From contig NZ_CP029425.2 in NCBI RefSeq assembly GCF_002278135.3, positions 2,580,001 through 2,644,000 on the forward strand: 64,000 nucleotides of DNA. Direction: 5' to 3'. Under the pieces are notes generated by a model, which saw nothing but the letters and a program-made list of their open reading frames with translations, made no database searches and was not told the origin of the DNA. Below, piece by piece: positions 1 through 64,000 of the stretch. This stretch comes from Bradyrhizobium ottawaense (lineage in GTDB: Bacteria; Pseudomonadota; Alphaproteobacteria; Rhizobiales; Xanthobacteraceae). A program made the translations under genes and the position numbers. Position 1 is the stretch's first letter, and each line of letters begins with the position of its first letter.

Positions 1-407
1 GATTGCTGCCCGGCCGGTCCGCCAAGCAGGGTGCGGGCGCGCTCGGTGGTCAATTTGGCATTCTCGAGCGTCGCTTCGAGCTGTGCTACCTGCGCCTGCT
101 TGGCGGCGACATCCGCCTCGAACGGGCCGCGTTCGAGCCGGTAAAGCTGCTCGCCTTTCCTGATTTCCGCGCCCTCGGTGAACAGCCGCTGCTCCAGAAA
201 AGCGGTGACGCGAGCGGCAATATTTACCTGGTTGATGGCCTCGATCCGGCCGAGAAACTCACTGCTCTCGGTGATCGGCCGCTGCGCCGCTTCGACGACG
301 CCGACGGCAGGTGCGGGTGGAGCTGGCTGCGGCCGCGCGGGTTCGCCGGCCAACAATGTCACGAGGCTCGCCGCCAGCAGTCCGAGCCGGACGTCAGCAA
401 GGTTCAT
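1..407 (-). CDS. RND efflux periplasmic adaptor subunit (3' end cut off by window)
   Basis: The minus strand is open from an ATG at 407 to the window edge, giving the N-terminal ~135 residues. A signal peptide (MNLADVRLGLLAASLVTLLAG) is followed by a Pro/Ala stretch. Then comes the membrane-fusion-protein start, VVEAAQRPITESSEFLGRI, the first beta strands of the lipoyl-like half-motif, and the beginning of the helical hairpin (VAAKQAQVAQLEATLENAKL). Such adaptors link an inner-membrane RND pump to an outer-membrane channel. The partner pump is expected beyond the left edge. It is distinct from the complete adaptor at 8.2 kb. Two small genes lie just upstream on the same strand and may share its transcript. 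Confidence 0.85.
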   Translation of the reverse strand, partial: MNLADVRLGLLAASLVTLLAGEPARPQPAPPAPAVGVVEAAQRPITESSEFLGRIEAINQVNIAARVTAFLEQRLFTEGAEIRKGEQLYRLERGPFEADVAAKQAQVAQLEATLENAKLTTERARTLLGGPAGQQ

Positions 408-451
408 CGTCCGCTCCCTGCACCAGGCTCGGAACTGCCGGCGTCAGGCCT

Positions 452-481
452 CCGCGATTCGACCAGCTGAGCTAGTCCCGC
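452..481 (-). other. tRNA 5'-half-like fragment
   Basis: Read on the minus strand these 30 bases begin like a tRNA: a 7-base acceptor-like start (GCGGGAC), then the D-arm/A-box consensus TAGCTCAGCTGGT, then bases resembling a T-arm core (TCGAATC). No anticodon arm or matching 3' acceptor strand follows. It overlaps the stop codon of the neighbouring small membrane-protein gene. It may be a degenerate tRNA remnant or chance; it is not an intact tRNA gene. Confidence 0.2.
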
Positions 482-717
482 GCGGTTCGGTTACTGCGCG
501 CCGGCTCGTCGTAGCCCTTGCGATGGCTATAGAACATCAGCGCGATCAGGCCGCAGCCGAGCACCAGAACGAGGATCGCAGCCGCCGCCAGCACGATGTT
601 CCCGTATGGCGGCATCGAGGGCGTCGCCCTCCAGACTGACACGCAGAACCAGCTCGCGCCGAGGAAAAGCACTGCCAGCACGGCGACGAGGAGCCATTGG
701 TTCTTGTTGCGTACCAT
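472..717 (-). CDS. Small two-TM membrane protein, unknown function
   Basis: An 81-residue protein with two hydrophobic segments (about residues 8-28 and 39-62). A short central loop (RATPSMPPYGN) separates them and the tail is basic and polar. The composition is that of an inner-membrane protein. I do not recognise a named family. It lies between the Tat-signal protein gene upstream and the RND adaptor gene downstream, all on the minus strand with gaps under 70 bp, so co-transcription is likely. A G-rich stretch (AAGGGGATGAGGA) precedes the ATG. Confidence 0.6.
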   Translation of the reverse strand: MVRNKNQWLLVAVLAVLFLGASWFCVSVWRATPSMPPYGNIVLAAAAILVLVLGCGLIALMFYSHRKGYDEPARSNRTARD

Positions 718-735
718 TTCCTCATCCCCTTCGGA

Positions 736-1032
736 CTACCAGCGCCATCCGCAATGACGGCGCCCACGATGCCACCAACAAACCCAGCGGCGGCGTCGGC
801 GCGGTCGCGGGCCCCAGCCAGGACGAGACGGGCCCCAGCCGGGTCGCGGCGGAGGTCCCCATTGCACCGGGATGGCGCGATCTTCCGGTGCCCGGCCGGC
901 CCGAGAGAGATCGGGATCGACCGGCATTGCGTCCGCAACACCGATGAGGTGCGCGCCGGACGCTCCGATCGCGGCGGCGGCAATAGCGTTCATCGCAAGG
1001 CTGAGGAAGACGCGGCGACTGGGAGCATCCAT
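736..1032 (-). CDS. Small Tat-signal-like protein with Pro/Gly/Arg/Trp-rich tail
   Basis: A 98-residue protein starting at ATG 1032 behind an AGAGGAGAG ribosome site; longer in-frame extensions have no such site. The N-terminus MDAPSRRVFLSLAMNAIAAA carries the SRRxFL twin-arginine pattern and an Ala-rich h-region. The rest is repetitive: GWGP repeats, an RRRRR tract, then a C-terminus rich in Trp, His, Arg and two Cys (WVCWWHRGRRHCGWRW). Short exported proteins with such tails are frequent in Bradyrhizobium; their role is unknown. The gene sits 17 bp downstream of the HdeD-family gene on the same strand. Confidence 0.6.
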   Translation of the reverse strand: MDAPSRRVFLSLAMNAIAAAAIGASGAHLIGVADAMPVDPDLSRAGRAPEDRAIPVQWGPPPRPGWGPSRPGWGPRPRRRRRWVCWWHRGRRHCGWRW

Positions 1033-1049
1033 GGTTGTTCTCTCCTCTG

Positions 1050-1607
1050 TTATCCGGTCGTTCGCACCGATTGCAGCGCATAGAGCAGCCATGCCAGGCC
1101 ATGGGCAATCAGGTCGACGCCCAACAAGAAGCCGAGAGCCCAAGCGCTGATGGTGGGGAAGCCGAACAGGACCAGCACGCCGGCGATCACCGCGAAGACG
1201 CCCGAGATCAGCATCATCCATCCGTTTTGCCGCCAATAGGCAAAGCTCAGCACGCATCGAATGACACCCGAAGCGAACAGCACCGCGCCGAGGAAATAGG
1301 TCAGGATCAGTGCGCCCGAGACCGGCTGGGTGAGCAGCACGACACCGAAGGCGAGGTAGAGCGCGCCGAGCACGACTTGCCAAAGGAACCCGCCCCATCC
1401 CTTGGTCCAGAAGGCGTGGGCAATCTCGAATGCGCCGGCGGCGATCGCGATGAGCCCGATGAGCTTGACACTGACGACGGTGGCGAAGGCAAGGTCGCCG
1501 AGCGCGAGCAGGCCGGCGGCGATCAGGACGACGCCGAGGAGTGCACAAACCCACAGCGGCGGAGCAACCACGGCATCGAGACTCCCGCGACTGTCATACA
1601 CTGTCAT
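1050..1607 (-). CDS. HdeD family (DUF308) acid-resistance membrane protein
   Basis: A 185-residue protein. The ATG at 1607 is preceded by a perfect AGGAGG, so an upstream in-frame ATG at 1667 is not preferred. It has six predicted membrane helices arranged as three DUF308 hairpin repeats, with typical motifs such as GxxxIAxGxFEIxxAFW near residue 65 and GVFAVIAGVLVLFGFP near 140. HdeD-type proteins are inner-membrane proteins linked to acid and general stress tolerance; the biochemical activity is not established. It probably starts a short minus-strand transcript with the Tat-signal and two-TM genes downstream. Confidence 0.85.
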   Translation of the reverse strand: MTVYDSRGSLDAVVAPPLWVCALLGVVLIAAGLLALGDLAFATVVSVKLIGLIAIAAGAFEIAHAFWTKGWGGFLWQVVLGALYLAFGVVLLTQPVSGALILTYFLGAVLFASGVIRCVLSFAYWRQNGWMMLISGVFAVIAGVLVLFGFPTISAWALGFLLGVDLIAHGLAWLLYALQSVRTTG

Positions 1608-1779
1608 GCGATCCTCCTGGGCGGTTACGGCCCGATCGAGCATGCATCGGATCCTAACGTCGAACACCCGACGCCGACATCGGACGAAACCCTGAGCGGC
1701 GGGGCGGGAATGTTCTCATCCTCTCCCTGCGCGGACCGGCATCAAGAGCAGACCGAACCGCGGGACCGAGACGGCGGGA

Positions 1780-2265
1780 TCAGAGACCGCCTCGCGGTCC
1801 CAATGTCAGATGAGTCACGCCAGCCGCGAGATTGAGCCCGATCGAGCGTTCGACCGAGATCGGCTGCAGCATCACGCTCCTCCGCGAGCCGCCGACCAGG
1901 ACGTTGGCGCCGAGGCCGGGACCGAATGCAAAATTGCCGCTCGCGCCGACATAACTGCCGCGCAACGTGCCGGGGCCTATCCGCGAGTTCCTGGCGAAGA
2001 CGGCCCAGGATAGAGCGCCGGCGCTGGTCACACCGATATCAACGCCGACGCGCCGTATCCGTCCCTCGTAGACGTACTGCCGGGGCGGGCGCAGCGCGTT
2101 GAACACGCAACGCAGCGCCTGCGTCGATCCAAGCACCAGTCCGACGCGTGGCTCCGAGGAGCACAGGAGCCTGCCGACCCTGAATCTCTCGGCTTGCGCG
2201 GGCGAGGTGACGGCGCAAAGAACGACGGATGCGCCGATGGCGGCAAGATATCTCAACGCTTGCAT
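1780..2265 (-). CDS. DUF992 secreted protein
   Basis: A 161-residue protein with a clear Sec signal peptide (MQALRYLAAIGASVVLCAVT, cleavage near SPAQA-E). The mature part matches DUF992: GRLLCSSEPRVGLVLGS, then CVF, a YEGRIRRVGVDIGVT block and LSWAVFA. The two Cys of the mature protein (about residues 35 and 53) could form a disulfide. DUF992 proteins are small periplasmic proteins common in Rhizobiales with unknown role. The gene begins immediately after the stop of the five-TM gene upstream (2266), so the two are probably translated from one message, with the AI-2E-family gene first. Confidence 0.85.
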   Translation of the reverse strand: MQALRYLAAIGASVVLCAVTSPAQAERFRVGRLLCSSEPRVGLVLGSTQALRCVFNALRPPRQYVYEGRIRRVGVDIGVTSAGALSWAVFARNSRIGPGTLRGSYVGASGNFAFGPGLGANVLVGGSRRSVMLQPISVERSIGLNLAAGVTHLTLGPRGGL

Positions 2266-2856
2266 TCAATCCTCCCGTTGGCTCGTGATGTCCCTGGCGG
2301 CGCTCTGCGAGGGGCTGCCGTCCTGGCGCCACCAGAACGAGATGGCGAGGCCAATCAGCAGCACCGCCCCGAGCAGGAAGAAGAAGATGGATTGCTTCAG
2401 CCAGGATATCGCCGGAACGGCGGCGCCCATCGCAAGGCCAAGGAAGGCGATCTGCAACGACAGCAGGCTCAGGCCCGCAAGGAACGTGCCGAGCGCGAGC
2501 AACGTCAGCAGGACGAGTCCCGTTGCAGGGGTCGGAAGCAATTGCTGCACGCCGGAGACCAGCATGATGTTCATCGTGATCAGGACCGCGATCCAGTGCA
2601 GGGCCTGCGTCCAGATCAGCCGGATCTGGCCCTCCTTGCCCTCTATCTCCGGCCACTTGGTGACAACGCAGACCACGCCGATGGCGAGCGCCAGGAACTC
2701 CCAATAGCCGGTCAACGGCTGGTGCGAGACGTTGGTGTAGGCAACGCCGACGATGGCGAGCAGCAGCGCGACGACATAGGGAAGTTGCTGCCACAGGAAA
2801 CGGGCCGTTGTCGAACGCGCCGGGGCATCATTCGAATGCGCTTCGAACTCGCTCAT
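2266..2856 (-). CDS. Conserved multi-spanning membrane protein, unknown function
   Basis: A 196-residue protein. After a polar N-terminus of ~20 residues it has about five or six hydrophobic segments (near 28-42, 53-66, 85-104, 110-132, 135-150 and 156-176). The C-terminus is polar and soluble. No family motif is recognised. Its start overlaps the stop of the AI-2E-type permease gene by 4 bp (2853-2856) and its stop abuts the DUF992 gene, so the three form one operon on the minus strand. The coupling suggests an envelope function shared with the permease, but nothing in the sequence identifies a substrate. Confidence 0.7.
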   Translation of the reverse strand: MSEFEAHSNDAPARSTTARFLWQQLPYVVALLLAIVGVAYTNVSHQPLTGYWEFLALAIGVVCVVTKWPEIEGKEGQIRLIWTQALHWIAVLITMNIMLVSGVQQLLPTPATGLVLLTLLALGTFLAGLSLLSLQIAFLGLAMGAAVPAISWLKQSIFFFLLGAVLLIGLAISFWWRQDGSPSQSAARDITSQRED

Positions 2857-4004
2857 GGCTGCTCACTCGCAATCGATCGTGGCTTGGGTCCGCCACCCAG
2901 ATAGTCCTCGACATAAAACCTGACGATCGCAACCCGACCGATCGCAACCAGCGGCATCGCGACCGCTACGCCCATGACGCCGAACTGAGCGCCGAGAAGG
3001 ACGATCGCAACCAGTGTCCACGCCGGAGGGGTCTCGACCGCCTGGCGCTGGATCAGTGGGCCGATCACGTAGCCCTCGATCGACTGGATGATGGTGTACA
3101 CGGCGACCGCCCAGATCAGGAGCGATGCGCCGAGCGGCATCGCGACGAGCGCGATCGGGATCGCGGCAACGATCGGCCCGAGATAGGGAATGAAGTTCGA
3201 CAGACCGGCTTGAAGTCCGAGCACGAAGGGACCGGGCAGCCCGATGAGATAGAGCGCGAGCCACACGCACAACGTCATCAGCATGATGCGGATCAATTGT
3301 CCGACGAACCACAGCCGCATGACGTTGCCCATCTCGTCCATCACGGCGCGCGCACGGGCGCGATGGGAATGCCTGACCAGCGCGATCACGCTTTCGCGGT
3401 GGCCGGTGGGATCGAAAGCGAAGAGAATGCCGAGGAACAGGATCACCAGCACGGCGGTCAAGAGGCTCGACGCTCCGCCGAGCAGAAACTGAGCGTGGCT
3501 GAAGAACCGGCCCTGATCGGCGAACAGCCATTGTGCAAAGTCGCGGCCCCATTCCGGGCCGAGCAGGTCCACGCCATACGACAGCAGGTGTTCCTGGAGC
3601 AGATCAACCTGCGCATCCATCACTTTCAGAAGCAGGCGTGTCTGTTCCGGCAACTTGCGCGCGCCCCAGGCGAGGCCGAAACAAGAGAGCGCGGACAGAA
3701 GCAAGACAACGAGCGTCAACCGCCAGGCTCGTTTGAGTGGAAGGACCGGCGCCAAAGCTCGCGCCAATGCGTCCAGGAAGGCGGCGAACAGCACCCCGGC
3801 AAAGACAATCAGAAGGCTGGAGACCATTTGCCAGATCAGGAATAAAGCGACGCCGGCGGCGAGGAGGGTGAGACCGACGGCTAGCAGGCTTGGCCGTCCG
3901 GCTTCTCCGGGCTCGTCGGCAGCGTTCTCATGCCGGGGGAGCTCTCGGTATTCTTCGGAGCGCATGCCGGATCCGCTGTCAGGTTGATCCATTGAAGGGG
4001 CCAC
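2853..4004 (-). CDS. AI-2E family transporter (UPF0118/PerM type)
   Basis: A 383-residue protein. A charged, Pro-rich cytoplasmic N-terminus of ~40 residues precedes two tight hydrophobic helices. A long amphipathic region (KLPEQTRLLLKVMDAQVDLLQ) and then five or more C-terminal helices follow. The family signature SNFIPYLGPIVAAIPI is seen near residue 275, followed by GPLIQRQAVETPPAW, the conserved region before the last helices. The family includes the E. coli AI-2 exporter TqsA, but most members export unknown solutes or act in ion homeostasis. First gene of the three-gene minus-strand operon. Confidence 0.85.
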   Translation of the reverse strand: MAPSMDQPDSGSGMRSEEYRELPRHENAADEPGEAGRPSLLAVGLTLLAAGVALFLIWQMVSSLLIVFAGVLFAAFLDALARALAPVLPLKRAWRLTLVVLLLSALSCFGLAWGARKLPEQTRLLLKVMDAQVDLLQEHLLSYGVDLLGPEWGRDFAQWLFADQGRFFSHAQFLLGGASSLLTAVLVILFLGILFAFDPTGHRESVIALVRHSHRARARAVMDEMGNVMRLWFVGQLIRIMLMTLCVWLALYLIGLPGPFVLGLQAGLSNFIPYLGPIVAAIPIALVAMPLGASLLIWAVAVYTIIQSIEGYVIGPLIQRQAVETPPAWTLVAIVLLGAQFGVMGVAVAMPLVAIGRVAIVRFYVEDYLGGGPKPRSIASEQP

Positions 4005-4013
4005 TACGATGTC

Positions 4014-4256
4014 TCAGGTGCGAAGGCGGCGGCTGCCATAATGCGGGTGTCTGCCGCCGCGATGACGCCAGTACCGGTGCTTTGTCGGGTTGGTGTTGGT
4101 GTTCGGGGGCGCCTCCTTTTTGGATGTGGCGGTCCCGATCTGCTTTGCCATCGCCGCGCTGTCGTCTTTCGATTGCGCGAGCGTGACGGTGGGCGGCGCC
4201 GCGACGGCCAGCAACCCGGCAAGGAGCAAGCTGCAACGCGTGATCGTCATGTTCAT
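4014..4256 (-). CDS. Small secreted basic protein, unknown function
   Basis: An 80-residue protein with an N-terminal Sec signal (MNMTITRCSLLLAGLLAVAA, predicted cleavage after TLAQ). The mature part is short and low in complexity, with an Asn/Thr/Pro stretch and a His/Arg/Tyr-rich end (HRYWRHRGGRHPHYGSRRL). A GGGAAG ribosome site precedes the ATG. The tail resembles other short exported proteins of this genus, such as the one at 736-1032. It is separated by 9 bp from the AI-2E gene downstream and could be the first gene of that transcript. Function unknown. Confidence 0.6.
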   Translation of the reverse strand: MNMTITRCSLLLAGLLAVAAPPTVTLAQSKDDSAAMAKQIGTATSKKEAPPNTNTNPTKHRYWRHRGGRHPHYGSRRLRT

Positions 4257-4286
4257 GTTCGCTTCCCTACAATCAAAGACGCTGGG

Positions 4287-5726
4287 TCAGATCGAAATGG
4301 CACCGACGGCGAGCCCATAGACTCCACCGGCCGCCGCGATTGCGACCGCCGCAAACAGGATGGCTTCGGTTCTCGTGAATGTGCTTTCCTTGCGCTCGCG
4401 TTTGGCCATCAGGAACAGCAAGGTTCCGGGCGCGTAGAGGATCGAGGACAGCAGGAGAAACTTTGGTCCGCCGGCGTAGATCATCGCGGCGGCGTAGAGC
4501 GTCGCAACGGCGGCGCGGATCCAATCGGTCGTGCGGGCGCGCTCGCCGGCGTAATAGGTCTCGCCGGTCGATGCGAGCTTGAGGCCGTAGGCCGCGACGA
4601 GAACGTAGGGAATCAGCGTCATCGCGCTCGTCATCTTCAGTGCGAGCGTGAAGGCATATTCGGCGAACCAGCTGACGAGCAGAAACGCCTGGATCACACA
4701 GTTGGTCAGCCAGAGCGCACCGACAGGAACCTTGTTCGCATTCTCACGCGCGAGAAAGGACGGCATCGTGTGGTGCATCGCCGCCGAATGCAGGATCTCC
4801 GCGGCGAGCAGCGACCAGGACAGATAGTTGCCGAGGATCGAGATCAACAGGGCCAGGCTGATGAACACGCTGCCCCAGCGCCCGACCATTGATTCCATCA
4901 CGCCTGCCATCGACGGCGTCGAAAGATCCGCCAGCTCGCTCCGCGGCAACACGCCGTAGGACAGCAGCGTCACCAGGACGAGCAGGCAGAGAACGCTCAA
5001 GAAGCCCACCACCGTCGCAATGCCGATGTCGGCGCGATTCCTGGCGTAGCGCGAATAGACGCTCGCGCCCTCGACGCCGACGAACACGAATACGGTAAGC
5101 AGCATCGTAGAGCGCACCTGGCTCAGCACCTGCTGGAGATTGGGCGGCTCAGTTCCCCAGAAATTCTGCACCAACAGGTCGCGATCGAGGACGAACGCGG
5201 CCACGACGATGAACAGGAGTATCGGAACGATCTTTGCGAAGGTTGCAATCGTGTTGAGCCTGGCCGCGCCCCTGATGCCCCGCAGCACGAGAAAGTGCAC
5301 ACTCCACAAAAGCAGTGTCGCCGATGCAATGGCCGTCGGCGTCGTGCCGTCGCCAAAGATCGGAAAGAACTGCCCGAGTGTGGCCTTGATCAGAATGAGA
5401 CAGGCGACGTCGGCAAGACAGCAGCCGATCCAGTAGCCGGCCGCCGACGCGAATCCGATGTAGTCGCCGAATCCGGCCTTGGCGTAGGCATAAATGCCGG
5501 CATCCAGCTCCGGTTTGCGCTGCGACAGCGACTGGAAAACGAGCGCCAGCATGAGCATGCCCGTCCCTGCGATGATCCATGCGATGATCGCACCGAAGGC
5601 GCCGGTGGCACGCCCGAAGGCCGCAGGCAGGGCGAAGATGCCGGATCCCACCATCGATCCGATCACAAGCGCGATCAACGCGTTGCGCGAAAGCTCTTGA
5701 TTGGCCTCGTTCGACGAAGACGCCAT
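4287..5726 (-). CDS. APC-family basic amino acid antiporter (arginine/ornithine type), copy 1
   Basis: A 479-residue protein if started at ATG 5726 (MASSSNEANQELSRNALIAL), which fits the family; an in-frame ATG at 5813 would add a polar extension. Twelve or so helices are visible. The TM1 signature [16 protein letters not shown] and the stretch [12 protein letters not shown] match the basic amino acid/polyamine antiporter group (ArcD/YdgI-like), which swaps arginine for ornithine across the inner membrane. It is clearly paralogous to the antiporter at 12.5 kb, which adjoins arcA; this copy has no arc neighbours. Its location by stress genes suggests use in acid or low-energy conditions, but the substrate is inferred. 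Confidence 0.85.
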   Translation of the reverse strand: MASSSNEANQELSRNALIALVIGSMVGSGIFALPAAFGRATGAFGAIIAWIIAGTGMLMLALVFQSLSQRKPELDAGIYAYAKAGFGDYIGFASAAGYWIGCCLADVACLILIKATLGQFFPIFGDGTTPTAIASATLLLWSVHFLVLRGIRGAARLNTIATFAKIVPILLFIVVAAFVLDRDLLVQNFWGTEPPNLQQVLSQVRSTMLLTVFVFVGVEGASVYSRYARNRADIGIATVVGFLSVLCLLVLVTLLSYGVLPRSELADLSTPSMAGVMESMVGRWGSVFISLALLISILGNYLSWSLLAAEILHSAAMHHTMPSFLARENANKVPVGALWLTNCVIQAFLLVSWFAEYAFTLALKMTSAMTLIPYVLVAAYGLKLASTGETYYAGERARTTDWIRAAVATLYAAAMIYAGGPKFLLLSSILYAPGTLLFLMAKRERKESTFTRTEAILFAAVAIAAAGGVYGLAVGAISI

Positions 5727-5857
5727 GACGGAGAATGGTCTCCCAATCCGCAACGCGGCGATGGTCGCATCTGCCGACCGCCCCCTGCGGACGACCTTAG
5801 AAGTGTCTGCCACATGCGCACATCAGGGATTCTCTGTAGGTGGTGCGGGCAGAAAAA

Positions 5858-6061
5858 TCAGCCGCCGCCCGGGGCTCCGCATGCCGTCTGCGGCGGGCTG
5901 GCCACAAGCACGACGCTGCCGCGGCAGAATTCACCGGCCTTGGCGAGCTCGGCGGCAAGGCGTCTGGCGTGCAGGATGGCTGCATCCTGATCTCGGCAGT
6001 CCTGTCCGATCCCGTCGGGAAAGAGGCCGTATCTGTCGGCGATGTGAAAGAAGAAGCGCAT
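5858..6061 (-). CDS. DUF6894 family small protein
   Basis: A 67-residue protein starting at ATG 6061 with MRFFFHIADRYGLFPDGIG, the typical opening of the DUF6894 family (xRYFFHxxDGxxxxPDxxG). A helix with AAILHARRLAAELAKA follows, and then a short strand (GSVVLVAS). These small cytoplasmic proteins are numerous in Bradyrhizobium and unstudied. A longer reading frame extends upstream to 6157 but loses the family start. It stands alone between the divergent promoter of the Bax-inhibitor gene and the antiporter. Confidence 0.7.
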   Translation of the reverse strand: MRFFFHIADRYGLFPDGIGQDCRDQDAAILHARRLAAELAKAGEFCRGSVVLVASPPQTACGAPGGG

Positions 6062-6299
6062 GGCATGGGTTAGATCGCGACCCGCGCCGGCTTCCAAGTG
6101 ACAAAGCCGTAAGGAGCATACGCCAAAGGGCTTAGACGTCGTTCCAAGCTCTCGCATCGGTAATGTGCGGCATCTCTGCGATGCCCGCTGTTGCGACAGA
6201 GGGTAATTTCCACGGGCGGCATTCGGGTGATTGTCCGATGCCTTTCCGGAAGCCCGAGGATTAGCGTCGTCGCCCCGGCGAAGTCCAGAGGAGGCGGAT

Positions 6300-7010
6300 G
6301 TGTCAAATTTCGATCAGAACCTGGCGGCGGCAGAGTCGGCTGGCGGCGCGTCTGCGGTGGACGCTGGCCTGCATGAATATATGCTGCGCATCTACGCACA
6401 CATGGCCGCGGGCGTCGGCTTGACCGCCGTCGTGGCCTGGCTGACCTATCAGCTCACCGGCCCGGCGCTGCTGCAGAGCCCATTGATGTGGGTCTTCATT
6501 CTGGCGCCGCTGGGGCTGGTTTTCTTCATCGGCTCGCGCATCAATACGCTGTCCGTGTCGACGGCGCGGCTGCTGTTCTTCCTCTACGCCGCCTTGGTCG
6601 GCGTATCGCTCTCGACGTTGTTCCACATCTACACGAACTCGTCGATTGCCCGGGTCTTCTTCATTGCGGCCGCGAGTTTCGGAGCGCTCAGCGCCTTCGG
6701 GTATACGACGCGACGCGATCTCTCCGGGCTGGGCACGTTCCTGTTCATGGGGTTGATCGGCGTCATCATCGCAAGCCTGATCAACATCTTTCTGTCCTCG
6801 AGCGCACTTGACTGGCTGATCTCGATCGTTGGCGTCGGCGTATTTGCCGGGCTTACGGCCTACGACACGCAGCGTATCAAGGCGATGTACGACAGCGCGG
6901 ATGACCATACCGCTGCGGGTCGCAAGTCGGTCATCGCGGCGCTGTCGCTCTATCTGAACTTCATCAACCTCTTCATGATGCTGCTGCGGCTTGCGGGCGG
7001 CCGGCGCTGA
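6300..7010 (+). CDS. Bax inhibitor-1/YccA family membrane protein
   Basis: A 236-residue protein. The start is GTG at 6300, chosen because GAGGAGG lies 5 bases upstream and the product then begins with VSNFDQNLAAAESAGG, as in rhizobial homologues. Seven hydrophobic segments follow. Family features include LRIYAHMAAGVGLTAVVAWL at the first helix and the C-terminal DTQRIKAMYDSADD block before the last helices. Members of the TMBIM/BI-1 group are pH-sensitive calcium-leak channels or interact with the FtsH protease system. It converges with the DUF1269 gene; a GC hairpin lies between the two stops. Confidence 0.9.
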   Translation: MSNFDQNLAAAESAGGASAVDAGLHEYMLRIYAHMAAGVGLTAVVAWLTYQLTGPALLQSPLMWVFILAPLGLVFFIGSRINTLSVSTARLLFFLYAALVGVSLSTLFHIYTNSSIARVFFIAAASFGALSAFGYTTRRDLSGLGTFLFMGLIGVIIASLINIFLSSSALDWLISIVGVGVFAGLTAYDTQRIKAMYDSADDHTAAGRKSVIAALSLYLNFINLFMMLLRLAGGRR

Positions 7011-7022
7011 GACAGGGAGGAA

Positions 7023-7041
7023 CGGCGGCTTCAGGCCGCCG
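7023..7041. terminator. GC hairpin between convergent genes
   Basis: CGGCGGC (7023-7029), loop TTCAG, GCCGCCG (7035-7041): a perfect 7-bp stem. It starts 12 bp after the BI-1 gene and overlaps the last codons of the convergent DUF1269 gene. There is no U-tract on either side, so it would be a weak or bidirectional terminator at best. Confidence 0.45.
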
Positions 7042-7534
7042 GCCGCTCTACTGCACTCGTCAGCGCATCGCGGAGGAGTTTTTCCTTCGTCTCGTCGAGT
7101 GACGTCTTGAGCACGACGCCGCCAGCGCTCTTGATCTCGTTGATCACCTTGTCCGCCGTCATGTGCTTGATCAGGACGAACAAGGCCGCGTTGCCGGGCT
7201 GGAGGCTGGTCGACAAGCTCTTCATGAAGGCGTCGTCGATGCCGAAGTCCGAGAGCGCGCCGCCGAGCGCGCCGGACGCGGCGCCCACCGCGACTCCGAG
7301 GATTGGGTTCAGGAACAGGACGCCGATGAGAAGGCCCCAGAAGCTTCCCGTCATTGCGCCCATCGCAGTGGTATTGACGAGTTGATTGAGCTTGATGCCG
7401 CCCGCGTCCGTCTTCACGGCAATCACGGCGTCGCTGATTGTGATCAGATATTCCTTCTGCAGCTTGAATAGCTGCTGGCGCACTTCTTCTGCCTTTGCTT
7501 CCGACGGATACACGATCGCGACAAGATCGGACAT
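7031..7534 (-). CDS. DUF1269 domain protein
   Basis: A 167-residue protein started at ATG 7534 behind GGGAGG; an upstream in-frame ATG at 7588 lacks a ribosome site. It begins MSDLVAIVYPSEAKAEEVRQ, the DUF1269 start. A short beta strand (ITISDAVIAVKTDAGGIKLNQ) follows. The central Gly/Ala-rich hydrophobic hairpin (GSFWGLLIGVLFLNPILGVA then GAASGALGGAL) is typical of the family, and the C-terminal alpha/beta segment reads FVLIKHMTADKVINEIKSAG. The family is membrane-associated and of unknown function, often near stress genes. Confidence 0.85.
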   Translation of the reverse strand: MSDLVAIVYPSEAKAEEVRQQLFKLQKEYLITISDAVIAVKTDAGGIKLNQLVNTTAMGAMTGSFWGLLIGVLFLNPILGVAVGAASGALGGALSDFGIDDAFMKSLSTSLQPGNAALFVLIKHMTADKVINEIKSAGGVVLKTSLDETKEKLLRDALTSAVERPAA

Positions 7535-7746
7535 TGACACCTCCCGTTGATCCAAATGCGAACCGGAGCAGTCGAAGCTACCGTGCAAGGAGACCTGCCG
7601 CGATTGGAGGAAACCCCGGACGTTGGCGGAGGAATGTCCCGATGGGGCAGGGACGGTTGCGGCATTCAGGCCGAATCCGGGTGGCGTACGACAACCAACA
7701 GCGCGTCATTTACGCCGCCCGGCCGATATCGGACTGAGCGCTGCCG

Positions 7747-7947
7747 TCAGCGGCGGCGATTTTGCACGCAGGTGCCCTGCCGTCCGCTCACCGATGCGCG
7801 GCATTGGGAACGGGTCTCATACATGCAGTTGAGCATTCCCTTGATCTTCGAGCACCATGCCAGATCCTGCGCTTGTACGGGCGTCGACGGGCCCATCGCG
7901 CTGAGCGCAATGAAGACGGCGGCGGACAGCAAAGCCAGCTTTCTCAT
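7747..7947 (-). CDS. DUF3551 family small exported protein
   Basis: A 66-residue protein starting at ATG 7947 after AGGAGG. The signal peptide MRKLALLSAAVFIALSAMGP ends near PVQAQ. The mature part is about 40 residues with four Cys (WCSKIKGMLNCMYETRSQC ... GTC) in the DUF3551 pattern CxxxxxxxxxCxYxTxxQCxAxxSGxxGxC. The Cys probably form two disulfides in the periplasm. Families of this kind occur in many copies in Bradyrhizobium; the role is unknown. Confidence 0.8.
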   Translation of the reverse strand: MRKLALLSAAVFIALSAMGPSTPVQAQDLAWCSKIKGMLNCMYETRSQCRASVSGRQGTCVQNRRR

Positions 7948-8238
7948 GTCGATCCTCCTAAGGTCGTGTGAATCATTCGGAGCCTGAGCGGCCGGTTCCC
8001 TTGCCACCTGCTGCTTTGGCGAGAGCGCCGCGGCGGGAGCAGGTGCAGCCTTAATGCACCGCTTGCGGCGTCCCCGGTATCGGGTGATTGCCTGACGTTG
8101 CCCTGGGAATCTTCTGACCGCTGCCGGAAGGTTCTCCGGACCACGATTGCATCGGTGATCGCTCAGTAGATTTACCGATGGAAGGGAGATGATCTATCGA
8201 CAAGATCGTCGGTGGAGCAGTTGACCGATGATCATGTC

Positions 8239-9327
8239 ATGCCGATGCGGCCGCTGAATATCGCGCTTGTCGCAGCGGTCGCCACGCTGCTGGTTGCCGC
8301 TTGTGAAAGGGACCCGGTGGAGGATACGTCCCCGGCGCCACGTCCGGTTCGCACGACCACCGTCGAGAAGCGCGAGCAGCTGACGCCGTTCACGTTCACC
8401 GGGCGCATCGAGGCGGAGGACGAGGTAAGCATTGCATTTCGAATCGGCGGGCGGCTGCTTTCGAACAGCACCCGGCTTGGTGATCGCGTCCAGGCCGGCC
8501 AGCTTCTGGCGCAACTGGAATCGCAGAACGAAGCGAACGCGCTACGCCAGGCGCAGGCGGCGCTTGCTGCTGCGCAAGGCCAGCTCATTCAGGCCCGCAA
8601 TCATTTCGAGCGTCAGCAGACGCTGCTGGCGCAGGGCTGGACCACCCGCGCCAACTTCGAAGCCGCGACGCAGGCGCAGCAGACCGCCCAATCGCAGCTC
8701 GATATGGCCGAAGCCCAGTTGAGCGCCGCCCACGATCAAGTCGGCTTTACCGAGCTGCGCGCCGATGCGCCGGGCAAGGTCACCGAAACCGGCCCCGCCG
8801 CCGGCGAGGTCGTCCAGGCCGGACAGACGATCGCGAAGATCGCTCGCCAGGACGGTCGCGATGCGATCTTCGATGTGCCCGCCCAACTGGTGAGAGCGGC
8901 GCCTGCCGATCTGCAGGTCACGGTCGCGCTCACGGACGATCCGGCAGTGACAGCGCAAGGGCGCGTCCGGCAGGTCGCCGCCCAGGCCAACCCGGTCACG
9001 CGGACCTTCGAGGTCAAGGTGGGCCTTACCGATCCGCCGGCTGCGATGCGGCTCGGGGCGACCGTGGTCGGGCGCGCCGAGGCGAGCTCCGGACCGATGA
9101 TCGGCATTCCCGCAACCGCGCTGACCAGGATGAATCAACAGCCGGCCGTCTGGGTCCTCGATCCCTCGGCCAATACGGTCTCAGCGCGGAACGTCGACGT
9201 GCTGCGGTTCGACCAGGCGCAGGTGATCGTCGCGCAAGGGCTTGATGCCGGCGAGATCGTCGTGACTGCAGGCGTTCAGGCACTTCATCCAGGCCAGAAG
9301 GTGCGCGTGCTCGGGTCGGGGCGATGA
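8239..9327 (+). CDS. RND efflux periplasmic adaptor lipoprotein
   Basis: A 362-residue protein from ATG 8239; a GTG at 8212 is a less likely start because it lengthens the signal. The signal MPMRPLNIALVAAVATLLVAAC ends in a lipobox with Cys22, so it is probably lipid-anchored in the periplasm. Domains in order are the lipoyl half-motif (residues ~45-80), an Ala/Gln-rich helical hairpin (~85-165, SQNEANALRQAQAALAAAQG), the second lipoyl half (ADAPGKVTETGPAAGEVVQAG), and beta-barrel and membrane-proximal domains to the end. It delivers substrate between the RND pump encoded next and an outer-membrane channel not present here. Its stop overlaps the pump start by 4 bp (ATGA). Confidence 0.9.
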   Translation: MPMRPLNIALVAAVATLLVAACERDPVEDTSPAPRPVRTTTVEKREQLTPFTFTGRIEAEDEVSIAFRIGGRLLSNSTRLGDRVQAGQLLAQLESQNEANALRQAQAALAAAQGQLIQARNHFERQQTLLAQGWTTRANFEAATQAQQTAQSQLDMAEAQLSAAHDQVGFTELRADAPGKVTETGPAAGEVVQAGQTIAKIARQDGRDAIFDVPAQLVRAAPADLQVTVALTDDPAVTAQGRVRQVAAQANPVTRTFEVKVGLTDPPAAMRLGATVVGRAEASSGPMIGIPATALTRMNQQPAVWVLDPSANTVSARNVDVLRFDQAQVIVAQGLDAGEIVVTAGVQALHPGQKVRVLGSGR

Positions 9328-12300
9328 GTGGATTCAACCTTTCGGAATGGGCACTGGGGCGACGCTCGCTGGTCGTCTACCTCATGCTGATAGCGGTGGC
9401 CGCCGGCGTCCTGTCATATTTCCGGCTGGGCCGGAACGAGGATCCCGCCTTCACGATCCGGACCATGGTCGTTCATGCCGTCTGGCCAGGGGCGACGGCC
9501 GACAAGACGATGAAGCAGCTGACGGAGCGCCTCGAGCGCCAATTGCAGGAGACCCCGCATCTGGATTTCCTGCGCAGCTTCACCCGGCCGGGCCTCACGA
9601 CCATCTTCGTGAACCTCAAGGGAAGCGCCAATGCGCGGGATGTCTCCGATACCTGGTACCACGTACGGAAGACGATCGGCGACATTCGCCATACGCTGCC
9701 TGCCGGTGTCGTCGGGCCGTTCTTCGACGACGATTTCGGCGACACCTTTGGCATCGTCTACGGCTTCACCAGCGACGGCTTTGCGCAACGCGAGCTGCGT
9801 GACCGGGTCGAGGCGATCCGTTCGCAGCTCCTGGCTGTACCGGATGTCGCGAAGATCGAGCTGCTGGGCGCACAGGAGGAAGTGATCTTCGTCGAGTTCT
9901 CCAAGCAGGAGCTTGCAAATCTCGGCGTCGATCGCACGGCCCTGATCGCGGCGTTGCGGGCGCAGAACATCGTGATGCCGGCGGGAACGATTCAGACCGG
10001 CACCGAGCGGATATCGCTGCGGGTGTCGGGCAGCTTCCTGTCCGAGCAGGACATTGCCGATATCAACTTCGCCGCCGGCGGTCGCATGCTGCGCCTGAGC
10101 GACCTTGCGATGGTGCGGCGGGGTTACGCCGATCCACCCCAGCCACTGTTCCGGATCAATGGCCGTCCGGCGATTGGGCTTGCCATTGCCATGCGCGATG
10201 GCGGCGACATCCTCGCGCTGGGCAGGAACGTCAAGGCGGAGATGGTGCGGATCACCGCTGATCTGCCGATCGGGATCGAGCCGAGCCTGGTGGCCGACCA
10301 GGCCGTCGTCGTGGGCAAGGCGGTCGGCGAGTTCATGACCTCGTTGTTGCAGGCGATCGCCATCATTCTGGTCGTGAGCTTCATCAGCCTCGGCGTTCGT
10401 CCGGGCCTGATCATCGCGCTGGCGATCCCGCTCACGCTTGCGATCGTGTTCCCGGTCATGGCGGTCCTTCAGATCGACATGCAGCGCATATCGCTCGGAG
10501 CCCTGATCATTGCGCTTGCCCTGCTGGTCGATGACGCCATGACGACAACGGACGCCACGCTCATTCGCCTGGCGTTGGGCGACAGCAAGGTCGAGGCCGC
10601 CAGCTACGCGTTTCGGACCCACGCGCTTGCCATGCTTGCGGGGACGCTCGTGACAATCGCGGGCTTCATTCCAGTCGGCTTTGCCGCCAGCGCCGCGAGC
10701 GAATACACGTTCTCGCTGTTCGCAGTGGTCGCGATCGCGCTGCTGGCGTCCTGGTTCGTCGCGGTGATCTTCGCGCCACTGCTCGGCGTTGCCATCCTTG
10801 TCCCGCCAACGCAGAAGGGCGCTACGACTCCCGGACGGGTGTTCCGGCTGTATCGACGATTCCTGATATCGGCGATCCGCGCCAAGTGGTTGACCCTCGG
10901 TGGGACGGCCGCGCTGTTCGCCGCCTCCGTGCTCGCGCTGCCGCTCGTTCCGCAACAGTTCTTTCCGTCCTCCGATCGGCCGGAACTGCTGGTCGATCTC
11001 AGCCTGCCGCAGAATGCATCGATTTTTGCCAGCGAAACCGCGGCAAAGCGTCTGGACAAGATGCTCACGGGCGATCCCGATGTCGCGCATTGGAGCACCA
11101 ATGTCGGGCGCGGTGCGATCCGGTTCTATCTGCCGCTCAGCGTCGAATTGCCGAACGACTTCTTCACGCAGGCGGTCGTCGTCGCCAGAGACATGGGGGC
11201 GCGTGAGCGGCTCCACGGCAAGCTGGAACGATTCCTCGCCGACGAGTTTCCGAACGCGATCTCGTCGGTGTCTCCGCTCGGCCTCGGTCCCCCGGTCGGA
11301 TGGCCACTGCAGTATCGCGTCAGCGGTCCGGACGTCGAGCGGGTGCGCGACATCGCGCTCGAGGTCGCACGGATCGTCGGGGCCGATCCGGCCGCCAAGA
11401 GCGTGAATTTCGACTGGATGGAGCCCGATCGCCAGGTGCGGATTCGCGTCAACCAGGACGAGGCCCGCCTTCTCGGCCTCAGTTCGCAGACGATTTCCAC
11501 CGTTCTGAACACCGTGATATCCGGCACGCCGGTCACGCAGGTGCGGGACGATATCTACCTGGTCGATGTGGTGGTCCGCGCAACCGACGAACAGCGCGTC
11601 TCGCTGGCGAGCTTGCGCACGTTGCAGATGCCGATCGCGGGCAGGCGAACCGTTCCACTGAGCCAGTTTGCATCGTTCGAGTATGATCAGGAGTTTCCTC
11701 TGATCTGGCGACGAGATCGCGTGCACACGCTCACGGTTCGGGCCGCCATTGCCGACCGCGTGCTGCCGGAGACGGTCGTCAACAGGCAGGCCGCGGCCAT
11801 GGCAAAGCTGAAGGCGGCGCTGCCGGCTTCATACCGCGTCGTGGTCGGCGGCACGGTGGAGGAAAGCCGGAATTCGCAGGCGTCCGTCATGGCGGTGGTG
11901 CCTGTGATGCTGTTCGTCATGTTCACGGTCCTGATGGCCCAGTTGCAGAGCTTTCCGCGATTGTTGATGGTCGTCAGTGTTGCGCCGCTCGGTCTGATCG
12001 GCGTCGTCGCAGCGCTGCTGTTGTCGGGCCGGCCGTTGGGCTTCGTCGCCATTCTCGGTGTGCTTGCGCTGCTCGGCATGATCAGCAAGAACGCGGTCAT
12101 CCTGATCGGTCAGATCGAGGCGGAGCGTTCACTGGGGAAGGGGCCCTGGCTGGCCGCGGTGGACGCCAGCAGTTCCCGCTTTCGTCCAATCATGCTGACG
12201 GCCATCTCCACCGTTCTCGGCATGATCCCGATTGCTCCGACGGTGTTCTGGGGGCCAATGGCCTTTGCGATCATGGGCGGCCTGCTGGTTGCGACCGGTC

Positions 12301-12389
12301 TGACCCTGGTCTTCCTGCCGACACTGTATGTCGCCTGGTTCGGCGGAAAGGAGCAGGCCGAAGCGTCCGGCTCTTCGTCCGCGGCCTGA
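9324..12389 (+). CDS. RND family multidrug efflux pump, inner-membrane permease
   Basis: A 1021-residue protein, full length for the AcrB-type family, with twelve TM helices in two halves and two large periplasmic loops. TM1 starts at residue ~15. The intramembrane proton-relay pair is present in TM4 (ALIIALALLVDDAMTTTDAT), and the second-half helix cluster FGFVAILGVLALLGMISKNA-like is at ~905-925. This is a drug/hydrophobe exporter rather than a heavy-metal CzcA type, judged by DD in TM4. Substrate unknown. Translationally coupled to the adaptor; no outer-membrane factor or TetR repressor is adjacent. Confidence 0.9.
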   Translation: MSGFNLSEWALGRRSLVVYLMLIAVAAGVLSYFRLGRNEDPAFTIRTMVVHAVWPGATADKTMKQLTERLERQLQETPHLDFLRSFTRPGLTTIFVNLKGSANARDVSDTWYHVRKTIGDIRHTLPAGVVGPFFDDDFGDTFGIVYGFTSDGFAQRELRDRVEAIRSQLLAVPDVAKIELLGAQEEVIFVEFSKQELANLGVDRTALIAALRAQNIVMPAGTIQTGTERISLRVSGSFLSEQDIADINFAAGGRMLRLSDLAMVRRGYADPPQPLFRINGRPAIGLAIAMRDGGDILALGRNVKAEMVRITADLPIGIEPSLVADQAVVVGKAVGEFMTSLLQAIAIILVVSFISLGVRPGLIIALAIPLTLAIVFPVMAVLQIDMQRISLGALIIALALLVDDAMTTTDATLIRLALGDSKVEAASYAFRTHALAMLAGTLVTIAGFIPVGFAASAASEYTFSLFAVVAIALLASWFVAVIFAPLLGVAILVPPTQKGATTPGRVFRLYRRFLISAIRAKWLTLGGTAALFAASVLALPLVPQQFFPSSDRPELLVDLSLPQNASIFASETAAKRLDKMLTGDPDVAHWSTNVGRGAIRFYLPLSVELPNDFFTQAVVVARDMGARERLHGKLERFLADEFPNAISSVSPLGLGPPVGWPLQYRVSGPDVERVRDIALEVARIVGADPAAKSVNFDWMEPDRQVRIRVNQDEARLLGLSSQTISTVLNTVISGTPVTQVRDDIYLVDVVVRATDEQRVSLASLRTLQMPIAGRRTVPLSQFASFEYDQEFPLIWRRDRVHTLTVRAAIADRVLPETVVNRQAAAMAKLKAALPASYRVVVGGTVEESRNSQASVMAVVPVMLFVMFTVLMAQLQSFPRLLMVVSVAPLGLIGVVAALLLSGRPLGFVAILGVLALLGMISKNAVILIGQIEAERSLGKGPWLAAVDASSSRFRPIMLTAISTVLGMIPIAPTVFWGPMAFAIMGGLLVATGLTLVFLPTLYVAWFGGKEQAEASGSSSAA

Positions 12390-12532
12390 GAGCGCGTGGG
12401 CGGTGAGGGTAATCCCGGACCTCGACTAGGTAATCACCTGATTGGCCATGCGTGCCCCACGGCGCATCGTCCGGGTCGCAGCGAGCGAAGCGGCCGCAAC
12501 GCCAACCATCACTCGCGGTTCGAGGCCTTCAC

Positions 12533-13966
12533 ATGAGCGCGACGCCGTCGATCCAGAAGCTCTCGCTGTTTGCTCTGACGGCCATGGTGGTCGGCTCCAT
12601 GGTCGGTTCCGGCATCTTCTCACTGCCGCGCACATTCGGCATCGCAACCGGTCCATTCGGCGCCATCTTAGCCTGGTGCATCGCCGGCGGTGGCATGTAC
12701 ACGCTGGCGCGCGTGTTTCAGTCGTTGGCGGAGCGAAAGCCTGAACTCGATGCTGGTGTCTACGCCTATGCGAAAGCAGGTTTCGGCGATTATCCCGGCT
12801 TCTTGTCGGCGCTTGGATATTGGATGGGAAGCTGCATTGGCAACGTGTCGTATTGGGTCCTGATCAAGTCGACCTTGGGCGCGTTCTTTCCTGTGTTTGG
12901 TGACGGCAATACCGTCATCGCGATCATCGTTGCCTCGATCGGGATCTGGCTTTTCCACTTCATGATCCTGCGTGGCGTGCAACAGGCCGCCGCGATCAAC
13001 ACCATCGTGACCATTGCCAAGATCGTGCCGATCCTGGTCTTTATCGTCATCCTGATCTTCGCCTTCAAGGCCGACCAGTTCCGCGACAATTTCTGGGGCG
13101 GCGAGGGCATGCCGGACAAGGGCCTCTTCGAGCAGATCCGCGCGACCATGCTGGTCACGGTGTTCGTGTTCCTCGGGATCGAGGGCGCCAGCGTCTATTC
13201 CCGCTATGCCAAGGAGCGATCCCATGTCGGCGCGGCGACGATCATCGGCTTTGTGATGGTGACCAGCCTGATGGTGCTCGTCACCATGCTGCCCTACGCC
13301 GTGCTGCCGCGTCCCGACATCGCCGACATGCGTCAGCCGTCCATGGCAGCGGTGCTGGAGGCCGTGGTGGGACATTGGGGCGCGGTCTTCGTCAGCATCG
13401 GACTTCTGGTTTCGGTGCTCGGGGCTTATCTCGCCTGGAGCTTGATCTGCACCGAAGTTCTTTCGGCCGCGGGCCGCACCAGGGATATGCCGGCCCTGTT
13501 CGGCACCGAGAACGAGAACAAGGTCCCGGCGGCGGCGCTGTGGCTGACCAACATCGTCGTCCAGCTCTTCGTCATCAGCACCTACTGGTCGCGGGACGCT
13601 TTCTCGCTGATGCTCAATCTGACGAGCGTCATGAATTTGATCCCGTTTTTCCTGGTCGCAGCCTACGGGCTCCTGCTGGTCAAGCGGGGCGAGACCTATG
13701 AGAAGCGTCCGGACGAGCGTCGAAGCGGGCTGGTCTTTACCGGAATTGCGCTGATCTACACGCTCTTCCTGATCTATGCGGCCGGAATGAAATATCTGCT
13801 GCTGTCGGCCATCCTCTACGCGCCCGGCACGGCACTGTATTTGTGGGCACGCCTCGAGCAAAAGGCGAGAGTCTTCACCTTCGTCGAGTGGATCATCTTC
13901 ATTGTCGTTGCGATCGGCGCGGTCATCGGCATTCATGGCCTGGCCACCGGCTACATCACGATCTGA
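12533..13966 (+). CDS. APC-family arginine/ornithine-type antiporter, copy 2 (next to arcA)
   Basis: A 477-residue protein. The chosen start, ATG 12533 ([20 protein letters not shown]), has a GAGG upstream; a longer frame begins at 12452. TM1 signature [16 protein letters not shown], then [12 protein letters not shown]. About twelve helices. It is close in sequence to the antiporter at 4.3 kb throughout. The gene precedes arcA by 26 bp, the classical arcD-arcA pairing, so arginine import in exchange for ornithine (or citrulline) is the likely function. In other bacteria arcD-arcA serves substrate-level ATP formation without oxygen or acid resistance through ammonia release. Confidence 0.88.
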
Positions 13967-13992
13967 ACGGAGCGGTTCCGGAGATAGGCCCC

Positions 13993-15255
13993 ATGACAAA
14001 GCAGACATCGGATGCAGGGATTCCCTTCGGTGTTCATTCGGAAGTCGGCCAGCTGCGCAAGGTGCTGGTCTGTTCGCCGGGGCGGGCTCATCAACGTCTG
14101 ACGCCGACGAACTGCGACACCTTGCTGTTCGATGACGTCCTATGGGTCGACAATGCCAAGCGCGATCATTTCGATTTCGTGCAGAAGATGCGTGACCGCG
14201 GTATCGAAGTCGTCGAGATGCACAATCTCCTCGCCGACACGGTCGCCATTCCGGAGGCGAGGACGTGGATTCTCGACAACCAGGTAATCCCCAATCAGGT
14301 CGGCCTCGGCCTGATCGACGAGCTGCGCGGCTATTTGGAAAGTCTCAAGCCGCGCGAGCTGGCGGAGACGCTGATCGGCGGATTGTCGACCCAGGACTTT
14401 CCCGAAGCCCGCGGCGGCGAGACGCTCAGGCTCATCCGCGAAGCGGCCGGCATGACCGAGTATCTCCTGCCGCCGCTTCCCAACACCCTGTACACGCGCG
14501 ATACGACCTGCTGGATCTACGGGGGGGTTACGCTGAATTCGCTGTTCTGGCCGGCGCGCCACGAAGAGCCTATCCTCGCCGCCGCGATCTATAAGTTCCA
14601 TCCGGATTTCGCCGGCAAGGTCAATGTCTGGTGGGGCGATCCGACACAGGATCACGGCCTTGCGACGCTCGAGGGCGGCGACGTGATGCCGATCGGAAAA
14701 GGCAACGTGCTGATCGGATTGAGCGAGCGCACCTCGCGGCAGGCCATCAGCCAGCTCGCCGCCGCCCTGTTCAAGAAGAAGGCGGCCGAGCGCGTGATCG
14801 TGGCCGCCATGCCCAAGCTCCGAGCGGCGATGCATCTGGATACGGTCTTCACGTTCGCCGATCGCGATTGCGTGCTGCTTTATCCGGACATCGTCAACAA
14901 TATCGCGGCATTTTCCTACCGTCCGGCCGACAGCTCCGCAGGCGTCGAACTGCGCAAGGATGAAAAGCCCTTCGTCGAGGTCGTCGCAGAGGCGCTTGGG
15001 CTGAAGAAGCTGCGCGTGGTCGAGACAGGCGGAAATGCCTATATGCGCGAGCGAACCCAGTGGGATAGCGGCGCCAATCTCGTCTGCGCATCCCCGGGCG
15101 TCGTGTTTGCCTATGACCGCAACACCTACACCAACACGCTGCTGCGCAAGGAGGGCATCGAGGTCATCACCATCGTTGGCGCGGAACTCGGACGTGGTCG
15201 CGGCGGCGGTCATTGCATGACCTGTCCGATCATCAGGGACGCAGTCGACTATTAG
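13993..15255 (+). CDS. arcA: Arginine deiminase
   Basis: A 420-residue enzyme, the usual length, starting at ATG 13993 ([19 protein letters not shown]). It hydrolyses arginine to citrulline and ammonia. Catalytic landmarks of the guanidino-hydrolase superfamily are present: YTRDTTCW (substrate Asp), LEGGD (general Glu), [10 protein letters not shown] (His and Asp) and the C-terminal [13 protein letters not shown] with nucleophile Cys408, equivalent to Cys406 of the Pseudomonas enzyme. Ornithine carbamoyltransferase (arcB) and carbamate kinase (arcC) are not found in this window. ATP would be formed only if they are encoded elsewhere; otherwise the pathway may serve ammonia release. Confidence 0.95.
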
Positions 15256-15400
15256 GCCCGCAGCAGCGGCCCTTGCGGCTGTTTGCGAAACGATGATCGA
15301 TCTCATCAACCCATGATTTAATCGAATAACATTAACACGCCACAATCGTGTCACAGCCTGACGCGAATCCCGATGCACGCGACAGCCATCGAGGGACGCC

Positions 15401-16222
15401 ATGCGAAGGTCCAGAATTCTTCTGCCGATCTTTGGTCTGTTCGGCGCAAGCACGGCAGGCGCAGCCGACCTTGATGTCACCGAGTTCAAGACGATCGCGG
15501 CCCCTGTACCGTACACCTCCGCACCATTCTGGAGCGTCGTCGGTTCCATCGCGCCCACCTTCACCGACAACGCCCTGTTTACCCGGGACAACCGCAAGTC
15601 GGATGTTTACTACGTGCCCGACGTGAGCGTCCGGCTGGACGGGAACCTCAGCAATGACCTGTCGTACCGCCTCTATGCACGCGCGCAATATGAAGCGTTT
15701 TCGCGGGAGAAGGACGGCAACTTTGCCGTCGCGCGGATGGGCGGGCGCCTGACCCAAAACTGGGACGGCTGGCGTTTCTCCGCCATTTACGAGCATCGCT
15801 ACGATTTTGACGGTATCTACCGCGACCTGGCCTTCACCTCGAACGATGTGATGGGCTCGGTTGCGCGTGACTTCCGCTTCGACAACGCGACGTTTTCGCC
15901 GTTGCTGCTCCTGACCTATCGATTTTCCGACCTGGCGGAGGCGCGCCGCTGGCGCTTCGACGCCGTGCTCGGTATCGAGGTCAAGCTCGATTCCAAATGG
16001 TCGATTGTCAGCACGCCACTGTTCGAGGCTTACTGGTTCACCGATGGGCTCAATAGCGGGCGGCGCGATCAGCTCTATTCGGCAGACGTCGGCCTGAAGT
16101 ATAATTTTGCGAGCAATGTGTCGCTCACGACGACCGTGCTGTACGAGGCTCGAACGTCGAACGTACCGCTACGGCGATACAGGGACGTTCGCATCGGCCC
16201 TCGTCTGGATTTCGCATTCTGA
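15401..16222 (+). CDS. Outer-membrane beta-barrel protein
   Basis: A 273-residue protein with signal peptide MRRSRILLPIFGLFGASTAG (cleavage near AGA-A). A mature part of alternating strands with many aromatic girdle residues follows (SYRLYARAQYEAF, WRFSAIYEHRYDFDG). The last strand ends in Phe (RIGPRLDFAF), the BAM-recognition feature of outer-membrane barrels. Strand count suggests about 12. No specific porin or transporter family is recognised. The neighbouring small secreted protein starts 14 bp downstream and may be co-transcribed. Confident on location, not on function. Confidence 0.75.
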   Translation: MRRSRILLPIFGLFGASTAGAADLDVTEFKTIAAPVPYTSAPFWSVVGSIAPTFTDNALFTRDNRKSDVYYVPDVSVRLDGNLSNDLSYRLYARAQYEAFSREKDGNFAVARMGGRLTQNWDGWRFSAIYEHRYDFDGIYRDLAFTSNDVMGSVARDFRFDNATFSPLLLLTYRFSDLAEARRWRFDAVLGIEVKLDSKWSIVSTPLFEAYWFTDGLNSGRRDQLYSADVGLKYNFASNVSLTTTVLYEARTSNVPLRRYRDVRIGPRLDFAF

Positions 16223-16236
16223 GAGGTATCCGATCG

Positions 16237-16491
16237 ATGCACGCAAGAGGCTTGTCGCTGTTGATCGGCATTGTTGTGGGCATAGCGGCGGTATCCCTTG
16301 CCGCCGCCGATCCACGCGATGCCGTCGATCGAAGCCAGCGTCTTGATACCGATGCGCTTCGGGACGATGCTGCGACGAACCGTTTGACGCTGCCATCGCA
16401 TCCCCTGCAGATTGCGCCACCTCCGACGGCTCCGAAAGCAAGGACGGAACGCAGGAGGAGGTCCGGCGCAAATGGTGGCGGCAGCCGCTAG
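16237..16491 (+). CDS. Small secreted protein, unknown function
   Basis: An 84-residue protein with signal peptide MHARGLSLLIGIVVGIAAVS (cleavage near AAA-D). The polar mature part of about 60 residues has a Pro run (IAPPPTAPKA) and a basic Gly/Arg tail. A GAGAGG lies upstream of the ATG. No family recognised. It follows the outer-membrane barrel gene by 14 bp on the same strand, suggesting an envelope role. Confidence 0.5.
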   Translation: MHARGLSLLIGIVVGIAAVSLAAADPRDAVDRSQRLDTDALRDDAATNRLTLPSHPLQIAPPPTAPKARTERRRRSGANGGGSR

Positions 16492-16547
16492 CGCCTCGCT
16501 ACGTTGGTAGGCATGGCCGCCTATCGGCGCGGGAGTTCGCTGTCTCG

Positions 16548-16653
16548 GAATTCCGCATTTTTAATCTCTGTTGCGCCAAATTCGAGCGCTTGCGCAGGAC
16601 ACGAACTGCTTCGCCGCGCAGACGCCGCGTCGCGAATTCGAGATTTTAATCCT
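16548..16653 (+). repeat. Imperfect ~20-bp direct repeat in kinase leader region
   Basis: GAATTCCGCATTTTTAATCTC at 16548-16568 (GAATTC core plus TTTTAATC) recurs as GAATTCGAGATTTTAATCCT at 16634-16653, 86 bp later. Both lie upstream of the promoter-like element at 16670 in the 317-bp gap before the sensor-kinase gene, and the AT-rich cores stand out from the GC-rich surroundings. They could be a regulator's paired sites. Apart from this and the promoter, I see no gene in the gap. Confidence 0.35.
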
Positions 16654-16669
16654 AAGAAAATGCTACCTC

Positions 16670-16699
16670 TTGTTGTGGGGCGATTCCAAGGTGTATAAT
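16670..16699 (+). promoter_or_regulatory. Sigma-70-like promoter for the kinase/regulator operon
   Basis: TTGTTG (16670-16675), 18-bp spacer, TATAAT (16694-16699), a perfect -10 box. Transcription would start near 16706, leaving a ~100-nt leader before the GTG at 16809. Confidence 0.6.
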
Positions 16700-16808
16700 T
16701 GGATCGGCTCCAAGGCGCCGCGGGCCGGCGAGGGGACATGTCCCCGAACAGGCGAGCGGACACAGGTGATGCTGTTGTCAGCGTCGCGATGTCGCCGGAG
16801 AAGAGTGA

Positions 16809-18017
16809 GTGCGTATCGTGAAGGTACATGTCTCCCCCGCCAGCGAGTCGCATCGAACCGGCCTCGGGAACTGGCTGCGGACAGGTTCGGAACAATCGAT
16901 CGAAGCGCTCTATTGGACGTTTTCGACTGATCTCCTCTTCGTCGTGCGCCCGTCTCCTGAAGGGCGCTTCGTCTATGAGGCGATCAATCCGGAGTTCGGG
17001 TCCCGGCTCGGTCTCTCGCCGGAGGACGTTTACGACATGGATGTGTTCGATTGCATGAACGCAGACGACGCTAGAATCGTCTGCCAGGCGCTGGGGGCGT
17101 GCGTTGCGGAAGGAGCGGAAATCAGGATCCGGCAGCGTCTCGCGTTCGGCGGCTCGCCCCGGAACGTCGAAACGGTAGTAACTCCGGTCGTTCAATCTTC
17201 GTGTGGTGGTGCGGTTCGCTTGATCGGCAGCCACCGCGCCCTGCGCAGCCGCGCGTTCGAGAGCGGGGTCGGACAGGGCAACGGGCTCGACGTGAACCTT
17301 GGCCTGGTATCGATCCAGGAAGGCATCCAGCAGCGGATAGCGTCCGATCTCCACGATTCGACCTGCCAGCACCTGATTGCCGCGAGTCTCGGTCTCATGC
17401 GGATCCGAAGCAGCATCGGCGAACCGGATTTGGCCGAGCGGCTCTGCGACGAAATCGATGCATCGATCGATGAAGCCCTCCGGGAAATCCGCGCCTTTGC
17501 CTATCTGCTGCATCCCCGGAACCTCGCCGGTGAGGGCCTGAAGGCTGCGATCGAGCGGTACGCGGAGGGATTTGCGGCGCGCACGTCGTTGCGCGCGAGT
17601 GTCAACATCGTGCCGGATGTGGATCGGTTGCCTTACGAGACGAAACGAACGTTGCTACGGGTCGTCCAGGAAGCGCTGACGAACGTCTTCCGTCATGCGA
17701 ACGCGACCGAGGTGGCCATCGTTATCGACACCGCGGACGGCCGGTTTCACCTGACGCTCAGCGACAATGGACGTGGGCTCCCGCCGGGTTTCGGCAGGAG
17801 CGCGGTCTCTGTTGGTGTCGGAATTCCGGCGATGCAAGCACGGCTGCACGAGATCGGGGGTACGCTCGATATCCAATCCAGTCGCGCGCCCCGGCATGCC
17901 GGCACGGTGCTGTGTGCAGTATTTCCGTATGCTCCCTCGGCGAACAGGGCCAATCGCCGCGGGGCCACGACAAATGCAAGGGCCCGCGCAGGCGCACAAT
18001 CAGCGAAAAAACACTAA
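16809..18017 (+). CDS. NarX/DegS-type sensor histidine kinase (HisKA_3), soluble
   Basis: A 402-residue protein from GTG 16809, with GGAGAAG 5 bases upstream. A PAS-like sensor domain spans about residues 32-145. HisKA_3 (~165-235) holds the phosphate-accepting His182 in RIASDLHDSTCQH. The HATPase domain has its N-box at EALTNVFRHANA (~288), G1 DNGRGLPPG (~319) and G2 VGVGIPAMQARL (~335). No TM segment, so it senses a cytoplasmic signal. The last ~30 residues are a basic Ala/Arg tail. Two NarL/FixJ-family response regulators follow on the same strand and are the probable partners. Confidence 0.9.
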   Translation: MRIVKVHVSPASESHRTGLGNWLRTGSEQSIEALYWTFSTDLLFVVRPSPEGRFVYEAINPEFGSRLGLSPEDVYDMDVFDCMNADDARIVCQALGACVAEGAEIRIRQRLAFGGSPRNVETVVTPVVQSSCGGAVRLIGSHRALRSRAFESGVGQGNGLDVNLGLVSIQEGIQQRIASDLHDSTCQHLIAASLGLMRIRSSIGEPDLAERLCDEIDASIDEALREIRAFAYLLHPRNLAGEGLKAAIERYAEGFAARTSLRASVNIVPDVDRLPYETKRTLLRVVQEALTNVFRHANATEVAIVIDTADGRFHLTLSDNGRGLPPGFGRSAVSVGVGIPAMQARLHEIGGTLDIQSSRAPRHAGTVLCAVFPYAPSANRANRRGATTNARARAGAQSAKKH

Positions 18018-18077
18018 CTGCGGGGCGGCGGGCCGGGGTCACGGCCCATCGCCGATGCGGATTCGGAGTGCTCTGCC

Positions 18078-18701
18078 ATGAAGCGAATTCTTATCGCGGA
18101 CGATCATGAGGCGGTACGGTCGGGCTTGCGGGCGGTGCTCGAGCAACGGGTGGATTGGGAGGTGGTCGCCGAAGTGAATGACGGCGGCATGGCGGTAGCA
18201 GCCGCGATCGAAAGCCGGCCCCATGTCGCCATCGTCGATTTCTCGATGCCGCGCATGACCGGTGTCGAGGTGGCTCGGCGGATCAGAGAGTATCCGCTGC
18301 AGACTGAGGTGCTGATCTTCACGGTGCACAATTCGGGCTTGCTTGCCCAGCAAGCATTCGAGGCGGGCGCGCGTGCATTCCTGGTGAAGTCCGACGCCAA
18401 CAAGCTGCTTGTCGCAGCTGTCGAAGCCTTGTTGCTGCACCGGCCGTTCTGGCCCCGGAAGACCGAACTCGACCATGCGCCGCGGACCAACGGCGAGCGG
18501 CATCACGAACTCACGGCCCGCGAGCAACTGGTCGTCAAGCTGGTCGCGGAGGGATACAGCAACAAGGGCATCAGTGCGATCCTCGACCTCAGCGTCAAGA
18601 CCACCGAGGCCCATCGGGCAGCGGCGATGCGCAAGCTGGAGGTGAACTCGACGGCGGGGCTGGTCCGGTACGCCGTTCGGACCGGGCTGGTCGAGGCGTG
18701 A
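18078..18701 (+). CDS. NarL/FixJ-family response regulator, copy 1
   Basis: A 207-residue regulator. The receiver domain (1-120) has the acidic pocket ADDH at 8-9, phospho-acceptor Asp54 (AIVDFSMPRM) and Lys at LVKSDA. The LuxR-type helix-turn-helix lies at ~140-205 (LTAREQLVVKLVAEGYSNKG, then LSVKTTEAHRAAAMRKLEVN). It is 60 bp downstream of the kinase gene and probably its cognate output. A paralogue follows immediately. Confidence 0.9.
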   Translation: MKRILIADDHEAVRSGLRAVLEQRVDWEVVAEVNDGGMAVAAAIESRPHVAIVDFSMPRMTGVEVARRIREYPLQTEVLIFTVHNSGLLAQQAFEAGARAFLVKSDANKLLVAAVEALLLHRPFWPRKTELDHAPRTNGERHHELTAREQLVVKLVAEGYSNKGISAILDLSVKTTEAHRAAAMRKLEVNSTAGLVRYAVRTGLVEA

Positions 18702-18869
18702 AACGGCGATATTAGCGAGCAATACGGGCGTCGGTACCTTCGCCGGGAGATATCAGGGTTTTGTGGGATAACGATTCCAGCCACGCTCCCTATGATCGTT
18801 CGACTGTGCTGCCGGTTTGCTGCCGGTATCGGCCCGGAAGCGCAAGGGTCGGCCAACGGGAACGACACG

Positions 18870-19505
18870 GTGAAACGCATCTTGATTGCGGATGATCATG
18901 AAGTTGTGCGTTCCGGGCTGCGTGCAATCATCGAAGCGCATTCCAGCTGGATCGTGAGCGGCGTGGCGACCGATGGCGAGCAGGCGGTCGCGCTGGCGCT
19001 CGAGACCAGGCCGGACATCGTGATCGTTGACTACTCCATGCCCGTCATGAACGGGTTGGAGGTCAGTCGCCGCCTCAAGGCACTCCACCTTGGCGCGCAG
19101 GTCCTGATCCTGACCATGCACGAGAGCGAAGAGCTTCTGACCGAAGCCATTCTGGCCGGGGTGCGCGGCTTTCTGTTCAAGTCAGACGCGCGCAAGCACC
19201 TCATCTCCGCCATCGAGGCCCTGCTCGACGGCAGGCCCTACTTCACCAGCATCCTGCTGGAGAGGCTGCTGCACGACTACCAGGGCAACAAGGAGAATCG
19301 GGCCGACATGCTGCTGACTTCACGCGAGCAGAGCGTGGTCCAGCTGATCGCGGAGGGGCATACCAACAGGTCGATCAGCTCCATCCTGAAACTGAGTGTG
19401 AAGACCGTCGAGACCCATCGCGCCTCGGCCATGCGCAAGCTCAGGATGTCGTCCACCGCTGAGCTCGTCCGCTACGCGATCCGCAAGAAGTTGGTCTTGC
19501 CCTGA
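18870..19505 (+). CDS. NarL/FixJ-family response regulator, copy 2
   Basis: A 211-residue regulator started at GTG 18870, so that it begins VKRILIADDHEVVRSGLRAI in register with its paralogue; an in-frame start at 18792 would add an atypical extension. Phospho-acceptor Asp54 (VIVDYSMPVM), conserved Lys in LFKSDA. LuxR-type HTH near residues 145-208 (LTSREQSVVQLIAEGHTNRS). The DNA-recognition helices differ modestly from copy 1 (SVKTVETHRASAMRKL versus SVKTTEAHRAAAMRKL), so the two may share or compete for sites. Product of a tandem duplication; both may answer to the kinase at 16.8 kb. Confidence 0.88.
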   Translation: MKRILIADDHEVVRSGLRAIIEAHSSWIVSGVATDGEQAVALALETRPDIVIVDYSMPVMNGLEVSRRLKALHLGAQVLILTMHESEELLTEAILAGVRGFLFKSDARKHLISAIEALLDGRPYFTSILLERLLHDYQGNKENRADMLLTSREQSVVQLIAEGHTNRSISSILKLSVKTVETHRASAMRKLRMSSTAELVRYAIRKKLVLP

Positions 19506-19544
19506 ACAGATGCTGACGTCGGCAGTCGCGAAAGGCGCCGGAGT

Positions 19545-19558
19545 TTGCGCCTCGACAA
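19545..19558 (+). promoter_or_regulatory. Candidate FNR/FixK-type box
   Basis: TTGCGCCTCGACAA keeps the TTG-N8-CAA spacing of FNR/FixK sites but lacks the inner AT/AT. Its centre is 84 bp before the GTG of the oxidase-like gene, giving a plausible start near 19593 for activation at -41.5. A single weak site; context (anaerobic genes downstream) is the main support. Confidence 0.35.
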
Positions 19559-19635
19559 AGTGGTCGTGACTGCAACCGCTTACCTTTTCGGGTGCTGACA
19601 CGGGGTTTCGTGTTGCACGCGATGGGAAGCAAGCC

Positions 19636-20982
19636 GTGATTGGAACCAGCCTCTGTAAATGGGCCATCAGCTACTTCGCGGTCGCAATCGTATGGCTGCT
19701 GCTCGCGGAAGTGCTTGTTGTCGCCGGGTTCTGCTTTCCGAACCACGACATCGGCGGGCCGGACACGCTCGTCATCGTGCACATGGTTAGCATTGGCTGG
19801 TTGAGCACGGTCCTGTGTGGCGCGCTGTTCCAGTTCGTGCCGGTGCTGGCCGCAAGGCCGCTCTATGCGGAGCGCTGGACACTGCCGGCTCTGGCGCTGC
19901 TGACGCTTGGGCTGACCATCCTGCTCGCGGGCTTCCTGACGCTTGGCGGGCACTTCAACGGGTCGCCCCGGCTGCTTCCGGTCGGCGCGAGCCTGCTGAT
20001 TGCGGGCTTCGCGTTGGTCGTTGCCAATCTCGGCATGACGCTCTGGTCGGCCCGTCCGCTGCCGGGGCCGGCGCGGTTCGTCGCAGCCGGGCTGGGCTGC
20101 ATCTGCGTCACGGCGGCATTCGGCGGCATGTTCTCTCTCGTGCTGTCCGGAACCGCTATCGGCGCGCAATGGCCGGACCTGCTGGTGTCGGGCGTTCCGA
20201 TCCACGCCATTGCCGGGCTTGGCGGATGGCTGACCTTCACGGCCATGGGGGTCAGCTATCGCCTGCTGGCGATGTTCATGCTCGCGCCCGACAGCGACGC
20301 GCGGCTAGGCCGGCTGGCCTGGCTTGCCGGCATTGCCGCGCTGGCCGTCGGAGCTGTCGGCGGCGTGCTCGCACTCTGGCGTGCGACCGGGGTGAAATTG
20401 GCGCTTCTGCTGGCAGGAGCCGCGGCGCTGCTGTCGCTAATCGCCTACGGCCGCGACATGCTCGGCCTGTACAGAGCCCGCAAGCGTCGCGCGCTCGAGC
20501 TCAACACGCGCATGAGCCTCGTTGCGCTGGCGAGCCTCGTCGCAGTCGCAATCCTCGGCGCCGTGTTCCTTGCGACCGGTTCTCTCCAATCGCATGTCGG
20601 AGCGCTCGCGTTCCTGGTCGCGTTCGGCTGGCTCACTGGCCTCGTGCTCGCCAATCTCTACAAGATCGTCCCGTTCCTGACCTGGCTCGAGACCTACGGT
20701 CCGGTGATGGGCAGAGTGCCGACGCCCCGCGTGCAGGATCTCGTTGACGAGCGCCGCGCGTTGAAATGGTTCATGCTGTTCTTTGCCGGAAGCTGGGCGG
20801 CAACGTTGATGCTCCTGGTCGACGAGGCACCCGGTTTCCGCGTCGCCGTCGCGGTCGTGACGCTTGCGACGCTCGGCCTGGGCGAGGAGCTCATCAGGGC
20901 AAGGCGGCTTGCGGACGTGTCGGAGCCGCTGCGCCTGCCGACGGGAGCAGTCGTGCCCCATCTGTTGGTCTCGCGAAACTGA
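19636..20982 (+). CDS. Heme-copper-oxidase subunit I-like membrane protein
   Basis: A 448-residue protein from GTG 19636 (GGGAAG upstream). About twelve hydrophobic helices, several with conserved His: VIVHMVSIGWLSTVL near residue 48, GVPIHAIAGLGGWLTF near 195 and LQSHVGALAFLVAFGWL near 322. The pattern recalls the heme-copper oxidase/NO-reductase fold, but the full set of CuB and heme ligands is not obvious, so catalysis is uncertain. It heads a likely three-gene operon with a DUF2249 protein and a MIP18-like Fe-S assembly factor. That combination is seen in denitrification or low-oxygen gene sets. Function inferred from context only. Confidence 0.6.
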   Translation: MIGTSLCKWAISYFAVAIVWLLLAEVLVVAGFCFPNHDIGGPDTLVIVHMVSIGWLSTVLCGALFQFVPVLAARPLYAERWTLPALALLTLGLTILLAGFLTLGGHFNGSPRLLPVGASLLIAGFALVVANLGMTLWSARPLPGPARFVAAGLGCICVTAAFGGMFSLVLSGTAIGAQWPDLLVSGVPIHAIAGLGGWLTFTAMGVSYRLLAMFMLAPDSDARLGRLAWLAGIAALAVGAVGGVLALWRATGVKLALLLAGAAALLSLIAYGRDMLGLYRARKRRALELNTRMSLVALASLVAVAILGAVFLATGSLQSHVGALAFLVAFGWLTGLVLANLYKIVPFLTWLETYGPVMGRVPTPRVQDLVDERRALKWFMLFFAGSWAATLMLLVDEAPGFRVAVAVVTLATLGLGEELIRARRLADVSEPLRLPTGAVVPHLLVSRN

Positions 20983-20994
20983 AAGGAGACTGCA

Positions 20995-21504
20995 ATGACC
21001 CAATTCATCGACGTCGATGTCCGGCCGATCCTGCGTGCAGGCGGCGAGCCGTTCTCGATCATCATGGCCGCGCTCGCGCGGCTCGAGCCCGGGGAGGGGC
21101 TGCGGCTCTATGCCCCCTTCAAACCGGTTCCCCTGTTCGACGTCATGGCGAGCAAGGGCTTTGCGCATCGGGAGGCCGAGCTCGAAGGCGGCGAATGGGA
21201 GATCCGGTTTCTGCCGGACGACGGCTCGTCCGATGCGGCTGAACCGGCGCCCGCGGTGGCGAGTGGTGGCGATTGGCCGGAGCCCGTGGTTCATCTCGAC
21301 AACCGCGACCTCGATCCACCGGAGCCGATGGTCCGGATTCTGGCTGCAATGGAGCGGCTCGCCCCCGGGCAGCCCCTCTTCGCCTTGCTCAGTCGTGAAC
21401 CGGTCTTCCTGTTTCTGGAACTGACCAAGCGCGGCCATCAATGGCGCGGCGGCTTCACACCGCAGAACGACACCTATCAACTGACCGTGAGGGTTTGCGC
21501 ATGA
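20995..21504 (+). CDS. Double DUF2249 protein
   Basis: A 169-residue cytoplasmic protein built of two similar halves (about 4-75 and 95-168). Each carries the DUF2249 pattern: a conserved Asp near the start (DVDVRPILRAGGEPF; LDNRDLDPPEPM), LxPGExLxLxxPFxPxPL (LEPGEGLRLYAPFKPVPLFD; LAPGQPLFALLSREPVFLF), and a closing beta strand. The fold is TusA-like. DUF2249 domains are often found with hemerythrins and nitric-oxide or Fe-S genes. A duplicated domain in one chain suggests an internal dimer. Its stop overlaps the next start (ATGA at 21501-21504). Confidence 0.8.
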   Translation: MTQFIDVDVRPILRAGGEPFSIIMAALARLEPGEGLRLYAPFKPVPLFDVMASKGFAHREAELEGGEWEIRFLPDDGSSDAAEPAPAVASGGDWPEPVVHLDNRDLDPPEPMVRILAAMERLAPGQPLFALLSREPVFLFLELTKRGHQWRGGFTPQNDTYQLTVRVCA

Positions 21505-21824
21505 CGATCAACGACGACGATCTCGTGGCTCAGATAAGGCAGGCGCTGAAGGTCGTGATCGATCCGGAGCTCGGGCACAACATCGTCGACCTCGGCTTCG
21601 TCTATGACGTGTCGATCGACGACGGCGTCGCGCACATCACCATGACGGCGACGACACCAGGTTGTCCCGCCGCATCCTTTCTCAAGGAGGGCGTCGCCAA
21701 CAGCGCGTGCCTGGTTCCTGGCGTGGAATCGGTCGACGTCACCATGACGTTCGAGCCGCCCTGGCAGCCCTGGATGATCTCGCCAGGCGTCAAGGCGTCG
21801 CTCGGTTTTGCTGAGGTGAACTGA
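21501..21824 (+). CDS. MIP18/DUF59-type metal-sulfur cluster assembly factor
   Basis: A 107-residue protein. It begins with a helix (DDLVAQIRQALKVVIDPELG), then NIVDLGFVYDVSIDDGVAHI and the family motif MTATTPGCPAA with the conserved Cys in the TPGC loop. It ends with VDVTMTFEPPWQPWMISPG. Relatives (SufT, PaaD, MIP18) help load Fe-S clusters onto target proteins. Translationally coupled to the DUF2249 gene, so it probably matures a cofactor used by this operon or by the UbiU/UbiV Fe-S proteins encoded 3 kb on. It converges with ubiX. Confidence 0.88.
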   Translation: MTINDDDLVAQIRQALKVVIDPELGHNIVDLGFVYDVSIDDGVAHITMTATTPGCPAASFLKEGVANSACLVPGVESVDVTMTFEPPWQPWMISPGVKASLGFAEVN

Positions 21825-21827
21825 CCC

Positions 21828-21856
21828 GGCGAGGCGGCCGGCTAGACGCCTTCGCC
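21828..21856. terminator. GC-rich hairpin between convergent genes
   Basis: GGCGAGGCG (21828-21836) pairs with CGCCTTCGCC (21847-21856) with one bulged base and a 10-base loop. It lies across the convergent stops of the MIP18-like gene and ubiX. No U-tract. Confidence 0.35.
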
Positions 21857-22438
21857 GCCCGGGCCGGACCAGGTCCTTGCGGGTGCGCGAAGCTTTGTCA
21901 GGTCGAGCAGGTTGATCGCCCGGGCGGCGATCTGGTCGATCACCTCATCCAGCGACTGTGGTTTCAGATAGAAGGCCGGCATCGGCGGGGCGATGATCGC
22001 GCCGATCTCGGTCGCTTGCAGCATCGCTCTGAGATGGCCGAGATGCAGCGGGCTCTCGCGGACCAGCAACACCAGCCGGCGCCGTTCCTTGAGCTGCACA
22101 TCGGCCGCGCGCGTCAGAAGGTTGTCGAGCTGCCCCCAGGCGATGGCCGAGAGCGTACGGATCGAGCACGGTGCCACGATCATGCCCGCGACCGGATACG
22201 AGCCGCTGGCGATCGCGGCGCCGATGTCGGAATGAAGATAGTGGCGGAAGGCGAGGGCGCGCAGCCGCGCGAGCGCATCGTGCCCGACTTCTTCGCTCAG
22301 CGTACGCTCAGCCGCGGGCGAAACCACGAGATGCACCGCGTAGTGTGGATTGTCGGCCAGCAGCTCGACGATGCGCAAGCCGATCGCGGCACCCGAGGCG
22401 CCGCTGATGCCGACGATGATGCCTTGCCGCCCGCTCAT
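21842..22438 (-). CDS. ubiX: Flavin prenyltransferase UbiX
   Basis: A 198-residue protein starting at ATG 22438; its start overlaps the ubiD stop by 4 bp. FMN-binding start GIIVGISGASGAAIGLRIVE (~6-25), and the later PCSIRTLSAIAWGQLDNLLTR stretch (~91-111) with the prenyl-phosphate site residues. UbiX makes prenylated FMN, the cofactor of UbiD decarboxylases, from FMN and a dimethylallyl phosphate. The coupling to ubiD and nearness to ubiTUV place it in ubiquinone synthesis, though ubiX/ubiD pairs also serve aromatic-acid decarboxylation. Confidence 0.92.
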   Translation of the reverse strand: MSGRQGIIVGISGASGAAIGLRIVELLADNPHYAVHLVVSPAAERTLSEEVGHDALARLRALAFRHYLHSDIGAAIASGSYPVAGMIVAPCSIRTLSAIAWGQLDNLLTRAADVQLKERRRLVLLVRESPLHLGHLRAMLQATEIGAIIAPPMPAFYLKPQSLDEVIDQIAARAINLLDLTKLRAPARTWSGPGGEGV

Positions 22439-23958
22439 GTGAGGACCGGTGCCGGCATGCCGGACAGGCCGAGGTTCGCCCACATCGCATCGACACGCGC
22501 GACCACGGCGGGATCCATGGCCAGCGGAACGCCCCATTCCCGATCCGTCTCCGGCGGAATCTTCGTGGTGGCGTCGATGCCGAGCTTGCCGCCGAGCCCT
22601 GATTTCGGCGAGGCAAAGTCGAGATAGTCGATCGGCGTGTCGGTGAGCGTCACGAGATCGCGCGAGGAATCGCTGCGCGTCGAGACCGCCCACATCACGG
22701 CACGCCAGTCGCGGATGTCGATGTCGTCGTCGACCACGATCAGCAGCTTGATGTAGCTGAACTGCGGAAGCATCGACCACAGGCCGAGCATCAGCCGCCG
22801 CGCCTGGCCGGGATAGCGCTTTTTAATGGCCGCAATCGCGATGCGGTAGGAGCAGGCCTCCGGCGGCAGCCAGCAGTCGGTCACCTCAGGGAATTGCTGC
22901 CGGATCAACGGCACGAACAGCTGGTTGAGCGCCTCGCCGATCCGCGACGGCTCGTCCGGCGGCCGGCCCGTGAAGGTCGAGAGGTAGATGGGCTGGCGCC
23001 GGCTCGTGATCGCGGTCACGCGCATCACGGGGAACTGTTCGACGGAATTATAATACCCGGTGTGATCGCCATAGGGTCCTTCGGGCGCGGTTTCGGTCGC
23101 GGAGACGAAGCCCTCGATGACGATTTCGGCCTCGGCCGGAATCGCGAGCGGGACCGTGAGGCATGGCGCGAGGTCAGGCCGTTCGCCGCGCAGGATGCCG
23201 GAGAAGCGCAGCTCGGACAGCGTCTCGGGCAGCGGCAGCACGGCGGCAAGGATCGTGGCCGGATCGGCGCCGATGACGATCGCGACCGGCATGTCGCGCC
23301 CGATCGCCTTCCATTGCTGGTGATGCCTGGCGCCGCCGCGATGCGCGAGCCAGCGGATGATGGCGCGGTCGCGGCCGAGCACCTGCATGCGGTAGACGCC
23401 GACATTCTCCTCCTGGTCCGCCGTCGCGGATTCCGGCGGCACGGTGATCACGAGTGGCCAGGTGATCAGCGGCGCCGGCTCGCCGGGCCAGCAGATCTGG
23501 ACCGGCAATCTTGCAAGATCGACGTCGGGCCCCATCGCGACGCAGTCCTGCACCGGGGCCGCCGGGCGTGTGCGCGGGCGCGTCGCCAGCGCAGCGCGCG
23601 CAAGCGGGATCTTCTCGAAAGCATCCCTGATGCCGTGCGGTGGTCGCGGCGCGCGGAGCTCGGCCATCAGCGCGCCGAGCTCTCCGAGACGGTCGGGCGT
23701 GATGCCCATGCCCCACGCGATCCGCTCGACCGTTCCAAACAGGTTGGTGAGGAGCGGCATCTCCGACGCGTTGCCATCGGCCCTGACGGGCTGCTCGAAC
23801 AATAATGCCGGTCCGTGTGCCTCAAGCACACGCCGGTGGATTTCCGTGATCTCGTGGACGACGGAGACCTTCTCGCGAATGCGTCGCAACTGCCCCCGGC
23901 TTTCGATGAAGCGCAGGAAGTCGGACAGGTCGCGAAAGCGCGGCACATCACGTTGCAA
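22435..23958 (-). CDS. ubiD: UbiD family decarboxylase
   Basis: A 507-residue protein, the normal UbiD length. The reading frame opens with TTG at 23958 (GGGAG 9 bases upstream) or GTG at 23946. Landmarks: PLLTNLFGTVERIAWGMG near the N-terminus, VIGADPATILAAVLPLP, the active-site region EGPYGDHTGYYN (~residue 293), and VDDDIDIRDWRAVMWAVSTR near 425. It uses UbiX-made prenyl-FMN to remove the carboxyl group of polyprenyl-hydroxybenzoate. A family member acting on another aromatic acid cannot be excluded. The 100-bp gap to the divergent ubiT contains a FNR/FixK-like palindrome well placed for this gene. Confidence 0.9.
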   Translation of the reverse strand: MQRDVPRFRDLSDFLRFIESRGQLRRIREKVSVVHEITEIHRRVLEAHGPALLFEQPVRADGNASEMPLLTNLFGTVERIAWGMGITPDRLGELGALMAELRAPRPPHGIRDAFEKIPLARAALATRPRTRPAAPVQDCVAMGPDVDLARLPVQICWPGEPAPLITWPLVITVPPESATADQEENVGVYRMQVLGRDRAIIRWLAHRGGARHHQQWKAIGRDMPVAIVIGADPATILAAVLPLPETLSELRFSGILRGERPDLAPCLTVPLAIPAEAEIVIEGFVSATETAPEGPYGDHTGYYNSVEQFPVMRVTAITSRRQPIYLSTFTGRPPDEPSRIGEALNQLFVPLIRQQFPEVTDCWLPPEACSYRIAIAAIKKRYPGQARRLMLGLWSMLPQFSYIKLLIVVDDDIDIRDWRAVMWAVSTRSDSSRDLVTLTDTPIDYLDFASPKSGLGGKLGIDATTKIPPETDREWGVPLAMDPAVVARVDAMWANLGLSGMPAPVLT

Positions 23959-24009
23959 CTGGACGAGCTCCCAAAAAATCAGAGCTAGCCGGGTTGTTTT
24001 CGGTCTTCA

Positions 24010-24023
24010 TTGTTCCCGCTCAA
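24010..24023. promoter_or_regulatory. FNR/FixK-type palindrome between ubiD and ubiT
   Basis: TTGTTCCCGCTCAA has the TTG-N8-CAA form; the left half is TTGTT, the right CTCAA (consensus TTGAT-N4-ATCAA). A centre at 24016.5 fits a -41.5 position for a ubiD transcript starting near 23975. On the ubiT side the same spacing would put the start almost at the ATG (24059), so ubiTUV may use it in another way. The genes around it are the oxygen-independent ubiquinone genes, a sensible FNR/FixK target. Confidence 0.55.
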
Positions 24024-24058
24024 ATACAGCGGCGTGCAATCCGTCCAGATGTGGGGCC

Positions 24059-24604
24059 ATGAATGATCCGTCCGCCGCATCGCCCGGCCCGTTGCCGACG
24101 ATTCCGCCCCTTGTCGCATTGGCCATGCGTCCCCTGCCTCTGCTGCCGCTGCAGCTCGTTCTCGCCGGCGTCCTGCAGGGGATCCACCGGCGCAACCCCG
24201 CAATATTCGACCGGCTCGGTGATCACGCGCGCGCGCGGTTCGGTATCAAGCCGATCGATCTGCCGTTCGCCTTCGTGGTCGAGGCCAGGCCGCCGCGCCT
24301 GTCCGTGGTGCGCGACTTGTCGCGAGGTCTGGATGCGCGGATCTCAGCCTCGCTCGCCAATCTGCTGGCGCTGCTCGAAGGCAAGGTCGATGGCGATGCC
24401 CTGATGTTCTCGCGCGAGCTCGTGGTCGAGGGCGATGTCGAGGCAGTGCTGGCGCTGCGCAATGCGATCGACGACGCCCAGCTCGATCTGGCCGAAGAGC
24501 TGTCCTCGCTGTTTGGCCCGCTGGGCGCGCCAGCGAGGCGCGCCTTCGAAGCCGCCCGTGGCCGCGTGATCGGCTCCTCAGGCCATGGCGAGCAATCGAG
24601 ATGA
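24059..24604 (+). CDS. ubiT: UbiT, SCP2-domain lipid carrier of anaerobic ubiquinone synthesis
   Basis: A 181-residue protein from ATG 24059 (MNDPSAASPGPLPTIPPLVA). After a Pro-rich start and an amphipathic helix (PLPLLPLQLVLAGVLQGIHR) the SCP2 sterol-carrier fold spans about residues 45-150: FAFVVEARPPRLSVVRD, then DALMFSRELVVEGDVEAVLAL, the characteristic SCP2 strands. UbiT binds quinone intermediates and is required for oxygen-independent ubiquinone formation in E. coli and Pseudomonas. Its stop overlaps the ubiU start by 4 bp. Confidence 0.92.
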   Translation: MNDPSAASPGPLPTIPPLVALAMRPLPLLPLQLVLAGVLQGIHRRNPAIFDRLGDHARARFGIKPIDLPFAFVVEARPPRLSVVRDLSRGLDARISASLANLLALLEGKVDGDALMFSRELVVEGDVEAVLALRNAIDDAQLDLAEELSSLFGPLGAPARRAFEAARGRVIGSSGHGEQSR

Positions 24605-25581
24605 TGGAGCTGATCTGTCCTGCCGGCACGCCGGCGGCGTTGAAGAGCGCCATCGATGCCGGCGCCGATGCGATCTATTGCGGCTTCAACGACGAGACCA
24701 ACGCGCGCAATTTTCCGGGGCTGAATTTCAGCCGCGACGAGCTGCGCAAGGGGATCGCGCTGGCGCATGGCCGCGGCGCGAAGATCCTGGTGGCCATCAA
24801 CACCTTTCCGCGCGCCTCCGCCGTCGACATCTGGCATCGCGCGGTGGACGATGCGGCGAGTGCGGGGGCCGATGCGCTGATCCTCGCCGACATCGGATTG
24901 ATGGACTATGCCGCAAGGCGCCATCCGAACCAGCGTTTGCACGTTTCGGTTCAGGCTGCGGCCGCCAATCCCGATGCCATCGCCTTCTACGCCGAGACTT
25001 TCGGGGCGCGGCGCGTCGTGCTGCCGCGTGTCCTGAGCGTGCCTGAGATCGCCGAGATCACCCGGGAGTCGGCCTGCGAGACCGAGGTCTTCGTGTTCGG
25101 CGGCCTCTGCGTCATGGCCGAAGGGCGCTGCTCGCTATCGTCCTATGCGACCGGCAAGTCGCCGAACATGCAGGGCGTCTGTTCGCCGCCGAGTCATGTG
25201 ACCTACGAACAGACCGCGGAGGGGACGAAGTCCAGTCTCGGTGGCTTCGCCATCAACCGGTTCGCTGTGAGCGAGCCCGCGGGCTATCCGACGCTGTGTA
25301 AGGGCCGCTTCTCGACCTCCCAGGGCTCCGGCTATATTTTCGAGGACCCGGTCAGCCTGGATGTCACGACGCTGCTCAAAGGCTTGCGCGATGCCGGCGT
25401 GACCGCGCTCAAGATCGAGGGCCGCCAGCGCGGCCGTGCCTATGTCGAGAGCGTGGTGCGCCATTTCCGTCATGCGCTCGCCGCGCTCGAGAGCGGCAGC
25501 GAGGCGGACATCGCGAGCCTGAAGCCGTTCACCGAAGGTCAGGCCTCCACGGTCGGCGCCTATCGCAAGACCTGGCGCTAA
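24601..25581 (+). CDS. ubiU: UbiU, Fe-S hydroxylase subunit (peptidase U32 family)
   Basis: A 326-residue protein; two adjacent ATGs (24601, 24604) are possible and the second matches E. coli UbiU best. Begins MELICPAGTPAALKSAIDAG. From the 24604 start the four cluster ligands fall at Cys169, 176, 193 and 232 (FGGLCVMAEGRC, GVCSP, TLCKG), exactly as in E. coli UbiU. Later signature ALKIEGRQRGRAYVESVV. With UbiV it forms a [4Fe-4S] complex that hydroxylates the quinone ring without oxygen. Middle gene of ubiTUV. Confidence 0.95.
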   Translation: MMELICPAGTPAALKSAIDAGADAIYCGFNDETNARNFPGLNFSRDELRKGIALAHGRGAKILVAINTFPRASAVDIWHRAVDDAASAGADALILADIGLMDYAARRHPNQRLHVSVQAAAANPDAIAFYAETFGARRVVLPRVLSVPEIAEITRESACETEVFVFGGLCVMAEGRCSLSSYATGKSPNMQGVCSPPSHVTYEQTAEGTKSSLGGFAINRFAVSEPAGYPTLCKGRFSTSQGSGYIFEDPVSLDVTTLLKGLRDAGVTALKIEGRQRGRAYVESVVRHFRHALAALESGSEADIASLKPFTEGQASTVGAYRKTWR

Positions 25582-25608
25582 TCTTTTCGAATAGGTGAGG
25601 TCCGGAAG

Positions 25609-26541
25609 ATGCAACTCAGCCTCGGTCCAGTTCTGTACAATTGGGCGCCGGAACGCTGGCGCGACTTCTATTTCCGGATCGCCGACGAAGCGCCGGTCGA
25701 CGTCGTATCCGTCGGCGAGATCGTCTGCTCGAAGCGCTCGCCGTTCTTCGCAGACTTCATTCCGGTCGTGGTCGAACGGCTGCAGAGCGCGGGCAAGCAG
25801 GTGCTGCTGGGCTCGCTGATTCTGGTCTCGCTGCGCCGCGAGCGCCGCCAGACCGAGGAGCTCGCGGCGGTCGAGGGCGCCGTGGTCGAGGTCAACGATC
25901 TGACCTGTCTCAGGGCGCTTGCAGGCCGGCCGCACGCCATCGGTCCGTTCGTCAACATCTACAACGAAGCGAGCGCGGCCTTTCACGCCGCACGCGGGGC
26001 GAGGCGCATCTGCCTGCCGCCGGAATTGCCGCTGGCCTCGGTGGCCACGATCGCGAAGGCTGTTCCCGACGCCACGATCGAAGTGTTCGCGTTCGGCCGG
26101 GTGCCGCTGGCCATCTCCGCGCGGTGCTATCATGCGCGCCTTCACAAGCTCACCAAGGACAATTGCCGCTTCGTCTGCGAGAAGGACCCGGATGGTCTTC
26201 TCCTCAACACGCTGGAGCAGCAAGACTTCCTGACCATCAACGGCGTGCAGACGCTGTCGCACACCTGTGCCAATCTGCTGGGTGAGGCCGGCCTCTTGCA
26301 CGAGAGCAACGTCGGATCACTGCGCCTGTCGCCGCAGGATTGTGACATGGTCGTCGTCGCCAGGACCTTTCGCGACGTGCTGGACGGTCGCGACGATGTC
26401 GAGGGTGGAAATCGCCGGCTTGCCGCGGCCTATCCGGGCGTGCCGTTCTCGAATGGCTTCCTGTGGGCCGAGCCGGGGCACGTCTACCGTCAGGCCCGAT
26501 CAGGGGATGCGCAAGGCGCGGCGCAGATCGGGACTCGCTAA
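25609..26541 (+). CDS. ubiV: UbiV, Fe-S hydroxylase subunit (peptidase U32 family)
   Basis: A 310-residue protein, MQLSLGPVLYNWAPERWRDF. Cluster-binding Cys at 40 (GEIVCSKR), 173 (ARCYHAR), 186 and 190 (DNCRFVCEKD); the 13- and 4-residue spacings equal those of E. coli UbiV (39, 180, 193, 197). It lies 27 bp after ubiU on the same strand. The partner of UbiU in ring hydroxylation when oxygen is absent. Last gene of the operon; it converges with the azoreductase gene, with only 21 bp between stops. Confidence 0.95.
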   Translation: MQLSLGPVLYNWAPERWRDFYFRIADEAPVDVVSVGEIVCSKRSPFFADFIPVVVERLQSAGKQVLLGSLILVSLRRERRQTEELAAVEGAVVEVNDLTCLRALAGRPHAIGPFVNIYNEASAAFHAARGARRICLPPELPLASVATIAKAVPDATIEVFAFGRVPLAISARCYHARLHKLTKDNCRFVCEKDPDGLLLNTLEQQDFLTINGVQTLSHTCANLLGEAGLLHESNVGSLRLSPQDCDMVVVARTFRDVLDGRDDVEGGNRRLAAAYPGVPFSNGFLWAEPGHVYRQARSGDAQGAAQIGTR

Positions 26542-26562
26542 ACGGGGCGACGCTCCGAGCGC

Positions 26563-27189
26563 TCAGAAAGTCGCGGCCATTGCGGCCAGCCGTCGATGGG
26601 CCCTGTCCCGCGCGGCCTCGATCGGCTGTTGCGGTCCCGTGGTTGGCCCGATCGGCACGAAACGGACATTGTCGATACCGATGAAGCGCAGGATGTCGCG
26701 CAGGTAAGGCGTTGCCATGTCGATGCGGCCGCGGTTCATGCCGGTGGCGAAGTCGCTGCCACTGGCGAGAATCACCAGCGTCGGCCGATCCTTGAGCAGC
26801 GGGAGATAGCCCTGTGACGGGTCGAACCGGAACGTCAGCCCGGGCTGGACGATGATGTCAAACCACTGCTTGAGCTTGTAGGGAATGCTGAAGTTCCACA
26901 TCGGCGTCGAGATCAGCACGCGATCGGCCAACGAAAACCGCAGCGCCATTCGCTCGGCCTCGGCAAAGCTGTCGCGTTGCGCGTCGTTGAAGGCTTGCCC
27001 GTTCATCCGTGCATATTTGGCCTCGGCGATGGGGCCTGAGAATTCCGGCATCCGCTCCCGCCACAGGTCCACGACATCGAGGTCCCAGTCCGGCCGGGCC
27101 TGGCGAAAGCCGTCAAGAAAGACGCGCGCGCCGGCACTCGACTCGGAGTCAGGGCGCGGCGAGCAGGAGAGGTGCAAAATCTTTGCCAC
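26563..27189 (-). CDS. azoR: FMN-dependent NADH-azoreductase / NAD(P)H dehydrogenase (flavodoxin fold)
   Basis: A 208-residue protein: MAKILHLSCSPRPDSESSAG binds FMN phosphate, PMWNFSIPYKLKQWFDIIVQ (~94-113) is the flavin-ring motif of AzoR-type enzymes, and LVILASGSDF follows. These homodimeric cytoplasmic enzymes reduce quinones and azo compounds with NADH. It starts 3 bp from the stop of the lactonase-isochorismatase fusion gene upstream, so it is the last gene of the long minus-strand operon. There it could reduce a quinone formed by the pathway. Confidence 0.88.
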   Translation of the reverse strand: MAKILHLSCSPRPDSESSAGARVFLDGFRQARPDWDLDVVDLWRERMPEFSGPIAEAKYARMNGQAFNDAQRDSFAEAERMALRFSLADRVLISTPMWNFSIPYKLKQWFDIIVQPGLTFRFDPSQGYLPLLKDRPTLVILASGSDFATGMNRGRIDMATPYLRDILRFIGIDNVRFVPIGPTTGPQQPIEAARDRAHRRLAAMAATF

Positions 27190-27192
27190 CGC

Positions 27193-28764
27193 TCATCCCA
27201 ACGCCCTGATGACGGCATCCGCCCTCGTGACGATCGCCACGTTCTGCATGGCAAAATTAATCGACGCATTGTGCCAGTCGGCGTTCATGGTCGAGCAGCA
27301 ATCTTCGGGGACGATCATGAAGTAGCCCTTGTCTGCCCCGGTGCGGGCGGTGTGCTCGACCGACATGTTGGTCCAGGCACCGGTGTTGATGATCATGTCG
27401 CGCCCGGTCGCCTTGAGGATTGTCTCCAGCCGCGTGCCCTCCCACGCGCTCATCCGCATCTTCTCGACGACGAAATCGCCGGGCCGGGGCTCGAGGCCGG
27501 AGACGGGCGCCGCGCCCCAGCTTCCACGCACCATCGCCTTGCTGTCGACGAGGCCTTCGAACAGCGGTGCGTTCAGCGTGACACCCGGCGCACCCGGCTC
27601 GACGACGAACCAGACGTGGATGATGGCGACGCCGCGGGCCCGCGCGGTCTCCGCGAGACGGCGGACATTCTCGACGACATGTTGCTGTTTCGCATGACCG
27701 GGAGCGCCGGACTCGGCGAACGCGCCGCCGTCCATGATGACGTCGTTCTGCAGGTCCTGGATGATCATGGCGCAGCGCTGCGGATCAAGCCGCATGTCGC
27801 CGTCAGCGAGGATAGGCGCCGGCGAGGCGCTTGCCGCCTGGCCGCCGCTGCTTCGCCGGCCGGCCATATAGGGCTCGTGCCGCGGACCGACCTTGGTCGG
27901 AATGGCATAGACCGAATGTGTCGAGGTCAGATACAGCGTGCGGAAATCCGGCCCGCCCCAGGCGAGGTTGGCGACCATCTCGGGCGCGCGGACCTTGCCG
28001 AGCAGCTCGCCGCGCGGCGAATAGACCCAGACGCCGCCGGGCGCGGTGACCCAGATATTGCCGTGCTGATCGCACTTCATGCCGTCGGGCAGGCCGGCTT
28101 CGAGCTCGGAGCGGATGCCGCTTGCGAACACCCGCGCATTCGACAGCGAGCCGTCGGCGTTGACGTCGAAGACGCGGATCAGCGCCTGCACGGTGTCGTT
28201 GACATAGAGCAGCTTCTCGTCCGGCGAGAAGCACAGGCCGTTCGGCTGGTCGAACAGATTGCGCTCGACCACGAGCTTCGGTTCGCCGCCGGGCACGAGG
28301 CGATAGACGCCCTGGAAGCCGAGCTGGCGCGGCCGCTCCACGCCATAGACCGGCATCCGGCCGTACCAAGGGTCTGAGAAATAGATCGCGCCGGAGGAGT
28401 GCACGCAGACGTCGTTCGGGCTGTTCAGCTCCTGGCCCTGGAAGTGCGAAGCCAGCACCTCGCGCCGCCCGTCCGGCCGTTCGCGGATCAGCGACGAGGT
28501 CGCGTGCTCGCAGACGATCAGATTGAGCTCGGCATCATAGGTCATGCCGTTGCACTTGTTCGAGGGACGCTTGACCTCGGCCACGCCGCGCCGCGCATCC
28601 CAGCGCCGGCGCACGTCACCCGGCATGTCCGAGAACAGCAGATAGTGATCGACCGGATGCCAGATCGGTCCCTCCGTGAAGTCAAAGCCGGTGCCGACCT
28701 GCGCGACCGGCGCATAGGGGTCGATCAAAGTTTCGAATTCGCTTCGCAAGGTGACGTGCGTCAT
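27193..28764 (-). CDS. SMP-30/gluconolactonase fused to isochorismatase-like hydrolase lacking the catalytic Cys
   Basis: A 523-residue two-domain protein. Residues ~10-300 form an SMP-30/LRE beta-propeller lactonase: FTEGPIWHPVDHYLLFSDMP (metal Glu), SPNDVCVHSSGAIYFSDP (Asn and Asp ligands), FDQPNGLCFSPDEKLLYVND. A linker rich in Gly/Ala/Ser (~304-322) leads to an isochorismatase-like domain (~328-523). That domain has catalytic Asp (AMIIQDLQNDVI) and Lys (VVEKMRMSAWEGTRLE), but the nucleophile site reads NTGAWTNMSVEHTAR where the family has TNxCVExTAR: Cys is replaced by Ser. It may be inactive, use Ser, or bind ligand only. It sits with two other hydrolases in the operon. Confidence 0.88.
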   Translation of the reverse strand: MTHVTLRSEFETLIDPYAPVAQVGTGFDFTEGPIWHPVDHYLLFSDMPGDVRRRWDARRGVAEVKRPSNKCNGMTYDAELNLIVCEHATSSLIRERPDGRREVLASHFQGQELNSPNDVCVHSSGAIYFSDPWYGRMPVYGVERPRQLGFQGVYRLVPGGEPKLVVERNLFDQPNGLCFSPDEKLLYVNDTVQALIRVFDVNADGSLSNARVFASGIRSELEAGLPDGMKCDQHGNIWVTAPGGVWVYSPRGELLGKVRAPEMVANLAWGGPDFRTLYLTSTHSVYAIPTKVGPRHEPYMAGRRSSGGQAASASPAPILADGDMRLDPQRCAMIIQDLQNDVIMDGGAFAESGAPGHAKQQHVVENVRRLAETARARGVAIIHVWFVVEPGAPGVTLNAPLFEGLVDSKAMVRGSWGAAPVSGLEPRPGDFVVEKMRMSAWEGTRLETILKATGRDMIINTGAWTNMSVEHTARTGADKGYFMIVPEDCCSTMNADWHNASINFAMQNVAIVTRADAVIRALG

Positions 28765-28785
28765 CGGTCGATCCCCAAGATCATC

Positions 28786-29634
28786 TCAAGCCGGGAACCA
28801 GTTGCGTGCGGGCAAGGACTGCACGATCGGTCCGGGGACCTGATCGTGCAGGCGCCCGACGACGTTGCCGCCTTCGATCTTGGCCGGGCGGTCGTGCACC
28901 GGCAGCAGATAGCGCGAATTGCTCAGCAGCTTCTTGATCGAGGCTTTCTCGGCGCGCTTGCTGGTGCCATGATTGCCCGTCGTGCGCGGCTCCCAATCGT
29001 GGATCTCGTTGAAGGGCGTCACGATCTGGTCGTTGAAATCGTAGATCACGTCGCCGCAGATGGTCGCAATCCCGTCGGCGGTCTCGACGATGACGTTCAT
29101 CGAGCCCTCCGTATGCGCATTGGCCGCGTCGCAATAGACGCCGGGCATCAGCTCGATCGGGCCGGTGATCTCTAAGTCGAGGAAGCGCAGCGCGCTCTTG
29201 GTGTGCAGCCGGTCGATCAGGTGCTTGATGTCGGGCGCCGGATATTGCGGATGCATCAGGCCGGAGACGGAATACTCGAGTTCCTTGCGGTTGAGCACGA
29301 CGGTCGTGTTCATCGGGAACAGATCGTCCTTGCCGGCGTGGTCGATGTGCAGATGGGTGTGGCAGACGAAGCGGACGTCGCCCATGCGCACGCCGTGGCG
29401 CGCGAGCTGGTTCTCGATCATGTTCTCGTGGTACTGCAGCCCGCGCATGCCCAGCGTCTCCATGATCTGGTTGGAGCGGTAGCCGGTGTCGACCACGACC
29501 GGATATTTCCCCCCGAGGATCAGGAAACCGAGGGTGAGGACGCGGCGGGTGCGACCGCAGTCGCGGCCGAGAACCAGAAAGCTCGATTCCAGCTCGATAT
29601 CGCCATAGTCCAGGATCTTGATCTCCAGCGCCAT
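28786..29634 (-). CDS. Metallo-beta-lactamase-fold lactonase (AHL-lactonase-like)
   Basis: A 282-residue protein started at ATG 29634 behind GAGGGAGGG; longer in-frame extensions lack a site. The two-metal motif HxHxDH is complete (CHTHLHIDHAG, His94, His96, Asp98, His99), with downstream NAHTEGSMN, ICGDVIYDF and LLPVHDRP supplying the remaining ligands. The arrangement matches N-acyl-homoserine-lactonase-type MBL hydrolases, so a lactone substrate is likely. As part of a catabolic operon it more plausibly opens a pathway lactone than a quorum signal, but both remain open. Confidence 0.85.
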   Translation of the reverse strand: MALEIKILDYGDIELESSFLVLGRDCGRTRRVLTLGFLILGGKYPVVVDTGYRSNQIMETLGMRGLQYHENMIENQLARHGVRMGDVRFVCHTHLHIDHAGKDDLFPMNTTVVLNRKELEYSVSGLMHPQYPAPDIKHLIDRLHTKSALRFLDLEITGPIELMPGVYCDAANAHTEGSMNVIVETADGIATICGDVIYDFNDQIVTPFNEIHDWEPRTTGNHGTSKRAEKASIKKLLSNSRYLLPVHDRPAKIEGGNVVGRLHDQVPGPIVQSLPARNWFPA

Positions 29635-29665
29635 TCGTTGCCCTCCCTCAACTGTTTCTTGTCTG

Positions 29666-30550
29666 TCAAAGCCGGTAGACGCGCGTCGCCGTCGTCTTGA
29701 AGATAGCGTCCTGCTGCTCCGCGCTGAACGGCGCGGCGGCGGTGCGAAAGGCGCCGACGAGCTCGAGATAGCTGGTCCACAATTTCTCGATGGGGAAATT
29801 GGAGCCGAACAGGCAGCGCTCGGCGCCGAAGATCGCGACGGTGTCGATGAGCACGGCGGCGATGTGCGCAGGATCGTTGCGATGGATGAAGGTGCCGAGC
29901 CCGGAGAGCTTTGAGACCACGTTCGGGCAGGCCGCGAGCCGGGCCATGCCGCTGCGCCAGGCGGCGCGGCCACCAGGAGAGAGATCCTCCAGCATGCCGG
30001 CATGCTGGAGGATGAAGGTCACGTCGGGGCAGGCTTCGGCCAGCGCTGCGGCATCCGGCATCTGCGGGGTGAACACCTGCAGGTCGAAGCTCCAACCATA
30101 GTCGGCGAGGCGCGCGACGTTGCGGCTGATCATCGGATCGGTGCAGAGATCGGGGCGGGCGGCAAAGCGATAGAGCGGGTTCTCGTGCCAGTGCAGCTGC
30201 ATGCGCACGCCGCGCACCAGCTTGTAGCGCTTCAGGCGATCGAGCTGCGGACGCACGTCGTCCACGGCGAAATTGGCATAGGCGACGATCGCGTGCGGCC
30301 AGCCGTGTTCGTCCGCAGTCTGCTGCACCCACGCGGCCTCGTCCTCGAAGCGGTCGTTGGCCCAGTTGGTTTGCACATAGACCGAACGCGTGACGCCGGT
30401 ATCCTTGAGGTCGTCGAGATATTCCTGGATCGGATAGTCGCGCCGGATCGGCTCATAGGGTCCGAAGATGCGCGGCTGCATGGGGCCGGTCAGCCAGGGC
30501 AGGTCGGCCTGCCGCCAGATGTGATGATGGCCGTCGACAATGTCGGTCAC
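29666..30550 (-). CDS. Amidohydrolase_2 family TIM-barrel hydrolase
   Basis: A 294-residue protein from GTG 30550, with AAGGAGAG just upstream; its start overlaps the stop of the VWA gene by 4 bp. N-terminal metal motif VTDIVDGHHHIWRQ (HxH), later VRGVRMQLHWHENP, FILQHAGML and CLFGSNFPIEKLW near the end, as in 2-pyrone-4,6-dicarboxylate lactonase and related metal-dependent hydrolases. It probably opens a lactone or decarboxylates a ring acid in the same pathway as the neighbouring lactonases. Confidence 0.87.
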   Translation of the reverse strand: MTDIVDGHHHIWRQADLPWLTGPMQPRIFGPYEPIRRDYPIQEYLDDLKDTGVTRSVYVQTNWANDRFEDEAAWVQQTADEHGWPHAIVAYANFAVDDVRPQLDRLKRYKLVRGVRMQLHWHENPLYRFAARPDLCTDPMISRNVARLADYGWSFDLQVFTPQMPDAAALAEACPDVTFILQHAGMLEDLSPGGRAAWRSGMARLAACPNVVSKLSGLGTFIHRNDPAHIAAVLIDTVAIFGAERCLFGSNFPIEKLWTSYLELVGAFRTAAAPFSAEQQDAIFKTTATRVYRL

Positions 30551-31668
30551 GCCGCTCTCCTTCGTCCCAGCGCCAGAATATGCGCGACGATCGACGCGCT
30601 CGAACCGCCATCCACGAGGTCGTCGACGAAGCGCTCGATGGCGATGAGCGCCTCGGTCTGCGGGTGGAAGCCGGGGCTTGTCGCCAGCGGCGTCAGCCAG
30701 CTCAGGCGCCAGGCCCGCCGCGACAATTTCGCGACGGCGTCGCGAAGCGCATCGGTCTCCCCACGCTCGAGTCCATCGGAGACGATGATCACGGCGGCGC
30801 CGCGCGCATAGCCGCCGAAGCGGGGCACGGCGAGGAAGGCCTGGAGTGCGTCGCCGATGCGGGTGCCGCCGTCCCAATCGCTGACCAGATGCGCGGCGGC
30901 GTTCATGGCCTGCTCGCGGCGCTTCAGTCGCAGCGGGCGGGTGATGCGGGTCAGCCGCGTGCCGAAGGTGAAGACCTCGACACTGGGCGCGGCCTGCACC
31001 AGCGCATGCGCGAGCTTCATGTTCTCCTCGGTGCGGCTCTTCATCGAGCCGGAGACGTCGATCAGCAGGAGCATCTTGCGCGGACGCTGGCGTCGCTTCA
31101 TGTGACCGAGCCGCAGAATCTCGCCGTCGCTGCGGACACTGTCGCGCAAGGTGCGGCGGAGATCGGCAAACGGCCCGCGGCGGGCGCGCATGCGGCGATG
31201 GCCGCGCCGTCGCGGCAGGCGTCGCGGCGCCTCCCGCGCCAGGCGGCGCAATGCGTCCGTGCTCGAGGCCGCCCCAAAGCGACGCTCGACCAGCGCCTCG
31301 CTTCGGGTCGCGGTGAGGCCGGACTCATTGGCCTCGTCGGAGAGCAGGGGGGCATCGTCGCCGCGGCCCTCTTCCTGGAGGCGGACTGTCTCGTCGTCCT
31401 CGCCCTCGTCGTCGCGCGCGATGGCCTCGCTGCCGCGGAAGTGGAGATCGAACAGCCGGTCGAAGGTCACACGGCGCTCGGGCGGCGGCGCCAGCGTCGC
31501 GAGGGCGGCTTGCCTGACGTGCTCGATGTCGCGCGGGCCGAGCAGCTCGATCGCGGCGAGGAATGTGGTGGTTTGCTCCGGTGCGACGGCAAAGCCGTTC
31601 GCGCGCAGCAGCGGGACGAAGGCGACGAAGATGCGCGCGGCGCGCGGGAGCTGCAGTTCGGCGCTCAT
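30547..31668 (-). CDS. VWA-domain protein, CoxE-like
   Basis: A 373-residue protein from ATG 31668. The N-terminal ~165 residues are charged and helical, with acidic and Arg-rich stretches. The C-terminal von Willebrand A domain (~185-373) has MIDAS motif LLLIDVSGSMKSRTE (DxSxS), then DWDGGTRIGDAL and IIVSDGLERGETDALRD. CoxE-type proteins work with a MoxR ATPase (CoxD) to insert or activate the molybdenum centre of CO-dehydrogenase-type hydroxylases. It is coupled to the MoxR gene by a 4-bp overlap, and the Mo-hydroxylase subunits lie just upstream. Confidence 0.87.
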   Translation of the reverse strand: MSAELQLPRAARIFVAFVPLLRANGFAVAPEQTTTFLAAIELLGPRDIEHVRQAALATLAPPPERRVTFDRLFDLHFRGSEAIARDDEGEDDETVRLQEEGRGDDAPLLSDEANESGLTATRSEALVERRFGAASSTDALRRLAREAPRRLPRRRGHRRMRARRGPFADLRRTLRDSVRSDGEILRLGHMKRRQRPRKMLLLIDVSGSMKSRTEENMKLAHALVQAAPSVEVFTFGTRLTRITRPLRLKRREQAMNAAAHLVSDWDGGTRIGDALQAFLAVPRFGGYARGAAVIIVSDGLERGETDALRDAVAKLSRRAWRLSWLTPLATSPGFHPQTEALIAIERFVDDLVDGGSSASIVAHILALGRRRAA

Positions 31669-32546
31669 GCGGTCGCCTCCGCGAGCATGGCGTCGAGCCG
31701 CGGCGAGATGAAATGCAGATCCTCTTCGTCCTTCAGCGCCACGCCGATCGAGCGCTTGAATGCATCCGGCCAGCGCGCGCCGCCCTTGTGCAGCAGCGTC
31801 GCGGCCTCGGCCCAGTCGACGGCCTCGGCAATGCCGGGCGCCTTGCTCAGCGGCTCGCGCCGCAGCCTCTCCACGGCTGCGACGACGGCGCGGGCCGTGG
31901 CCTCGGCGACGCTGGAGGCGCGCATCATGATGATCCGCGCCTCGCGCTCCGCGGTCGGATAGTCGATCCAGTGATAGACGCAGCGGCGGCGCAAGGCCTC
32001 GTGCAGATCGCGCGTCCGGTTCGACGTCAGAACGACCACGGGGCGCTCCGCCGCGCGAACCGTGCCGCGCTCGGGAATCGAGATCTGGAAGTCGGAGAGG
32101 AATTCGAGCAGAAACGCCTCGAACTCCTGGTCGGCGCGGTCGATTTCGTCGATCAGCAGCACGGTGGAATCGGGCGCGCGGAGCGCGGCCAGCATGGGAC
32201 GCTCGATCAGGAAGGTCTCGCCATAGATGTCGATGCTCTCGTCGCCGGCCTGGCGGATCGCCAGCATCTGGCGCGGATAGTTCCACTCATAGAGCGCGGC
32301 AGAGGCGTCGATGCCCTCGTAGCATTGCAGGCGGATCAGGCGCCGGCCGAGCACGGCGGCAATGGCTTTTGCGGCTTCCGTCTTGCCGACGCCGGGTGCG
32401 CCCTCGAGCAGCAGCGGCTTGCCGAGCGCGAGACCGAGATAGGCTGATGTCGCAAGGCCCTCGTCGGCCAGGTAATAGGCTGCCCGCAGCGCCTTCTCCA
32501 GCGCCTCCGGGCTGTCGATGCCGACGATGTTGCTGCGAACCGCCAC
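31665..32546 (-). CDS. MoxR-family AAA+ ATPase, CoxD-like
   Basis: A 293-residue protein from GTG 32546 (GAGGATCA upstream; the longer frame upstream lacks family sequence). Walker A GAPGVGKTEAAKAIA (~48-62), Walker B VLLIDEIDRADQEFEAFLLE, sensor-1 VVLTSNRTRDLHEALRRRC, the typical MoxR order. CoxD in Oligotropha is a chaperone-like ATPase needed for the [CuSMoO2] site of CO dehydrogenase. Here the adjacent hydroxylase does not have the CODH active-site loop, so a general role in Mo-centre maturation is inferred. Next in the operon after the catalytic subunit halves. Confidence 0.9.
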   Translation of the reverse strand: MAVRSNIVGIDSPEALEKALRAAYYLADEGLATSAYLGLALGKPLLLEGAPGVGKTEAAKAIAAVLGRRLIRLQCYEGIDASAALYEWNYPRQMLAIRQAGDESIDIYGETFLIERPMLAALRAPDSTVLLIDEIDRADQEFEAFLLEFLSDFQISIPERGTVRAAERPVVVLTSNRTRDLHEALRRRCVYHWIDYPTAEREARIIMMRASSVAEATARAVVAAVERLRREPLSKAPGIAEAVDWAEAATLLHKGGARWPDAFKRSIGVALKDEEDLHFISPRLDAMLAEATA

Positions 32547-32556
32547 GACTGATCCT

Positions 32557-33579
32557 CTAGCGCCGTGCCTGCGGCCGCGCGCCGCCCTGGGCCTTGATCG
32601 CGCGCAGCACCTTTTCAGGCGTGATCGGCAGGTCGTCGATGCGCACGCCGACGGCATTGAAGATCGCATTGGCGACGGCCGGTAGCACCGGGTTGGCGCA
32701 CATCTCGCCGGGGCCCTTGGCACCAAAGGGGCCATCGGGAGCGGGACGTTCCAGCACCGCGATATCGTGCGGGCAGATGTCGCCGGGGCCGGGCATCAGA
32801 TATTCGACGAAGTCGCGGGGGCCGTGAATGGGATCGGGATAATAGGGCTCCGGGGTCTCATAGAGCGCGTGGCTGACACCCATCCAGGCACCGCCGACCA
32901 GTTGCTGCTCGACCAGACGCGGGTTCAGCGCGCGACCGAGCTCATAGGCGGAATCCATCCGGACCATCGCGACATCGCCGGTCTCGTCGTCGACCTCGAC
33001 CTCGGCGACGAGGCAGGCATGGGCGTAGCAGGTCGCCGGCGACATCTCGCCGGTCTCCGGATCGACGTTGGAAAGGGGAACCAGAAAGATGCCGCGGCCC
33101 GAAATGGTCTTGCCCTGCTTGAACTGCGCGGCAATCGCGACATCCTTGGTCGAGATCGAACGGTGCGGCGCGCCCTTGACGTGAATATTGCCGCGGCCGT
33201 CGGTTTCGAGATCGGCGGCATTGACCTCGAGCTCCTCAGCCGCCGCTTCCATCATCACGCCGCGGGCCTCGCGCGCCGCGGCCATCACGGCATTGCCGAC
33301 CCGGTGGGTGCCGCGCGAGGCGAACGAGCCCATGCAGTGCGGGCCGGTGTCGGAATCCGCCGTGTCGACATAGACGTCCTCGACCGGCACGCCCAGCGTC
33401 TCGGCGCAGATCTGCCGCGTCACCGATTTCATGCCCTGGCCGAGGTCGATCGACGACAGCGCCACCGTGAACTTGCCGCTGGGATTGGAGTGAACCAGGG
33501 CCTGGCTCGGGTCGCCGCCAAGGTTCATGCCGATGGGGTAGTTGATCGACGCCATGCCGCGTCCGCGATGCCTGGTCAT
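32557..33579 (-). CDS. Molybdenum hydroxylase catalytic subunit, C-terminal half (MoCoBD_2)
   Basis: A 340-residue protein with its own AGGAGA site and ATG 33579, one base after the TGA of the N-terminal-half gene. It begins at the family's RGRGxA motif (MTRHRGRGMASINYPIG). It then has SSIDLGQGMKSVTRQICAE (pterin contact), GSFASRGTHRVG, and near the end GPFGAKGPGEMCANPVLP with the catalytic Glu of xanthine-oxidase-family enzymes. Together with 33581-35173 it makes up one complete large subunit. Not a simple frameshift: both pieces have proper ends and this one a ribosome site. Confidence 0.9.
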   Translation of the reverse strand: MTRHRGRGMASINYPIGMNLGGDPSQALVHSNPSGKFTVALSSIDLGQGMKSVTRQICAETLGVPVEDVYVDTADSDTGPHCMGSFASRGTHRVGNAVMAAAREARGVMMEAAAEELEVNAADLETDGRGNIHVKGAPHRSISTKDVAIAAQFKQGKTISGRGIFLVPLSNVDPETGEMSPATCYAHACLVAEVEVDDETGDVAMVRMDSAYELGRALNPRLVEQQLVGGAWMGVSHALYETPEPYYPDPIHGPRDFVEYLMPGPGDICPHDIAVLERPAPDGPFGAKGPGEMCANPVLPAVANAIFNAVGVRIDDLPITPEKVLRAIKAQGGARPQARR

Positions 33580-33580
33580 G

Positions 33581-35173
33581 TCAGCGTCTCCTGGTGCCGA
33601 ACACCGACGAGAACCGCGTCGCGCCGTGCGATGGTGCGGCCGGGCGTGGTGGGGGAGGCGGCGGTGCCGGCGGGGGTGGATCGCGCGGCGGCTCCCGTGT
33701 CGTGGTTACGGGTGCACGGTCGTAGCTCGTGCGCTGCTGTGCAGGCGCAGCCGGACGTGCGCGGGACTCCGTTGCGGTCGGCGGGATCACCGCGCGGCTG
33801 CCGCCGCCGTCCTTGCGCGAGGAGGCGCGCTTGAACTCGTCGCGGATCGGCCATTTGGCCTTCTCGGCCGCGACCTGAACGCATTCGATCAGCGCGGTGT
33901 TCTTGGCCTCGCGCCGGTGCGCCTTCATGTCGCCGTCGCGATAGGCGTTCAGAATGCGAAACTCCATCGGGTCCATGCCGACGAGGTTTGCGAGCTTGTC
34001 CATCTGGCATTCGATCGCGAAGTCCATCGCGGTGACGCCGAAGCCGCGCATGGCGGTCGCGGGCGTGCGATTGGTGAAGACGCAATAGACGTCGCCATAG
34101 ACGTTCGGGATGGTGTAGGGGCCTGGAAGATGGGCGGCGCACTTCACTGCGGCGTAGCTGGAGAGTCGCGTATAGGCGCCGCTGTCGAAAAAAGCGCGGA
34201 TCTTGCGCGCGACGATGCGGCCGTCGCGCATCACGCCGTCCTTGATGTAGATGCGTTCGGCGCCGCGCGGCGGGCCGTACTGCATCTCCTCCTCGCGCCC
34301 GAACACGTAGCGGACGGGGCGTCCGGTCAGCATCGCGCCGAGGATCGCAAGTGGCTCGGTCAACGTGTCCACCTTGCCGCCGAAGCCGCCGCCAACGGTG
34401 CCGCCGATGAAGTGGAACGTATTGGAAGGCACGTCCAGAATCTTGGCGCAGGTGTCGACGGAGAAGAACAGCGCCTGGGTCGAGGTGTAGACGACGTAAC
34501 GGCCGTTGGTGTCGGGTGCCGCAATGGCGCCGTTGGTCTCGGTCGGCGCGTGCTCGATCGGGGACATCTGGTAGCGCTGCTCCAGCACGTGGTCGGCGCT
34601 GGCGAGCGCCGCGTCCGCATCGCCGAAGCGCAGGCGCTGGTGATCGTAGACGTCGTGATAGATGAAGGCGTTCTTCGGATAGGTCTCGTTGACCACGGGC
34701 GCGCCGGGCTTCAGCGCGTCCTCGACATCGAACACAGTCGGGAGCGGCTCGTAGTCGACCTTGACCCTCGCGATGGCCTCGAACGCTTCGCGCTCGCTGT
34801 CGGCGACGATGGCGAGGATCGGCTCGCCCTTGTAGCGGACCTTGTCGACCGCCAGCGACGGCTCGTCATCCTTGCCGAAGTTGATCAGGCTGAGCAGCGT
34901 GTTGAGATTGACCGGCACGTCGGTGCCACGGATGATCCGGCGAACGCCGGCCGAACGTTCGGCCTCGGTGGTATCGATGCGACGGATCCTTGCATGGGCC
35001 TGGGTCGAGCGTACGACCTTCAGGTGCAGCATGCCTTGCAGCTTGTGATCGTTGAAGTAGCTCGACGTGCCCGTGACATGGCCGAGCATGTCCTGGCGCT
35101 GGGTGCCCTTGCCGATTTCCTTGAGGTTATCGTCGCGCTCGTCGGCGAAAATGTCCTTGCGCAGTTCCAGCAT
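33581..35173 (-). CDS. Molybdenum hydroxylase catalytic subunit, N-terminal half with Pro-rich tail
   Basis: A 530-residue protein. Residues ~20-140 are the aldehyde-oxidase/xanthine-dehydrogenase a/b hammerhead domain (RQDMLGHVTGTSSYFNDH). Residues ~160-440 are the first Mo-binding domain, with GGTVGGGFGGKVDTLTEP and ATAMRGFGVTAMDFAIE. The latter is the xanthine/nicotinate-type loop, not the AYxCSFR loop of CO dehydrogenase. The last ~85 residues are low complexity, Arg/Ser then a run of Pro (PPPPAPPPPPPRP), absent from usual family members. The second Mo-binding domain is encoded separately just downstream. Substrate probably an N-heterocycle or aldehyde; unknown. Confidence 0.9.
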   Translation of the reverse strand: MLELRKDIFADERDDNLKEIGKGTQRQDMLGHVTGTSSYFNDHKLQGMLHLKVVRSTQAHARIRRIDTTEAERSAGVRRIIRGTDVPVNLNTLLSLINFGKDDEPSLAVDKVRYKGEPILAIVADSEREAFEAIARVKVDYEPLPTVFDVEDALKPGAPVVNETYPKNAFIYHDVYDHQRLRFGDADAALASADHVLEQRYQMSPIEHAPTETNGAIAAPDTNGRYVVYTSTQALFFSVDTCAKILDVPSNTFHFIGGTVGGGFGGKVDTLTEPLAILGAMLTGRPVRYVFGREEEMQYGPPRGAERIYIKDGVMRDGRIVARKIRAFFDSGAYTRLSSYAAVKCAAHLPGPYTIPNVYGDVYCVFTNRTPATAMRGFGVTAMDFAIECQMDKLANLVGMDPMEFRILNAYRDGDMKAHRREAKNTALIECVQVAAEKAKWPIRDEFKRASSRKDGGGSRAVIPPTATESRARPAAPAQQRTSYDRAPVTTTREPPRDPPPPAPPPPPPRPAAPSHGATRFSSVFGTRRR

Positions 35174-35181
35174 GGTTGACC

Positions 35182-35658
35182 TCAGGCGCTGACCCGGCCG
35201 CTCGCTGCGGCCAGGATGGCATTGATGATCGGCTCGTAGCCGGTGCAGCGGCAGATGTTGCCGGAGATGGCTTCAATGACCTCGTCGCGGCTCGGCGAGG
35301 GATTGCGGTCGAGCAGCGCCTTGGCGGCCATCAGCATGCCCGGCGTGCAATAGCCGCACTGGGCCGCGAAATGGTCCGCGAAGGCGCGCTGCAGAGGGTG
35401 CAGGTTCGGGCCCTGCTTCATGCCGTCGAGCGTCTCGATGGAACGGCCGGCCACCGTCTCCGCCAGCGTCAGGCAGGAGAGATGAAGCTCGCCGTCAACA
35501 AGCACACTGCACGTGCCGCAGCCGCCCTGGCCGCAGCCGAATTTCGGCGTCATGTCGCCGATCAACTCGCGCAGCGCCACCAGCAGATTGGTGCCGCCGT
35601 CGACGAAGATCGCGACATCGCGGCCGTTGTGACGAAATTGCAGGGGTATCTTGGACAT
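35182..35658 (-). CDS. [2Fe-2S] subunit of molybdenum hydroxylase
   Basis: A 158-residue protein. The N-terminal plant-type ferredoxin domain has Cys motif FGCGQGGCGTCSVLVDGEL and a later C (LHLSC). The C-terminal helical domain has CGYCTPGML and ICRCTGYEPI, ligands of the second [2Fe-2S] cluster next to the molybdopterin. It carries electrons from the Mo site to FAD. The gene order FAD subunit - FeS subunit - Mo subunit (coxM-S-L order) is kept, with gaps of 3 and 8 bp. Confidence 0.95.
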   Translation of the reverse strand: MSKIPLQFRHNGRDVAIFVDGGTNLLVALRELIGDMTPKFGCGQGGCGTCSVLVDGELHLSCLTLAETVAGRSIETLDGMKQGPNLHPLQRAFADHFAAQCGYCTPGMLMAAKALLDRNPSPSRDEVIEAISGNICRCTGYEPIINAILAAASGRVSA

Positions 35659-35661
35659 GCT

Positions 35662-36480
35662 CTATTCCTGGCCTGACAGCAGGCGCCGCAGATGGACGCC
35701 GACGATCTCGCGGCGATACCACGCGCTGCCGAGCGCGTTGTCGGATGGCGATGTTCCCTCGGTCGCCGCCGATGCGGCGGCCGCGATGGTTGCAGCGTCC
35801 AGCGAGCGGCCCTCCAGCGCGCGCTCGGCGGCACGGGCGCGGATCTGGGTCGGCGCCATCGATCCCAGCGCGATCCGTGCGCCCGCGATCCGGCCGCCGC
35901 TGATCGGCAGATGCGCGGCAAGCGTGACGACCGAGCCGCCCTTCGGCTTGATGCGGGCGATCTTGCGATAGCGGAACGCGTCGCTGCTCGCCGGCCGGGT
36001 GCAGGAGACCGACAGCACCAGGGTTCCGGCCTGACGTTCGCGCGCCTGCAAGAACTCCTCGATCGGGATGTCGCGGGCACCAAAGCCGCCCGCGACGGCG
36101 ACGGTCGCATCGAGCGCCAGCAGCGCCACGGTGAAATCGCCGTAGGGAGCTTTGGCAAAAAGATTGCCGCCGACCGTGCCCATGTTGCGCACGGCGGGAC
36201 CGCCGATCGAGCGGGCGGGCGCGTGCAGGAAGGCGAGGTCCCGCTCAGCAAGGATGCGCGCGAAGGTGACGCCGGCGCCGAGCGTGATGCGCGGTCCCGA
36301 GGCGTCGATCCGGGTCAGCGCCTGATCGTTGGCGCGGACCACGATCGAGATCGCGACATCGCCCTCGTTCAATGCCCGCATCACCAGCGTGCCGCCGCCG
36401 AGATAGCGCGCGCTGCGGTCCGAGGACAATGCCCCCGCCGCCTCGCTGGCGCTTGCAAACGTCTTCACTGTCACGGCCAT
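35662..36480 (-). CDS. FAD-binding subunit of molybdenum hydroxylase
   Basis: A 272-residue protein from ATG 36480, which starts 2 bp past the SRPBCC gene stop. FAD-binding motifs SARYLGGGTLVMRALNEGD (~28-46) and RSIGGPAVRNMGTVGGNLFA (~98-117) match the CoxM/xanthine dehydrogenase medium-subunit family. The C-terminal domain begins near residue 175. It passes electrons from the Fe-S subunit to an acceptor, probably a quinone or NAD. Confidence 0.92.
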   Translation of the reverse strand: MAVTVKTFASASEAAGALSSDRSARYLGGGTLVMRALNEGDVAISIVVRANDQALTRIDASGPRITLGAGVTFARILAERDLAFLHAPARSIGGPAVRNMGTVGGNLFAKAPYGDFTVALLALDATVAVAGGFGARDIPIEEFLQARERQAGTLVLSVSCTRPASSDAFRYRKIARIKPKGGSVVTLAAHLPISGGRIAGARIALGSMAPTQIRARAAERALEGRSLDAATIAAAASAATEGTSPSDNALGSAWYRREIVGVHLRRLLSGQE

Positions 36481-36482
36481 GA

Positions 36483-36926
36483 CTATGCGGCCTCCCTCAG
36501 ATGCCGGCGGATTGCCTCGAATCCAGCCTGGTAAATGTCTTCCGCGACCATGTGGGTGATGCGGTCCCGATCTTCCGGCTTGGTGGTGAAACGGGATTCC
36601 CAGTGCCAGAAGGTGCGGTCGCCGTCGGTGACCGGCAGCAGCCTGACATGGGCGACGTAGTTGAACATCGGCACCGGCGTGTCGAGCAGGCAATAGCTGA
36701 AGGACTGCTCCAGGTCCGACAGCGCCAGCAATTGCTCGCGCAGCTCGGAGCCGTCGTTGAGCTTGAACCGCCTGATGCAGCCGATCCTGTCGGAGGACTG
36801 CGTGCGTTCGATCGACGAGGTCGCGACAACCGGATGCCAGCGATCGTGCCCGTTGAAATCGCGCAGCACGGTCCACACCGTATCGGTCGGTGCGTCCAGG
36901 ATCGTGCTCTTGACGACATGCGGCAC
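36483..36926 (-). CDS. SRPBCC-fold protein (CoxG-like), copy 1
   Basis: A 147-residue protein of the START/polyketide-cyclase fold: STILDAPTDTVWTVLRDFNG at the start, HPVVATSSIE, GCIRRFKLNDGSELREQL, and a long C-terminal helix (AEDIYQAGFEAIRRHLREAA). About 40% like its neighbour by eye. SRPBCC proteins have a deep hydrophobic pocket. CoxG members help attach CO dehydrogenase to the membrane, which may be the role here. Between the FAD-subunit gene and its paralogue, gaps of 2 bp. Confidence 0.85.
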   Translation of the reverse strand: MPHVVKSTILDAPTDTVWTVLRDFNGHDRWHPVVATSSIERTQSSDRIGCIRRFKLNDGSELREQLLALSDLEQSFSYCLLDTPVPMFNYVAHVRLLPVTDGDRTFWHWESRFTTKPEDRDRITHMVAEDIYQAGFEAIRRHLREAA

Positions 36927-36928
36927 GG

Positions 36929-37366
36929 TCAGCCTCCGAACACGCGCTTGAGCGCATCAAATCCGCCCTGGAACACGCCGCCGCCGATATTGCTGACGAG
37001 CTCGGTCTCCCGCTCCGGCGCGCAGTCGAATTCGGCGGTCCATTCCATGAAGGTCTGGTCGCCGTCGGTGACGGGGGTGAGCCGCAGGGTTGCGACATAG
37101 TTCTCGACACCCATCGGCGATTCCAGGATCGAATAGGTGCAGAACATGTCGTAGTCGGAGAGGCCGAGCAGCTTCTCGCGGATGCGGTCGCCGTTGCGCA
37201 GGCGAAAATCTCGCACACAACCGATCTTGTCGGCGGGCTCGCCGCCCTCGATGCGGCTTTCGGCGATCGCCGGATGCCAGTTCGGCAAGCCATTGAAATC
37301 GCGCACCCGCGCCCAGACGCGGTCGTTGCGGGCATTGACGACGGTGGAGACGTAGACGCGAGCCAT
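36929..37366 (-). CDS. SRPBCC-fold protein (CoxG-like), copy 2
   Basis: A 145-residue paralogue of the preceding protein: STVVNARNDRVWARVRDFNG, NWHPAIAESRIEGGEPADKI, GCVRDFRLRNGDRIREKLLG and a C-terminal helix GGGVFQGGFDALKRVF. The tandem pair suggests a heterodimer or two distinct ligands. It lies 9 bp downstream of the flotillin gene, linking the lipid-raft-like protein and the hydroxylase genes on one transcript. Confidence 0.85.
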   Translation of the reverse strand: MARVYVSTVVNARNDRVWARVRDFNGLPNWHPAIAESRIEGGEPADKIGCVRDFRLRNGDRIREKLLGLSDYDMFCTYSILESPMGVENYVATLRLTPVTDGDQTFMEWTAEFDCAPERETELVSNIGGGVFQGGFDALKRVFGG

Positions 37367-37375
37367 GGCGCGACC

Positions 37376-40291
37376 TCAGCTCTTCTTCCGCGGCCCGCGC
37401 TCGGCCGGCGGTTCCCCACCTTCGGCCGAGGGGGCCGGCGAGGCCGCCGGCTTGTCGCCGCCACCTCCGCCTCCGCCGCTCTTGCGCGCGGACTCCCTGA
37501 TCCCCTGCATGTCACGGGCTTCGCGGATCAGGCCCGGCATTTTGGAGAGACTGCCGCCTTCGACGCCGATGTCCGACAGGATCGAGTCGATTAGCGGCGC
37601 CTGGACGCGATAGCGCAGGGCGGAGTCGATGACTTCGTCGGTGGCGCTGCGGCCGCCATTGCCGCCGTGGCCGTTGCCGTTGAGGCCGTCGACCTGGAGG
37701 ATGCGGATGCCCTCGATCTTCTCCATCGGCTTGACGCTCTCGCGGACGATGCCCTCGATCCGGTCGAGCAGCTTGCGGCGGAACAGCGAGTAGCGCGCCT
37801 GATCGGTCAGCACGTTCTCGGCCTCGTTCAGCATCCGCTGCGCTTCGGCCTCGACGGCGGCGCGCACGCGCTCGGCTTCCGCGGCGATCCGGGTCTCCTC
37901 GGCCTGTTTCTCGGCGAGCAGCACCTCGACCGTCTTGCGCCGCTTGGCGATCTCGCTCTCGCGCGCGGTAATGACGCGCTCGGTGGCTTCGGTCGCGCGC
38001 ATCCGCGCTTCCTCGGCCGACGCCTTGGCGGCGGACTCTTCGAGAGACTTCAGATGGATGGCGATGGCCTTCTCCATCAGGACGGTCTCGACCTCCTTCT
38101 CGCGGTTGACCTCGAGCTTGCGCAGCTCGCGCTCGCGGCCGACGCGGGCTTCGTCGAGGCCGCGGTCGGATGCGATGCGCGCGCGCTCGACCTCCTCGCG
38201 AGAGGCGATCTCGGCCTCCTGCAGCGACTGCACCCGGGCGACTTCGAGCTGCTCGATCGAGCGCCGCCGCTCGATCCGGGCCGCTTCCAGCGCCTGCTCG
38301 CGCGACACGTCCGTGGTCTCGACCTCCTTGCGCGCGACGATCTCGGCCTGCCGGACCTGGCGATCGGCATCGATCCGCTCGGACTTCTTGGTCGACAGTG
38401 CGATGACGCGGTCCTCGTCGGCGATCTCGATCGCCTTCTTCTGCTCGATGTTGAGCACCTCGCGCTTCTTGGAGGAATTGATGCGCTCGGCCTCGAGCGC
38501 CAGATCGACCGTGATGCGCTGGCGCTCGATGGCGTCGCGCCGCTTCAGCTCGGCCGCCTCCAGCACGCCGGTGCGCTCGATCTCGAGCGAACGCGTATCG
38601 CGCTCGGCCTGGATGCGCTCGGCCGCGACCGCCTTCTCCTGGGCGATGCGGGCCGCCTCGATCGCCTCGCGCGAGGCGATGTCGGCCTCCTCGACGGCGC
38701 GGTTGCGGGCGATCTCCAGCGAGCGCACGCGCTCCTCCTGGGCGATCCGGCTGGCCTCGGTGGTCTCGCGCGCCGCAATGCCGGCGACGTCGAGTGCCTG
38801 GTTGCGCTCGATCTCCAGCTGCCGCGTGTTCTGCTCGGCGGCGATGCGCTCGGCGGCGAGCGTCCGCTCGCGGGCGATGCGGGCGGCCTCGACCGCGCGC
38901 TGCGCCTCGATCTCGGCCTCCTGGATGGTGCGAACCTGCTGGATCTCCAGCGCGCGGGTGCGCTCGTCCGAGGAGATGCGCTCGACATTGACGATCAGCG
39001 TCTGGGCGATGCGGGCCTTCTCGGTGGCCTCACGGGCGGCGATCTCGGCCTCGTCGACCGCGCGGGTGCGCTCGATCTCGCGGCGGCGCGTTTCCTCCTC
39101 GTTGGCGATGCGGGCATCGGTGACGACGCGGTCCTGCTGGATCCGCGCCTTCTCGATGGCTTCGCGCGCCGCGATCTCGGCTTCCTCGACCGTGCGCATC
39201 CGCTCGATCTCGCGCTGGCGCACCTCGCGCTCGGATGCGATCCGCGTGGTGTCGATCGAGCGCTGGTTGGCGATCCTCGTCTTCTCGATCTCCTCGCGTG
39301 CCAGCAGCTCCTTTTCCTCGATGGTGCGGGTCCGCTCGATCTCCTTCTGGCGGGTTTCGCGCTCGGAGGCGATGCGGGCTTCCGCAATCGCCTGGTCGTT
39401 GGCGATGCGGGCGCGCTCGATGGCTTCGCGCGCGGAGATCTGCGCCTGCTCGGCCTCGGTTTCGCGCAGCGCCCGTTCGCGGGCGACTTCCGTGCGCTGA
39501 AGCGCGCGGCGCATCTCGATGTCGCGTTCCTGCTCCAGCCGCGCGGTCTCGCTCTCGCGCTCGATCTCCAGCGCCTGCCGCTCGGCCTCCAGGTTGCGGG
39601 CGCGGATCTTGATCATCGAGTCCTGCTCGATGTCGTTGCGCAGCTTCCGCTTGGCCTCGATGTCCTGCATCAGCTGGGTCAGGCCTTCGGCGTCGAACCG
39701 GTTCGAGGGGTTGAAGAATTCGAGATCGGTCTGGTCGAGATCGGTGATGGCGACCGACTCCAGCTCGAGGCCGTTCTGAGCGAGGGCCTCCGCCGCGTTG
39801 GCCTTGACGCGGGCGACATACTCGCCGCGCTGCTCGTGCATCTGCTCGAGGGTCATTTCGGAGGCGATTGAACGGATCGCCGAGATGAACTTGCCGGCGA
39901 GGAGGGCATGCAGTTGCCCCGGCTCCATGGTGCGGCGGCCGAGGGTGGCGGCCGCGATGGACACCGCTTCGCGGGTCGCCTGGACGCGGACGTAGAAATC
40001 GGCCTCGATGTCGACGCGCATGCGGTCGCGGGTGATGACGGCGTCCTGCCGGGAGCGCACGATGCCCATCGGCAGCACGTTCATGTTGACCGGCGTGTAA
40101 TCGTGGATGAACGGCAGCACGAACGCGCCGCCATTGATCACCACGCGCTCGCCGAGGAAACCGGTCCGGACGAACGATGTCTCCTTGGAGGAGCGGTGAT
40201 AGAGCCAGTTCACGATATAGACGCCGACCACGATCACGACGATCGCGACGATCAGCCAGAGGATCAATTCACCGACGAGCATCCCCGACAT
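37376..40291 (-). CDS. Giant flotillin-like SPFH protein with long hendecad coiled coil
   Basis: A 971-residue protein from ATG 40291 (GGGAGG upstream). One TM helix at residues ~8-30 (LILWLIVAIVVIVVGVYIVNWL), then an SPFH/band-7 domain (~35-200; MRVDIEADFYVRVQATREAV, SIASEMTLEQMHEQRGEYVA). A very long coiled coil (~205-800) includes 44-residue repeats. A flotillin-type C-terminal segment (~800-890, NGHGGNGG) and a Gly/Pro-rich tail follow. Most flotillins are 450-650 residues, so the coiled coil is about twice the usual. Flotillins form membrane microdomain scaffolds. In a catabolic operon it may cluster the transporter and hydroxylase. Confidence 0.9.
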   Translation of the reverse strand: MSGMLVGELILWLIVAIVVIVVGVYIVNWLYHRSSKETSFVRTGFLGERVVINGGAFVLPFIHDYTPVNMNVLPMGIVRSRQDAVITRDRMRVDIEADFYVRVQATREAVSIAAATLGRRTMEPGQLHALLAGKFISAIRSIASEMTLEQMHEQRGEYVARVKANAAEALAQNGLELESVAITDLDQTDLEFFNPSNRFDAEGLTQLMQDIEAKRKLRNDIEQDSMIKIRARNLEAERQALEIERESETARLEQERDIEMRRALQRTEVARERALRETEAEQAQISAREAIERARIANDQAIAEARIASERETRQKEIERTRTIEEKELLAREEIEKTRIANQRSIDTTRIASEREVRQREIERMRTVEEAEIAAREAIEKARIQQDRVVTDARIANEEETRRREIERTRAVDEAEIAAREATEKARIAQTLIVNVERISSDERTRALEIQQVRTIQEAEIEAQRAVEAARIARERTLAAERIAAEQNTRQLEIERNQALDVAGIAARETTEASRIAQEERVRSLEIARNRAVEEADIASREAIEAARIAQEKAVAAERIQAERDTRSLEIERTGVLEAAELKRRDAIERQRITVDLALEAERINSSKKREVLNIEQKKAIEIADEDRVIALSTKKSERIDADRQVRQAEIVARKEVETTDVSREQALEAARIERRRSIEQLEVARVQSLQEAEIASREEVERARIASDRGLDEARVGRERELRKLEVNREKEVETVLMEKAIAIHLKSLEESAAKASAEEARMRATEATERVITARESEIAKRRKTVEVLLAEKQAEETRIAAEAERVRAAVEAEAQRMLNEAENVLTDQARYSLFRRKLLDRIEGIVRESVKPMEKIEGIRILQVDGLNGNGHGGNGGRSATDEVIDSALRYRVQAPLIDSILSDIGVEGGSLSKMPGLIREARDMQGIRESARKSGGGGGGGDKPAASPAPSAEGGEPPAERGPRKKS
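38069..39430 (-). repeat. Tandem 132-bp coding repeats (44-residue = 4 x 11 coiled-coil units)
   Basis: Protein residues 288-628 of the flotillin consist of eight units starting REAIExARI and ending near EEAEIAA. Seven are exactly 44 residues (four hendecads). The sixth (508-540) is 33, one hendecad shorter. A degenerate stretch (629-697) and a last 44-residue unit (698-741) follow. Eleven-residue periodicity predicts a straight or right-handed coiled coil. Units differ in sequence, so the repeat is old and under selection for length register rather than recent slippage. Confidence 0.85.
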
Positions 40292-40317
40292 CTTTTCCTC
40301 CCTCGAACCTTCAGGCG

Positions 40318-41151
40318 TTATCGCGCGCCGATCGCCTTGAATTGACGTACCTGCTCCGTCAACGCCCGCTCCACGGGAAGCCGTTCCATCGAGGAGGCCC
40401 CGTAGAAGCCGTGGCAATGGCGGGTGTTCTTCATGATGAAATCGGCGTCGGCGGGATCCGCGATCGGGCCGCCATGCGCCAGCACCAGGATGTCGGGATT
40501 GACGCTGAGCGCGGCGGAGGCCCAGGTGTCGATCTGCGCCGGACAGTCCTTCAGCTTCAACGCGGTCTGCGCGCCGATCGAGCCGCCGGTCGTCAAGCCC
40601 ATGTGGCAGACGACGATGTCGGCGCCGGCGATCGCCATCGCGGCGGCTTCCTTCTCGCTGAACACATAGGGCGTCGTCAGCATGTCCTTGTCGTGCGCCT
40701 TGGCGATCATGTCGATCTCGAGCGCGTAGGACATGCCGGTCTCTTCGAGATTGGCGCGGAAGGTGCCGTCGATCAGGCCGACGGTCGGAAAGTTCTGCAC
40801 TCCTGCGAAGCCGAGCGCCTTCAGCTGGTCGAGAAACGCGTCCATGTCGCGGAACGGATCGGTGCCGTTGACGCCCGCGAGCACCGGCGTCCTCGTGACC
40901 ACGGGCAGCACTTCGCCGGCCATCTCCAGCACGATGGCGTTGGCATCGCCGTAAGCCATCAGGCCCGCGAGCGAGCCGCGTCCGGCCATGCGGTAGCGTC
41001 CGGAATTGTAGATCACGATGAGATCGACGCCGCCGGCCTCCTCGCATTTGGCTGACAGGCCGGTGCCGGCGCCGCCGCCGACGATCGGCTCGCCGCGCTT
41101 CGCCATCTCGCGGAACCGCCTCAGAAGTGCTGCGCGTTCAAACCTTGGCAT
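40318..41151 (-). CDS. Phosphoenolpyruvate hydrolase family TIM-barrel protein (Tm-1 C-terminal type)
   Basis: A 277-residue protein from ATG 41151 (GAGGTGAGCG upstream). Family landmarks: [96 protein letters not shown]. This domain resembles PEP mutase/isocitrate-lyase-like barrels; in the plant antiviral protein Tm-1 it forms the C-terminal half after a UPF0261 domain. In this operon the UPF0261 domain is encoded by the adjacent gene, 3 bp away. Enzymatic activity in bacteria is not established. Confidence 0.88.
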
Positions 41152-41154
41152 CGC

Positions 41155-43365
41155 TCACCTCGCTAGTCTCCGCCGCGTGCCCGTGCGGCCGAACAGGGTT
41201 CGGAACGCACCGACGATGGCGGCGGCGAAATCGGGATCGTTGATGTTCTTGGGCGTGCGGATGAGCTGGCGATGGCCGGTCTGCCGCACGGTGCGCTCCA
41301 GCGTGCGGAACAGCGCGGCATCGGCGTCCGGATCCCAGAACGGCTGGCCCCGCGCATCGAGCGCGGAGACGCCGCCCTCGGGCAGGAAGAAGCGCACCGG
41401 GCCGTCCATCTGGTTGAGCCGCTCGCCGATCCAGCGGCCGACGCGCTCGTTCTCTTCCACGTTCGTCCGCATCAACGTCACTTGCGGATTGTGGACGTGG
41501 AATTTGCGGCCGCGGTAGCGCTCGGGAATGGTGTCGGGCGCGCCGAAATTGACCATGTCGAGTGCGCCGACCGAGCCGACATAGGGGATACGCGTGCGGA
41601 TGATCGCACCGAAGCGGTCCTCGGTTGCGGGAAACACGCCGCCCATCAGGAGATCGCAGACCTCCGTCGTGGTGAGGTCGATGATGCCGGCGAGCTGGCC
41701 GGACTCGACGAGTTTCTCCATGGAACGGCCGCCGACGCCGGTGGCATGGAAGACCAGGCACTCGACATCGTCGCGCAGCTCGGCGGCGATCTTCTGCACC
41801 GCCGGCGTCGTCACGCCGAACATGGTGATGCCGACCGAAGGCAGGCCGCCAGCCTCCCGTGCCGTCGCGGCGCGCGCATCCAGCCGCGCCTTGACCATGC
41901 CGGCAAGCGCATGGGCGCCGTTGGCCAGCACCGCGCGCGAGATCGAGTTCAAGCCCTGCACGTCGGTGACCGAGTGCATCATGGTGATGTCGGCCGGGCC
42001 GACATAGGGCCCGACATCGCCGGATGCGACGGAGGAGATGATCAGCTTCGGGACGCCGACCGGAAGCGCGCGCATCCCGGGGGCAACCAGCGACGCCGCG
42101 CCCGACCCGCCCGCCGTGATCACGCCGACGACATTGCCCTGGCGCCGTAGCCAGCTCGCGAACGCATCGGCCATCGCGGTCACGGCCGCGCCGCGGTCGG
42201 GGCCGAATACCGCGGCACCGCCGCGGCCGTGGTTGAGGGCGATCTCCTGCGCGGAGACATCGCAGCTGGAATGCTTGCCGCTGGTCGAGACGTCGACCAG
42301 CCGCGTACGCAGGCCGGTTTCGGCGATGATGTCGCGGATGAAGCGCAGCTCGAGGCCCTTGGTGTCGAGCGTGCCGACGACCAGGACGACAGGCGGGCCC
42401 GCGGTCTGCGCCGCCATCGGCTCGCGCTTGCGCCTTGCCGTCTCGTCGAGCCGCGCGATTTGCGTCGAGAGCGTGCGGGCTGCGGCCTCGATGCGGGCGA
42501 TCGGCACCGGCTGCGACCACCGCGTCGGCAGTGTCGGATTGGAGACGTAGATGCGGATCGGCCCGTCGCGGCGTGGCGCCGGCGCCGGTTTGGCGTCCGG
42601 GCCGGATGGGGGGATGTCGAGATCCGGCTCGAGCTCGGCGTGAAGCCCGACGCCGAGCAGGCGTTGCTGGAGCTCGCGGTCGGCGGCGAGCCGCGCGGAG
42701 TCGATGATGCGATTGATGCGGCCGTTGACCATGATGGCGACGTTGCGCGAGACCGCGGTGGCGACGCCGATATTCTGCTCGATCACGAGCACGGACATGT
42801 CGCCGTCCTCACCGAGCCGCAGCAGCATCTCCTCGACCTGCGCCACGATGACGGGCGCAAGTCCCTCGGTCGGCTCGTCCATGATCAGCAAATGCGGATT
42901 GGTGAGCAGCGCGCGCGAGATCGCCAGCATCTGCTGCTCGCCGCCGGAGAGCTGGCCGCCGCCGTGATCCCTTCGCTCGGCAAGGCGCGGGAAGGTGTCG
43001 TAGATGCGCTCGACCGTCCAGGCGCCGGAGCGCATGCCGCCGGCCAGCCGCAAATGCTCGTCGACGCTGAGCGAGCGCCACAGGCGGCGCCCCTGCGGTA
43101 CGTAGCCGACGCCGAGCCGGGCGATCTGGGCGGGCGGCCGCCTTGTGATGTCCGCGCCGCGGACACGGATCGACCCGCCGCTGACGCCGACCAGCCCCAT
43201 GATCGCCTTGCACAGCGTGGTCTTGCCCATGCCGTTGCGGCCGACGACGGAGAACACGCCGCTCTCGAGCGTGAGGTCGACGCTTTGCAGCGCGTGCGAG
43301 TGCCCGTAATAGACGTCGAGCCCGCGGACCTCGAGCCCGGCGGCGGAGCGACGGGCCTCATTCAT
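41155..43365 (-). CDS. Fusion: Liv-type ABC ATPase + UPF0261 (Tm-1 N-terminal-like) domain
   Basis: A 736-residue protein. Residues 1-240 are a LivF-type ABC ATPase: Walker A VVGRNGMGKTTLCKAI (~40-55), signature QLSGGEQQMLAISRALL (~138), Walker B HLLIMDEPTEGLAPV, H-like VLVIEQN. A Pro-rich linker (~245-322) leads to a complete UPF0261 domain (~325-736): VVLVVGTLDTKGLELRFI, VFGPDRGAAV, GGSGAASLVAPGMRALPVGV, HATGVGGRSMEKLV, IDLTTTEVCDLLMGG. UPF0261 binds ATP in Tm-1. Its gene overlaps the LivG gene by 8 bp. I know of no usual reason for a transporter ATPase to carry this domain. Confidence 0.92.
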   Translation of the reverse strand: MNEARRSAAGLEVRGLDVYYGHSHALQSVDLTLESGVFSVVGRNGMGKTTLCKAIMGLVGVSGGSIRVRGADITRRPPAQIARLGVGYVPQGRRLWRSLSVDEHLRLAGGMRSGAWTVERIYDTFPRLAERRDHGGGQLSGGEQQMLAISRALLTNPHLLIMDEPTEGLAPVIVAQVEEMLLRLGEDGDMSVLVIEQNIGVATAVSRNVAIMVNGRINRIIDSARLAADRELQQRLLGVGLHAELEPDLDIPPSGPDAKPAPAPRRDGPIRIYVSNPTLPTRWSQPVPIARIEAAARTLSTQIARLDETARRKREPMAAQTAGPPVVLVVGTLDTKGLELRFIRDIIAETGLRTRLVDVSTSGKHSSCDVSAQEIALNHGRGGAAVFGPDRGAAVTAMADAFASWLRRQGNVVGVITAGGSGAASLVAPGMRALPVGVPKLIISSVASGDVGPYVGPADITMMHSVTDVQGLNSISRAVLANGAHALAGMVKARLDARAATAREAGGLPSVGITMFGVTTPAVQKIAAELRDDVECLVFHATGVGGRSMEKLVESGQLAGIIDLTTTEVCDLLMGGVFPATEDRFGAIIRTRIPYVGSVGALDMVNFGAPDTIPERYRGRKFHVHNPQVTLMRTNVEENERVGRWIGERLNQMDGPVRFFLPEGGVSALDARGQPFWDPDADAALFRTLERTVRQTGHRQLIRTPKNINDPDFAAAIVGAFRTLFGRTGTRRRLAR

Positions 43366-44140
43366 GGCCGCCTCCGAGATAAAGCTCCTGCACCTCGGGG
43401 TCGGACTGGATCTCCTCCGGCAGGCCCTCCTTGAAGATGCGGCCGTTGTGCATCATCGTGACGCTCTCGACGACGCGCAAGGCGACGTCCATGTCGTGCT
43501 CGATGATGATGTAGCCGATATGCGCCGGCAGCGAGGTCAGGATCTCGATCAGCTCGGCCCGTTCGGTCGGCGACAGGCCCGCGGCCGGCTCGTCGAACAG
43601 GACGAAGCGCGGGGCGCCGGCGAGCGCGAGCGCGATCTCGAGCTGGCGCTGCTGGCCGTGCGCGAGCTCCGCCACGCGCTGGTCTTTCACGGCGGCCAGA
43701 TGCACGGCCTGGACGAGGTTGTCGGCCGCATGCATCAGGGCATCGTTCTGTCCCGGCCGCAGCAACGAGAAGCGTCCGCGCGAGACGCCGCGGCAGGCGA
43801 GATAGACATTGTCCTGCACGGTGAGGCCGGGAAACAAGGCCGAGATCTGGTAGGTCCGGCGCAGCCCGCGGCGGATGCGTTCATAGGGCGGGAAATGCGT
43901 GACGTCCTCGCCGAAGAAGCGGATCGTGCCGGAGGAGGGCGCGAAGTCGCCGGTGATGCAGTTGAACAACGTGGTCTTGCCGGCGCCGTTGGAGCCGAGC
44001 ACGGCGCGGCGTTCGCCGGGCCGCACGGTGATGGTGACGTCGGTCAGCGCCGCGAGCGCGCCGAACAACCGCGTCACGCCGCGCAGCTCCAGCGCGGCGC
44101 CGGCGCCGACGGCCGAGAGGCGTTGGGCGACGCTATCCAT
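43358..44140 (-). CDS. Liv-type ABC transporter ATP-binding protein (LivG-like)
   Basis: A 260-residue ATPase: Walker A AVLGSNGAGKTTLFNCI (~47-63), Q-loop region, signature ELAHGQQRQLEIALALAG (LAHGQQR form typical of LivG), Walker B RFVLFDEPAAGLSP and switch IIIEHDMDVAL. It ends with the LivG tail GRIFKEGLPEEIQSDPEVQE. Pairs with the ATPase half of the fusion protein at the cytoplasmic face of the permeases. Overlaps genes on both sides by 8 bp. Confidence 0.92.
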   Translation of the reverse strand: MDSVAQRLSAVGAGAALELRGVTRLFGALAALTDVTITVRPGERRAVLGSNGAGKTTLFNCITGDFAPSSGTIRFFGEDVTHFPPYERIRRGLRRTYQISALFPGLTVQDNVYLACRGVSRGRFSLLRPGQNDALMHAADNLVQAVHLAAVKDQRVAELAHGQQRQLEIALALAGAPRFVLFDEPAAGLSPTERAELIEILTSLPAHIGYIIIEHDMDVALRVVESVTMMHNGRIFKEGLPEEIQSDPEVQELYLGGGHE

Positions 44141-45215
44141 GGCCGCGTCCTCCGCCCGGTCGATTTGCGGCAGGACGCCGGCTCTGGCGCCAGCGCTGCC
44201 ACAGGCCGATGACGCCGTCCGAGGACCAGAACACGATGGCGAGGAAACCGAGACCGATCAGCAGGCGGAAGCGGTTGCCGTCGAGGCCGAGCCTGACAAG
44301 GAAGTCGAGCGCGAAGGTGCGCAGCAGCACGAAGATCAGCGCGCCGATGAAGGGACCGATCGGACGCGTGATGCCGCCGACGACGGCGATGATCAGCACG
44401 TCGATGCAGGCCCCGACGCTGACCGAGCCCGGCGAGATCTGGCGGTAGTTCCAGACCTGGAGGACGCCGGCGAGGGCGGCCACGAAGGAGGCGAAGGCAT
44501 AGGCGGCGACGCGGTGCGCATTGACGTTGAAGCCGAGCGCCGCCATGCGCCTGGGATTGTCGCGCACGCCCTGAAGGGCGAGGCCGAACGGGGCGCGCGA
44601 AAGATATTCGACGGCGAAATAGCACAGCGCGGCAACCGCGAGCACGATATAGTAGAAGGGAATGTCGGCGCGCCAGTTCACGCCCCAGAAGTGCGGCGTC
44701 GCCACGGTGTTGATGCCGGTATGGCCGTTGAAAATCGCCCAGTTCTGGTTGGTGAAATAGTAGAAGGCCGCTCCGATCGCGAGCGTGATCATGATGGTGT
44801 AGATGCCTTCGGTGCGCACCGCGAGCGCGCCGCCGAGCGTGCCGAAGGCGGTCGCCAGCGCCAGCGCCATGGGGACCGCGAGCCACCACGGCCAGCCCAG
44901 GCTGATATTGGCGTTGCCGCTGACGCCGAACACGGCGACCATGTAGGCGGAGAAGCCCGCGATGGTGAGCTGCATCAGGCTGACCATGCCGCCATAGCCG
45001 GCAAGGAACATCAGGCTGAGCGCCATGATGCCGAGAATCAGCGTGGTCGCGAAGATCTCGATCAGGAAGAAGCCGCTCGCGATCAACGGCATGATCAGGA
45101 GAATGATCGCGACGATCCAGGCGGCGGGATTGTTGATCTCCGGCCATGTCCGCGCCGGGCGCTGCGCAACATCGGCGGGGCGAACGGTAACGCGGGCATC
45201 GTGGGCGAGCGACAT
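44133..45215 (-). CDS. Liv-type ABC transporter permease (LivM-like)
   Basis: A 360-residue protein with about ten TM helices after a polar N-terminus. LivM landmarks: ALSLMFLAGYGGMVSLMQLT, TEGIYTIMITLAIGAAFYYF, SRAPFGLALQGVRDNPRRMA (coupling loop, EAA-like) and GGITRPIGPFIGALIF. Moves an amino-acid-like or carboxylate substrate together with the LivH-like permease. Stop of the LivH gene and this start are 1 bp apart. Confidence 0.92.
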   Translation of the reverse strand: MSLAHDARVTVRPADVAQRPARTWPEINNPAAWIVAIILLIMPLIASGFFLIEIFATTLILGIMALSLMFLAGYGGMVSLMQLTIAGFSAYMVAVFGVSGNANISLGWPWWLAVPMALALATAFGTLGGALAVRTEGIYTIMITLAIGAAFYYFTNQNWAIFNGHTGINTVATPHFWGVNWRADIPFYYIVLAVAALCYFAVEYLSRAPFGLALQGVRDNPRRMAALGFNVNAHRVAAYAFASFVAALAGVLQVWNYRQISPGSVSVGACIDVLIIAVVGGITRPIGPFIGALIFVLLRTFALDFLVRLGLDGNRFRLLIGLGFLAIVFWSSDGVIGLWQRWRQSRRPAANRPGGGRGHG

Positions 45216-45216
45216 G

Positions 45217-46227
45217 TCAGCGCCTCGCCAACAGGCCTTGCGGCCGGATCGCCAACACCAGCACCATGATCAGGAAGGTCACGACGATGGCATAGGTCGG
45301 GATGTAGACCGAGCCGAGCTGTTCGGCGAGGCCGATGATCAGCGCGCCGAGCGCCGCGCCGGGGATCGAGCCCATGCCGCCCACGATCACGACGACGAGG
45401 GAGGCGAGCAGGAAGCGGATGTCCTCGCCCGGGGATAATGACTGGAAGGTGCCGCCGACGACGCCGGCGATGCCGGCAAGTCCTGCGCCGAACGCGAACA
45501 CCGCCACGAAGACGAGCTGGATGCGCACCCCGGTCGCGGCGAGGATATCGCGGTCGTCGACGCCGGCGCGGATGATCATGCCGGCGCGGGTGCGATTGAG
45601 CGCGAGCCACATCGCCACGCCGATCACGACGGAGGCGGCGAAGATCACCAGCCGCACCAGGGGATATCGGAGATAGACCGGCTCGCCCGAGGATTTGATC
45701 GCCGTGACCAGCGGCAGCTCGATGGGGCCGATCAGCCAGTTCGGCGTCTGGATCTGGTAGAAGTCGCCGCCACAGGCCCACAGCATGAGATCGGCGAACA
45801 CGATCGAAAGCCCGATCGTCACCATGGTCTGCCTGAGGTCCTGTCCCTCCATCCGGCGGAACACGATCAACTGGAGCAGGACGCCGACCAGGGCGGTGAG
45901 GATGAAGGCGACGATGAAGCTGAGCAGCCAGGAGCCGGTCGCCGTGCTGACGGCGTAGCCGACATAGCCGCCGAACAGATAGAGCGAGCCGTGCGCGAGG
46001 TTGACGTTGCGCATCAGGCCGAAGATCAGCGTGAAGCCGCTGGCGACGAGGAAGTAGAGTCCGCCGAGCGTGATGCCGTTGAAGACCGCGTTGAGGAAGA
46101 CGCGCTTGCGGCCGATGGCCTCTTCCAGGCCCGGCGGCCAGACCGCGAAGACCAGCCACAGCCCGACGGCAATGGCAATGATCGAGATCAGCGCCCAGGC
46201 CGGATGGCGTTCGACGAAGCGGCTCAT
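45217..46227 (-). CDS. Liv-type ABC transporter permease (LivH-like)
   Basis: A 336-residue permease with ~9 TM helices. AVFNGITLGGLYFLVASGFT, FGLMRNVNLAHGSLYLFGGY, LALNRTRAGMIIRAGVDDRD (coupling loop) and VVIVGGMGSIPGAALGALII are standard LivH blocks. First gene of the long operon on the minus strand. The 458-bp upstream gap to the AraC gene holds three palindromic repeats, so the operon's promoter may be hidden among them or lie at the AraC gene. Confidence 0.92.
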   Translation of the reverse strand: MSRFVERHPAWALISIIAIAVGLWLVFAVWPPGLEEAIGRKRVFLNAVFNGITLGGLYFLVASGFTLIFGLMRNVNLAHGSLYLFGGYVGYAVSTATGSWLLSFIVAFILTALVGVLLQLIVFRRMEGQDLRQTMVTIGLSIVFADLMLWACGGDFYQIQTPNWLIGPIELPLVTAIKSSGEPVYLRYPLVRLVIFAASVVIGVAMWLALNRTRAGMIIRAGVDDRDILAATGVRIQLVFVAVFAFGAGLAGIAGVVGGTFQSLSPGEDIRFLLASLVVVIVGGMGSIPGAALGALIIGLAEQLGSVYIPTYAIVVTFLIMVLVLAIRPQGLLARR

Positions 46228-46289
46228 GCTCTCGCCTCGTATCGCTTGCGGCGGGGCAATGGCATATCGTAAGCGGATTTTCCGCGGCC

Positions 46290-46332
46290 CATCCTTCGAG
46301 ACGCCCGCTTTGGCGGGCTCCTCAGGATGAGG
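46290..46332. repeat. Dispersed palindromic element, copy 1
   Basis: 43 bp with outer arms CATCC...GGATG, conserved TTCGAGACG and CTCCTCAGGATGAGG segments and an inner GCCCGC-TTTG-GCGGGC hairpin. The type is common in Bradyrhizobium intergenic DNA. It lies just upstream of the LivH-like gene; the second copy (46377) is in opposite orientation. Could act as an mRNA-stabilising or terminating hairpin. Confidence 0.7.
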
Positions 46333-46376
46333 GCAGAGTATGCGGCAGCAATTTCAGCGGGGTCGATGCCGATTAG

Positions 46377-46418
46377 CCTCATCCTGAGGAGACCGCGCAG
46401 CGATCGTCTCGAAGGAGG
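46377..46418. repeat. Dispersed palindromic element, copy 2 (inverted)
   Basis: CCTCATCCTGAGGAG at the left and CGTCTCGAAGGAGG at the right are the reverse complement of copy 1 apart from the loop (ACCGCGCAGCGAT). The two copies together could form a ~130-base long hairpin in RNA. Confidence 0.7.
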
Positions 46419-46509
46419 AGGCGCTTGTTCAGGCGGCTCCAGGAGATCGTGTGCGATTGCGCTCGCGCGTGCGGAGAGAGGTCGCGCCGAGCACGCGGGT
46501 TCACCCCAA

Positions 46510-46535
46510 CCCTCTCCCTGCAAGCGGGGCGAGGG
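46510..46535. repeat. Dispersed GC palindrome (CCCTCTCC...GGGCGAGGG type)
   Basis: CCCTCTCCCTGCAAGCGGGGCGAGGG, a near-perfect palindrome of the type commonly repeated in this genus. Third repeat in the 46228-46685 gap. No gene is seen in the rest of that gap. Confidence 0.6.
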
Positions 46536-46685
46536 GGCATGCAAGCCGTTGCCGGCTGCTGCTGGCCCTGCCATGGACGCACGTCCTCCCTGGACTCGCG
46601 ACCCTCTTTCGGGATCGCGTTGCCCGCATCCTAGCGGGGCTGCGAGGGCGACGTTTGATCGTGAGTATCTTTTCGTGGCCCGCTC

Positions 46686-47513
46686 TCAGGCGCGCAAAAT
46701 CTTGGCTGCGCGTCGATAATCGGTCGGGGCCATTCCCACATTGGCGGCGAAGAAGCGGGTGAAGCCGCTCTGCGAGGAGAAGCCGAGATCGAAGCCGATA
46801 TCGGCGATCGGAGTCTCGCTTGCCACCAGCGCTTCGAGCGCATGTTCCATGATCAGCGTGTTGAGATAGAGGTTCGGCGTCACGCCGGTCTGGACGCGGA
46901 ACAGCCGGTAGAAATGCGGTCGCGACAGTCCGGATTCCCGCGCGATCGTATCGAGCTCGATCTCGGCGCCGGGGCTCTCCGACATCATCTTGATGCATTT
47001 GCGCACGCGGAAATCGGTGACGGAGCCGTTTGCGCGTGGATCGCGCGCGATCTCGGCCTGCTGCCAGCTTTCGTCGTAGCAGATGTCGATCAGCCGCCGC
47101 AGCTCGGAATCGAGGCTGGAGAGCGATGGTGCGCCGCACACGAGCGCGGCCGTCCGCCTGATGTGCTTGTCCAGCGCCGGCGTGCGCCGGAACTGGGTGC
47201 GGCCGAAACGCATCCGGTGGGTGCCGGAGGCATCGGGTGCAAACCATTCGGCATTGACATAGAGCACGAAGAAGATCGCGCCGCCGTCGAGATCGGCGGG
47301 CAGGAAATTATGCGGCTCCCAGGGATTGACCGCGACGACGGACGTCTCGTTGAGATCGTGGTGTCCCTCGGAGACGTCGATGCATGCCGGCATGCCGCCA
47401 ACATGGAAGATCAGATGACCTTCACGATGGGCGTGGATATTGAAAGGGCGGTTCAACTGATAAACCGTCGCCCGGCCGAACCGGCCGTGGAAGACGGCGA
47501 GCGCACGGCTCAT
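46686..47513 (-). CDS. AraC-family transcriptional regulator
   Basis: A 275-residue protein. The N-terminal cupin-like sensor domain (~15-100) has FNIHAHREGHLIFHVGG and NPWEPHNFLP. The C-terminal double HTH (~170-272) reads IELDTIARESGLSRPHFYRL, then ETPIADIGFDLGFSSQSGFT, ending FAANVGMAPTDYRRA, the AraC signature. It lies between the binding-protein gene and the long operon, all on one strand, and is the obvious local regulator of the pathway, probably responding to the transported compound. Confidence 0.88.
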   Translation of the reverse strand: MSRALAVFHGRFGRATVYQLNRPFNIHAHREGHLIFHVGGMPACIDVSEGHHDLNETSVVAVNPWEPHNFLPADLDGGAIFFVLYVNAEWFAPDASGTHRMRFGRTQFRRTPALDKHIRRTAALVCGAPSLSSLDSELRRLIDICYDESWQQAEIARDPRANGSVTDFRVRKCIKMMSESPGAEIELDTIARESGLSRPHFYRLFRVQTGVTPNLYLNTLIMEHALEALVASETPIADIGFDLGFSSQSGFTRFFAANVGMAPTDYRRAAKILRA

Positions 47514-47638
47514 GCCTTCCCCTCCCGAATGTTCTTGTCTTTTCGCTCAGCGTTCAACAACGCCGACGAGATTGCAAGAGCGGAGAGCGACCGCGTCAGC
47601 AAGTCGCTCCCCGGGTTGTGCATCGCGGAGGTGATGCG

Positions 47639-48889
47639 TCAGTATTTCTTACATTCCGGCACGGTGCGGCTCGGCAGCCCGATCTTGGAGAAGACGGCCG
47701 GATCGTAGCCGAGCGTCTGGTTCACGTTCGGGATCACCTTCACGACCTTGCTGAACAGCGCGCCCTTGCCGTCATCGACGACTTCGGTGACGAAGTTGGT
47801 GCCGATCGCCTGCCGGTTGGAGTCGAGCTTGATCTTGCCGTTCGGCGCATCGATTTCGATTTTGGCGAGGGCTTCCTTGTACTTGGCCTGGTTGTTGGAG
47901 AGATCGCCATTGACCTCACGCAGCGCCAGGATCAGGGCCATGGTCGAGCCGTAATAGTTGGTGGCGAGCAGTGACGGGCTCGGGAAGCGCTTGTTCGGCG
48001 GGAAGGCGTCCTGATAGGCCTTCACGAATTTCTGCCAGCCCGGATCCTCCCAGGTATCGGCCTGGCCGCTCGCCGCGATGGTGCCGACCAGGGCGTTCTT
48101 GGCGTTGCCCTTCGACGACAGGATGGTCTGGTCGATCATGATGGAACCGCCCATCAGATGCGCCTTGCCGCCGGCCTGCTGGTACTGGTTGAGGAAGTTG
48201 ACGGCATCGGCGCCGCCAAGCCCGAGATAGATCGCGTCGACGTCGTCGGGCAGTGCGGCGATGACCGAGGCGAAATCCTTGGTGCCGAGCGGCACCCATT
48301 GCCGGTTGGTGACCTGTCCGCCGGCGCCGCAGAACTCGAGCACGAGGCCGAACACCTGGGTGTAGATGAAGGAATAGTCCTCGCCGACGGTCGCGATCTT
48401 GCGATACTTCTTGTCCTCAAAGGCGTATTTGCCGAGGCCGACCTGCCACTGCGCGCCGTCCATGTTGTAGCGGAAGAAGTTCGGGGCAGGATCGACATAA
48501 GTGGTTTCCTGCGCGCCGGAGGCTGCGTTGATGAAGGTCAGCTCCGGATGGGTCTTTGCGAAGTTCTTCACCGCGATGCCTTCGTCGCCGGAGAGCGGCG
48601 ACAGCAGGATCTGCACCTTGTCCTGCTCGATCAGCTTGCGCACGGCGCGCACCGCGCTGTCCGGCGTTGCGTCGGTCGAGGCGACGATGAATTCGAGCTC
48701 CTTGTCGCCGACCTTCTTGCCGAGGACGTTGAGTGCCGTCTGGTGGCCGCGCATGCCGTCCTCGCCGAGCACCGTGTAGGTGCCTTCGAGGGTTGCGGTC
48801 ACGCCCACCTTGATCTTTTCCTGGGCGATCGCTGCGCTTGAAAGAAACAAGCTGCTCAGCGCGAGCAGTCCCACACTGCATTTCGACAT
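47639..48889 (-). CDS. Periplasmic substrate-binding protein of Liv-type ABC transporter
   Basis: A 416-residue protein from ATG 48889 after GGGAGGAG. Signal peptide MSKCSVGLLALSSLFLSSAA (cleavage near AIAQ). Type I periplasmic-binding fold: KIKVGVTATLEGTYTVLGED, KVQILLSPLSGDEGIAVKNF, NAASGAQETTYVDPAPNFFR, then AIYLGLGGADAVNFLNQYQQ. Relatives bind amino acids, amides or aromatic acids. It supplies the permeases at 44-46 kb, though it is separated from them by the AraC gene. Confidence 0.9.
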   Translation of the reverse strand: MSKCSVGLLALSSLFLSSAAIAQEKIKVGVTATLEGTYTVLGEDGMRGHQTALNVLGKKVGDKELEFIVASTDATPDSAVRAVRKLIEQDKVQILLSPLSGDEGIAVKNFAKTHPELTFINAASGAQETTYVDPAPNFFRYNMDGAQWQVGLGKYAFEDKKYRKIATVGEDYSFIYTQVFGLVLEFCGAGGQVTNRQWVPLGTKDFASVIAALPDDVDAIYLGLGGADAVNFLNQYQQAGGKAHLMGGSIMIDQTILSSKGNAKNALVGTIAASGQADTWEDPGWQKFVKAYQDAFPPNKRFPSPSLLATNYYGSTMALILALREVNGDLSNNQAKYKEALAKIEIDAPNGKIKLDSNRQAIGTNFVTEVVDDGKGALFSKVVKVIPNVNQTLGYDPAVFSKIGLPSRTVPECKKY

Positions 48890-48959
48890 TGTGCTCCTCC
48901 CTGTGTGTCGTCTTTTGTCGCCGCGTGGCTCTCGAAAGGCCCGCGACTTTGATGGGAAA

Positions 48960-48993
48960 GCTAACCGAAGTCGGATGCGGTGCATCCGTTAGC
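48960..48993. promoter_or_regulatory. Bulged palindrome in the divergent promoter region
   Basis: GCTAA (48960-48964) ... CGGATGC (48972-48978) GGT GCATCCG (48982-48988) TTAGC (48989-48993): 12 base pairs with a one-sided 7-base bulge. It is 71 bp from the binding-protein start and 130 bp from the SDR start, so it may be a regulator site for the pathway or an RNA hairpin. A second short hairpin (49089-49104) lies just before the SDR gene. Confidence 0.4.
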
Positions 48994-49122
48994 GCCTCCT
49001 TTGGTTTGACGGGCAGTCTCATTTTTGAATGGTGCGGCGCAAATGGTTCCGCGGTGCAACAGGCTGTCACAGGAACGCTTCGGGCGGGGCTCCGTTAGCG
49101 GAGCGAATTGCTGGAGCTGTCC

Positions 49123-49980
49123 ATGATCGAATACCCCAAGCCGCCTTATCCTTCGCAACAGCAGCCGATGCCTGGTTCGACGGGTGCGATGAATCCACGC
49201 CCCGATCATGGCGAGGAGAGCTACAGAGGCTCAGGACGTTTGGCCGGAAAGAAGGCGCTCATCACCGGTGGTGACAGCGGCATCGGCCGAGCGGTCGCGA
49301 TCGCCTATGCCCGTGAGGGCGCGGACATCGTCATCTCCTATCTGAACGAGGACGAGGATGCAGCCGAGGTCAAGGCGCTGGTGGAGCAAGCGGGACGCAA
49401 GGCGATCCTGATTCCCGGCGACATCAGCAATCCCGAGCACTGCCGGTCCATCGTGCGTCGCACCGTCGAGGAGCTCGGTGGGATCGATATCCTCGTCAAC
49501 AATGCCGCCCACCAGGCCACGTTCAAGGACATCGCCGACATCAGCGACGAGGAGTGGCAGCGCACGTTCGAGACCAACATCCACGCCATGTTCTATCTGA
49601 CCAAGGCCGCCGTGCCTCACATGCGGCCGGGCGCTGCGATCATCAACACGGCGTCGGTGAACTCCGACATGCCGAACCCGACCTTGCTGGCTTACGCCAC
49701 GACCAAGGGCGCCATCCAGAATTTCACGGGTGGGCTGGCGCAGATGCTGGCCGAGAAAGGCATTCGGGTCAACGCCGTGGCTCCGGGGCCGATCTGGACG
49801 CCGCTGATCCCGTCGACGATGTCGGAGGAAAGGGTCAAGAATTTCGGCAAGCAGGTCCCGATGCAGCGCGCCGGCCAGCCGGCCGAGCTCGCGACCGCCT
49901 ATGTCATGCTGGCCGATCCGCTCTCGAGCTTCACCTCGGGGGCCACCTTGGCCGTCACCGGCGGGAAGCCGTTCATCTGA
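49123..49980 (+). CDS. SDR family oxidoreductase (YghA-type)
   Basis: A 285-residue protein from ATG 49123 (GGAG 6 bases upstream). A Pro/Tyr-rich N-terminal extension (PKPPYPSQQQPMPG) typical of the YghA-like group precedes the Rossmann domain. NADP site ALITGGDSGIGRAVAIAYAR, NNA motif DILVNNAA, Ser in INTASVNSD, and catalytic YATTKG (YxxxK). C-terminal SFTSGATLAVTGGKPF. Possibly a stress-induced aldehyde/glycerol-type reductase; substrate unknown. Divergent from the binding-protein gene. Confidence 0.9.
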   Translation: MIEYPKPPYPSQQQPMPGSTGAMNPRPDHGEESYRGSGRLAGKKALITGGDSGIGRAVAIAYAREGADIVISYLNEDEDAAEVKALVEQAGRKAILIPGDISNPEHCRSIVRRTVEELGGIDILVNNAAHQATFKDIADISDEEWQRTFETNIHAMFYLTKAAVPHMRPGAAIINTASVNSDMPNPTLLAYATTKGAIQNFTGGLAQMLAEKGIRVNAVAPGPIWTPLIPSTMSEERVKNFGKQVPMQRAGQPAELATAYVMLADPLSSFTSGATLAVTGGKPFI

Positions 49981-50066
49981 TTGAAGGTGCCTCGTCAGCG
50001 TCTTGAGAGCACGAGGATCGTGGCGGCGCCGGAGGCCGGGCTGCCACGTCCTGGCCAGCAGATCGA

Positions 50067-50582
50067 TCAGGCGGCGTTGGACGCCTTGGCGTTGACGCCC
50101 TTGCGGAGCGCCACCGTGTTCAGCTTGGTGTTGGCGGCCTTCTCTTCGTTCAAATTGGTCGTGAGGAAGCGCACGATGTCGTCGTGGCCGAGCTCCTGCG
50201 CCCAGGCGATCAGCGTGCCGTAGCGGCACATCTCGTAGTGCTCGACGGCCTGCGCGTTGGCCACGATCGCGGCATCGAGCACGGCCTTGTCCTCGATCTC
50301 GCCGGCGGTCGCGTCGGCTTCCTCGATGAGGCCGTCGATGGCGGGGCACTGCGTGCCGCTGGGCTCCTTGTCGAGCTTGGCGAACACCTTGTTGAGCCGT
50401 TCCACCTGCTTGTTGGTCTCGTCCAGATGAGCCTTCAGGCCGGCGACGAGATCCCTGTTGGTCGCCTTGTCGATCATCTTCGGCAGCGCCTTCAGGATCT
50501 GCTGCTCCGCGTAATAGATGTCCTGCAGCCCGTGCAGCAGCAGGTCTTCCATCGATTTGATGTCCTTGGTGAAGAATCCCAT
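50067..50582 (-). CDS. Ferritin-like DUF892 (YciE/YciF) protein
   Basis: A 171-residue four-helix protein from ATG 50582 (AAGGAGGCG upstream). DUF892 signature MEDLLLHGLQDIYYAEQQIL (metal-type Glu and Tyr), KAHLDETNKQVERLNKVFAK, AIVANAQAVEHYEMCRYGTL, LTTNLNEEKAANTKLNTVAL. Members are induced by osmotic and general stress and have a di-metal-like helical core. Downstream of the SDR gene, convergent to it; divergent from two small genes. Confidence 0.92.
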   Translation of the reverse strand: MGFFTKDIKSMEDLLLHGLQDIYYAEQQILKALPKMIDKATNRDLVAGLKAHLDETNKQVERLNKVFAKLDKEPSGTQCPAIDGLIEEADATAGEIEDKAVLDAAIVANAQAVEHYEMCRYGTLIAWAQELGHDDIVRFLTTNLNEEKAANTKLNTVALRKGVNAKASNAA

Positions 50583-50669
50583 AAAAGACGCCTCCTTTTC
50601 ACAATGATGACACTGGAACGCTGCGCGGCCGCAGCTGTTCCATTCCTGTGTGCAGACCAGGAGGGCCGA

Positions 50670-50864
50670 ATGAGCGACGGAATTGATCATCTTGCGGGCT
50701 TGCTCGGCCGCGCGGCGATGGACGTGTGGGGCGACATGCCTCGCGACATCCAGGAAGCACTGTTCGAGACGGCTATGAAGGGGCGCGAGCCCGAGCGCGA
50801 GGAGCTCGCGCGGCTGTTGCACGAGCGGCACCCGCGTACGCTTCATCCGGCCCGGCCGGGATGA
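50670..50864 (+). CDS. Small acidic helical protein, unknown function
   Basis: A 64-residue protein with a strong site (CCAGGAGGGCCGA) before ATG 50670: MSDGIDHLAGLLGRAAMDVW, then a predicted helix PRDIQEALFETAMKGREPER and a His/Arg tail. No family known to me. It overlaps the next small frame by 4 bp (ATGA), so both may be one message divergent from the DUF892 gene. Confidence 0.55.
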   Translation: MSDGIDHLAGLLGRAAMDVWGDMPRDIQEALFETAMKGREPEREELARLLHERHPRTLHPARPG

Positions 50865-51172
50865 TGCAGCGACTGGAACCAACACACGCGCCGCCGATTG
50901 GTAAATTGAGCGACGCGCCGCCGAATGGTCCGCATGAGGCCGCGGGAGGTGCATCGCTCGACGGTTGGAAAATTTGTGAGTCGATCGCCGTGACTGAGAT
51001 GAACATCGGAAAATGGTACGACCCGATCTCGGAACGGTGGATCGCGCCGCGTGAAGCGCGCACCATCGCCGGCTATGGTCAGTCCGGCGCCGATAAGGTG
51101 ACGGAGAGCCACGAGAGACGCGAGGCGCAGCGGATCTGGCAGCTGTTGGTGGATTGCTGCGCAGGTGAGTGA
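50861..51172 (+). CDS. Hypothetical small protein
   Basis: A 103-residue frame beginning ATGATG at 50861, coupled to the preceding small gene. The first ~45 residues are Pro/Gly-rich. The later part is more protein-like, with aromatic and charged residues (MNIGKWYDPISERWIAPREA ... REAQRIWQLLVDCCAGE), so the true start may be at 51000. No family recognised. Confidence 0.4.
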   Translation: MMQRLEPTHAPPIGKLSDAPPNGPHEAAGGASLDGWKICESIAVTEMNIGKWYDPISERWIAPREARTIAGYGQSGADKVTESHERREAQRIWQLLVDCCAGE

Positions 51173-51212
51173 TGCCGTTCCAAATCGGACGCGCCCCGTG
51201 ACCGCGCATTGT

Positions 51213-51228
51213 GTCATCGTGCGATGAC
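51213..51228. repeat. Short inverted repeat with a nearby direct copy
   Basis: GTCATCG-TG-CGATGAC is a 7-bp perfect stem; CGATGACGG recurs at 51241. It lies in the 156-bp gap between convergent genes and may help end transcription. Confidence 0.35.
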
Positions 51229-51328
51229 GGAGTCATGGCGCGATGACGGACCGCGAAGCACTGGCGATTGGAGATGACGGGATCCTCTCGCGTCGTCGAC
51301 GCAGCAAGCAGCGAATCCCTTGGCCGCA

Positions 51329-51679
51329 CTATTGCGCGGCAGCTATGGCGGTCATCTCGAGTTTGACACCCGGACCGAGATCGGCCACGCCGATTGCGGC
51401 GCGAGCCGGCAGATGAACTTCTGCGAAGTGCGATTTCCAGACCGCGTTGAACTCAGCCTTCTCCTTGAGATCTGTCATGTAGATCGTCACCTGCAAGACG
51501 TTGGCTGGGTCGGATCCGAGCGTCTTCAAGAGCTGCGTCAGTTGAGTGAGGACGTCCTTGGCCTGGCCCGACATATCGAGGCTGGTGTCCTCCGGGACGA
51601 TGCCGCCGATGTAAAGCACGCCATTGTGCTCGACCACTTCGTGGAGCAGACCTTCGTACGGCAAATGGCGTTTGATCAT
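51329..51679 (-). CDS. RidA/YjgF family protein
   Basis: A 116-residue protein; ATG 51679 (MIKRHLPYEGLLHEVVEHNG) gives the usual start, although an in-frame ATG at 51733 exists. Family features: GVLYIGGIVPEDTSLDMSGQ, AKDVLTQLTQLLKTLGSDPA, VLQVTIYMTDLKEKAEFNAV, LPARAAIGVADLGPGVKLEM with the conserved Arg of imine/enamine deaminases. Trimeric cytoplasmic enzyme removing reactive enamines. Divergent from the molybdoenzyme gene at 51880. Confidence 0.9.
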   Translation of the reverse strand: MIKRHLPYEGLLHEVVEHNGVLYIGGIVPEDTSLDMSGQAKDVLTQLTQLLKTLGSDPANVLQVTIYMTDLKEKAEFNAVWKSHFAEVHLPARAAIGVADLGPGVKLEMTAIAAAQ

Positions 51680-51879
51680 GAGGTGTCCGTTGTCGCTGTG
51701 AGAGGAGCGGCATATCGCAAATTTTCGGCGCATTGTCCTGTGAATCGCCGCCGCATGGTCTGGCGACGGTTGCCAGCCCGGGCTTGCGCACGACAGCCCG
51801 GCGTTTCTGTCGGCGCTGATCTCGGCGACATCCCGGCTGGGATCGGTATACTGCCGCCACGTACCGGAACAAGGATCAG

Positions 51880-54204
51880 ATGATGGACGATACGATTGGC
51901 TTCCCCGATCCCGGGCTCGACCTGTCGGACGGCTTCAAGCCGCACACCTCGCATTGGGGCGTGTTTTCCGCGCGTCAGGGCGCGGCCGGGCTGGAGGTCA
52001 GGGCCTATGCGGGCGACCCCGATCCGAACGGCATCATCGACAATTTCCCCGGCGCGCTCCGCCATCAGGCGCGCATTTCCCAGCCGGCGATCCGCCGCGG
52101 CTGGCTCGAGCGCGGGCCGGGCCCCGACGATCGCCGCGGCCGCGACGAATTCGTCTCCGTGAGCTGGGAGAAGGCGCTTGACCTCCTCGGCGACGAGCTG
52201 TCGCGCATCCGCGATACGCGCGGGCCTGGCGCCGTGTTCGGCGGCTCCTATGGCTGGTCGAGCGCCGGCCGCTTTCATCACGCCCAGAGCCAGGTGCATC
52301 GCTTCCTCAACATCGCGATGGGCGGCTATGTGCGCTCGGTCAACACCTATTCCTCCGGCGCGTCCTCGGTGCTGCTGCCGCAGATTCTGGCGGGTTACGA
52401 GGACATCACCAAGCGCAATGTCACCTGGGAGCAGATCGCCGAGACCACCGACATCGTGCTGGCCTTCGGCGGCATGGCGCTGAAGAACTCAATGGTGGCC
52501 GGCGGCTCCATCAGCAAGCACGTCGAGCGCGGCGCGATGGCAGCGGCGAGCCGGCGCGGCTGCGACTTCATCCTGGTCAGCCCGCTGCGTGACGATCTGC
52601 CGGTGGAAGCCGGTGCCGAATGGATGAGCTGCGTGCCCGGCACCGATACCGCGCTGATGCTCGGCATCGTTCACACGCTGGTCAGCGAAGGTCTGCACGA
52701 TCAGGCCTTCCTCGATCGTTACACCGAGGGTTGGCCGGTCTTCCTGCGCTACCTCACTGGCGAGAGCGACGGGCAGGCCAAGCATGCCGACTGGGCCGCC
52801 GCGATCTCAGGCGTCGAGGCGGATATGATCCGCAAGCTCGCGCGCCGGCTCGCCGGAAAGCGCGCGCTGATCACCGTCTCGCATTCGCTGCAGCGCGCCG
52901 AGCATGGCGAGCAGCCGGTGTGGATGGGCATGGTGCTGGCGGCGGCGCTCGGCCAGATCGGCCTTCCCGGCGGCGGATACGCCTATTCGCTCGGAGCGAT
53001 CGGCTATTACGGCCGCCGCGTCAACGACGTGCCGGGGCCGACGCTGGGCCAGGGCCGCAACGGCGTCGCCGATTTCATTCCCGTGGCGCGCATCGCCGAC
53101 ATGCTGCTCAAGCCGGGCAGCACCTATCGCTACAATGGCGAGACGCGGACCTATCCGGACATCCGCATGGTCTACTGGGCCGGCGGTAATCCCTTCCATC
53201 ACCACCAGGATATCAACCGCCTGCGCAAGGCTTTTGCGAAACTCGATACGTTCGTCGTGCATGAGCTTGCCTGGACCGCCACCGCCCGGCATGCCGACAT
53301 CGTGCTGCCGTCGACGATGACGCTCGAGCGCGAGGACATCGGCTATTCCACCAACGATCCCTTGATGGTCGCCATGCACCAGATCGCCGAGCCGTTCGGC
53401 CTTGCGCGCGACGATTACGATATCTTCGCCGATCTCGCCGACCGTTTGGGGGCCCGCGAACCCTTCACCGAGGGCCGCACCTCGCGGCAATGGCTGGAGC
53501 ATCTCTACGAGCCGACCCGCGCCTCGCTCGCCAAGCGCGGCCTGGAGGCCCCTCGCTTCGACGAGTTCTGGGCGCGCGGCAGCCTGGTCGTGCCGCAGCA
53601 GCCCGATGACGGCGGCCGGCTGCGCCGCTTCCATGAGGATCCCGTCAATCACGCGCTGCCGACGCCGAGCGGGCGCATCGAGATATTTTCGGCCAAGATC
53701 GCCGGGCACAACGATGCGGATTGTCCGGGACATCCGGTGTGGCTCGACAAGACCGACATGCCCAAGCCAGGGGCGCCGTGCTTCCTCGTCGCCAACCAGC
53801 CGGTGACGCGCCTGCACAGCCAGCTCGATTTCGGCGGGCACTCGCTTGCCGCCAAACATCGCGGCCGCGAGGTCGCGCGGATGAACCCGCGCGATGCGAA
53901 CGCGCGTGGCATCAAGGACGGCGACATCATCCGCCTGTTCAACGATCGCGGTGCGTGCCTCGCCGCGGTCCACGTCACCGACGGCATCGCGCCCGGCGTG
54001 GTGCAGCTTCCGACCGGCGCCTGGTACGATCCGATGGACCCCAAAGACGAGGCGCCGCTCTGCGTTCACGGCAATCCGAACGTGCTCACCCGCGACATCG
54101 GGACCTCGTCGTTCGCGCAAGGCTGCACCGGGCAGCTGACGGTGGTCGAGGTGGAGAAGTTCACCGGCAATCTGCCGCCGATCCGCGCATTCGATCCGGT
54201 GTAG
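51880..54204 (+). CDS. Cytoplasmic DMSO/biotin-sulfoxide-reductase-type molybdoenzyme
   Basis: A 774-residue protein. No Tat signal and no N-terminal Fe-S Cys motif, which separates it from periplasmic TorA/DorA and from formate dehydrogenases. GGSYGWSSAGRFHHAQSQ gives the Tyr124/Trp126 active-site pair. TYSSGASSVLLPQI gives Ser158 as probable Mo ligand, aligned with Ser147 of DMSO reductase. C-terminal pterin domain: LVANQPVTRLHSQLDFGG, MNPRDANARGIKDGDIIRLF, LPTGAWYDP. Probably a BisC-like S- or N-oxide reductase. A TATACT box (51847-51852) could be its -10. An AraC gene converges at its end. Confidence 0.9.
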   Translation: MMDDTIGFPDPGLDLSDGFKPHTSHWGVFSARQGAAGLEVRAYAGDPDPNGIIDNFPGALRHQARISQPAIRRGWLERGPGPDDRRGRDEFVSVSWEKALDLLGDELSRIRDTRGPGAVFGGSYGWSSAGRFHHAQSQVHRFLNIAMGGYVRSVNTYSSGASSVLLPQILAGYEDITKRNVTWEQIAETTDIVLAFGGMALKNSMVAGGSISKHVERGAMAAASRRGCDFILVSPLRDDLPVEAGAEWMSCVPGTDTALMLGIVHTLVSEGLHDQAFLDRYTEGWPVFLRYLTGESDGQAKHADWAAAISGVEADMIRKLARRLAGKRALITVSHSLQRAEHGEQPVWMGMVLAAALGQIGLPGGGYAYSLGAIGYYGRRVNDVPGPTLGQGRNGVADFIPVARIADMLLKPGSTYRYNGETRTYPDIRMVYWAGGNPFHHHQDINRLRKAFAKLDTFVVHELAWTATARHADIVLPSTMTLEREDIGYSTNDPLMVAMHQIAEPFGLARDDYDIFADLADRLGAREPFTEGRTSRQWLEHLYEPTRASLAKRGLEAPRFDEFWARGSLVVPQQPDDGGRLRRFHEDPVNHALPTPSGRIEIFSAKIAGHNDADCPGHPVWLDKTDMPKPGAPCFLVANQPVTRLHSQLDFGGHSLAAKHRGREVARMNPRDANARGIKDGDIIRLFNDRGACLAAVHVTDGIAPGVVQLPTGAWYDPMDPKDEAPLCVHGNPNVLTRDIGTSSFAQGCTGQLTVVEVEKFTGNLPPIRAFDPV

Positions 54205-54228
54205 CCCTCACGTGCGCCCGACGCTGCA

Positions 54229-55215
54229 CTACGCCGCGGCGCTGGCGATCCAGCCGATCTGCGGGGAAGGACGCCGCCGCAGCGGCGCTTCGACCTCGAG
54301 CCGCTCGCCCCTGCTGGCGAGACGCCAGCGTGCCGGTGATTCGCCGCTGATGCGCTTGAACACGGTCGAGAAATGCGCCTGTGTGCTGAAGCCCACGGCA
54401 AGCGCGATCTCCGCCAATGGCCGCTCGGTGGTTGCAAGCAGCGTCTTCGCCTGCTCGGTCCGGTGATTGAGCAGATATTCGCGCGGACGGTAACCGGTCG
54501 CGGCGCGGAATTGTGCCGCGAAATGCATCCGGGACAGGCCGGCGACGTTGGCGAGCTCGGACAGGCTGATGCAGCGGTGGAAATGATCGGCGATATATTG
54601 CTCGACACGCCGCAGCCGCCATTTCGGCAAGGCATTGACCCTGACGCGCGGCAGCTCCATCCGGGTGAGATGCATCGCCAGGGTCTGGCCGATGCACTGC
54701 GTGAAATGCCGGTCTCTGGCATCATTCTGCTCGATCAGCGCCTTGGCAAGCTCGGCGGCGAGCGGATCGCGGAGCAGCACGAGGTCATTGAGCCCGTCGG
54801 CCGCAACGACATGCGCCGGAAGATGATCCGTGGAGATGTGGACGTGCAGGAAGGCGCATGGCGACTGGAACTGCACGCCGAGAGATTTCGACGGAGCGGT
54901 GACATAGAGCGTCCCTGCAGGCATGGTGCCGTCGAAAATGATCTGACGGTCCCGTGTCAGCTTCGCGCGCGTGGTCTTCAGGGCGATGCCGATGAAATAG
55001 CGATCGTCCGGCGTCGTCGTTTCGTGCGACGAGCTGCTCCGCGAGTCCTCCCATCGCGAGATCGTGATGTCCTCGGTCGCGCCGTCCGGAGTGCGATCGA
55101 TCTGACGCCATTGGCTCTCCCGGGCGATCACCTGCGTGGGGCGAATAACCTCGTGATCCCGCGAGCCGGCTGGAAAATCGATCCAGGCATGCGCCGCGTG
55201 CAAATTGTTCGACAT
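54229..55215 (-). CDS. AraC-family transcriptional regulator
   Basis: A 328-residue protein from ATG 55215 (GGAGAGG upstream). The ~215-residue N-terminal sensor region (DDRYFIGIALKTTRAKLTRD, APSKSLGVQFQSPCAFLHVH) is followed by an AraC double HTH: CISLSELANVAGLSRMHFAA, then ERPLAEIALAVGFSTQAHFS, ending FKRISGESPARWR. May regulate the adjacent molybdoenzyme gene, although it is not divergent from it, or the NB-ARC regulator on the other side. Confidence 0.88.
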   Translation of the reverse strand: MSNNLHAAHAWIDFPAGSRDHEVIRPTQVIARESQWRQIDRTPDGATEDITISRWEDSRSSSSHETTTPDDRYFIGIALKTTRAKLTRDRQIIFDGTMPAGTLYVTAPSKSLGVQFQSPCAFLHVHISTDHLPAHVVAADGLNDLVLLRDPLAAELAKALIEQNDARDRHFTQCIGQTLAMHLTRMELPRVRVNALPKWRLRRVEQYIADHFHRCISLSELANVAGLSRMHFAAQFRAATGYRPREYLLNHRTEQAKTLLATTERPLAEIALAVGFSTQAHFSTVFKRISGESPARWRLASRGERLEVEAPLRRRPSPQIGWIASAAA

Positions 55216-55321
55216 CGTTCGTCCTCTCCTGGCTCTGCCGCTGTTTGCTGGTGACCGGCAAACGCGCAAACCCAATGCTTTCCATGCTCGGAGGATAGGC
55301 GTGAGCTGGCCAGGACGCCCG

Positions 55322-55351
55322 TTAGTGGTGATTAGGATCTGTTAGATTTTG
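55322..55351 (+). promoter_or_regulatory. Triple 10-bp TTAG direct repeat (candidate operator)
   Basis: TTAGTGGTGA, TTAGGATCTG and TTAGATTTTG follow one another without gaps, so TTAG occurs at 0, 10 and 20 bp. One helical turn spacing is the layout bound by OmpR/PhoB-type winged-helix dimers. It lies in the 355-bp gap between the AraC gene and the NB-ARC regulator gene, which otherwise shows no gene and a TATAGT box near 55529. Confidence 0.5.
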
Positions 55352-55570
55352 TGCGTGTGCATCGGGTGCGACAGCCCGCCGCAGACGTTTGATTAAGTCC
55401 AATTTGTCGGAGATTTACCCGGCTGCCCTGTTTGAGGGGACCTCACGGAGCATCGCGTGGCGATCGACGTGCCGGTGTGAGATCCACACAGGGCCTTCGC
55501 TGGACCTCGCGTCGGTGCCGGGTATAGTCCCTGCGCGTTTCGAGGAAGCCGCCGTCAAGATGAGCAAGAT

Positions 55571-58453
55571 GTGACCGACCTCTCGGCAGGACATGGCCCC
55601 CGCAGCGGCGGCGCCGGAACGATCCTCGATCTCGATGCCGTCACGTTCGGGCCGTTCTCGCTGCGGTCGCGGCTGCTGGAGAAGGACGGTGTGCCGGTCA
55701 AGCTCGGCAGCCGCGCGACGGATATTCTGCGCCTGCTCGTCAGCCGTGCCGGCGAGGTGGTGCCAAAGAACGAGATTCTCAGCTACGCGTGGTCCGGCCT
55801 CTCGGTCGAGGAGATCTCCTTGCGGGTTCATGTCGCGGAGCTGCGCAAGGCGCTCGGCGACGGCAAGGACGGTGTCCGCTACATCACCAACATCCCGAGC
55901 CGGGGTTATTGCTTCGTCGCGCCGGTGCAGCGTGGCACGCGCGCCGAGCCGCCCGCACTCACGTCGCGGCCGGCCGGAAAGGTGACGCTGTCACCGTCTC
56001 TGCCGCATCGCCTGGACCGGATGGTCGGACGGGACGAAATCGTGGCCGAATTGGCGCCGCGCTTGCTCCGCGATCGTTTCATCACGCTGCGCGGGCCAGG
56101 CGGCATCGGCAAGACCACCATTGCGGTCGCGCTCGCGCATGACCTGTGCGACAGGTTCGAGGGCAAGGTTCATTTCCTCGAATTCGGTCCGCTCAAGGAT
56201 GCCGCATTGGTAGCGAGCACGGTTGCCGCCGCGCTTGGCCTCGTCGTGCATCACAACGATCCGAGTGGCAGCATCGTCAATTTCCTGCGCGGGCGGCGGC
56301 TGCTTCTCGTTCTCGATAGCTGCGAGCACGTCATCGACGCAGTCGCACGTCTCGCGGAAGACATCCACCGCGAGGCGCCCGGCGTCGCCATCCTCGCCAC
56401 CAGCCGCGAGCAGCTGTCGGTGGCTGGCGAGCAGATTTTCGAGCTCGCTCCGCTGCCGGGCCCGCCGCAGGGCGCGCGCCTCAGCGCCGGCGAGGTGCTG
56501 GGTTATCCCGCGGCGCGTCTGTTCGTCGACCGCGCCAGTGCGGCGGGGCATCGCGACGACCTCACGGACGAGGATGCGGAAATCCTGGTGCAGATCTGCC
56601 GCAAGCTCGATGGCATCGCGCTCGCGATCGAACTTGCCGCCGCGCGCGTCGGTCTCTACGGGCTGCGCGAGATGGCGGCGCTGCTCGACAGCCGTCTGCA
56701 GCTCGAATGGCGCGGGCGGCGAACGGCGCCGCCGCGGCAGCAGACGCTCGGTGCCACGCTCGACTGGAGTTTCGGCCTGATCGGCGAGAACGAGCGCATC
56801 GTGTTTCTGCGGCTCGCCGTCTTCGCAGGTCACTTCACCCTGAAGGGCGCCATAGCGGTGGCGGCCGAGGAGGCAACGCCGGAGGATCGCGTCATCGAGG
56901 CGCTGGAGCAGCTCGTGGCCAAGTCGCTGGTGTCCTCGCAGCCGGACGGCGCATCGCGGCGCTATCGCCTGCTGGATGCCACGCGTGCCTATGCCATGCA
57001 GAAGCTGGCGGATGGCGGTGAGGCCAACACTATCGCGCGCCGTCACGCCTGTTACGTTCAACGCACGCTCGAAGCCGGCCTGAGGGCGCAGGGCGGCAGC
57101 GGCCAGGTGTCCCGCTCGCAGGAGCGCGCGGGTCTGCTCGCCGATTCCCGCGCGGCGCTGGCCTGGAGCTACGCCCATGATGACGGCGCCGATTTGCGCG
57201 TGCCGCTTGCCGGCAGTTGCACGGGGCTGTTCGTCGAGCTCAATTTGCTGAACGAGGCGCGCATCTGGTCCGATCGCGCACTCGCGATGCTCGACGACGC
57301 CGATCGTGGCGGCCGATGGGAGCTCGAGCTCCAGTCGACGCTCGGCCACGCCTTCATGTTCACCGAGCGCAACAGCGAGCAGGCGGAAGCGGCGCTCAGG
57401 CGCGGGCTGGAGATCGCGCAGGCGCTCGGCGACCATGCCAACACGTTCAGGCTGCTGTCGCGACTGAACATGTTCTACCGCCGGACCGGCGGCTACCGGC
57501 ATCTGGTGCCGACAGCGCGTCACGCCGAGCGGATCGCGCGCCTGATCGGCGATACCGCGGGCATTGCGGGCAGCAAGGCGCTTCTCGGCGTGTCCTATCA
57601 CCTCGCCGGCGACCAGGCCGAGGCGCAAGCTCATCTCGACGAGGGCATGCGCGACGACGCCGCGCTGCGGGGCACCCAACCGGGACATTTCGCCTATTCG
57701 CGTACGCCGCAAATTCCGCTCGCGCGCGTGTTGTGGCTGCGCGGCTATCCCGATCGCGCGCTCGAATGCGTCCTCCCGCTCGTCGGCGCATCAGCGCCGC
57801 GCGACGTGGTCATGCATTGTATCGCGCTGTGCTGGTCCGCCTCGGTGTTCGGTTGGGTCGGCGACTGGTCCGCCGTCGAGACCATGAGCGCTCGGCTGGC
57901 CACGCATGCGGGCATGCACGGGCTCGTCCCCTACGAAGCCGTTGCGACCGGCTTTCGGGCGCAGACCATGATTGCCCACGGCGAGGCCATTGGCGGCATC
58001 GACCTGTTGCGGAGCGCGCTTCCGCGTCTGCACGCGGATCGCTACGAGCTCTATATGTCGGCGTTCGCCGCGGATCTGTCTTCCGGACTGGTCTCGTTGG
58101 GGCGCTTGGCGGAAGGCGCTCAGGTCCTTCACGAAACCATCGACCGCGTCGAGCAGGAAGGCGGCGCCTTCGACATGCCGGAGCTGCTCCGTCTGCGCGG
58201 AGAGCTCGAGGCGCAGAGCGGAAAGCTCGACGCGGCCGAGGCTAGCCTTGTTGCGTCGGCAGAGCTCGCCGAGCAACAGGGCGCGCTGTCCTGGCGGCTG
58301 CGCACCGAGATGTCGCTGGCGCGGCTACGCGAGCGGCAGGGTGTACGAGATCCGCGCGAACAGCTCGCCAAGACGTACACGCGGTTCTCCGAAGGGTTCG
58401 AGACCGCCGATCTCAAGGCCGCACGGCTCATGCTGAATCCGCCTTCCCCCTGA
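55571..58453 (+). CDS. Winged-helix / NB-ARC ATPase / TPR regulator, copy 1
   Basis: A 960-residue protein from GTG 55571. An OmpR/CadC-type winged helix lies at ~25-115 (FGPFSLRSRLLEKDGVPVKL; RYITNIPSRGYCFVAPV). The NB-ARC/STAND ATPase is at ~150-480: P-loop LRGPGGIGKTTIAVALAH (~173-190), Walker B RLLLVLDSCEHV, sensor AILATSREQL, GLPL-like LDGIALAIELAAARVG. A helical TPR-like region runs ~500-960. Such proteins sense a ligand through the repeats and switch on transcription when ATP-bound. No membrane helix. Its paralogue at 60.5-63.3 kb points the other way; the genes between are probable targets. Confidence 0.9.
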   Translation: MTDLSAGHGPRSGGAGTILDLDAVTFGPFSLRSRLLEKDGVPVKLGSRATDILRLLVSRAGEVVPKNEILSYAWSGLSVEEISLRVHVAELRKALGDGKDGVRYITNIPSRGYCFVAPVQRGTRAEPPALTSRPAGKVTLSPSLPHRLDRMVGRDEIVAELAPRLLRDRFITLRGPGGIGKTTIAVALAHDLCDRFEGKVHFLEFGPLKDAALVASTVAAALGLVVHHNDPSGSIVNFLRGRRLLLVLDSCEHVIDAVARLAEDIHREAPGVAILATSREQLSVAGEQIFELAPLPGPPQGARLSAGEVLGYPAARLFVDRASAAGHRDDLTDEDAEILVQICRKLDGIALAIELAAARVGLYGLREMAALLDSRLQLEWRGRRTAPPRQQTLGATLDWSFGLIGENERIVFLRLAVFAGHFTLKGAIAVAAEEATPEDRVIEALEQLVAKSLVSSQPDGASRRYRLLDATRAYAMQKLADGGEANTIARRHACYVQRTLEAGLRAQGGSGQVSRSQERAGLLADSRAALAWSYAHDDGADLRVPLAGSCTGLFVELNLLNEARIWSDRALAMLDDADRGGRWELELQSTLGHAFMFTERNSEQAEAALRRGLEIAQALGDHANTFRLLSRLNMFYRRTGGYRHLVPTARHAERIARLIGDTAGIAGSKALLGVSYHLAGDQAEAQAHLDEGMRDDAALRGTQPGHFAYSRTPQIPLARVLWLRGYPDRALECVLPLVGASAPRDVVMHCIALCWSASVFGWVGDWSAVETMSARLATHAGMHGLVPYEAVATGFRAQTMIAHGEAIGGIDLLRSALPRLHADRYELYMSAFAADLSSGLVSLGRLAEGAQVLHETIDRVEQEGGAFDMPELLRLRGELEAQSGKLDAAEASLVASAELAEQQGALSWRLRTEMSLARLRERQGVRDPREQLAKTYTRFSEGFETADLKAARLMLNPPSP

Positions 58454-58505
58454 TCAAGCCGAACAGCGGCGGCGCCTCCGTAGCGATCCGCCCCGCGGGT
58501 TGCTG

Positions 58506-59462
58506 TCAGCCCTTGTGCCCGTCCAGTCGCGCAAGGAAGCCGCGAACGAGCGCAGCGATTTCGTCGGTGGCTTCATCCAGCGCGAAATGGCCCGCTTCCA
58601 GGATGTGAACCTGCGCATCCGGAACGTCGTCGCGATAGGCCGACGCGCCGGCGACCGCGAAGGACGGATCGTATTTGCCCCAGACCACCAGCGTTGGCGG
58701 CCGGGTCTTGCGCAACCATTCCTGCCATTCCGGATAGGAGGCGACGTTGGTCCGGTAATCCAGGAACAGCGTGGTCTGGATCTCGGCCTGTCCCGGACGG
58801 GTCAGGAAGGCGTATTCGTCGGTCCAGCTATCGGGGTCGTAGCGTTCGGGGTGCGGGCTGGAGCCGAGATGCCGCTGGCGCGTTGCCGCCAGCGAGGTGA
58901 AATTGGCCTTGAGCGCCTCGAGCTCGTGGGCCGGATCGGCCCAATATCTGCGACGCGCCTCCCAGAGCGGGCTCAAGCCCTGCTCGTGCGACACGGCATT
59001 CTGGATGATGATCCCGCGGACACGTTCGGGATGCGCCAGCGCCATGCGGAAGCCGACCGGGCCGCCATAGTCCTGCATGAACAGGACGTAGTTGCCAAGA
59101 CCGAGCTTCACCGTAAGCTCGTTCATCACGCCGGCGATGTTGTCGAACGTATAGGTGAAATCGGACGGCGGCGGCGCGCTGCTGTTGCCGAAGCCGGGAT
59201 AGTCCGGTGCGATCACGTGATATTTGTCGGCGAGCAGCGGCAGCAGGGGCTCCCACATCCGCGACGAGGACGGAAAGCCGTGCAGCAGCAGCACGGTCGG
59301 GGCGTCGGCTGGCCCAGCTTCGCGGTAGAATATCTTGAGGTCACGAACATCGACGCTGTGATAGCTGATCGAGCGCCGGCTCGAGCGCAATTCCTGCGCT
59401 GAGGCTTGCACGACGGCGCAGGCCATTGCGGCCGAGAGGGCGAGTGTGGCTGGAATGCTCAT
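58506..59462 (-). CDS. Exported alpha/beta hydrolase, epoxide-hydrolase/haloalkane-dehalogenase-like
   Basis: A 318-residue protein from ATG 59462 with signal peptide MSIPATLALSAAMACAVVQA (cleavage near ASAQ). HGFPSSSRMW gives the oxyanion HG motif. The nucleophile elbow VLFMQDYGGPVGF has Asp, not Ser, as in epoxide hydrolases and dehalogenases. Later WGKYDPSF (acid) and EAGHFALDE (His). A longer in-frame start at 59579 would bury the signal. It stands alone between the two NB-ARC regulators, with a TTAG-repeat site 146 bp upstream. Confidence 0.88.
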   Translation of the reverse strand: MSIPATLALSAAMACAVVQASAQELRSSRRSISYHSVDVRDLKIFYREAGPADAPTVLLLHGFPSSSRMWEPLLPLLADKYHVIAPDYPGFGNSSAPPPSDFTYTFDNIAGVMNELTVKLGLGNYVLFMQDYGGPVGFRMALAHPERVRGIIIQNAVSHEQGLSPLWEARRRYWADPAHELEALKANFTSLAATRQRHLGSSPHPERYDPDSWTDEYAFLTRPGQAEIQTTLFLDYRTNVASYPEWQEWLRKTRPPTLVVWGKYDPSFAVAGASAYRDDVPDAQVHILEAGHFALDEATDEIAALVRGFLARLDGHKG

Positions 59463-59607
59463 GTCATTGCTCTTGCACGTGGCGCGAGGGTTTGCGGAAA
59501 GTGCTGCGACGCATTCCACGCTTGTGGATGCGTCGCCCGGGTTTCGTTCGAGCACGTCGTGCGTTGCTCGCGAACCCAATCTGCGCTCGAGGCGGGCCGT
59601 TGGCTCG

Positions 59608-59627
59608 TTATGTAATGTTAGACGTTG
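59608..59627 (+). promoter_or_regulatory. Double 10-bp TTA(G/T) direct repeat (candidate operator)
   Basis: TTATGTAATG followed directly by TTAGACGTTG, then AGAGCGG. It aligns base by base with the pair at 60421 (which is followed by CGAGCGG). It lies in the upstream region of the alpha/beta hydrolase gene, ~150 bp from the start. Confidence 0.5.
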
Positions 59628-59652
59628 AGAGCGGCGATATCAGGTGTCGCCG

Positions 59653-60360
59653 CTATTCGAAGACGGCGTCGAAGATCTCGACGTCCATCAGCACCGGCTT
59701 GGCAATCACGGTTCCATCGGGCCGCAATGTCTGCGCGCGCCGAAGTGTCGGCACCAGGATGCCGCCGAAGTTGTCATGAGCCCAGGAAGAATGTGCGACC
59801 TTCATCCCGAAGAGATCGTGATCTGTCCGCCGCTGCAGGGCGCTCTCGTCGAAATAGAATATCTGCTCGGGCGCGAGCGTCATCAGGTGAGCCGGGAATC
59901 GTGCCCGCAGCCGCCGCCAGGTTTCGGCATTCTCCTGCCAGGGCGACAGCTCCTCGATCACGACATCGGGGTGGGCAAGCAGGAATGGAATCGTCAGATA
60001 ACTCCAGATCGCGACGCCGCAGAAGAAGACGAGATGCAGTTCATCGGCAAGCGCAGGTGGATCGACCTCGGAGAATGCAAGGCTCGGGTCACGCCAGGAC
60101 CGCAGGACCTCACCATCCAGGCTCTCGATCGTGATCGCATCCGGTTGAAAGGAGCCGGAGTGCTCACCCCCGGTGATGCCGGTGAAGCGCACCGATTGCG
60201 TCCGGGTCGAGCCTTCAGCGGTCACATCCTTGAATTCCCGGGCATGGCCGGCACTGGAGAACAGCGTCCCGCCAACGGAAAGGTGGAGCGTGAACCGGCT
60301 CAAGCTGTTCCAGCGGGCCATTCCGCCGCTGGCATCGATTACATCGTCAAGAAGCGCCAT
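59653..60360 (-). CDS. Conserved protein of unknown function
   Basis: A 235-residue protein; ATG 60360 (MALLDDVIDASGGMARWNSL) is preferred over an in-frame ATG four codons upstream. Rich in beta strands: SRFTLHLSVGGTLFSSAGHA, GSTRTQSVRFTGITGGEHSG, a Trp-containing middle (VAIWSYLTIPFLLAHPD) and a C-terminal GTVIAKPVLMDVEIFDAVF. The open, mostly beta pattern suggests a LolA/START-like lipid-binding shell, but I do not recognise a family. No signal peptide. A tandem TTAG repeat lies 60-80 bp upstream. Confidence 0.75.
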   Translation of the reverse strand: MALLDDVIDASGGMARWNSLSRFTLHLSVGGTLFSSAGHAREFKDVTAEGSTRTQSVRFTGITGGEHSGSFQPDAITIESLDGEVLRSWRDPSLAFSEVDPPALADELHLVFFCGVAIWSYLTIPFLLAHPDVVIEELSPWQENAETWRRLRARFPAHLMTLAPEQIFYFDESALQRRTDHDLFGMKVAHSSWAHDNFGGILVPTLRRAQTLRPDGTVIAKPVLMDVEIFDAVFE

Positions 60361-60420
60361 GTCCCGCCACATCCACCGTGCAGTGTCTCCACCATGGCGG
60401 GGCGCATGCGGCTTGGCGTG

Positions 60421-60440
60421 TTAGAAGTTGTTAGGAGTTG
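60421..60440 (+). promoter_or_regulatory. Double 10-bp TTAG direct repeat (candidate operator)
   Basis: TTAGAAGTTG followed directly by TTAGGAGTTG, then CGAGCGG. It lies upstream of the unknown-function gene (start 60360) and just past the stop of the NB-ARC copy-2 gene. Same layout as at 59608 and 55322. Confidence 0.55.
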
Positions 60441-60478
60441 CGAGCGGGCAGCATGGCAGTATCTCGTTGAAGATACTC

Positions 60479-63337
60479 TCAATTCAGGGTGCCCAGCAGC
60501 TCCCTGGCAGCGATCAGATCGCGGGTCTGGAGGCCCTCCTGGTAGCGCGCAACGAGGGGGTTGAGCAAAGCGCGGACGTCAGCGGCCTTGCCGGCCTGCT
60601 CCCAGATGCGGGCGAGGCTGATCGCCCCGCGAAGCTCCCAGCCGACCGCGGATTGACGCCGGGACAGATCGAGCGATCTGCGCAAGGTACTCTCGGCCTC
60701 CACAGCGTTGCCCGACCCGGCGAGGATGTCACCCTTGATCCTGAGCATCTCTGGCATGTCGAAGGATTCGCCATGATCGGGAATCTGGGCGATCGCCTCG
60801 TTGATCGTCTGCAAGGCCTCGTCGGGCTGGTTCTGGGAGGCGAGACCCTCCGCGAGCGCCGTCGCGAACACCGTTGTCATGATGCGGTGCCGTGTGGCGT
60901 ACAACGTAGCCTGACTGCGGCGGAGGTGCTCGATACCCCCCGCGACGTCGCCCCGGCGCAGCAGCAGCTCGCCCTTCTGGCCGATGCCGACCGCGTGATA
61001 GGGGCCGAGGAAGTGCCGCGCGGAATGGTCGATCAGCCGCTCGATCAGGATTTCGGCACTGGCCCAGTCGCCGACCCAGAGGAACACATAGATCGTCCAG
61101 ATCAGGGAGATGCCGAGGGTGAGCGGCTGCTCGAGCAACTCGGCCTCGCGAACGGTGTATCTGGCCACCTCGACCGCTCGCTCGGGCCGGCCCGTGAGCC
61201 AGAGCCCGCGCGCCAGCGCAACCAGCGCGACGATGCGGTCGTCATAGCCGAGATGCCCGATATTCAGCCGTTGCGAGCCGGGATTGTGCACCATCGCGCT
61301 TTCGCAGAACCGAACCGCCTTGTCCTGGTTGCCGATCAGATGATGCGCGACGCCGAGCATCCAATCCACGTTCAGCGTGGCGGCGGAATCATTCAGTTTG
61401 CGCGCAACGTCCTCGCCCTGTTCGCCGGTCCCGAGCGCACCGTGGAAATCTCCGACCCTGGTCAGGTAGATGTGCAATCCGCGCAGCAGCCAGAGCTGCC
61501 AGTGCAGGTCATTGAGCTGCCGGGCGAGCTCGAGACTGCGCGTGAAGGCCGACCGGACCGCTTCCGTATTGCCTCGCGTGAACATCACGGAGACGCCGAG
61601 CGCGGCCTGCAAGGTCATTTCCTGACGGCTGTCCACCGCGCTGGTGTCGAGGGACGCCAGCGCCTGCTGGGTCCATCGGTAGCATTCCGTCAGCAATGTC
61701 AGTTCGAGGAAGAACTGCGCCGCCGAGGCCGCCAGATCCACGCCGATCGTCCGGTCGCCGCCGTCCGAAAAGCTGAAGGTCAGCGCGGCCCGGACATTGG
61801 GCACATGGTCGGCATAGGGAAGGAAGCCGCCCGCGCTCTGCATGCCCGTGGATTTCAGCGCAATGTCGCGCAGGAAATCGCGGAAATATTCGGCGTGGGC
61901 GCGCGCGACGCGGTCCGCTTCGCCATTCTCGACGAGCTTGTCCGCCATGAAGGCCCGGGTGGTGTCGAGCAGGCGATAGCGCAACCGCCGCTCCGCCGGC
62001 GAGGTCGCGATCAGGGATTTAGAGAGCAGGTTCGAAATGGCTTCCACACCTTCGCCCTCGCTGATGCCCTGGCAGGATGCGACCGCAAGCGCGGCTTCCA
62101 GCGTGAACGGCCCGACGAATACCGACAAGCCGCGCAGGGTCGCGCTCTCGGCCGGCGGCAGCAAATCGTAGCTCCAGGCAAGCGCTGCGCTCAGGGTCTG
62201 GTGCCGCGGAATCGCGGTGCGCCGTCCCCGCCACAGCAGCGAGAAGCGGCTGTCCAGCAGCGATGCGGTCCCGGCAATGCCATAGGCGTTGACGCGTCCG
62301 GCCGCGAGCTCGATTGCCAGGGCAATGCCGTCCAGCCGCCGGCAGATCTCGGCAACGAGCGGCGCATCCTCCTCGGTGAGCTCGAATTCGCTCAGGCTCT
62401 CGGCAATGCGTTCCACGAAGAGCTGGCTTGCGGGATAGGCAAGGATGTCGGCGATGCCGAGGCCTTCGCGCTGCGGCGGGCAATCCAGCGGAAACAGCCG
62501 GTGGACGCGCTCACCTTCGGTGCGAAAGGATTCGCGGCTGGTGGCCAGAATATGCAGCTTCGGCGCCTCGCGGACCATGCGCTCGGCCAGAGGGGCGAGC
62601 TCATCGAGGATATGCTCGCAACTGTCGAACACCAGCAGCATGCGCCGGCTGCGCAGGACCGTCAGCAGGCTCGGCACGGGATCGTCGGCGTTGACGGTCA
62701 GGCCCAGTGCGGCCGCAATCGTGCCGGGAACCAGCCGGACATCCGTCAACGCGCCGAAATCGACGAAGCACACCTGGTCATCGAAGCCGGCAAGCTCGCG
62801 ATGCGCGACGGCAAGTGCCACCGACGTCTTGCCGATCCCGCCCGGGCCGACGATTGTGACGAAGCGATGCTGGGCAAGCTCGGCCGAGATCTTCTCGACC
62901 GCATCGTCCCGCCCGATCATCTTCGCGAGCGGCGCGGGCAGCGAGCGGAGCGAAGCGTCGGGCGGGCTGGTCCGGCTCTCCGAAGGCGCAGCCCGGAGCA
63001 GCGGGGCCGCGAAGCAATAGCCGCGTCCGGGGACGTTGATCACGTAGCGGGAGCCTTCGCCGGCATCGTTCAAGGCCTTGTCGTTCAAGGCCTTGCGCAA
63101 CGTCGTGATGTGGAAACGCAGGCTGCCTTCGTCGACATTCACGTCGGCCCAGATGCGCTTGATCAGCTCCCGCTTGTCAACGACCTCACCCGCACGCTCG
63201 GCGAGAAAAATGAGGATGTCGAGCGCACGGCCGCCGAGGTGAAGCGGGACGCCGTCCTTCTCGAGCAGCCGCGACTTCGCGAACAAGCGGAATGGTCCGA
63301 AGGCAATGACCGAATCTTGCTCGTTAGTGTCCGGCAC
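60479..63337 (-). CDS. Winged-helix / NB-ARC ATPase / TPR regulator, copy 2
   Basis: A 952-residue paralogue of copy 1, from GTG 63337. The winged helix lies at ~10-112 (FGPFRLFAKSRLLEKDGVPL; RYVINVPGRGYCFAAPL). NB-ARC: P-loop VGPGGIGKTSVALAVAH (~163-179), Walker B RRMLLVFDSCEHILDEL, LHILATSRESF, LDGIALAIELAAGRV. TPR-like region from ~490 to the end. A KALND duplication (residues 82-91) widens a loop of the winged helix just before the wing. A TTAG-type site lies ~40 bp upstream (63373-63382), compatible with self-regulation. Confidence 0.9.
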   Translation of the reverse strand: MPDTNEQDSVIAFGPFRLFAKSRLLEKDGVPLHLGGRALDILIFLAERAGEVVDKRELIKRIWADVNVDEGSLRFHITTLRKALNDKALNDAGEGSRYVINVPGRGYCFAAPLLRAAPSESRTSPPDASLRSLPAPLAKMIGRDDAVEKISAELAQHRFVTIVGPGGIGKTSVALAVAHRELAGFDDQVCFVDFGALTDVRLVPGTIAAALGLTVNADDPVPSLLTVLRSRRMLLVFDSCEHILDELAPLAERMVREAPKLHILATSRESFRTEGERVHRLFPLDCPPQREGLGIADILAYPASQLFVERIAESLSEFELTEEDAPLVAEICRRLDGIALAIELAAGRVNAYGIAGTASLLDSRFSLLWRGRRTAIPRHQTLSAALAWSYDLLPPAESATLRGLSVFVGPFTLEAALAVASCQGISEGEGVEAISNLLSKSLIATSPAERRLRYRLLDTTRAFMADKLVENGEADRVARAHAEYFRDFLRDIALKSTGMQSAGGFLPYADHVPNVRAALTFSFSDGGDRTIGVDLAASAAQFFLELTLLTECYRWTQQALASLDTSAVDSRQEMTLQAALGVSVMFTRGNTEAVRSAFTRSLELARQLNDLHWQLWLLRGLHIYLTRVGDFHGALGTGEQGEDVARKLNDSAATLNVDWMLGVAHHLIGNQDKAVRFCESAMVHNPGSQRLNIGHLGYDDRIVALVALARGLWLTGRPERAVEVARYTVREAELLEQPLTLGISLIWTIYVFLWVGDWASAEILIERLIDHSARHFLGPYHAVGIGQKGELLLRRGDVAGGIEHLRRSQATLYATRHRIMTTVFATALAEGLASQNQPDEALQTINEAIAQIPDHGESFDMPEMLRIKGDILAGSGNAVEAESTLRRSLDLSRRQSAVGWELRGAISLARIWEQAGKAADVRALLNPLVARYQEGLQTRDLIAARELLGTLN
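63066..63095. repeat. 15-bp tandem duplication inside the winged helix
   Basis: TCGTTCAAGGCCTTG occurs twice in a row (63066-63080, 63081-63095), exact copies, adding five residues (KALND) in frame. Copy 1 of the regulator has no such insertion at the equivalent place (RKALGDGKDGVRY). Confidence 0.85.
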
Positions 63338-63565
63338 GGGCCAATAATTCCAGTGAAAATGCTGAAGTGCAGTCTTGGTCTAACAGAACGAGACGTCCAG
63401 TAAACTGGCTGAAAGTGGCGAAATCGCGTGGCGATCATCGCAATCGGCCGATGCGCGAGGAGCGTCGCAAATCTAACTTAAACGCGAATGGTCTAGCGAG
63501 CGATCGGGACAATCCGGCAATGCGCTGGACCGCGATGGCGGATCTGGATCTCGGTCGTCGCGACG

Positions 63566-63595
63566 GTGATCATAACAGAATCTTGCAACGTCTAA
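63566..63595 (-). promoter_or_regulatory. Third TTAG-type site, upstream of the sensor kinase
   Basis: On the minus strand: TTAGACGTTG, CAAGATTCTG, TTATGATCAC in 10-bp steps. TTAGACGTTG is identical to the second unit at 59618-59627. Further single TTAG units in the same 327-bp gap are at 63373-63382, 63467-63476 and 63636-63645. No gene is seen in this gap. Confidence 0.45.
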
Positions 63596-63664
63596 CGAGC
63601 AACGGGCGCAAACAGCATCCAGTATGGCCTTCGAGTTAGACGCAATTTTCAACGGGAGGCTATG

Positions 63665-64000
63665 ATGTCCGCGATCGGCGCTCGGCCGAACGACCACGTC
63701 GTTCGATCTCAATTTGTACCTGGTCTCGATGATCAGTCGCGTGATTGGGAGCTCGTGCTGCGGGAATCCCACCATCGCATGAAGAACACGCTGACGCTGC
63801 TGGGTGCGTCAGTCCGTCGCGATTTCACGCGCGCGGGCAGGGGCGATATGTCGCTGGCGGTGGACCGGCTCGAGCGGCGCATCGTCGCCTTCGGCAGGCT
63901 CTATCAACTCTTGTCTGATCATGACGATCTGCCGGTCGTCTCCACAGCGGCCTTCTTCGAAAGCCTGTGCGAGGCGATCTCCGAGGCTGTGCTGGAACCG
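63665..64000 (+). CDS. HisKA_2/HWE-type sensor histidine kinase (3' end cut off by window)
   Basis: The first 112 residues are visible. ATG 63665 is preferred to 63662 because GGGAGG then sits 5 bases upstream. After ~35 polar residues comes the HisKA_2 start ELVLRESHHRMKNTLTLLGA, with the phospho-accepting His in ESHHRMKN, then RLERRIVAFGRLYQLLSDHD, the usual RIxAxxxxHxxL-like segment. No TM or long sensor domain precedes it, so this would be a short soluble kinase of the general stress-response type. The ATPase domain lies outside the window. Confidence 0.85.
   Translation, partial: MSAIGARPNDHVVRSQFVPGLDDQSRDWELVLRESHHRMKNTLTLLGASVRRDFTRAGRGDMSLAVDRLERRIVAFGRLYQLLSDHDDLPVVSTAAFFESLCEAISEAVLEP

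Follow-up and report, generated by a model that had tools for sequence, protein, structure and literature searches.

The window, a 64,000-nucleotide stretch of the Bradyrhizobium ottawaense genome, holds a run of 18 genes, all on the minus strand, extending from position 46227 to 26563. Using the chosen start codons, coding sequence fills 99.5% of this run, and the gaps between genes range from −8 to +31 nt, with overlaps at livM/livG, livG/livF, coxD/coxE and coxE/amh. A sequence-only reading of the same DNA had described genes on a single strand separated by ~30 bp or less, as well as an AraC regulator and a periplasmic binding protein just upstream. Both descriptions were borne out: the largest gap is 31 nt, and the two upstream genes lie on the minus strand, as does the operon. 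The AraC-family regulator (46686..47513; PF12833, 3.3e-22) is separated from livH by 458 nt and from the binding-protein gene, pbp, by 125 nt. Based on these spacers, pbp and araC need not be on the operon transcript. The binding protein, of the Peripla_BP_6 type found in Liv/Urt-type importers, was placed at 47639..48985 (minus strand; PF13458, 1e-47) using the longest open reading frame; judged by eye, a start near 48886 would suit a signal peptide. Its matches to the NCBIfam UrtA and LivJ models were far below the cut-offs. Terminator-like sites within the stretch occurred at the level of shuffled sequence (8 on both strands versus 7.9 expected), and no internal promoters or terminators were detected above shuffles within the stretch.

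The first genes of the run, all on the minus strand, encode a Liv importer, a Tm-1 pair, a flotillin and SRPBCC proteins, together referred to as module A. The importer consists of a LivH/UrtB-like permease (45217..46227; PF02653, 3.4e-34), which scored 167 bits against the UrtB model (cut-off 250), a LivM-like permease (44133..45215; PF02653, 1.8e-34), a LivG-like ATPase (43358..44140; ABC_tran and BCA_ABC_TP_C) and a 736-residue LivF-like ATPase fused to a Tm-1/UPF0261 domain (41155..43365). The Pfam domains of the fusion are ABC_tran (residues 26-166), UPF0261 (326-494) and UPF0261_C (509-724), and its Tm-1 part matched PDB entries 3wry (5.3e-96) and 9mpy (1.8e-55). The fusion is one open frame in most relatives. 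The gene occurs in 93 of 117 sampled Bradyrhizobium genomes and is in separate pieces in two of the 93. The Tm-1 partner, a PEP_hydrolase-like TIM barrel, is encoded at 40318..41151 (PF09370, 8.1e-131; PDB 2p10, 1.3e-120). The "Tm-1-like proteins" of the sequence-only reading are thus one LivF-UPF0261 fusion and one PEP_hydrolase TIM barrel. In PMC5028733, the bacterial UPF0261 and TBST pair is presented as the source of plant Tm-1, and co-evolution of the two is reported. As in the pair described in that text, the two proteins are encoded by neighboring genes here; in contrast to it, UPF0261 is neither stand-alone nor fused to TBST but is fused to the importer ATPase LivF within a large operon.

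The next gene encodes the giant flotillin that the sequence-only reading had named: a protein of 971 residues (37376..40291, start chosen by ribosome-binding site; PF15975, 1.4e-38; PF01145, 7.9e-17). It has an N-terminal membrane helix and a long coiled coil, both identified by eye, and carries both the SPFH/Band_7 domain and the Flot C-terminal domain that mark a flotillin. It did not reach the FloT equivalog model (24 versus 700 bits). The accessible part of a Bradyrhizobium proteome paper mentions flotillin and names no locus for it. Module A ends with SRPBCC protein 1 (36929..37366; PF10604, 1.4e-29) and SRPBCC protein 2 (36483..36926; PF10604, 3e-18), which are 42% identical. A structure prediction for the former, made from six sequences, gave a pLDDT of 52.7 and was set aside. 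The two SRPBCC proteins, like the CoxD ATPase and the CoxE VWA protein described below, were absent from the text of the earlier reading.

Module B, also on the minus strand, comprises the subunits of a Mo hydroxylase, CoxD, CoxE and an amidohydrolase_2 protein. The CoxM/XdhB-like FAD subunit (35662..36480; PF00941, 4.9e-30; PF03450, 4.1e-20) scored 124 bits with the glyceraldDH_beta model (cut-off 350), and the CoxS-like 2Fe-2S subunit (35182..35658; PF01799, 2.7e-32) scored 165 bits with the model for the gamma subunit of 4-hydroxybenzoyl-CoA reductase (cut-off 258). The Mo protein is divided, as the sequence-only reading had it, into an NdhL-like N-terminal part of 530 residues (33581..35173; PF01315, PF02738) with a Pro-rich C-terminal extension and an NdhM-like medium subunit of 340 residues (32557..33579; PF20256, 4.1e-59). 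Separate L and M frames were found in 53 of 53 loci, of which 50 were scored by script, L063 and L099 from lists of open reading frames and L078 by two overlapping frames. This conservation in relatives rules out a frameshift or an assembly error as the origin of the split. The medium subunit contains the motif GAKGPGE, and the Glu of GxKGxGE, which we take to be catalytic, is invariant (10 of 10). Accessory genes follow for a CoxD-like AAA+ ATPase (31665..32546; AAA_5, 7.2e-14; 272 bits with the MadB_ATPase model, cut-off 475) and a CoxE-like VWA protein (30547..31668; PF05762, 1.5e-46).

The best solved relative of both Mo subunits is nicotinate dehydrogenase, PDB 3hrd, presumably from Eubacterium barkeri: chain A, the large Mo subunit, ranked first for the large subunit (2.7e-60) and chain B for the medium subunit (1e-46). 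Nicotinate dehydrogenase hydroxylates nicotinate and carries a labile Se on Mo. The two enzymes are split at the same place and share the Glu; judged by sequence, the operon's enzyme is of the nicotinate-dehydrogenase-type split (L/M) class. Their similarity amounts to only about 208 and 163 bits, however, and the operon differs in the Pro-rich extension of its L subunit, present in full operons, and in the addition of CoxD/CoxE, a flotillin, Tm-1 and an importer. The gene set is also reminiscent of the coxMSLDE cluster of aerobic Mo/Cu CO dehydrogenase, in which relatives of CoxM, CoxS, CoxD and CoxE are likewise encoded in one operon. In that enzyme, a Cys in the active-site loop of CoxL binds Cu. 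The operon's enzyme has AMRGFG where CoxL (8uem) has CSFR, its large subunit is split, its scores with the NCBIfam CO dehydrogenase models were far below cut-off while NdhL and NdhM matched better, and no CoxF/XdhC-type domain occurs among the 18 genes. The active-site loop eliminates a Mo/Cu CO dehydrogenase, to which we assign virtually no likelihood.

The amidohydrolase_2 protein, Amh (29666..30550, minus strand; PF04909, 2.4e-51), is related to L-fucono-1,5-lactonase (PDB 4dlf, 2.1e-16), scoring 104 bits with the fuconolactonase model NF052480 (cut-off 400). The residue that follows strand β8 is an Asn, in the sequence GSNFP, and not the Asp that we take to be catalytic in the L-fucono-1,5-lactonase family: all 35 relatives have GSNFP, GTNFP or GSNYP, whereas 4dlf has GSDWP. 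Downstream of amh on the same strand lie genes for a metallo-β-lactamase-fold (MBL) hydrolase (28786..29634; PF00753, 1.5e-9) and for Sgl, a fusion of SMP-30/gluconolactonase-like and isochorismatase-like domains (27193..28764; PF08450, 1.1e-57; PF00857, 1.4e-47). The HxHxDH metal motif of the MBL protein is intact (HTHLHIDHAG), and all 20 relatives that gave a match retain it. The key residues of the SMP-30 domain are intact. In the isochorismatase half, Ser replaces the Cys that is presumably the nucleophile of RutB/isochorismatase-like cysteine hydrolases: the motif is TNMSxEHT in 22 of 22 relatives and TNCCVEST in 3kl2. A RutB chain, 8bll, has Ser at the same position, perhaps, we guess, as a mutant. 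The residue that serves catalysis in related proteins is thus replaced in both Amh and the isochorismatase half, and either may lack hydrolase activity. The "several lactonases" proposed to open a ring or lactone are partly doubtful, two of the proposed openers lacking the expected catalytic residue in every relative examined. The last gene of the run encodes a Flavodoxin_2, azoreductase-like protein (26563..27189, minus strand; PF02525, 7.7e-42). The sequence-only reading had counted it in the operon, to which it belongs by position; it is peripheral, however, being present at 16 of 20 Bradyrhizobium loci and having no match at the 20 other loci compared.

The operon is genuine: a compact bacterial gene set that is widely conserved. 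The order livF-pep-flot-srp1-srp2-coxM-coxS-moL-moM-coxD-coxE-amh-mbl-sgl is identical at 20 of 20 Bradyrhizobium loci, with genes interrupted at one of them (L038). Outside the genus, the livF-to-sgl order was found at 14 of 20 loci (one without pep, two without mbl) and at three more, making 17 loci from 13 other families in which it is kept with few losses; the operon occurs in at least 14 families in total. In all nine upstream stretches fetched, pbp, araC and livHMG lie upstream, with araC placed between pbp and livH. Gene order is thus kept far beyond chance, which supports the view of one conserved unit. The full operons formed one clade (support 1.0) in a tree of the concatenated core from 50 loci.

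The two modules also exist apart, which suggests that the operon arose by the joining of two gene sets. Of the 12 unlinked loci of module A that were read, 11 contain no Mo genes. Hydrolases of other kinds can accompany the module: Amidohydro_1 was present in 5 of 5 tested and FAA_hydrolase in 2 of 2. Module B alone, as a compact core, is present in Mesorhizobium and others; CoxD and CoxE were both absent from three of 80 compact loci (L078, L112 and L134). In the order sample, 60 genomes carry the medium subunit, of which 13 were classed as compact (identity of 72% or less; six of the 13 read). All 47 others also carry the LivF-Tm-1 fusion, in a cross-count that takes no account of kinship: according to the listed places, it lies within 13 kb of the medium subunit on the same contig in 38, on other draft contigs in eight, and ~177 kb away in one, G215. 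Scattering of the genes among relatives, which the sequence-only reading had set against its own proposal, was therefore not seen for the whole operon, but its halves do occur apart and in G215 are widely separated.

These data bear on whether the modules are co-transcribed for two unrelated jobs, module A serving uptake and membrane organization and module B being an oxidase joined to it by chance. The separate occurrence of the modules, the different hydrolases beside module A and the distance in G215 all fit such an arrangement. We nevertheless consider it quite unlikely. Once joined, the order was kept over at least 14 families, and an SRPBCC relative is present at 69 of 80 compact module B cores that lack module A, mostly in Mesorhizobium. 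Moreover, on L112, a short contig from a MAG, a UPF0261 gene and a TIM-barrel gene lie ~7 kb downstream of the core, and unlinked module A is commoner in compact-core genomes (5 of 13 versus 8 of 337; Fisher 3e-5, without correction for kinship and including G343, a full-type operon copy cut by a contig end).

The preferred reading is that of a single catabolic operon whose two modules act on one imported compound, to which we give slightly better than an even chance. An importer together with a Mo hydroxylase and hydrolases fits the breakdown of a single imported compound, in agreement with the earlier proposal; judged from the sequences, the gene set probably takes up one compound, most likely a ring or aldehyde compound, and breaks it down with the Mo enzyme. 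Beyond the observed gene content, order, conservation, modular make-up, split-subunit class and intact motifs, we infer one pathway together with its direction, chemistry and placing at the membrane. The Liv/Urt-type importer would take up an organic compound, probably an acidic or amide-like one, and the Tm-1/TIM-barrel pair, the flotillin and the two SRPBCC proteins would hold it or its products, or act on them, at the inner membrane face. The Mo hydroxylase (FAD, 2Fe-2S, L and M subunits), matured with CoxD and CoxE, would then place water-derived oxygen onto an sp2 carbon of a heterocycle, furan or aldehyde. Hydrolysis of the resulting lactam, lactone or ester would fall to the MBL-fold and SMP-30 domains, perhaps also to the two other putative hydrolases. 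Finally, Tm-1 (ATP-binding) and the PEP-mutase-like TIM barrel might activate and cleave the carbon skeleton. This Tm-1 step is a guess, as no bacterial function for Tm-1/UPF0261 proteins was found in the literature searched. The flotillin had been proposed as a scaffold for the hydroxylase. The flotillin and the SRPBCC proteins track module A, which is found without the Mo hydroxylase, so that such a role is not specific; either could serve the importer alone. Relatives of SRPBCC protein 1 also adjoin many compact Mo cores. The idea that the SRPBCC proteins are only CoxG-like subunits of the Mo enzyme is weakened by their presence with module A where no Mo enzyme is encoded.

Two other functions were weighed. 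In the first, a sugar or aldose would be oxidized to a lactone by the Mo enzyme, and the fuconolactonase-like and gluconolactonase-like enzymes would yield an aldonate. The affinity of Amh to L-fucono-1,5-lactonase and the SMP-30 domain are in line with this, as is the setting of some compact cores: L063, L065 and L068 adjoin genes for RbsB-, XylF/ChvE- or AraG/AraH-like sugar transporters, L080 has psicose epimerase-like and sugar-acid dehydratase-like genes as neighbors, L077 lies beside 6PGD, and an ALDH near 2,5-dioxovalerate dehydrogenase is found in L153. The transporter evidence, which looked good at first, was weakened by counts in the same genomes. Each of the six L063-L068 genomes holds 17-106 Peripla_BP_4 genes, numbers at which one should often fall within 20 kb; the observed occurrence near two of six compact loci, in the subset of flanking ORFs scanned, was not significant. 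In addition, other compact loci (L073) have neighbors of the peptide, M19 or Amidohydro_1 type, the full operon's binding protein is of Liv/Urt and not sugar type, and Amh combines a score far below the model cut-off with the Asp-to-Asn change. Sugar oxidation is therefore rather unlikely.

In the second, the operon would quench quorum signals or hormones, removing or recycling a lactone that acts as a signal or comes from plants, and would not support growth. Bradyrhizobium and Mesorhizobium live with plants, several of the folds are of lactonase type, and the MBL protein gave weak scores with AiiA and 4-pyridoxolactonase models. These scores are far below the family cut-offs (51 versus 375 bits), however, and quenching would not usually involve a dedicated importer or a Mo hydroxylase. 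Among the listed relatives of the Sgl fusion, moreover, are the marine Ahrensia, Nisaea, Thalassobaculum and Sulfitobacter. We regard quenching as highly unlikely.

Partial likenesses to the single catabolic operon exist elsewhere. HpdA, the 3-hydroxypyridine dehydrogenase of Ensifer adhaerens HP1, is reportedly an alphaproteobacterial Mo hydroxylase that is accompanied by a separate SRPBCC/CoxG-like protein; to our knowledge, its system has no Tm-1/flotillin/Liv module, and its ring-cleavage genes differ from those of the operon. The enzyme is mentioned in PMC11962113. The L-ascorbate pathway of Cupriavidus necator uses lactonases of the gluconolactonase and amidohydrolase families in one catabolic pathway; we know of no Mo hydroxylase, Tm-1 or flotillin in it. 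A literature search on these genes found no paper that describes the operon or joins its genes, in keeping with the earlier statement that no pathway with this gene set had been described. An operon present in at least 14 families, with a LivF-Tm-1 gene in 93 of 117 sampled genomes of the genus, is thus without a function in the literature searched. It brings together, in one testable unit, three parts that are poorly understood: the bacterial domains ancestral to Tm-1, the virus-resistance protein of plants; a giant flotillin; and a split Mo hydroxylase of the nicotinate dehydrogenase (NDH) type accompanied by CoxD/CoxE.

The varied hydrolases beside module A are what one would expect if several catabolic operons shared it for uptake and processing. 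A bolder reading, which we hold tentatively and think doubtful, is that the LivF-Tm-1 importer, TIM barrel, giant flotillin and two SRPBCC proteins form an alphaproteobacterial "chassis", a membrane-bound platform for uptake and processing that takes varied enzyme sets: the NDH-type split Mo hydroxylase here, and Amidohydro_1 and FAA hydrolase in the sister operon type. If so, the Tm-1 family would gain an enzymatic role, in an ATP-dependent step by which imported compounds are broken down, and flotillin would have a specific role in metabolism. As the modules exist apart, deletions can assign their roles, and the sister operon type provides a natural comparison.

The 18 genes of the operon lie on the minus strand between 46227 and 26563 and fill 99.5% of that stretch, with intergenic distances of −8 to +31 nt on our ORF reading, in agreement with the near-gapless, one-strand set proposed by the sequence-only reading. 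Genes 1 to 8 encode LivH, LivM, LivG, a LivF-Tm-1/UPF0261 fusion, a PEP_hydrolase-like TIM barrel, a 971-aa flotillin and two SRPBCC proteins (module A). Genes 9 to 14 encode an FAD subunit, a 2Fe-2S subunit, two Mo-binding subunits (large and medium), a CoxD-like AAA+ protein and a CoxE-like VWA protein. Genes 15 to 18 encode an amidohydrolase_2, which together with genes 9 to 14 forms module B, an MBL-fold hydrolase, an SMP-30/isochorismatase fusion and a flavodoxin-like azoreductase. Genes for a Peripla_BP_6 protein (pbp) and an AraC regulator lie directly upstream of livH on the same strand. The window occupies bases 2580001-2644000 of a contig 8.59 Mb long, and the named proteins closest to those of the window are from Bradyrhizobium. 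The araC-livH spacer (46228-46685) contains long inverted repeats of the CCTCATCCTGAGGAG type, similar to a palindromic element that is dispersed in Bradyrhizobium.

Gene order was compared in 20 Bradyrhizobium loci selected to cover LivF-Tm-1 identities from 97 to 65%. The 14 genes from the LivF-Tm-1 fusion to the SMP-30 fusion occurred in identical order in all 20; the azoreductase gene was present in 16, and in one locus (L038, genome G045) livF, coxE and the medium Mo subunit gene were interrupted. Relatives of the medium subunit were found in 60 of 397 genomes of the order sample (25 of 141 genera) and in 16 of 398 genomes of the phylum sample; all 16 belong to the same class as the window. 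Twenty loci from other genera, chosen among these matches, were read: 14 had the full order, with the TIM barrel missing in one and the MBL gene in two, and six were compact, carrying module B genes without module A. The genes behave as one conserved unit across relatives, as had been proposed. The SMP-30 fusion, searched for at class level, matched 7 of 385 genomes. Three further full loci came from this search (L168 and L169) and from the order-sample medium-subunit matches (L172); genome G1029 (L170) carries the fusion without the operon, and the matching contig of G988 was too short to judge. Overall, the full loci examined span 13 families in addition to the window's own.

The upstream order pbp-araC-livH-livM-livG-livF was present in all nine stretches fetched, seven from other families and two from Bradyrhizobium. 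Outside Bradyrhizobium, an Fe-dependent alcohol dehydrogenase gene lies between pbp and araC in 3/3 loci tested (L153:2164-4905, L154:3912-5159 and L155:6324-7448), accompanied in L153 by an aldehyde dehydrogenase gene; these dehydrogenases are a clue to the substrate. In the core tree, the operons of three divergent Bradyrhizobium genomes (L036, L037 and L040) cluster with other families, not with the rest of the genus. These operons gave no azoreductase match, and their transfer is possible.

Scanning genome_contigs with ten aligned medium subunits returned at least 570 relatives, of which the best 80 were taken by likeness to one compact sequence. These 80 were mainly from Mesorhizobium, plus Aestuariivirga, Bauldia, Chelativorans and others. 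The 2Fe-2S, large and medium subunit genes were present in all 80 loci, the FAD subunit in 78, CoxD in 77, the amidohydrolase in 74 and CoxE in 71, with contig ends accounting for several of the absences; the amidohydrolase occurred in 67 of the 69 loci having at least 4.5 kb downstream. As three cores (L078, L112 and L134) have neither CoxD nor CoxE, these proteins are not strictly required. Flotillin, MBL and SMP-30 proteins gave no match at 1e-15 in the 80 loci with flanks of up to 10 kb. L112 carries separate UPF0261 and TIM-barrel genes ~7 kb downstream, adjoining genes for a solute-binding protein, a permease and a TOBE-type ATPase.

Module A also occurs alone. The LivF-Tm-1 fusion lay apart from the medium subunit in 13 genomes, 12 of which were fetched. 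Eleven loci contained livH, livM, pbp, livG, LivF-Tm-1, flotillin and SRPBCC genes and no Mo gene; the twelfth (L184, genome G343) is a full-type operon interrupted by a contig end. Among the 11 stand-alone copies, two SRPBCC genes were matched in ten, the TIM barrel was present in eight and missing in three, and gene order was altered in L182. An Amidohydro_1 gene adjoins livH in 5/5 copies tested and an FAA_hydrolase gene in 2/2. These loci (L173-L183) form a sister operon type, module A without the Mo hydroxylase, that possibly represents a separate undescribed pathway. The window's genome has a second UPF0261/TIM-barrel locus (L158:10299-12476, G000:C1:7314000-7331000), which includes a fusion of a PEP_hydrolase domain with a sigma-54 activator and HTH_8. 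The fusion gene adjoins genes for a MalK-like ATPase, a PfkB kinase and proteins weakly matching Liv proteins; its Tm-1-type TIM barrel is perhaps used as a sensor domain.

Because each module is found alone and the trees group accordingly, we favor an ancient merger as the origin of the window's operon, in which modules A and B were joined to each other and to the MBL and SMP-30/isochorismatase genes. The LivF-Tm-1 tree kept 15 full operons apart from ten of the 11 stand-alone copies, with supports of 0.91 and 0.89 for the two groups; the separation was less clean in trees of the shorter TIM-barrel and SRPBCC proteins. In the core tree (FastTree, midpoint root), full operons formed one clade (support 1.0) with compact cores outside. 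All 47 order-sample genomes whose medium subunit is of the full kind also had the LivF-Tm-1 fusion; going by the listed positions, it lies within 13 kb on the same contig in 38, on other contigs in eight and ~177 kb away in one (G215). Unlinked module A was commoner with compact module B (5/13 versus 8/337 genomes; Fisher 3e-5), a comparison that ignores kinship, counts G343 and classes the 13 compact-B genomes by identity, six having been read at locus level. Since the modules are able to live apart, the single-pathway reading falls short of proof.

The split Mo hydroxylase described from the sequence was confirmed: the large and medium subunits are separate ORFs in 53/53 loci (L063 and L099 from ORF lists, the script having over-extended them; the frames overlap in L078), and their best solved relatives are likewise two subunits, those of nicotinate dehydrogenase (3hrd_A, 2.7e-60; 3hrd_B, 1e-46). 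The Glu of GxKGxGE is retained in the medium subunit. An enzyme of the Mo/Cu CO dehydrogenase type was rejected, as AMRGFG stands in the loop that holds the Cu-binding Cys in CO dehydrogenase. None of the four hydroxylase subunits passed NCBIfam cut-offs. A C-terminal tail makes the large subunit longer in full operons (524-632 aa) than in those compact loci that were measured (451-478 aa). This tail, absent from compact loci, is Pro-rich in the window (33581-34000).

The MBL motif was intact in 20/20 loci with a match, and the SMP-30 key residues in 22/22. Amidohydrolase_2 has Asn at the position of an Asp in the solved relative 4dlf (35/35 relatives), and the isochorismatase domain has Ser at the position of a Cys in 3kl2 (22/22); we take these Asp and Cys residues to be catalytic in those relatives. 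On these residue checks, the earlier suggestion of several lactonases holds firmly, at the level of families, for the MBL and SMP-30 domains and is tentative for the other two.

Most likely, the operon's importer takes up one organic compound, which the Mo enzyme would hydroxylate and hydrolysis would then open, the Tm-1/TIM-barrel pair acting further down the pathway. Flotillin and the SRPBCC proteins may tether the machinery or a hydrophobic intermediate to the membrane. The protein families predict the steps of import, hydroxylation and hydrolysis; a membrane platform and the step assigned to Tm-1 are our inference. The operon is real, conserved and, as far as the literature was searched, uncharacterized, consistent with the earlier statement that no described pathway with this gene set was known. 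In the portions consulted, PMC5028733 reports that UPF0261 and TBST co-evolve, PMC11962113 describes CoxG-like membrane anchors and mentions 3-hydroxypyridine dehydrogenase, and PMC11996625 mentions flotillin in a Bradyrhizobium proteome, giving no locus for it. We regard the operon as a probable Mo hydroxylase catabolic operon of ordinary parts in an unusual, stable combination; a bolder and less likely reading would make Tm-1 and flotillin part of a chassis. The idea of sugar oxidation, raised by sugar-transporter neighbors, failed its control.

Finally, two U32 peptidase-type genes (24601-26541, plus strand), which we take to be UbiU/UbiV-like, converge with the operon end, and a UbiD gene (22435-23958, minus strand) lies beyond them. 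The U32 pair occupies this position in 2 of the 20 Bradyrhizobium loci.
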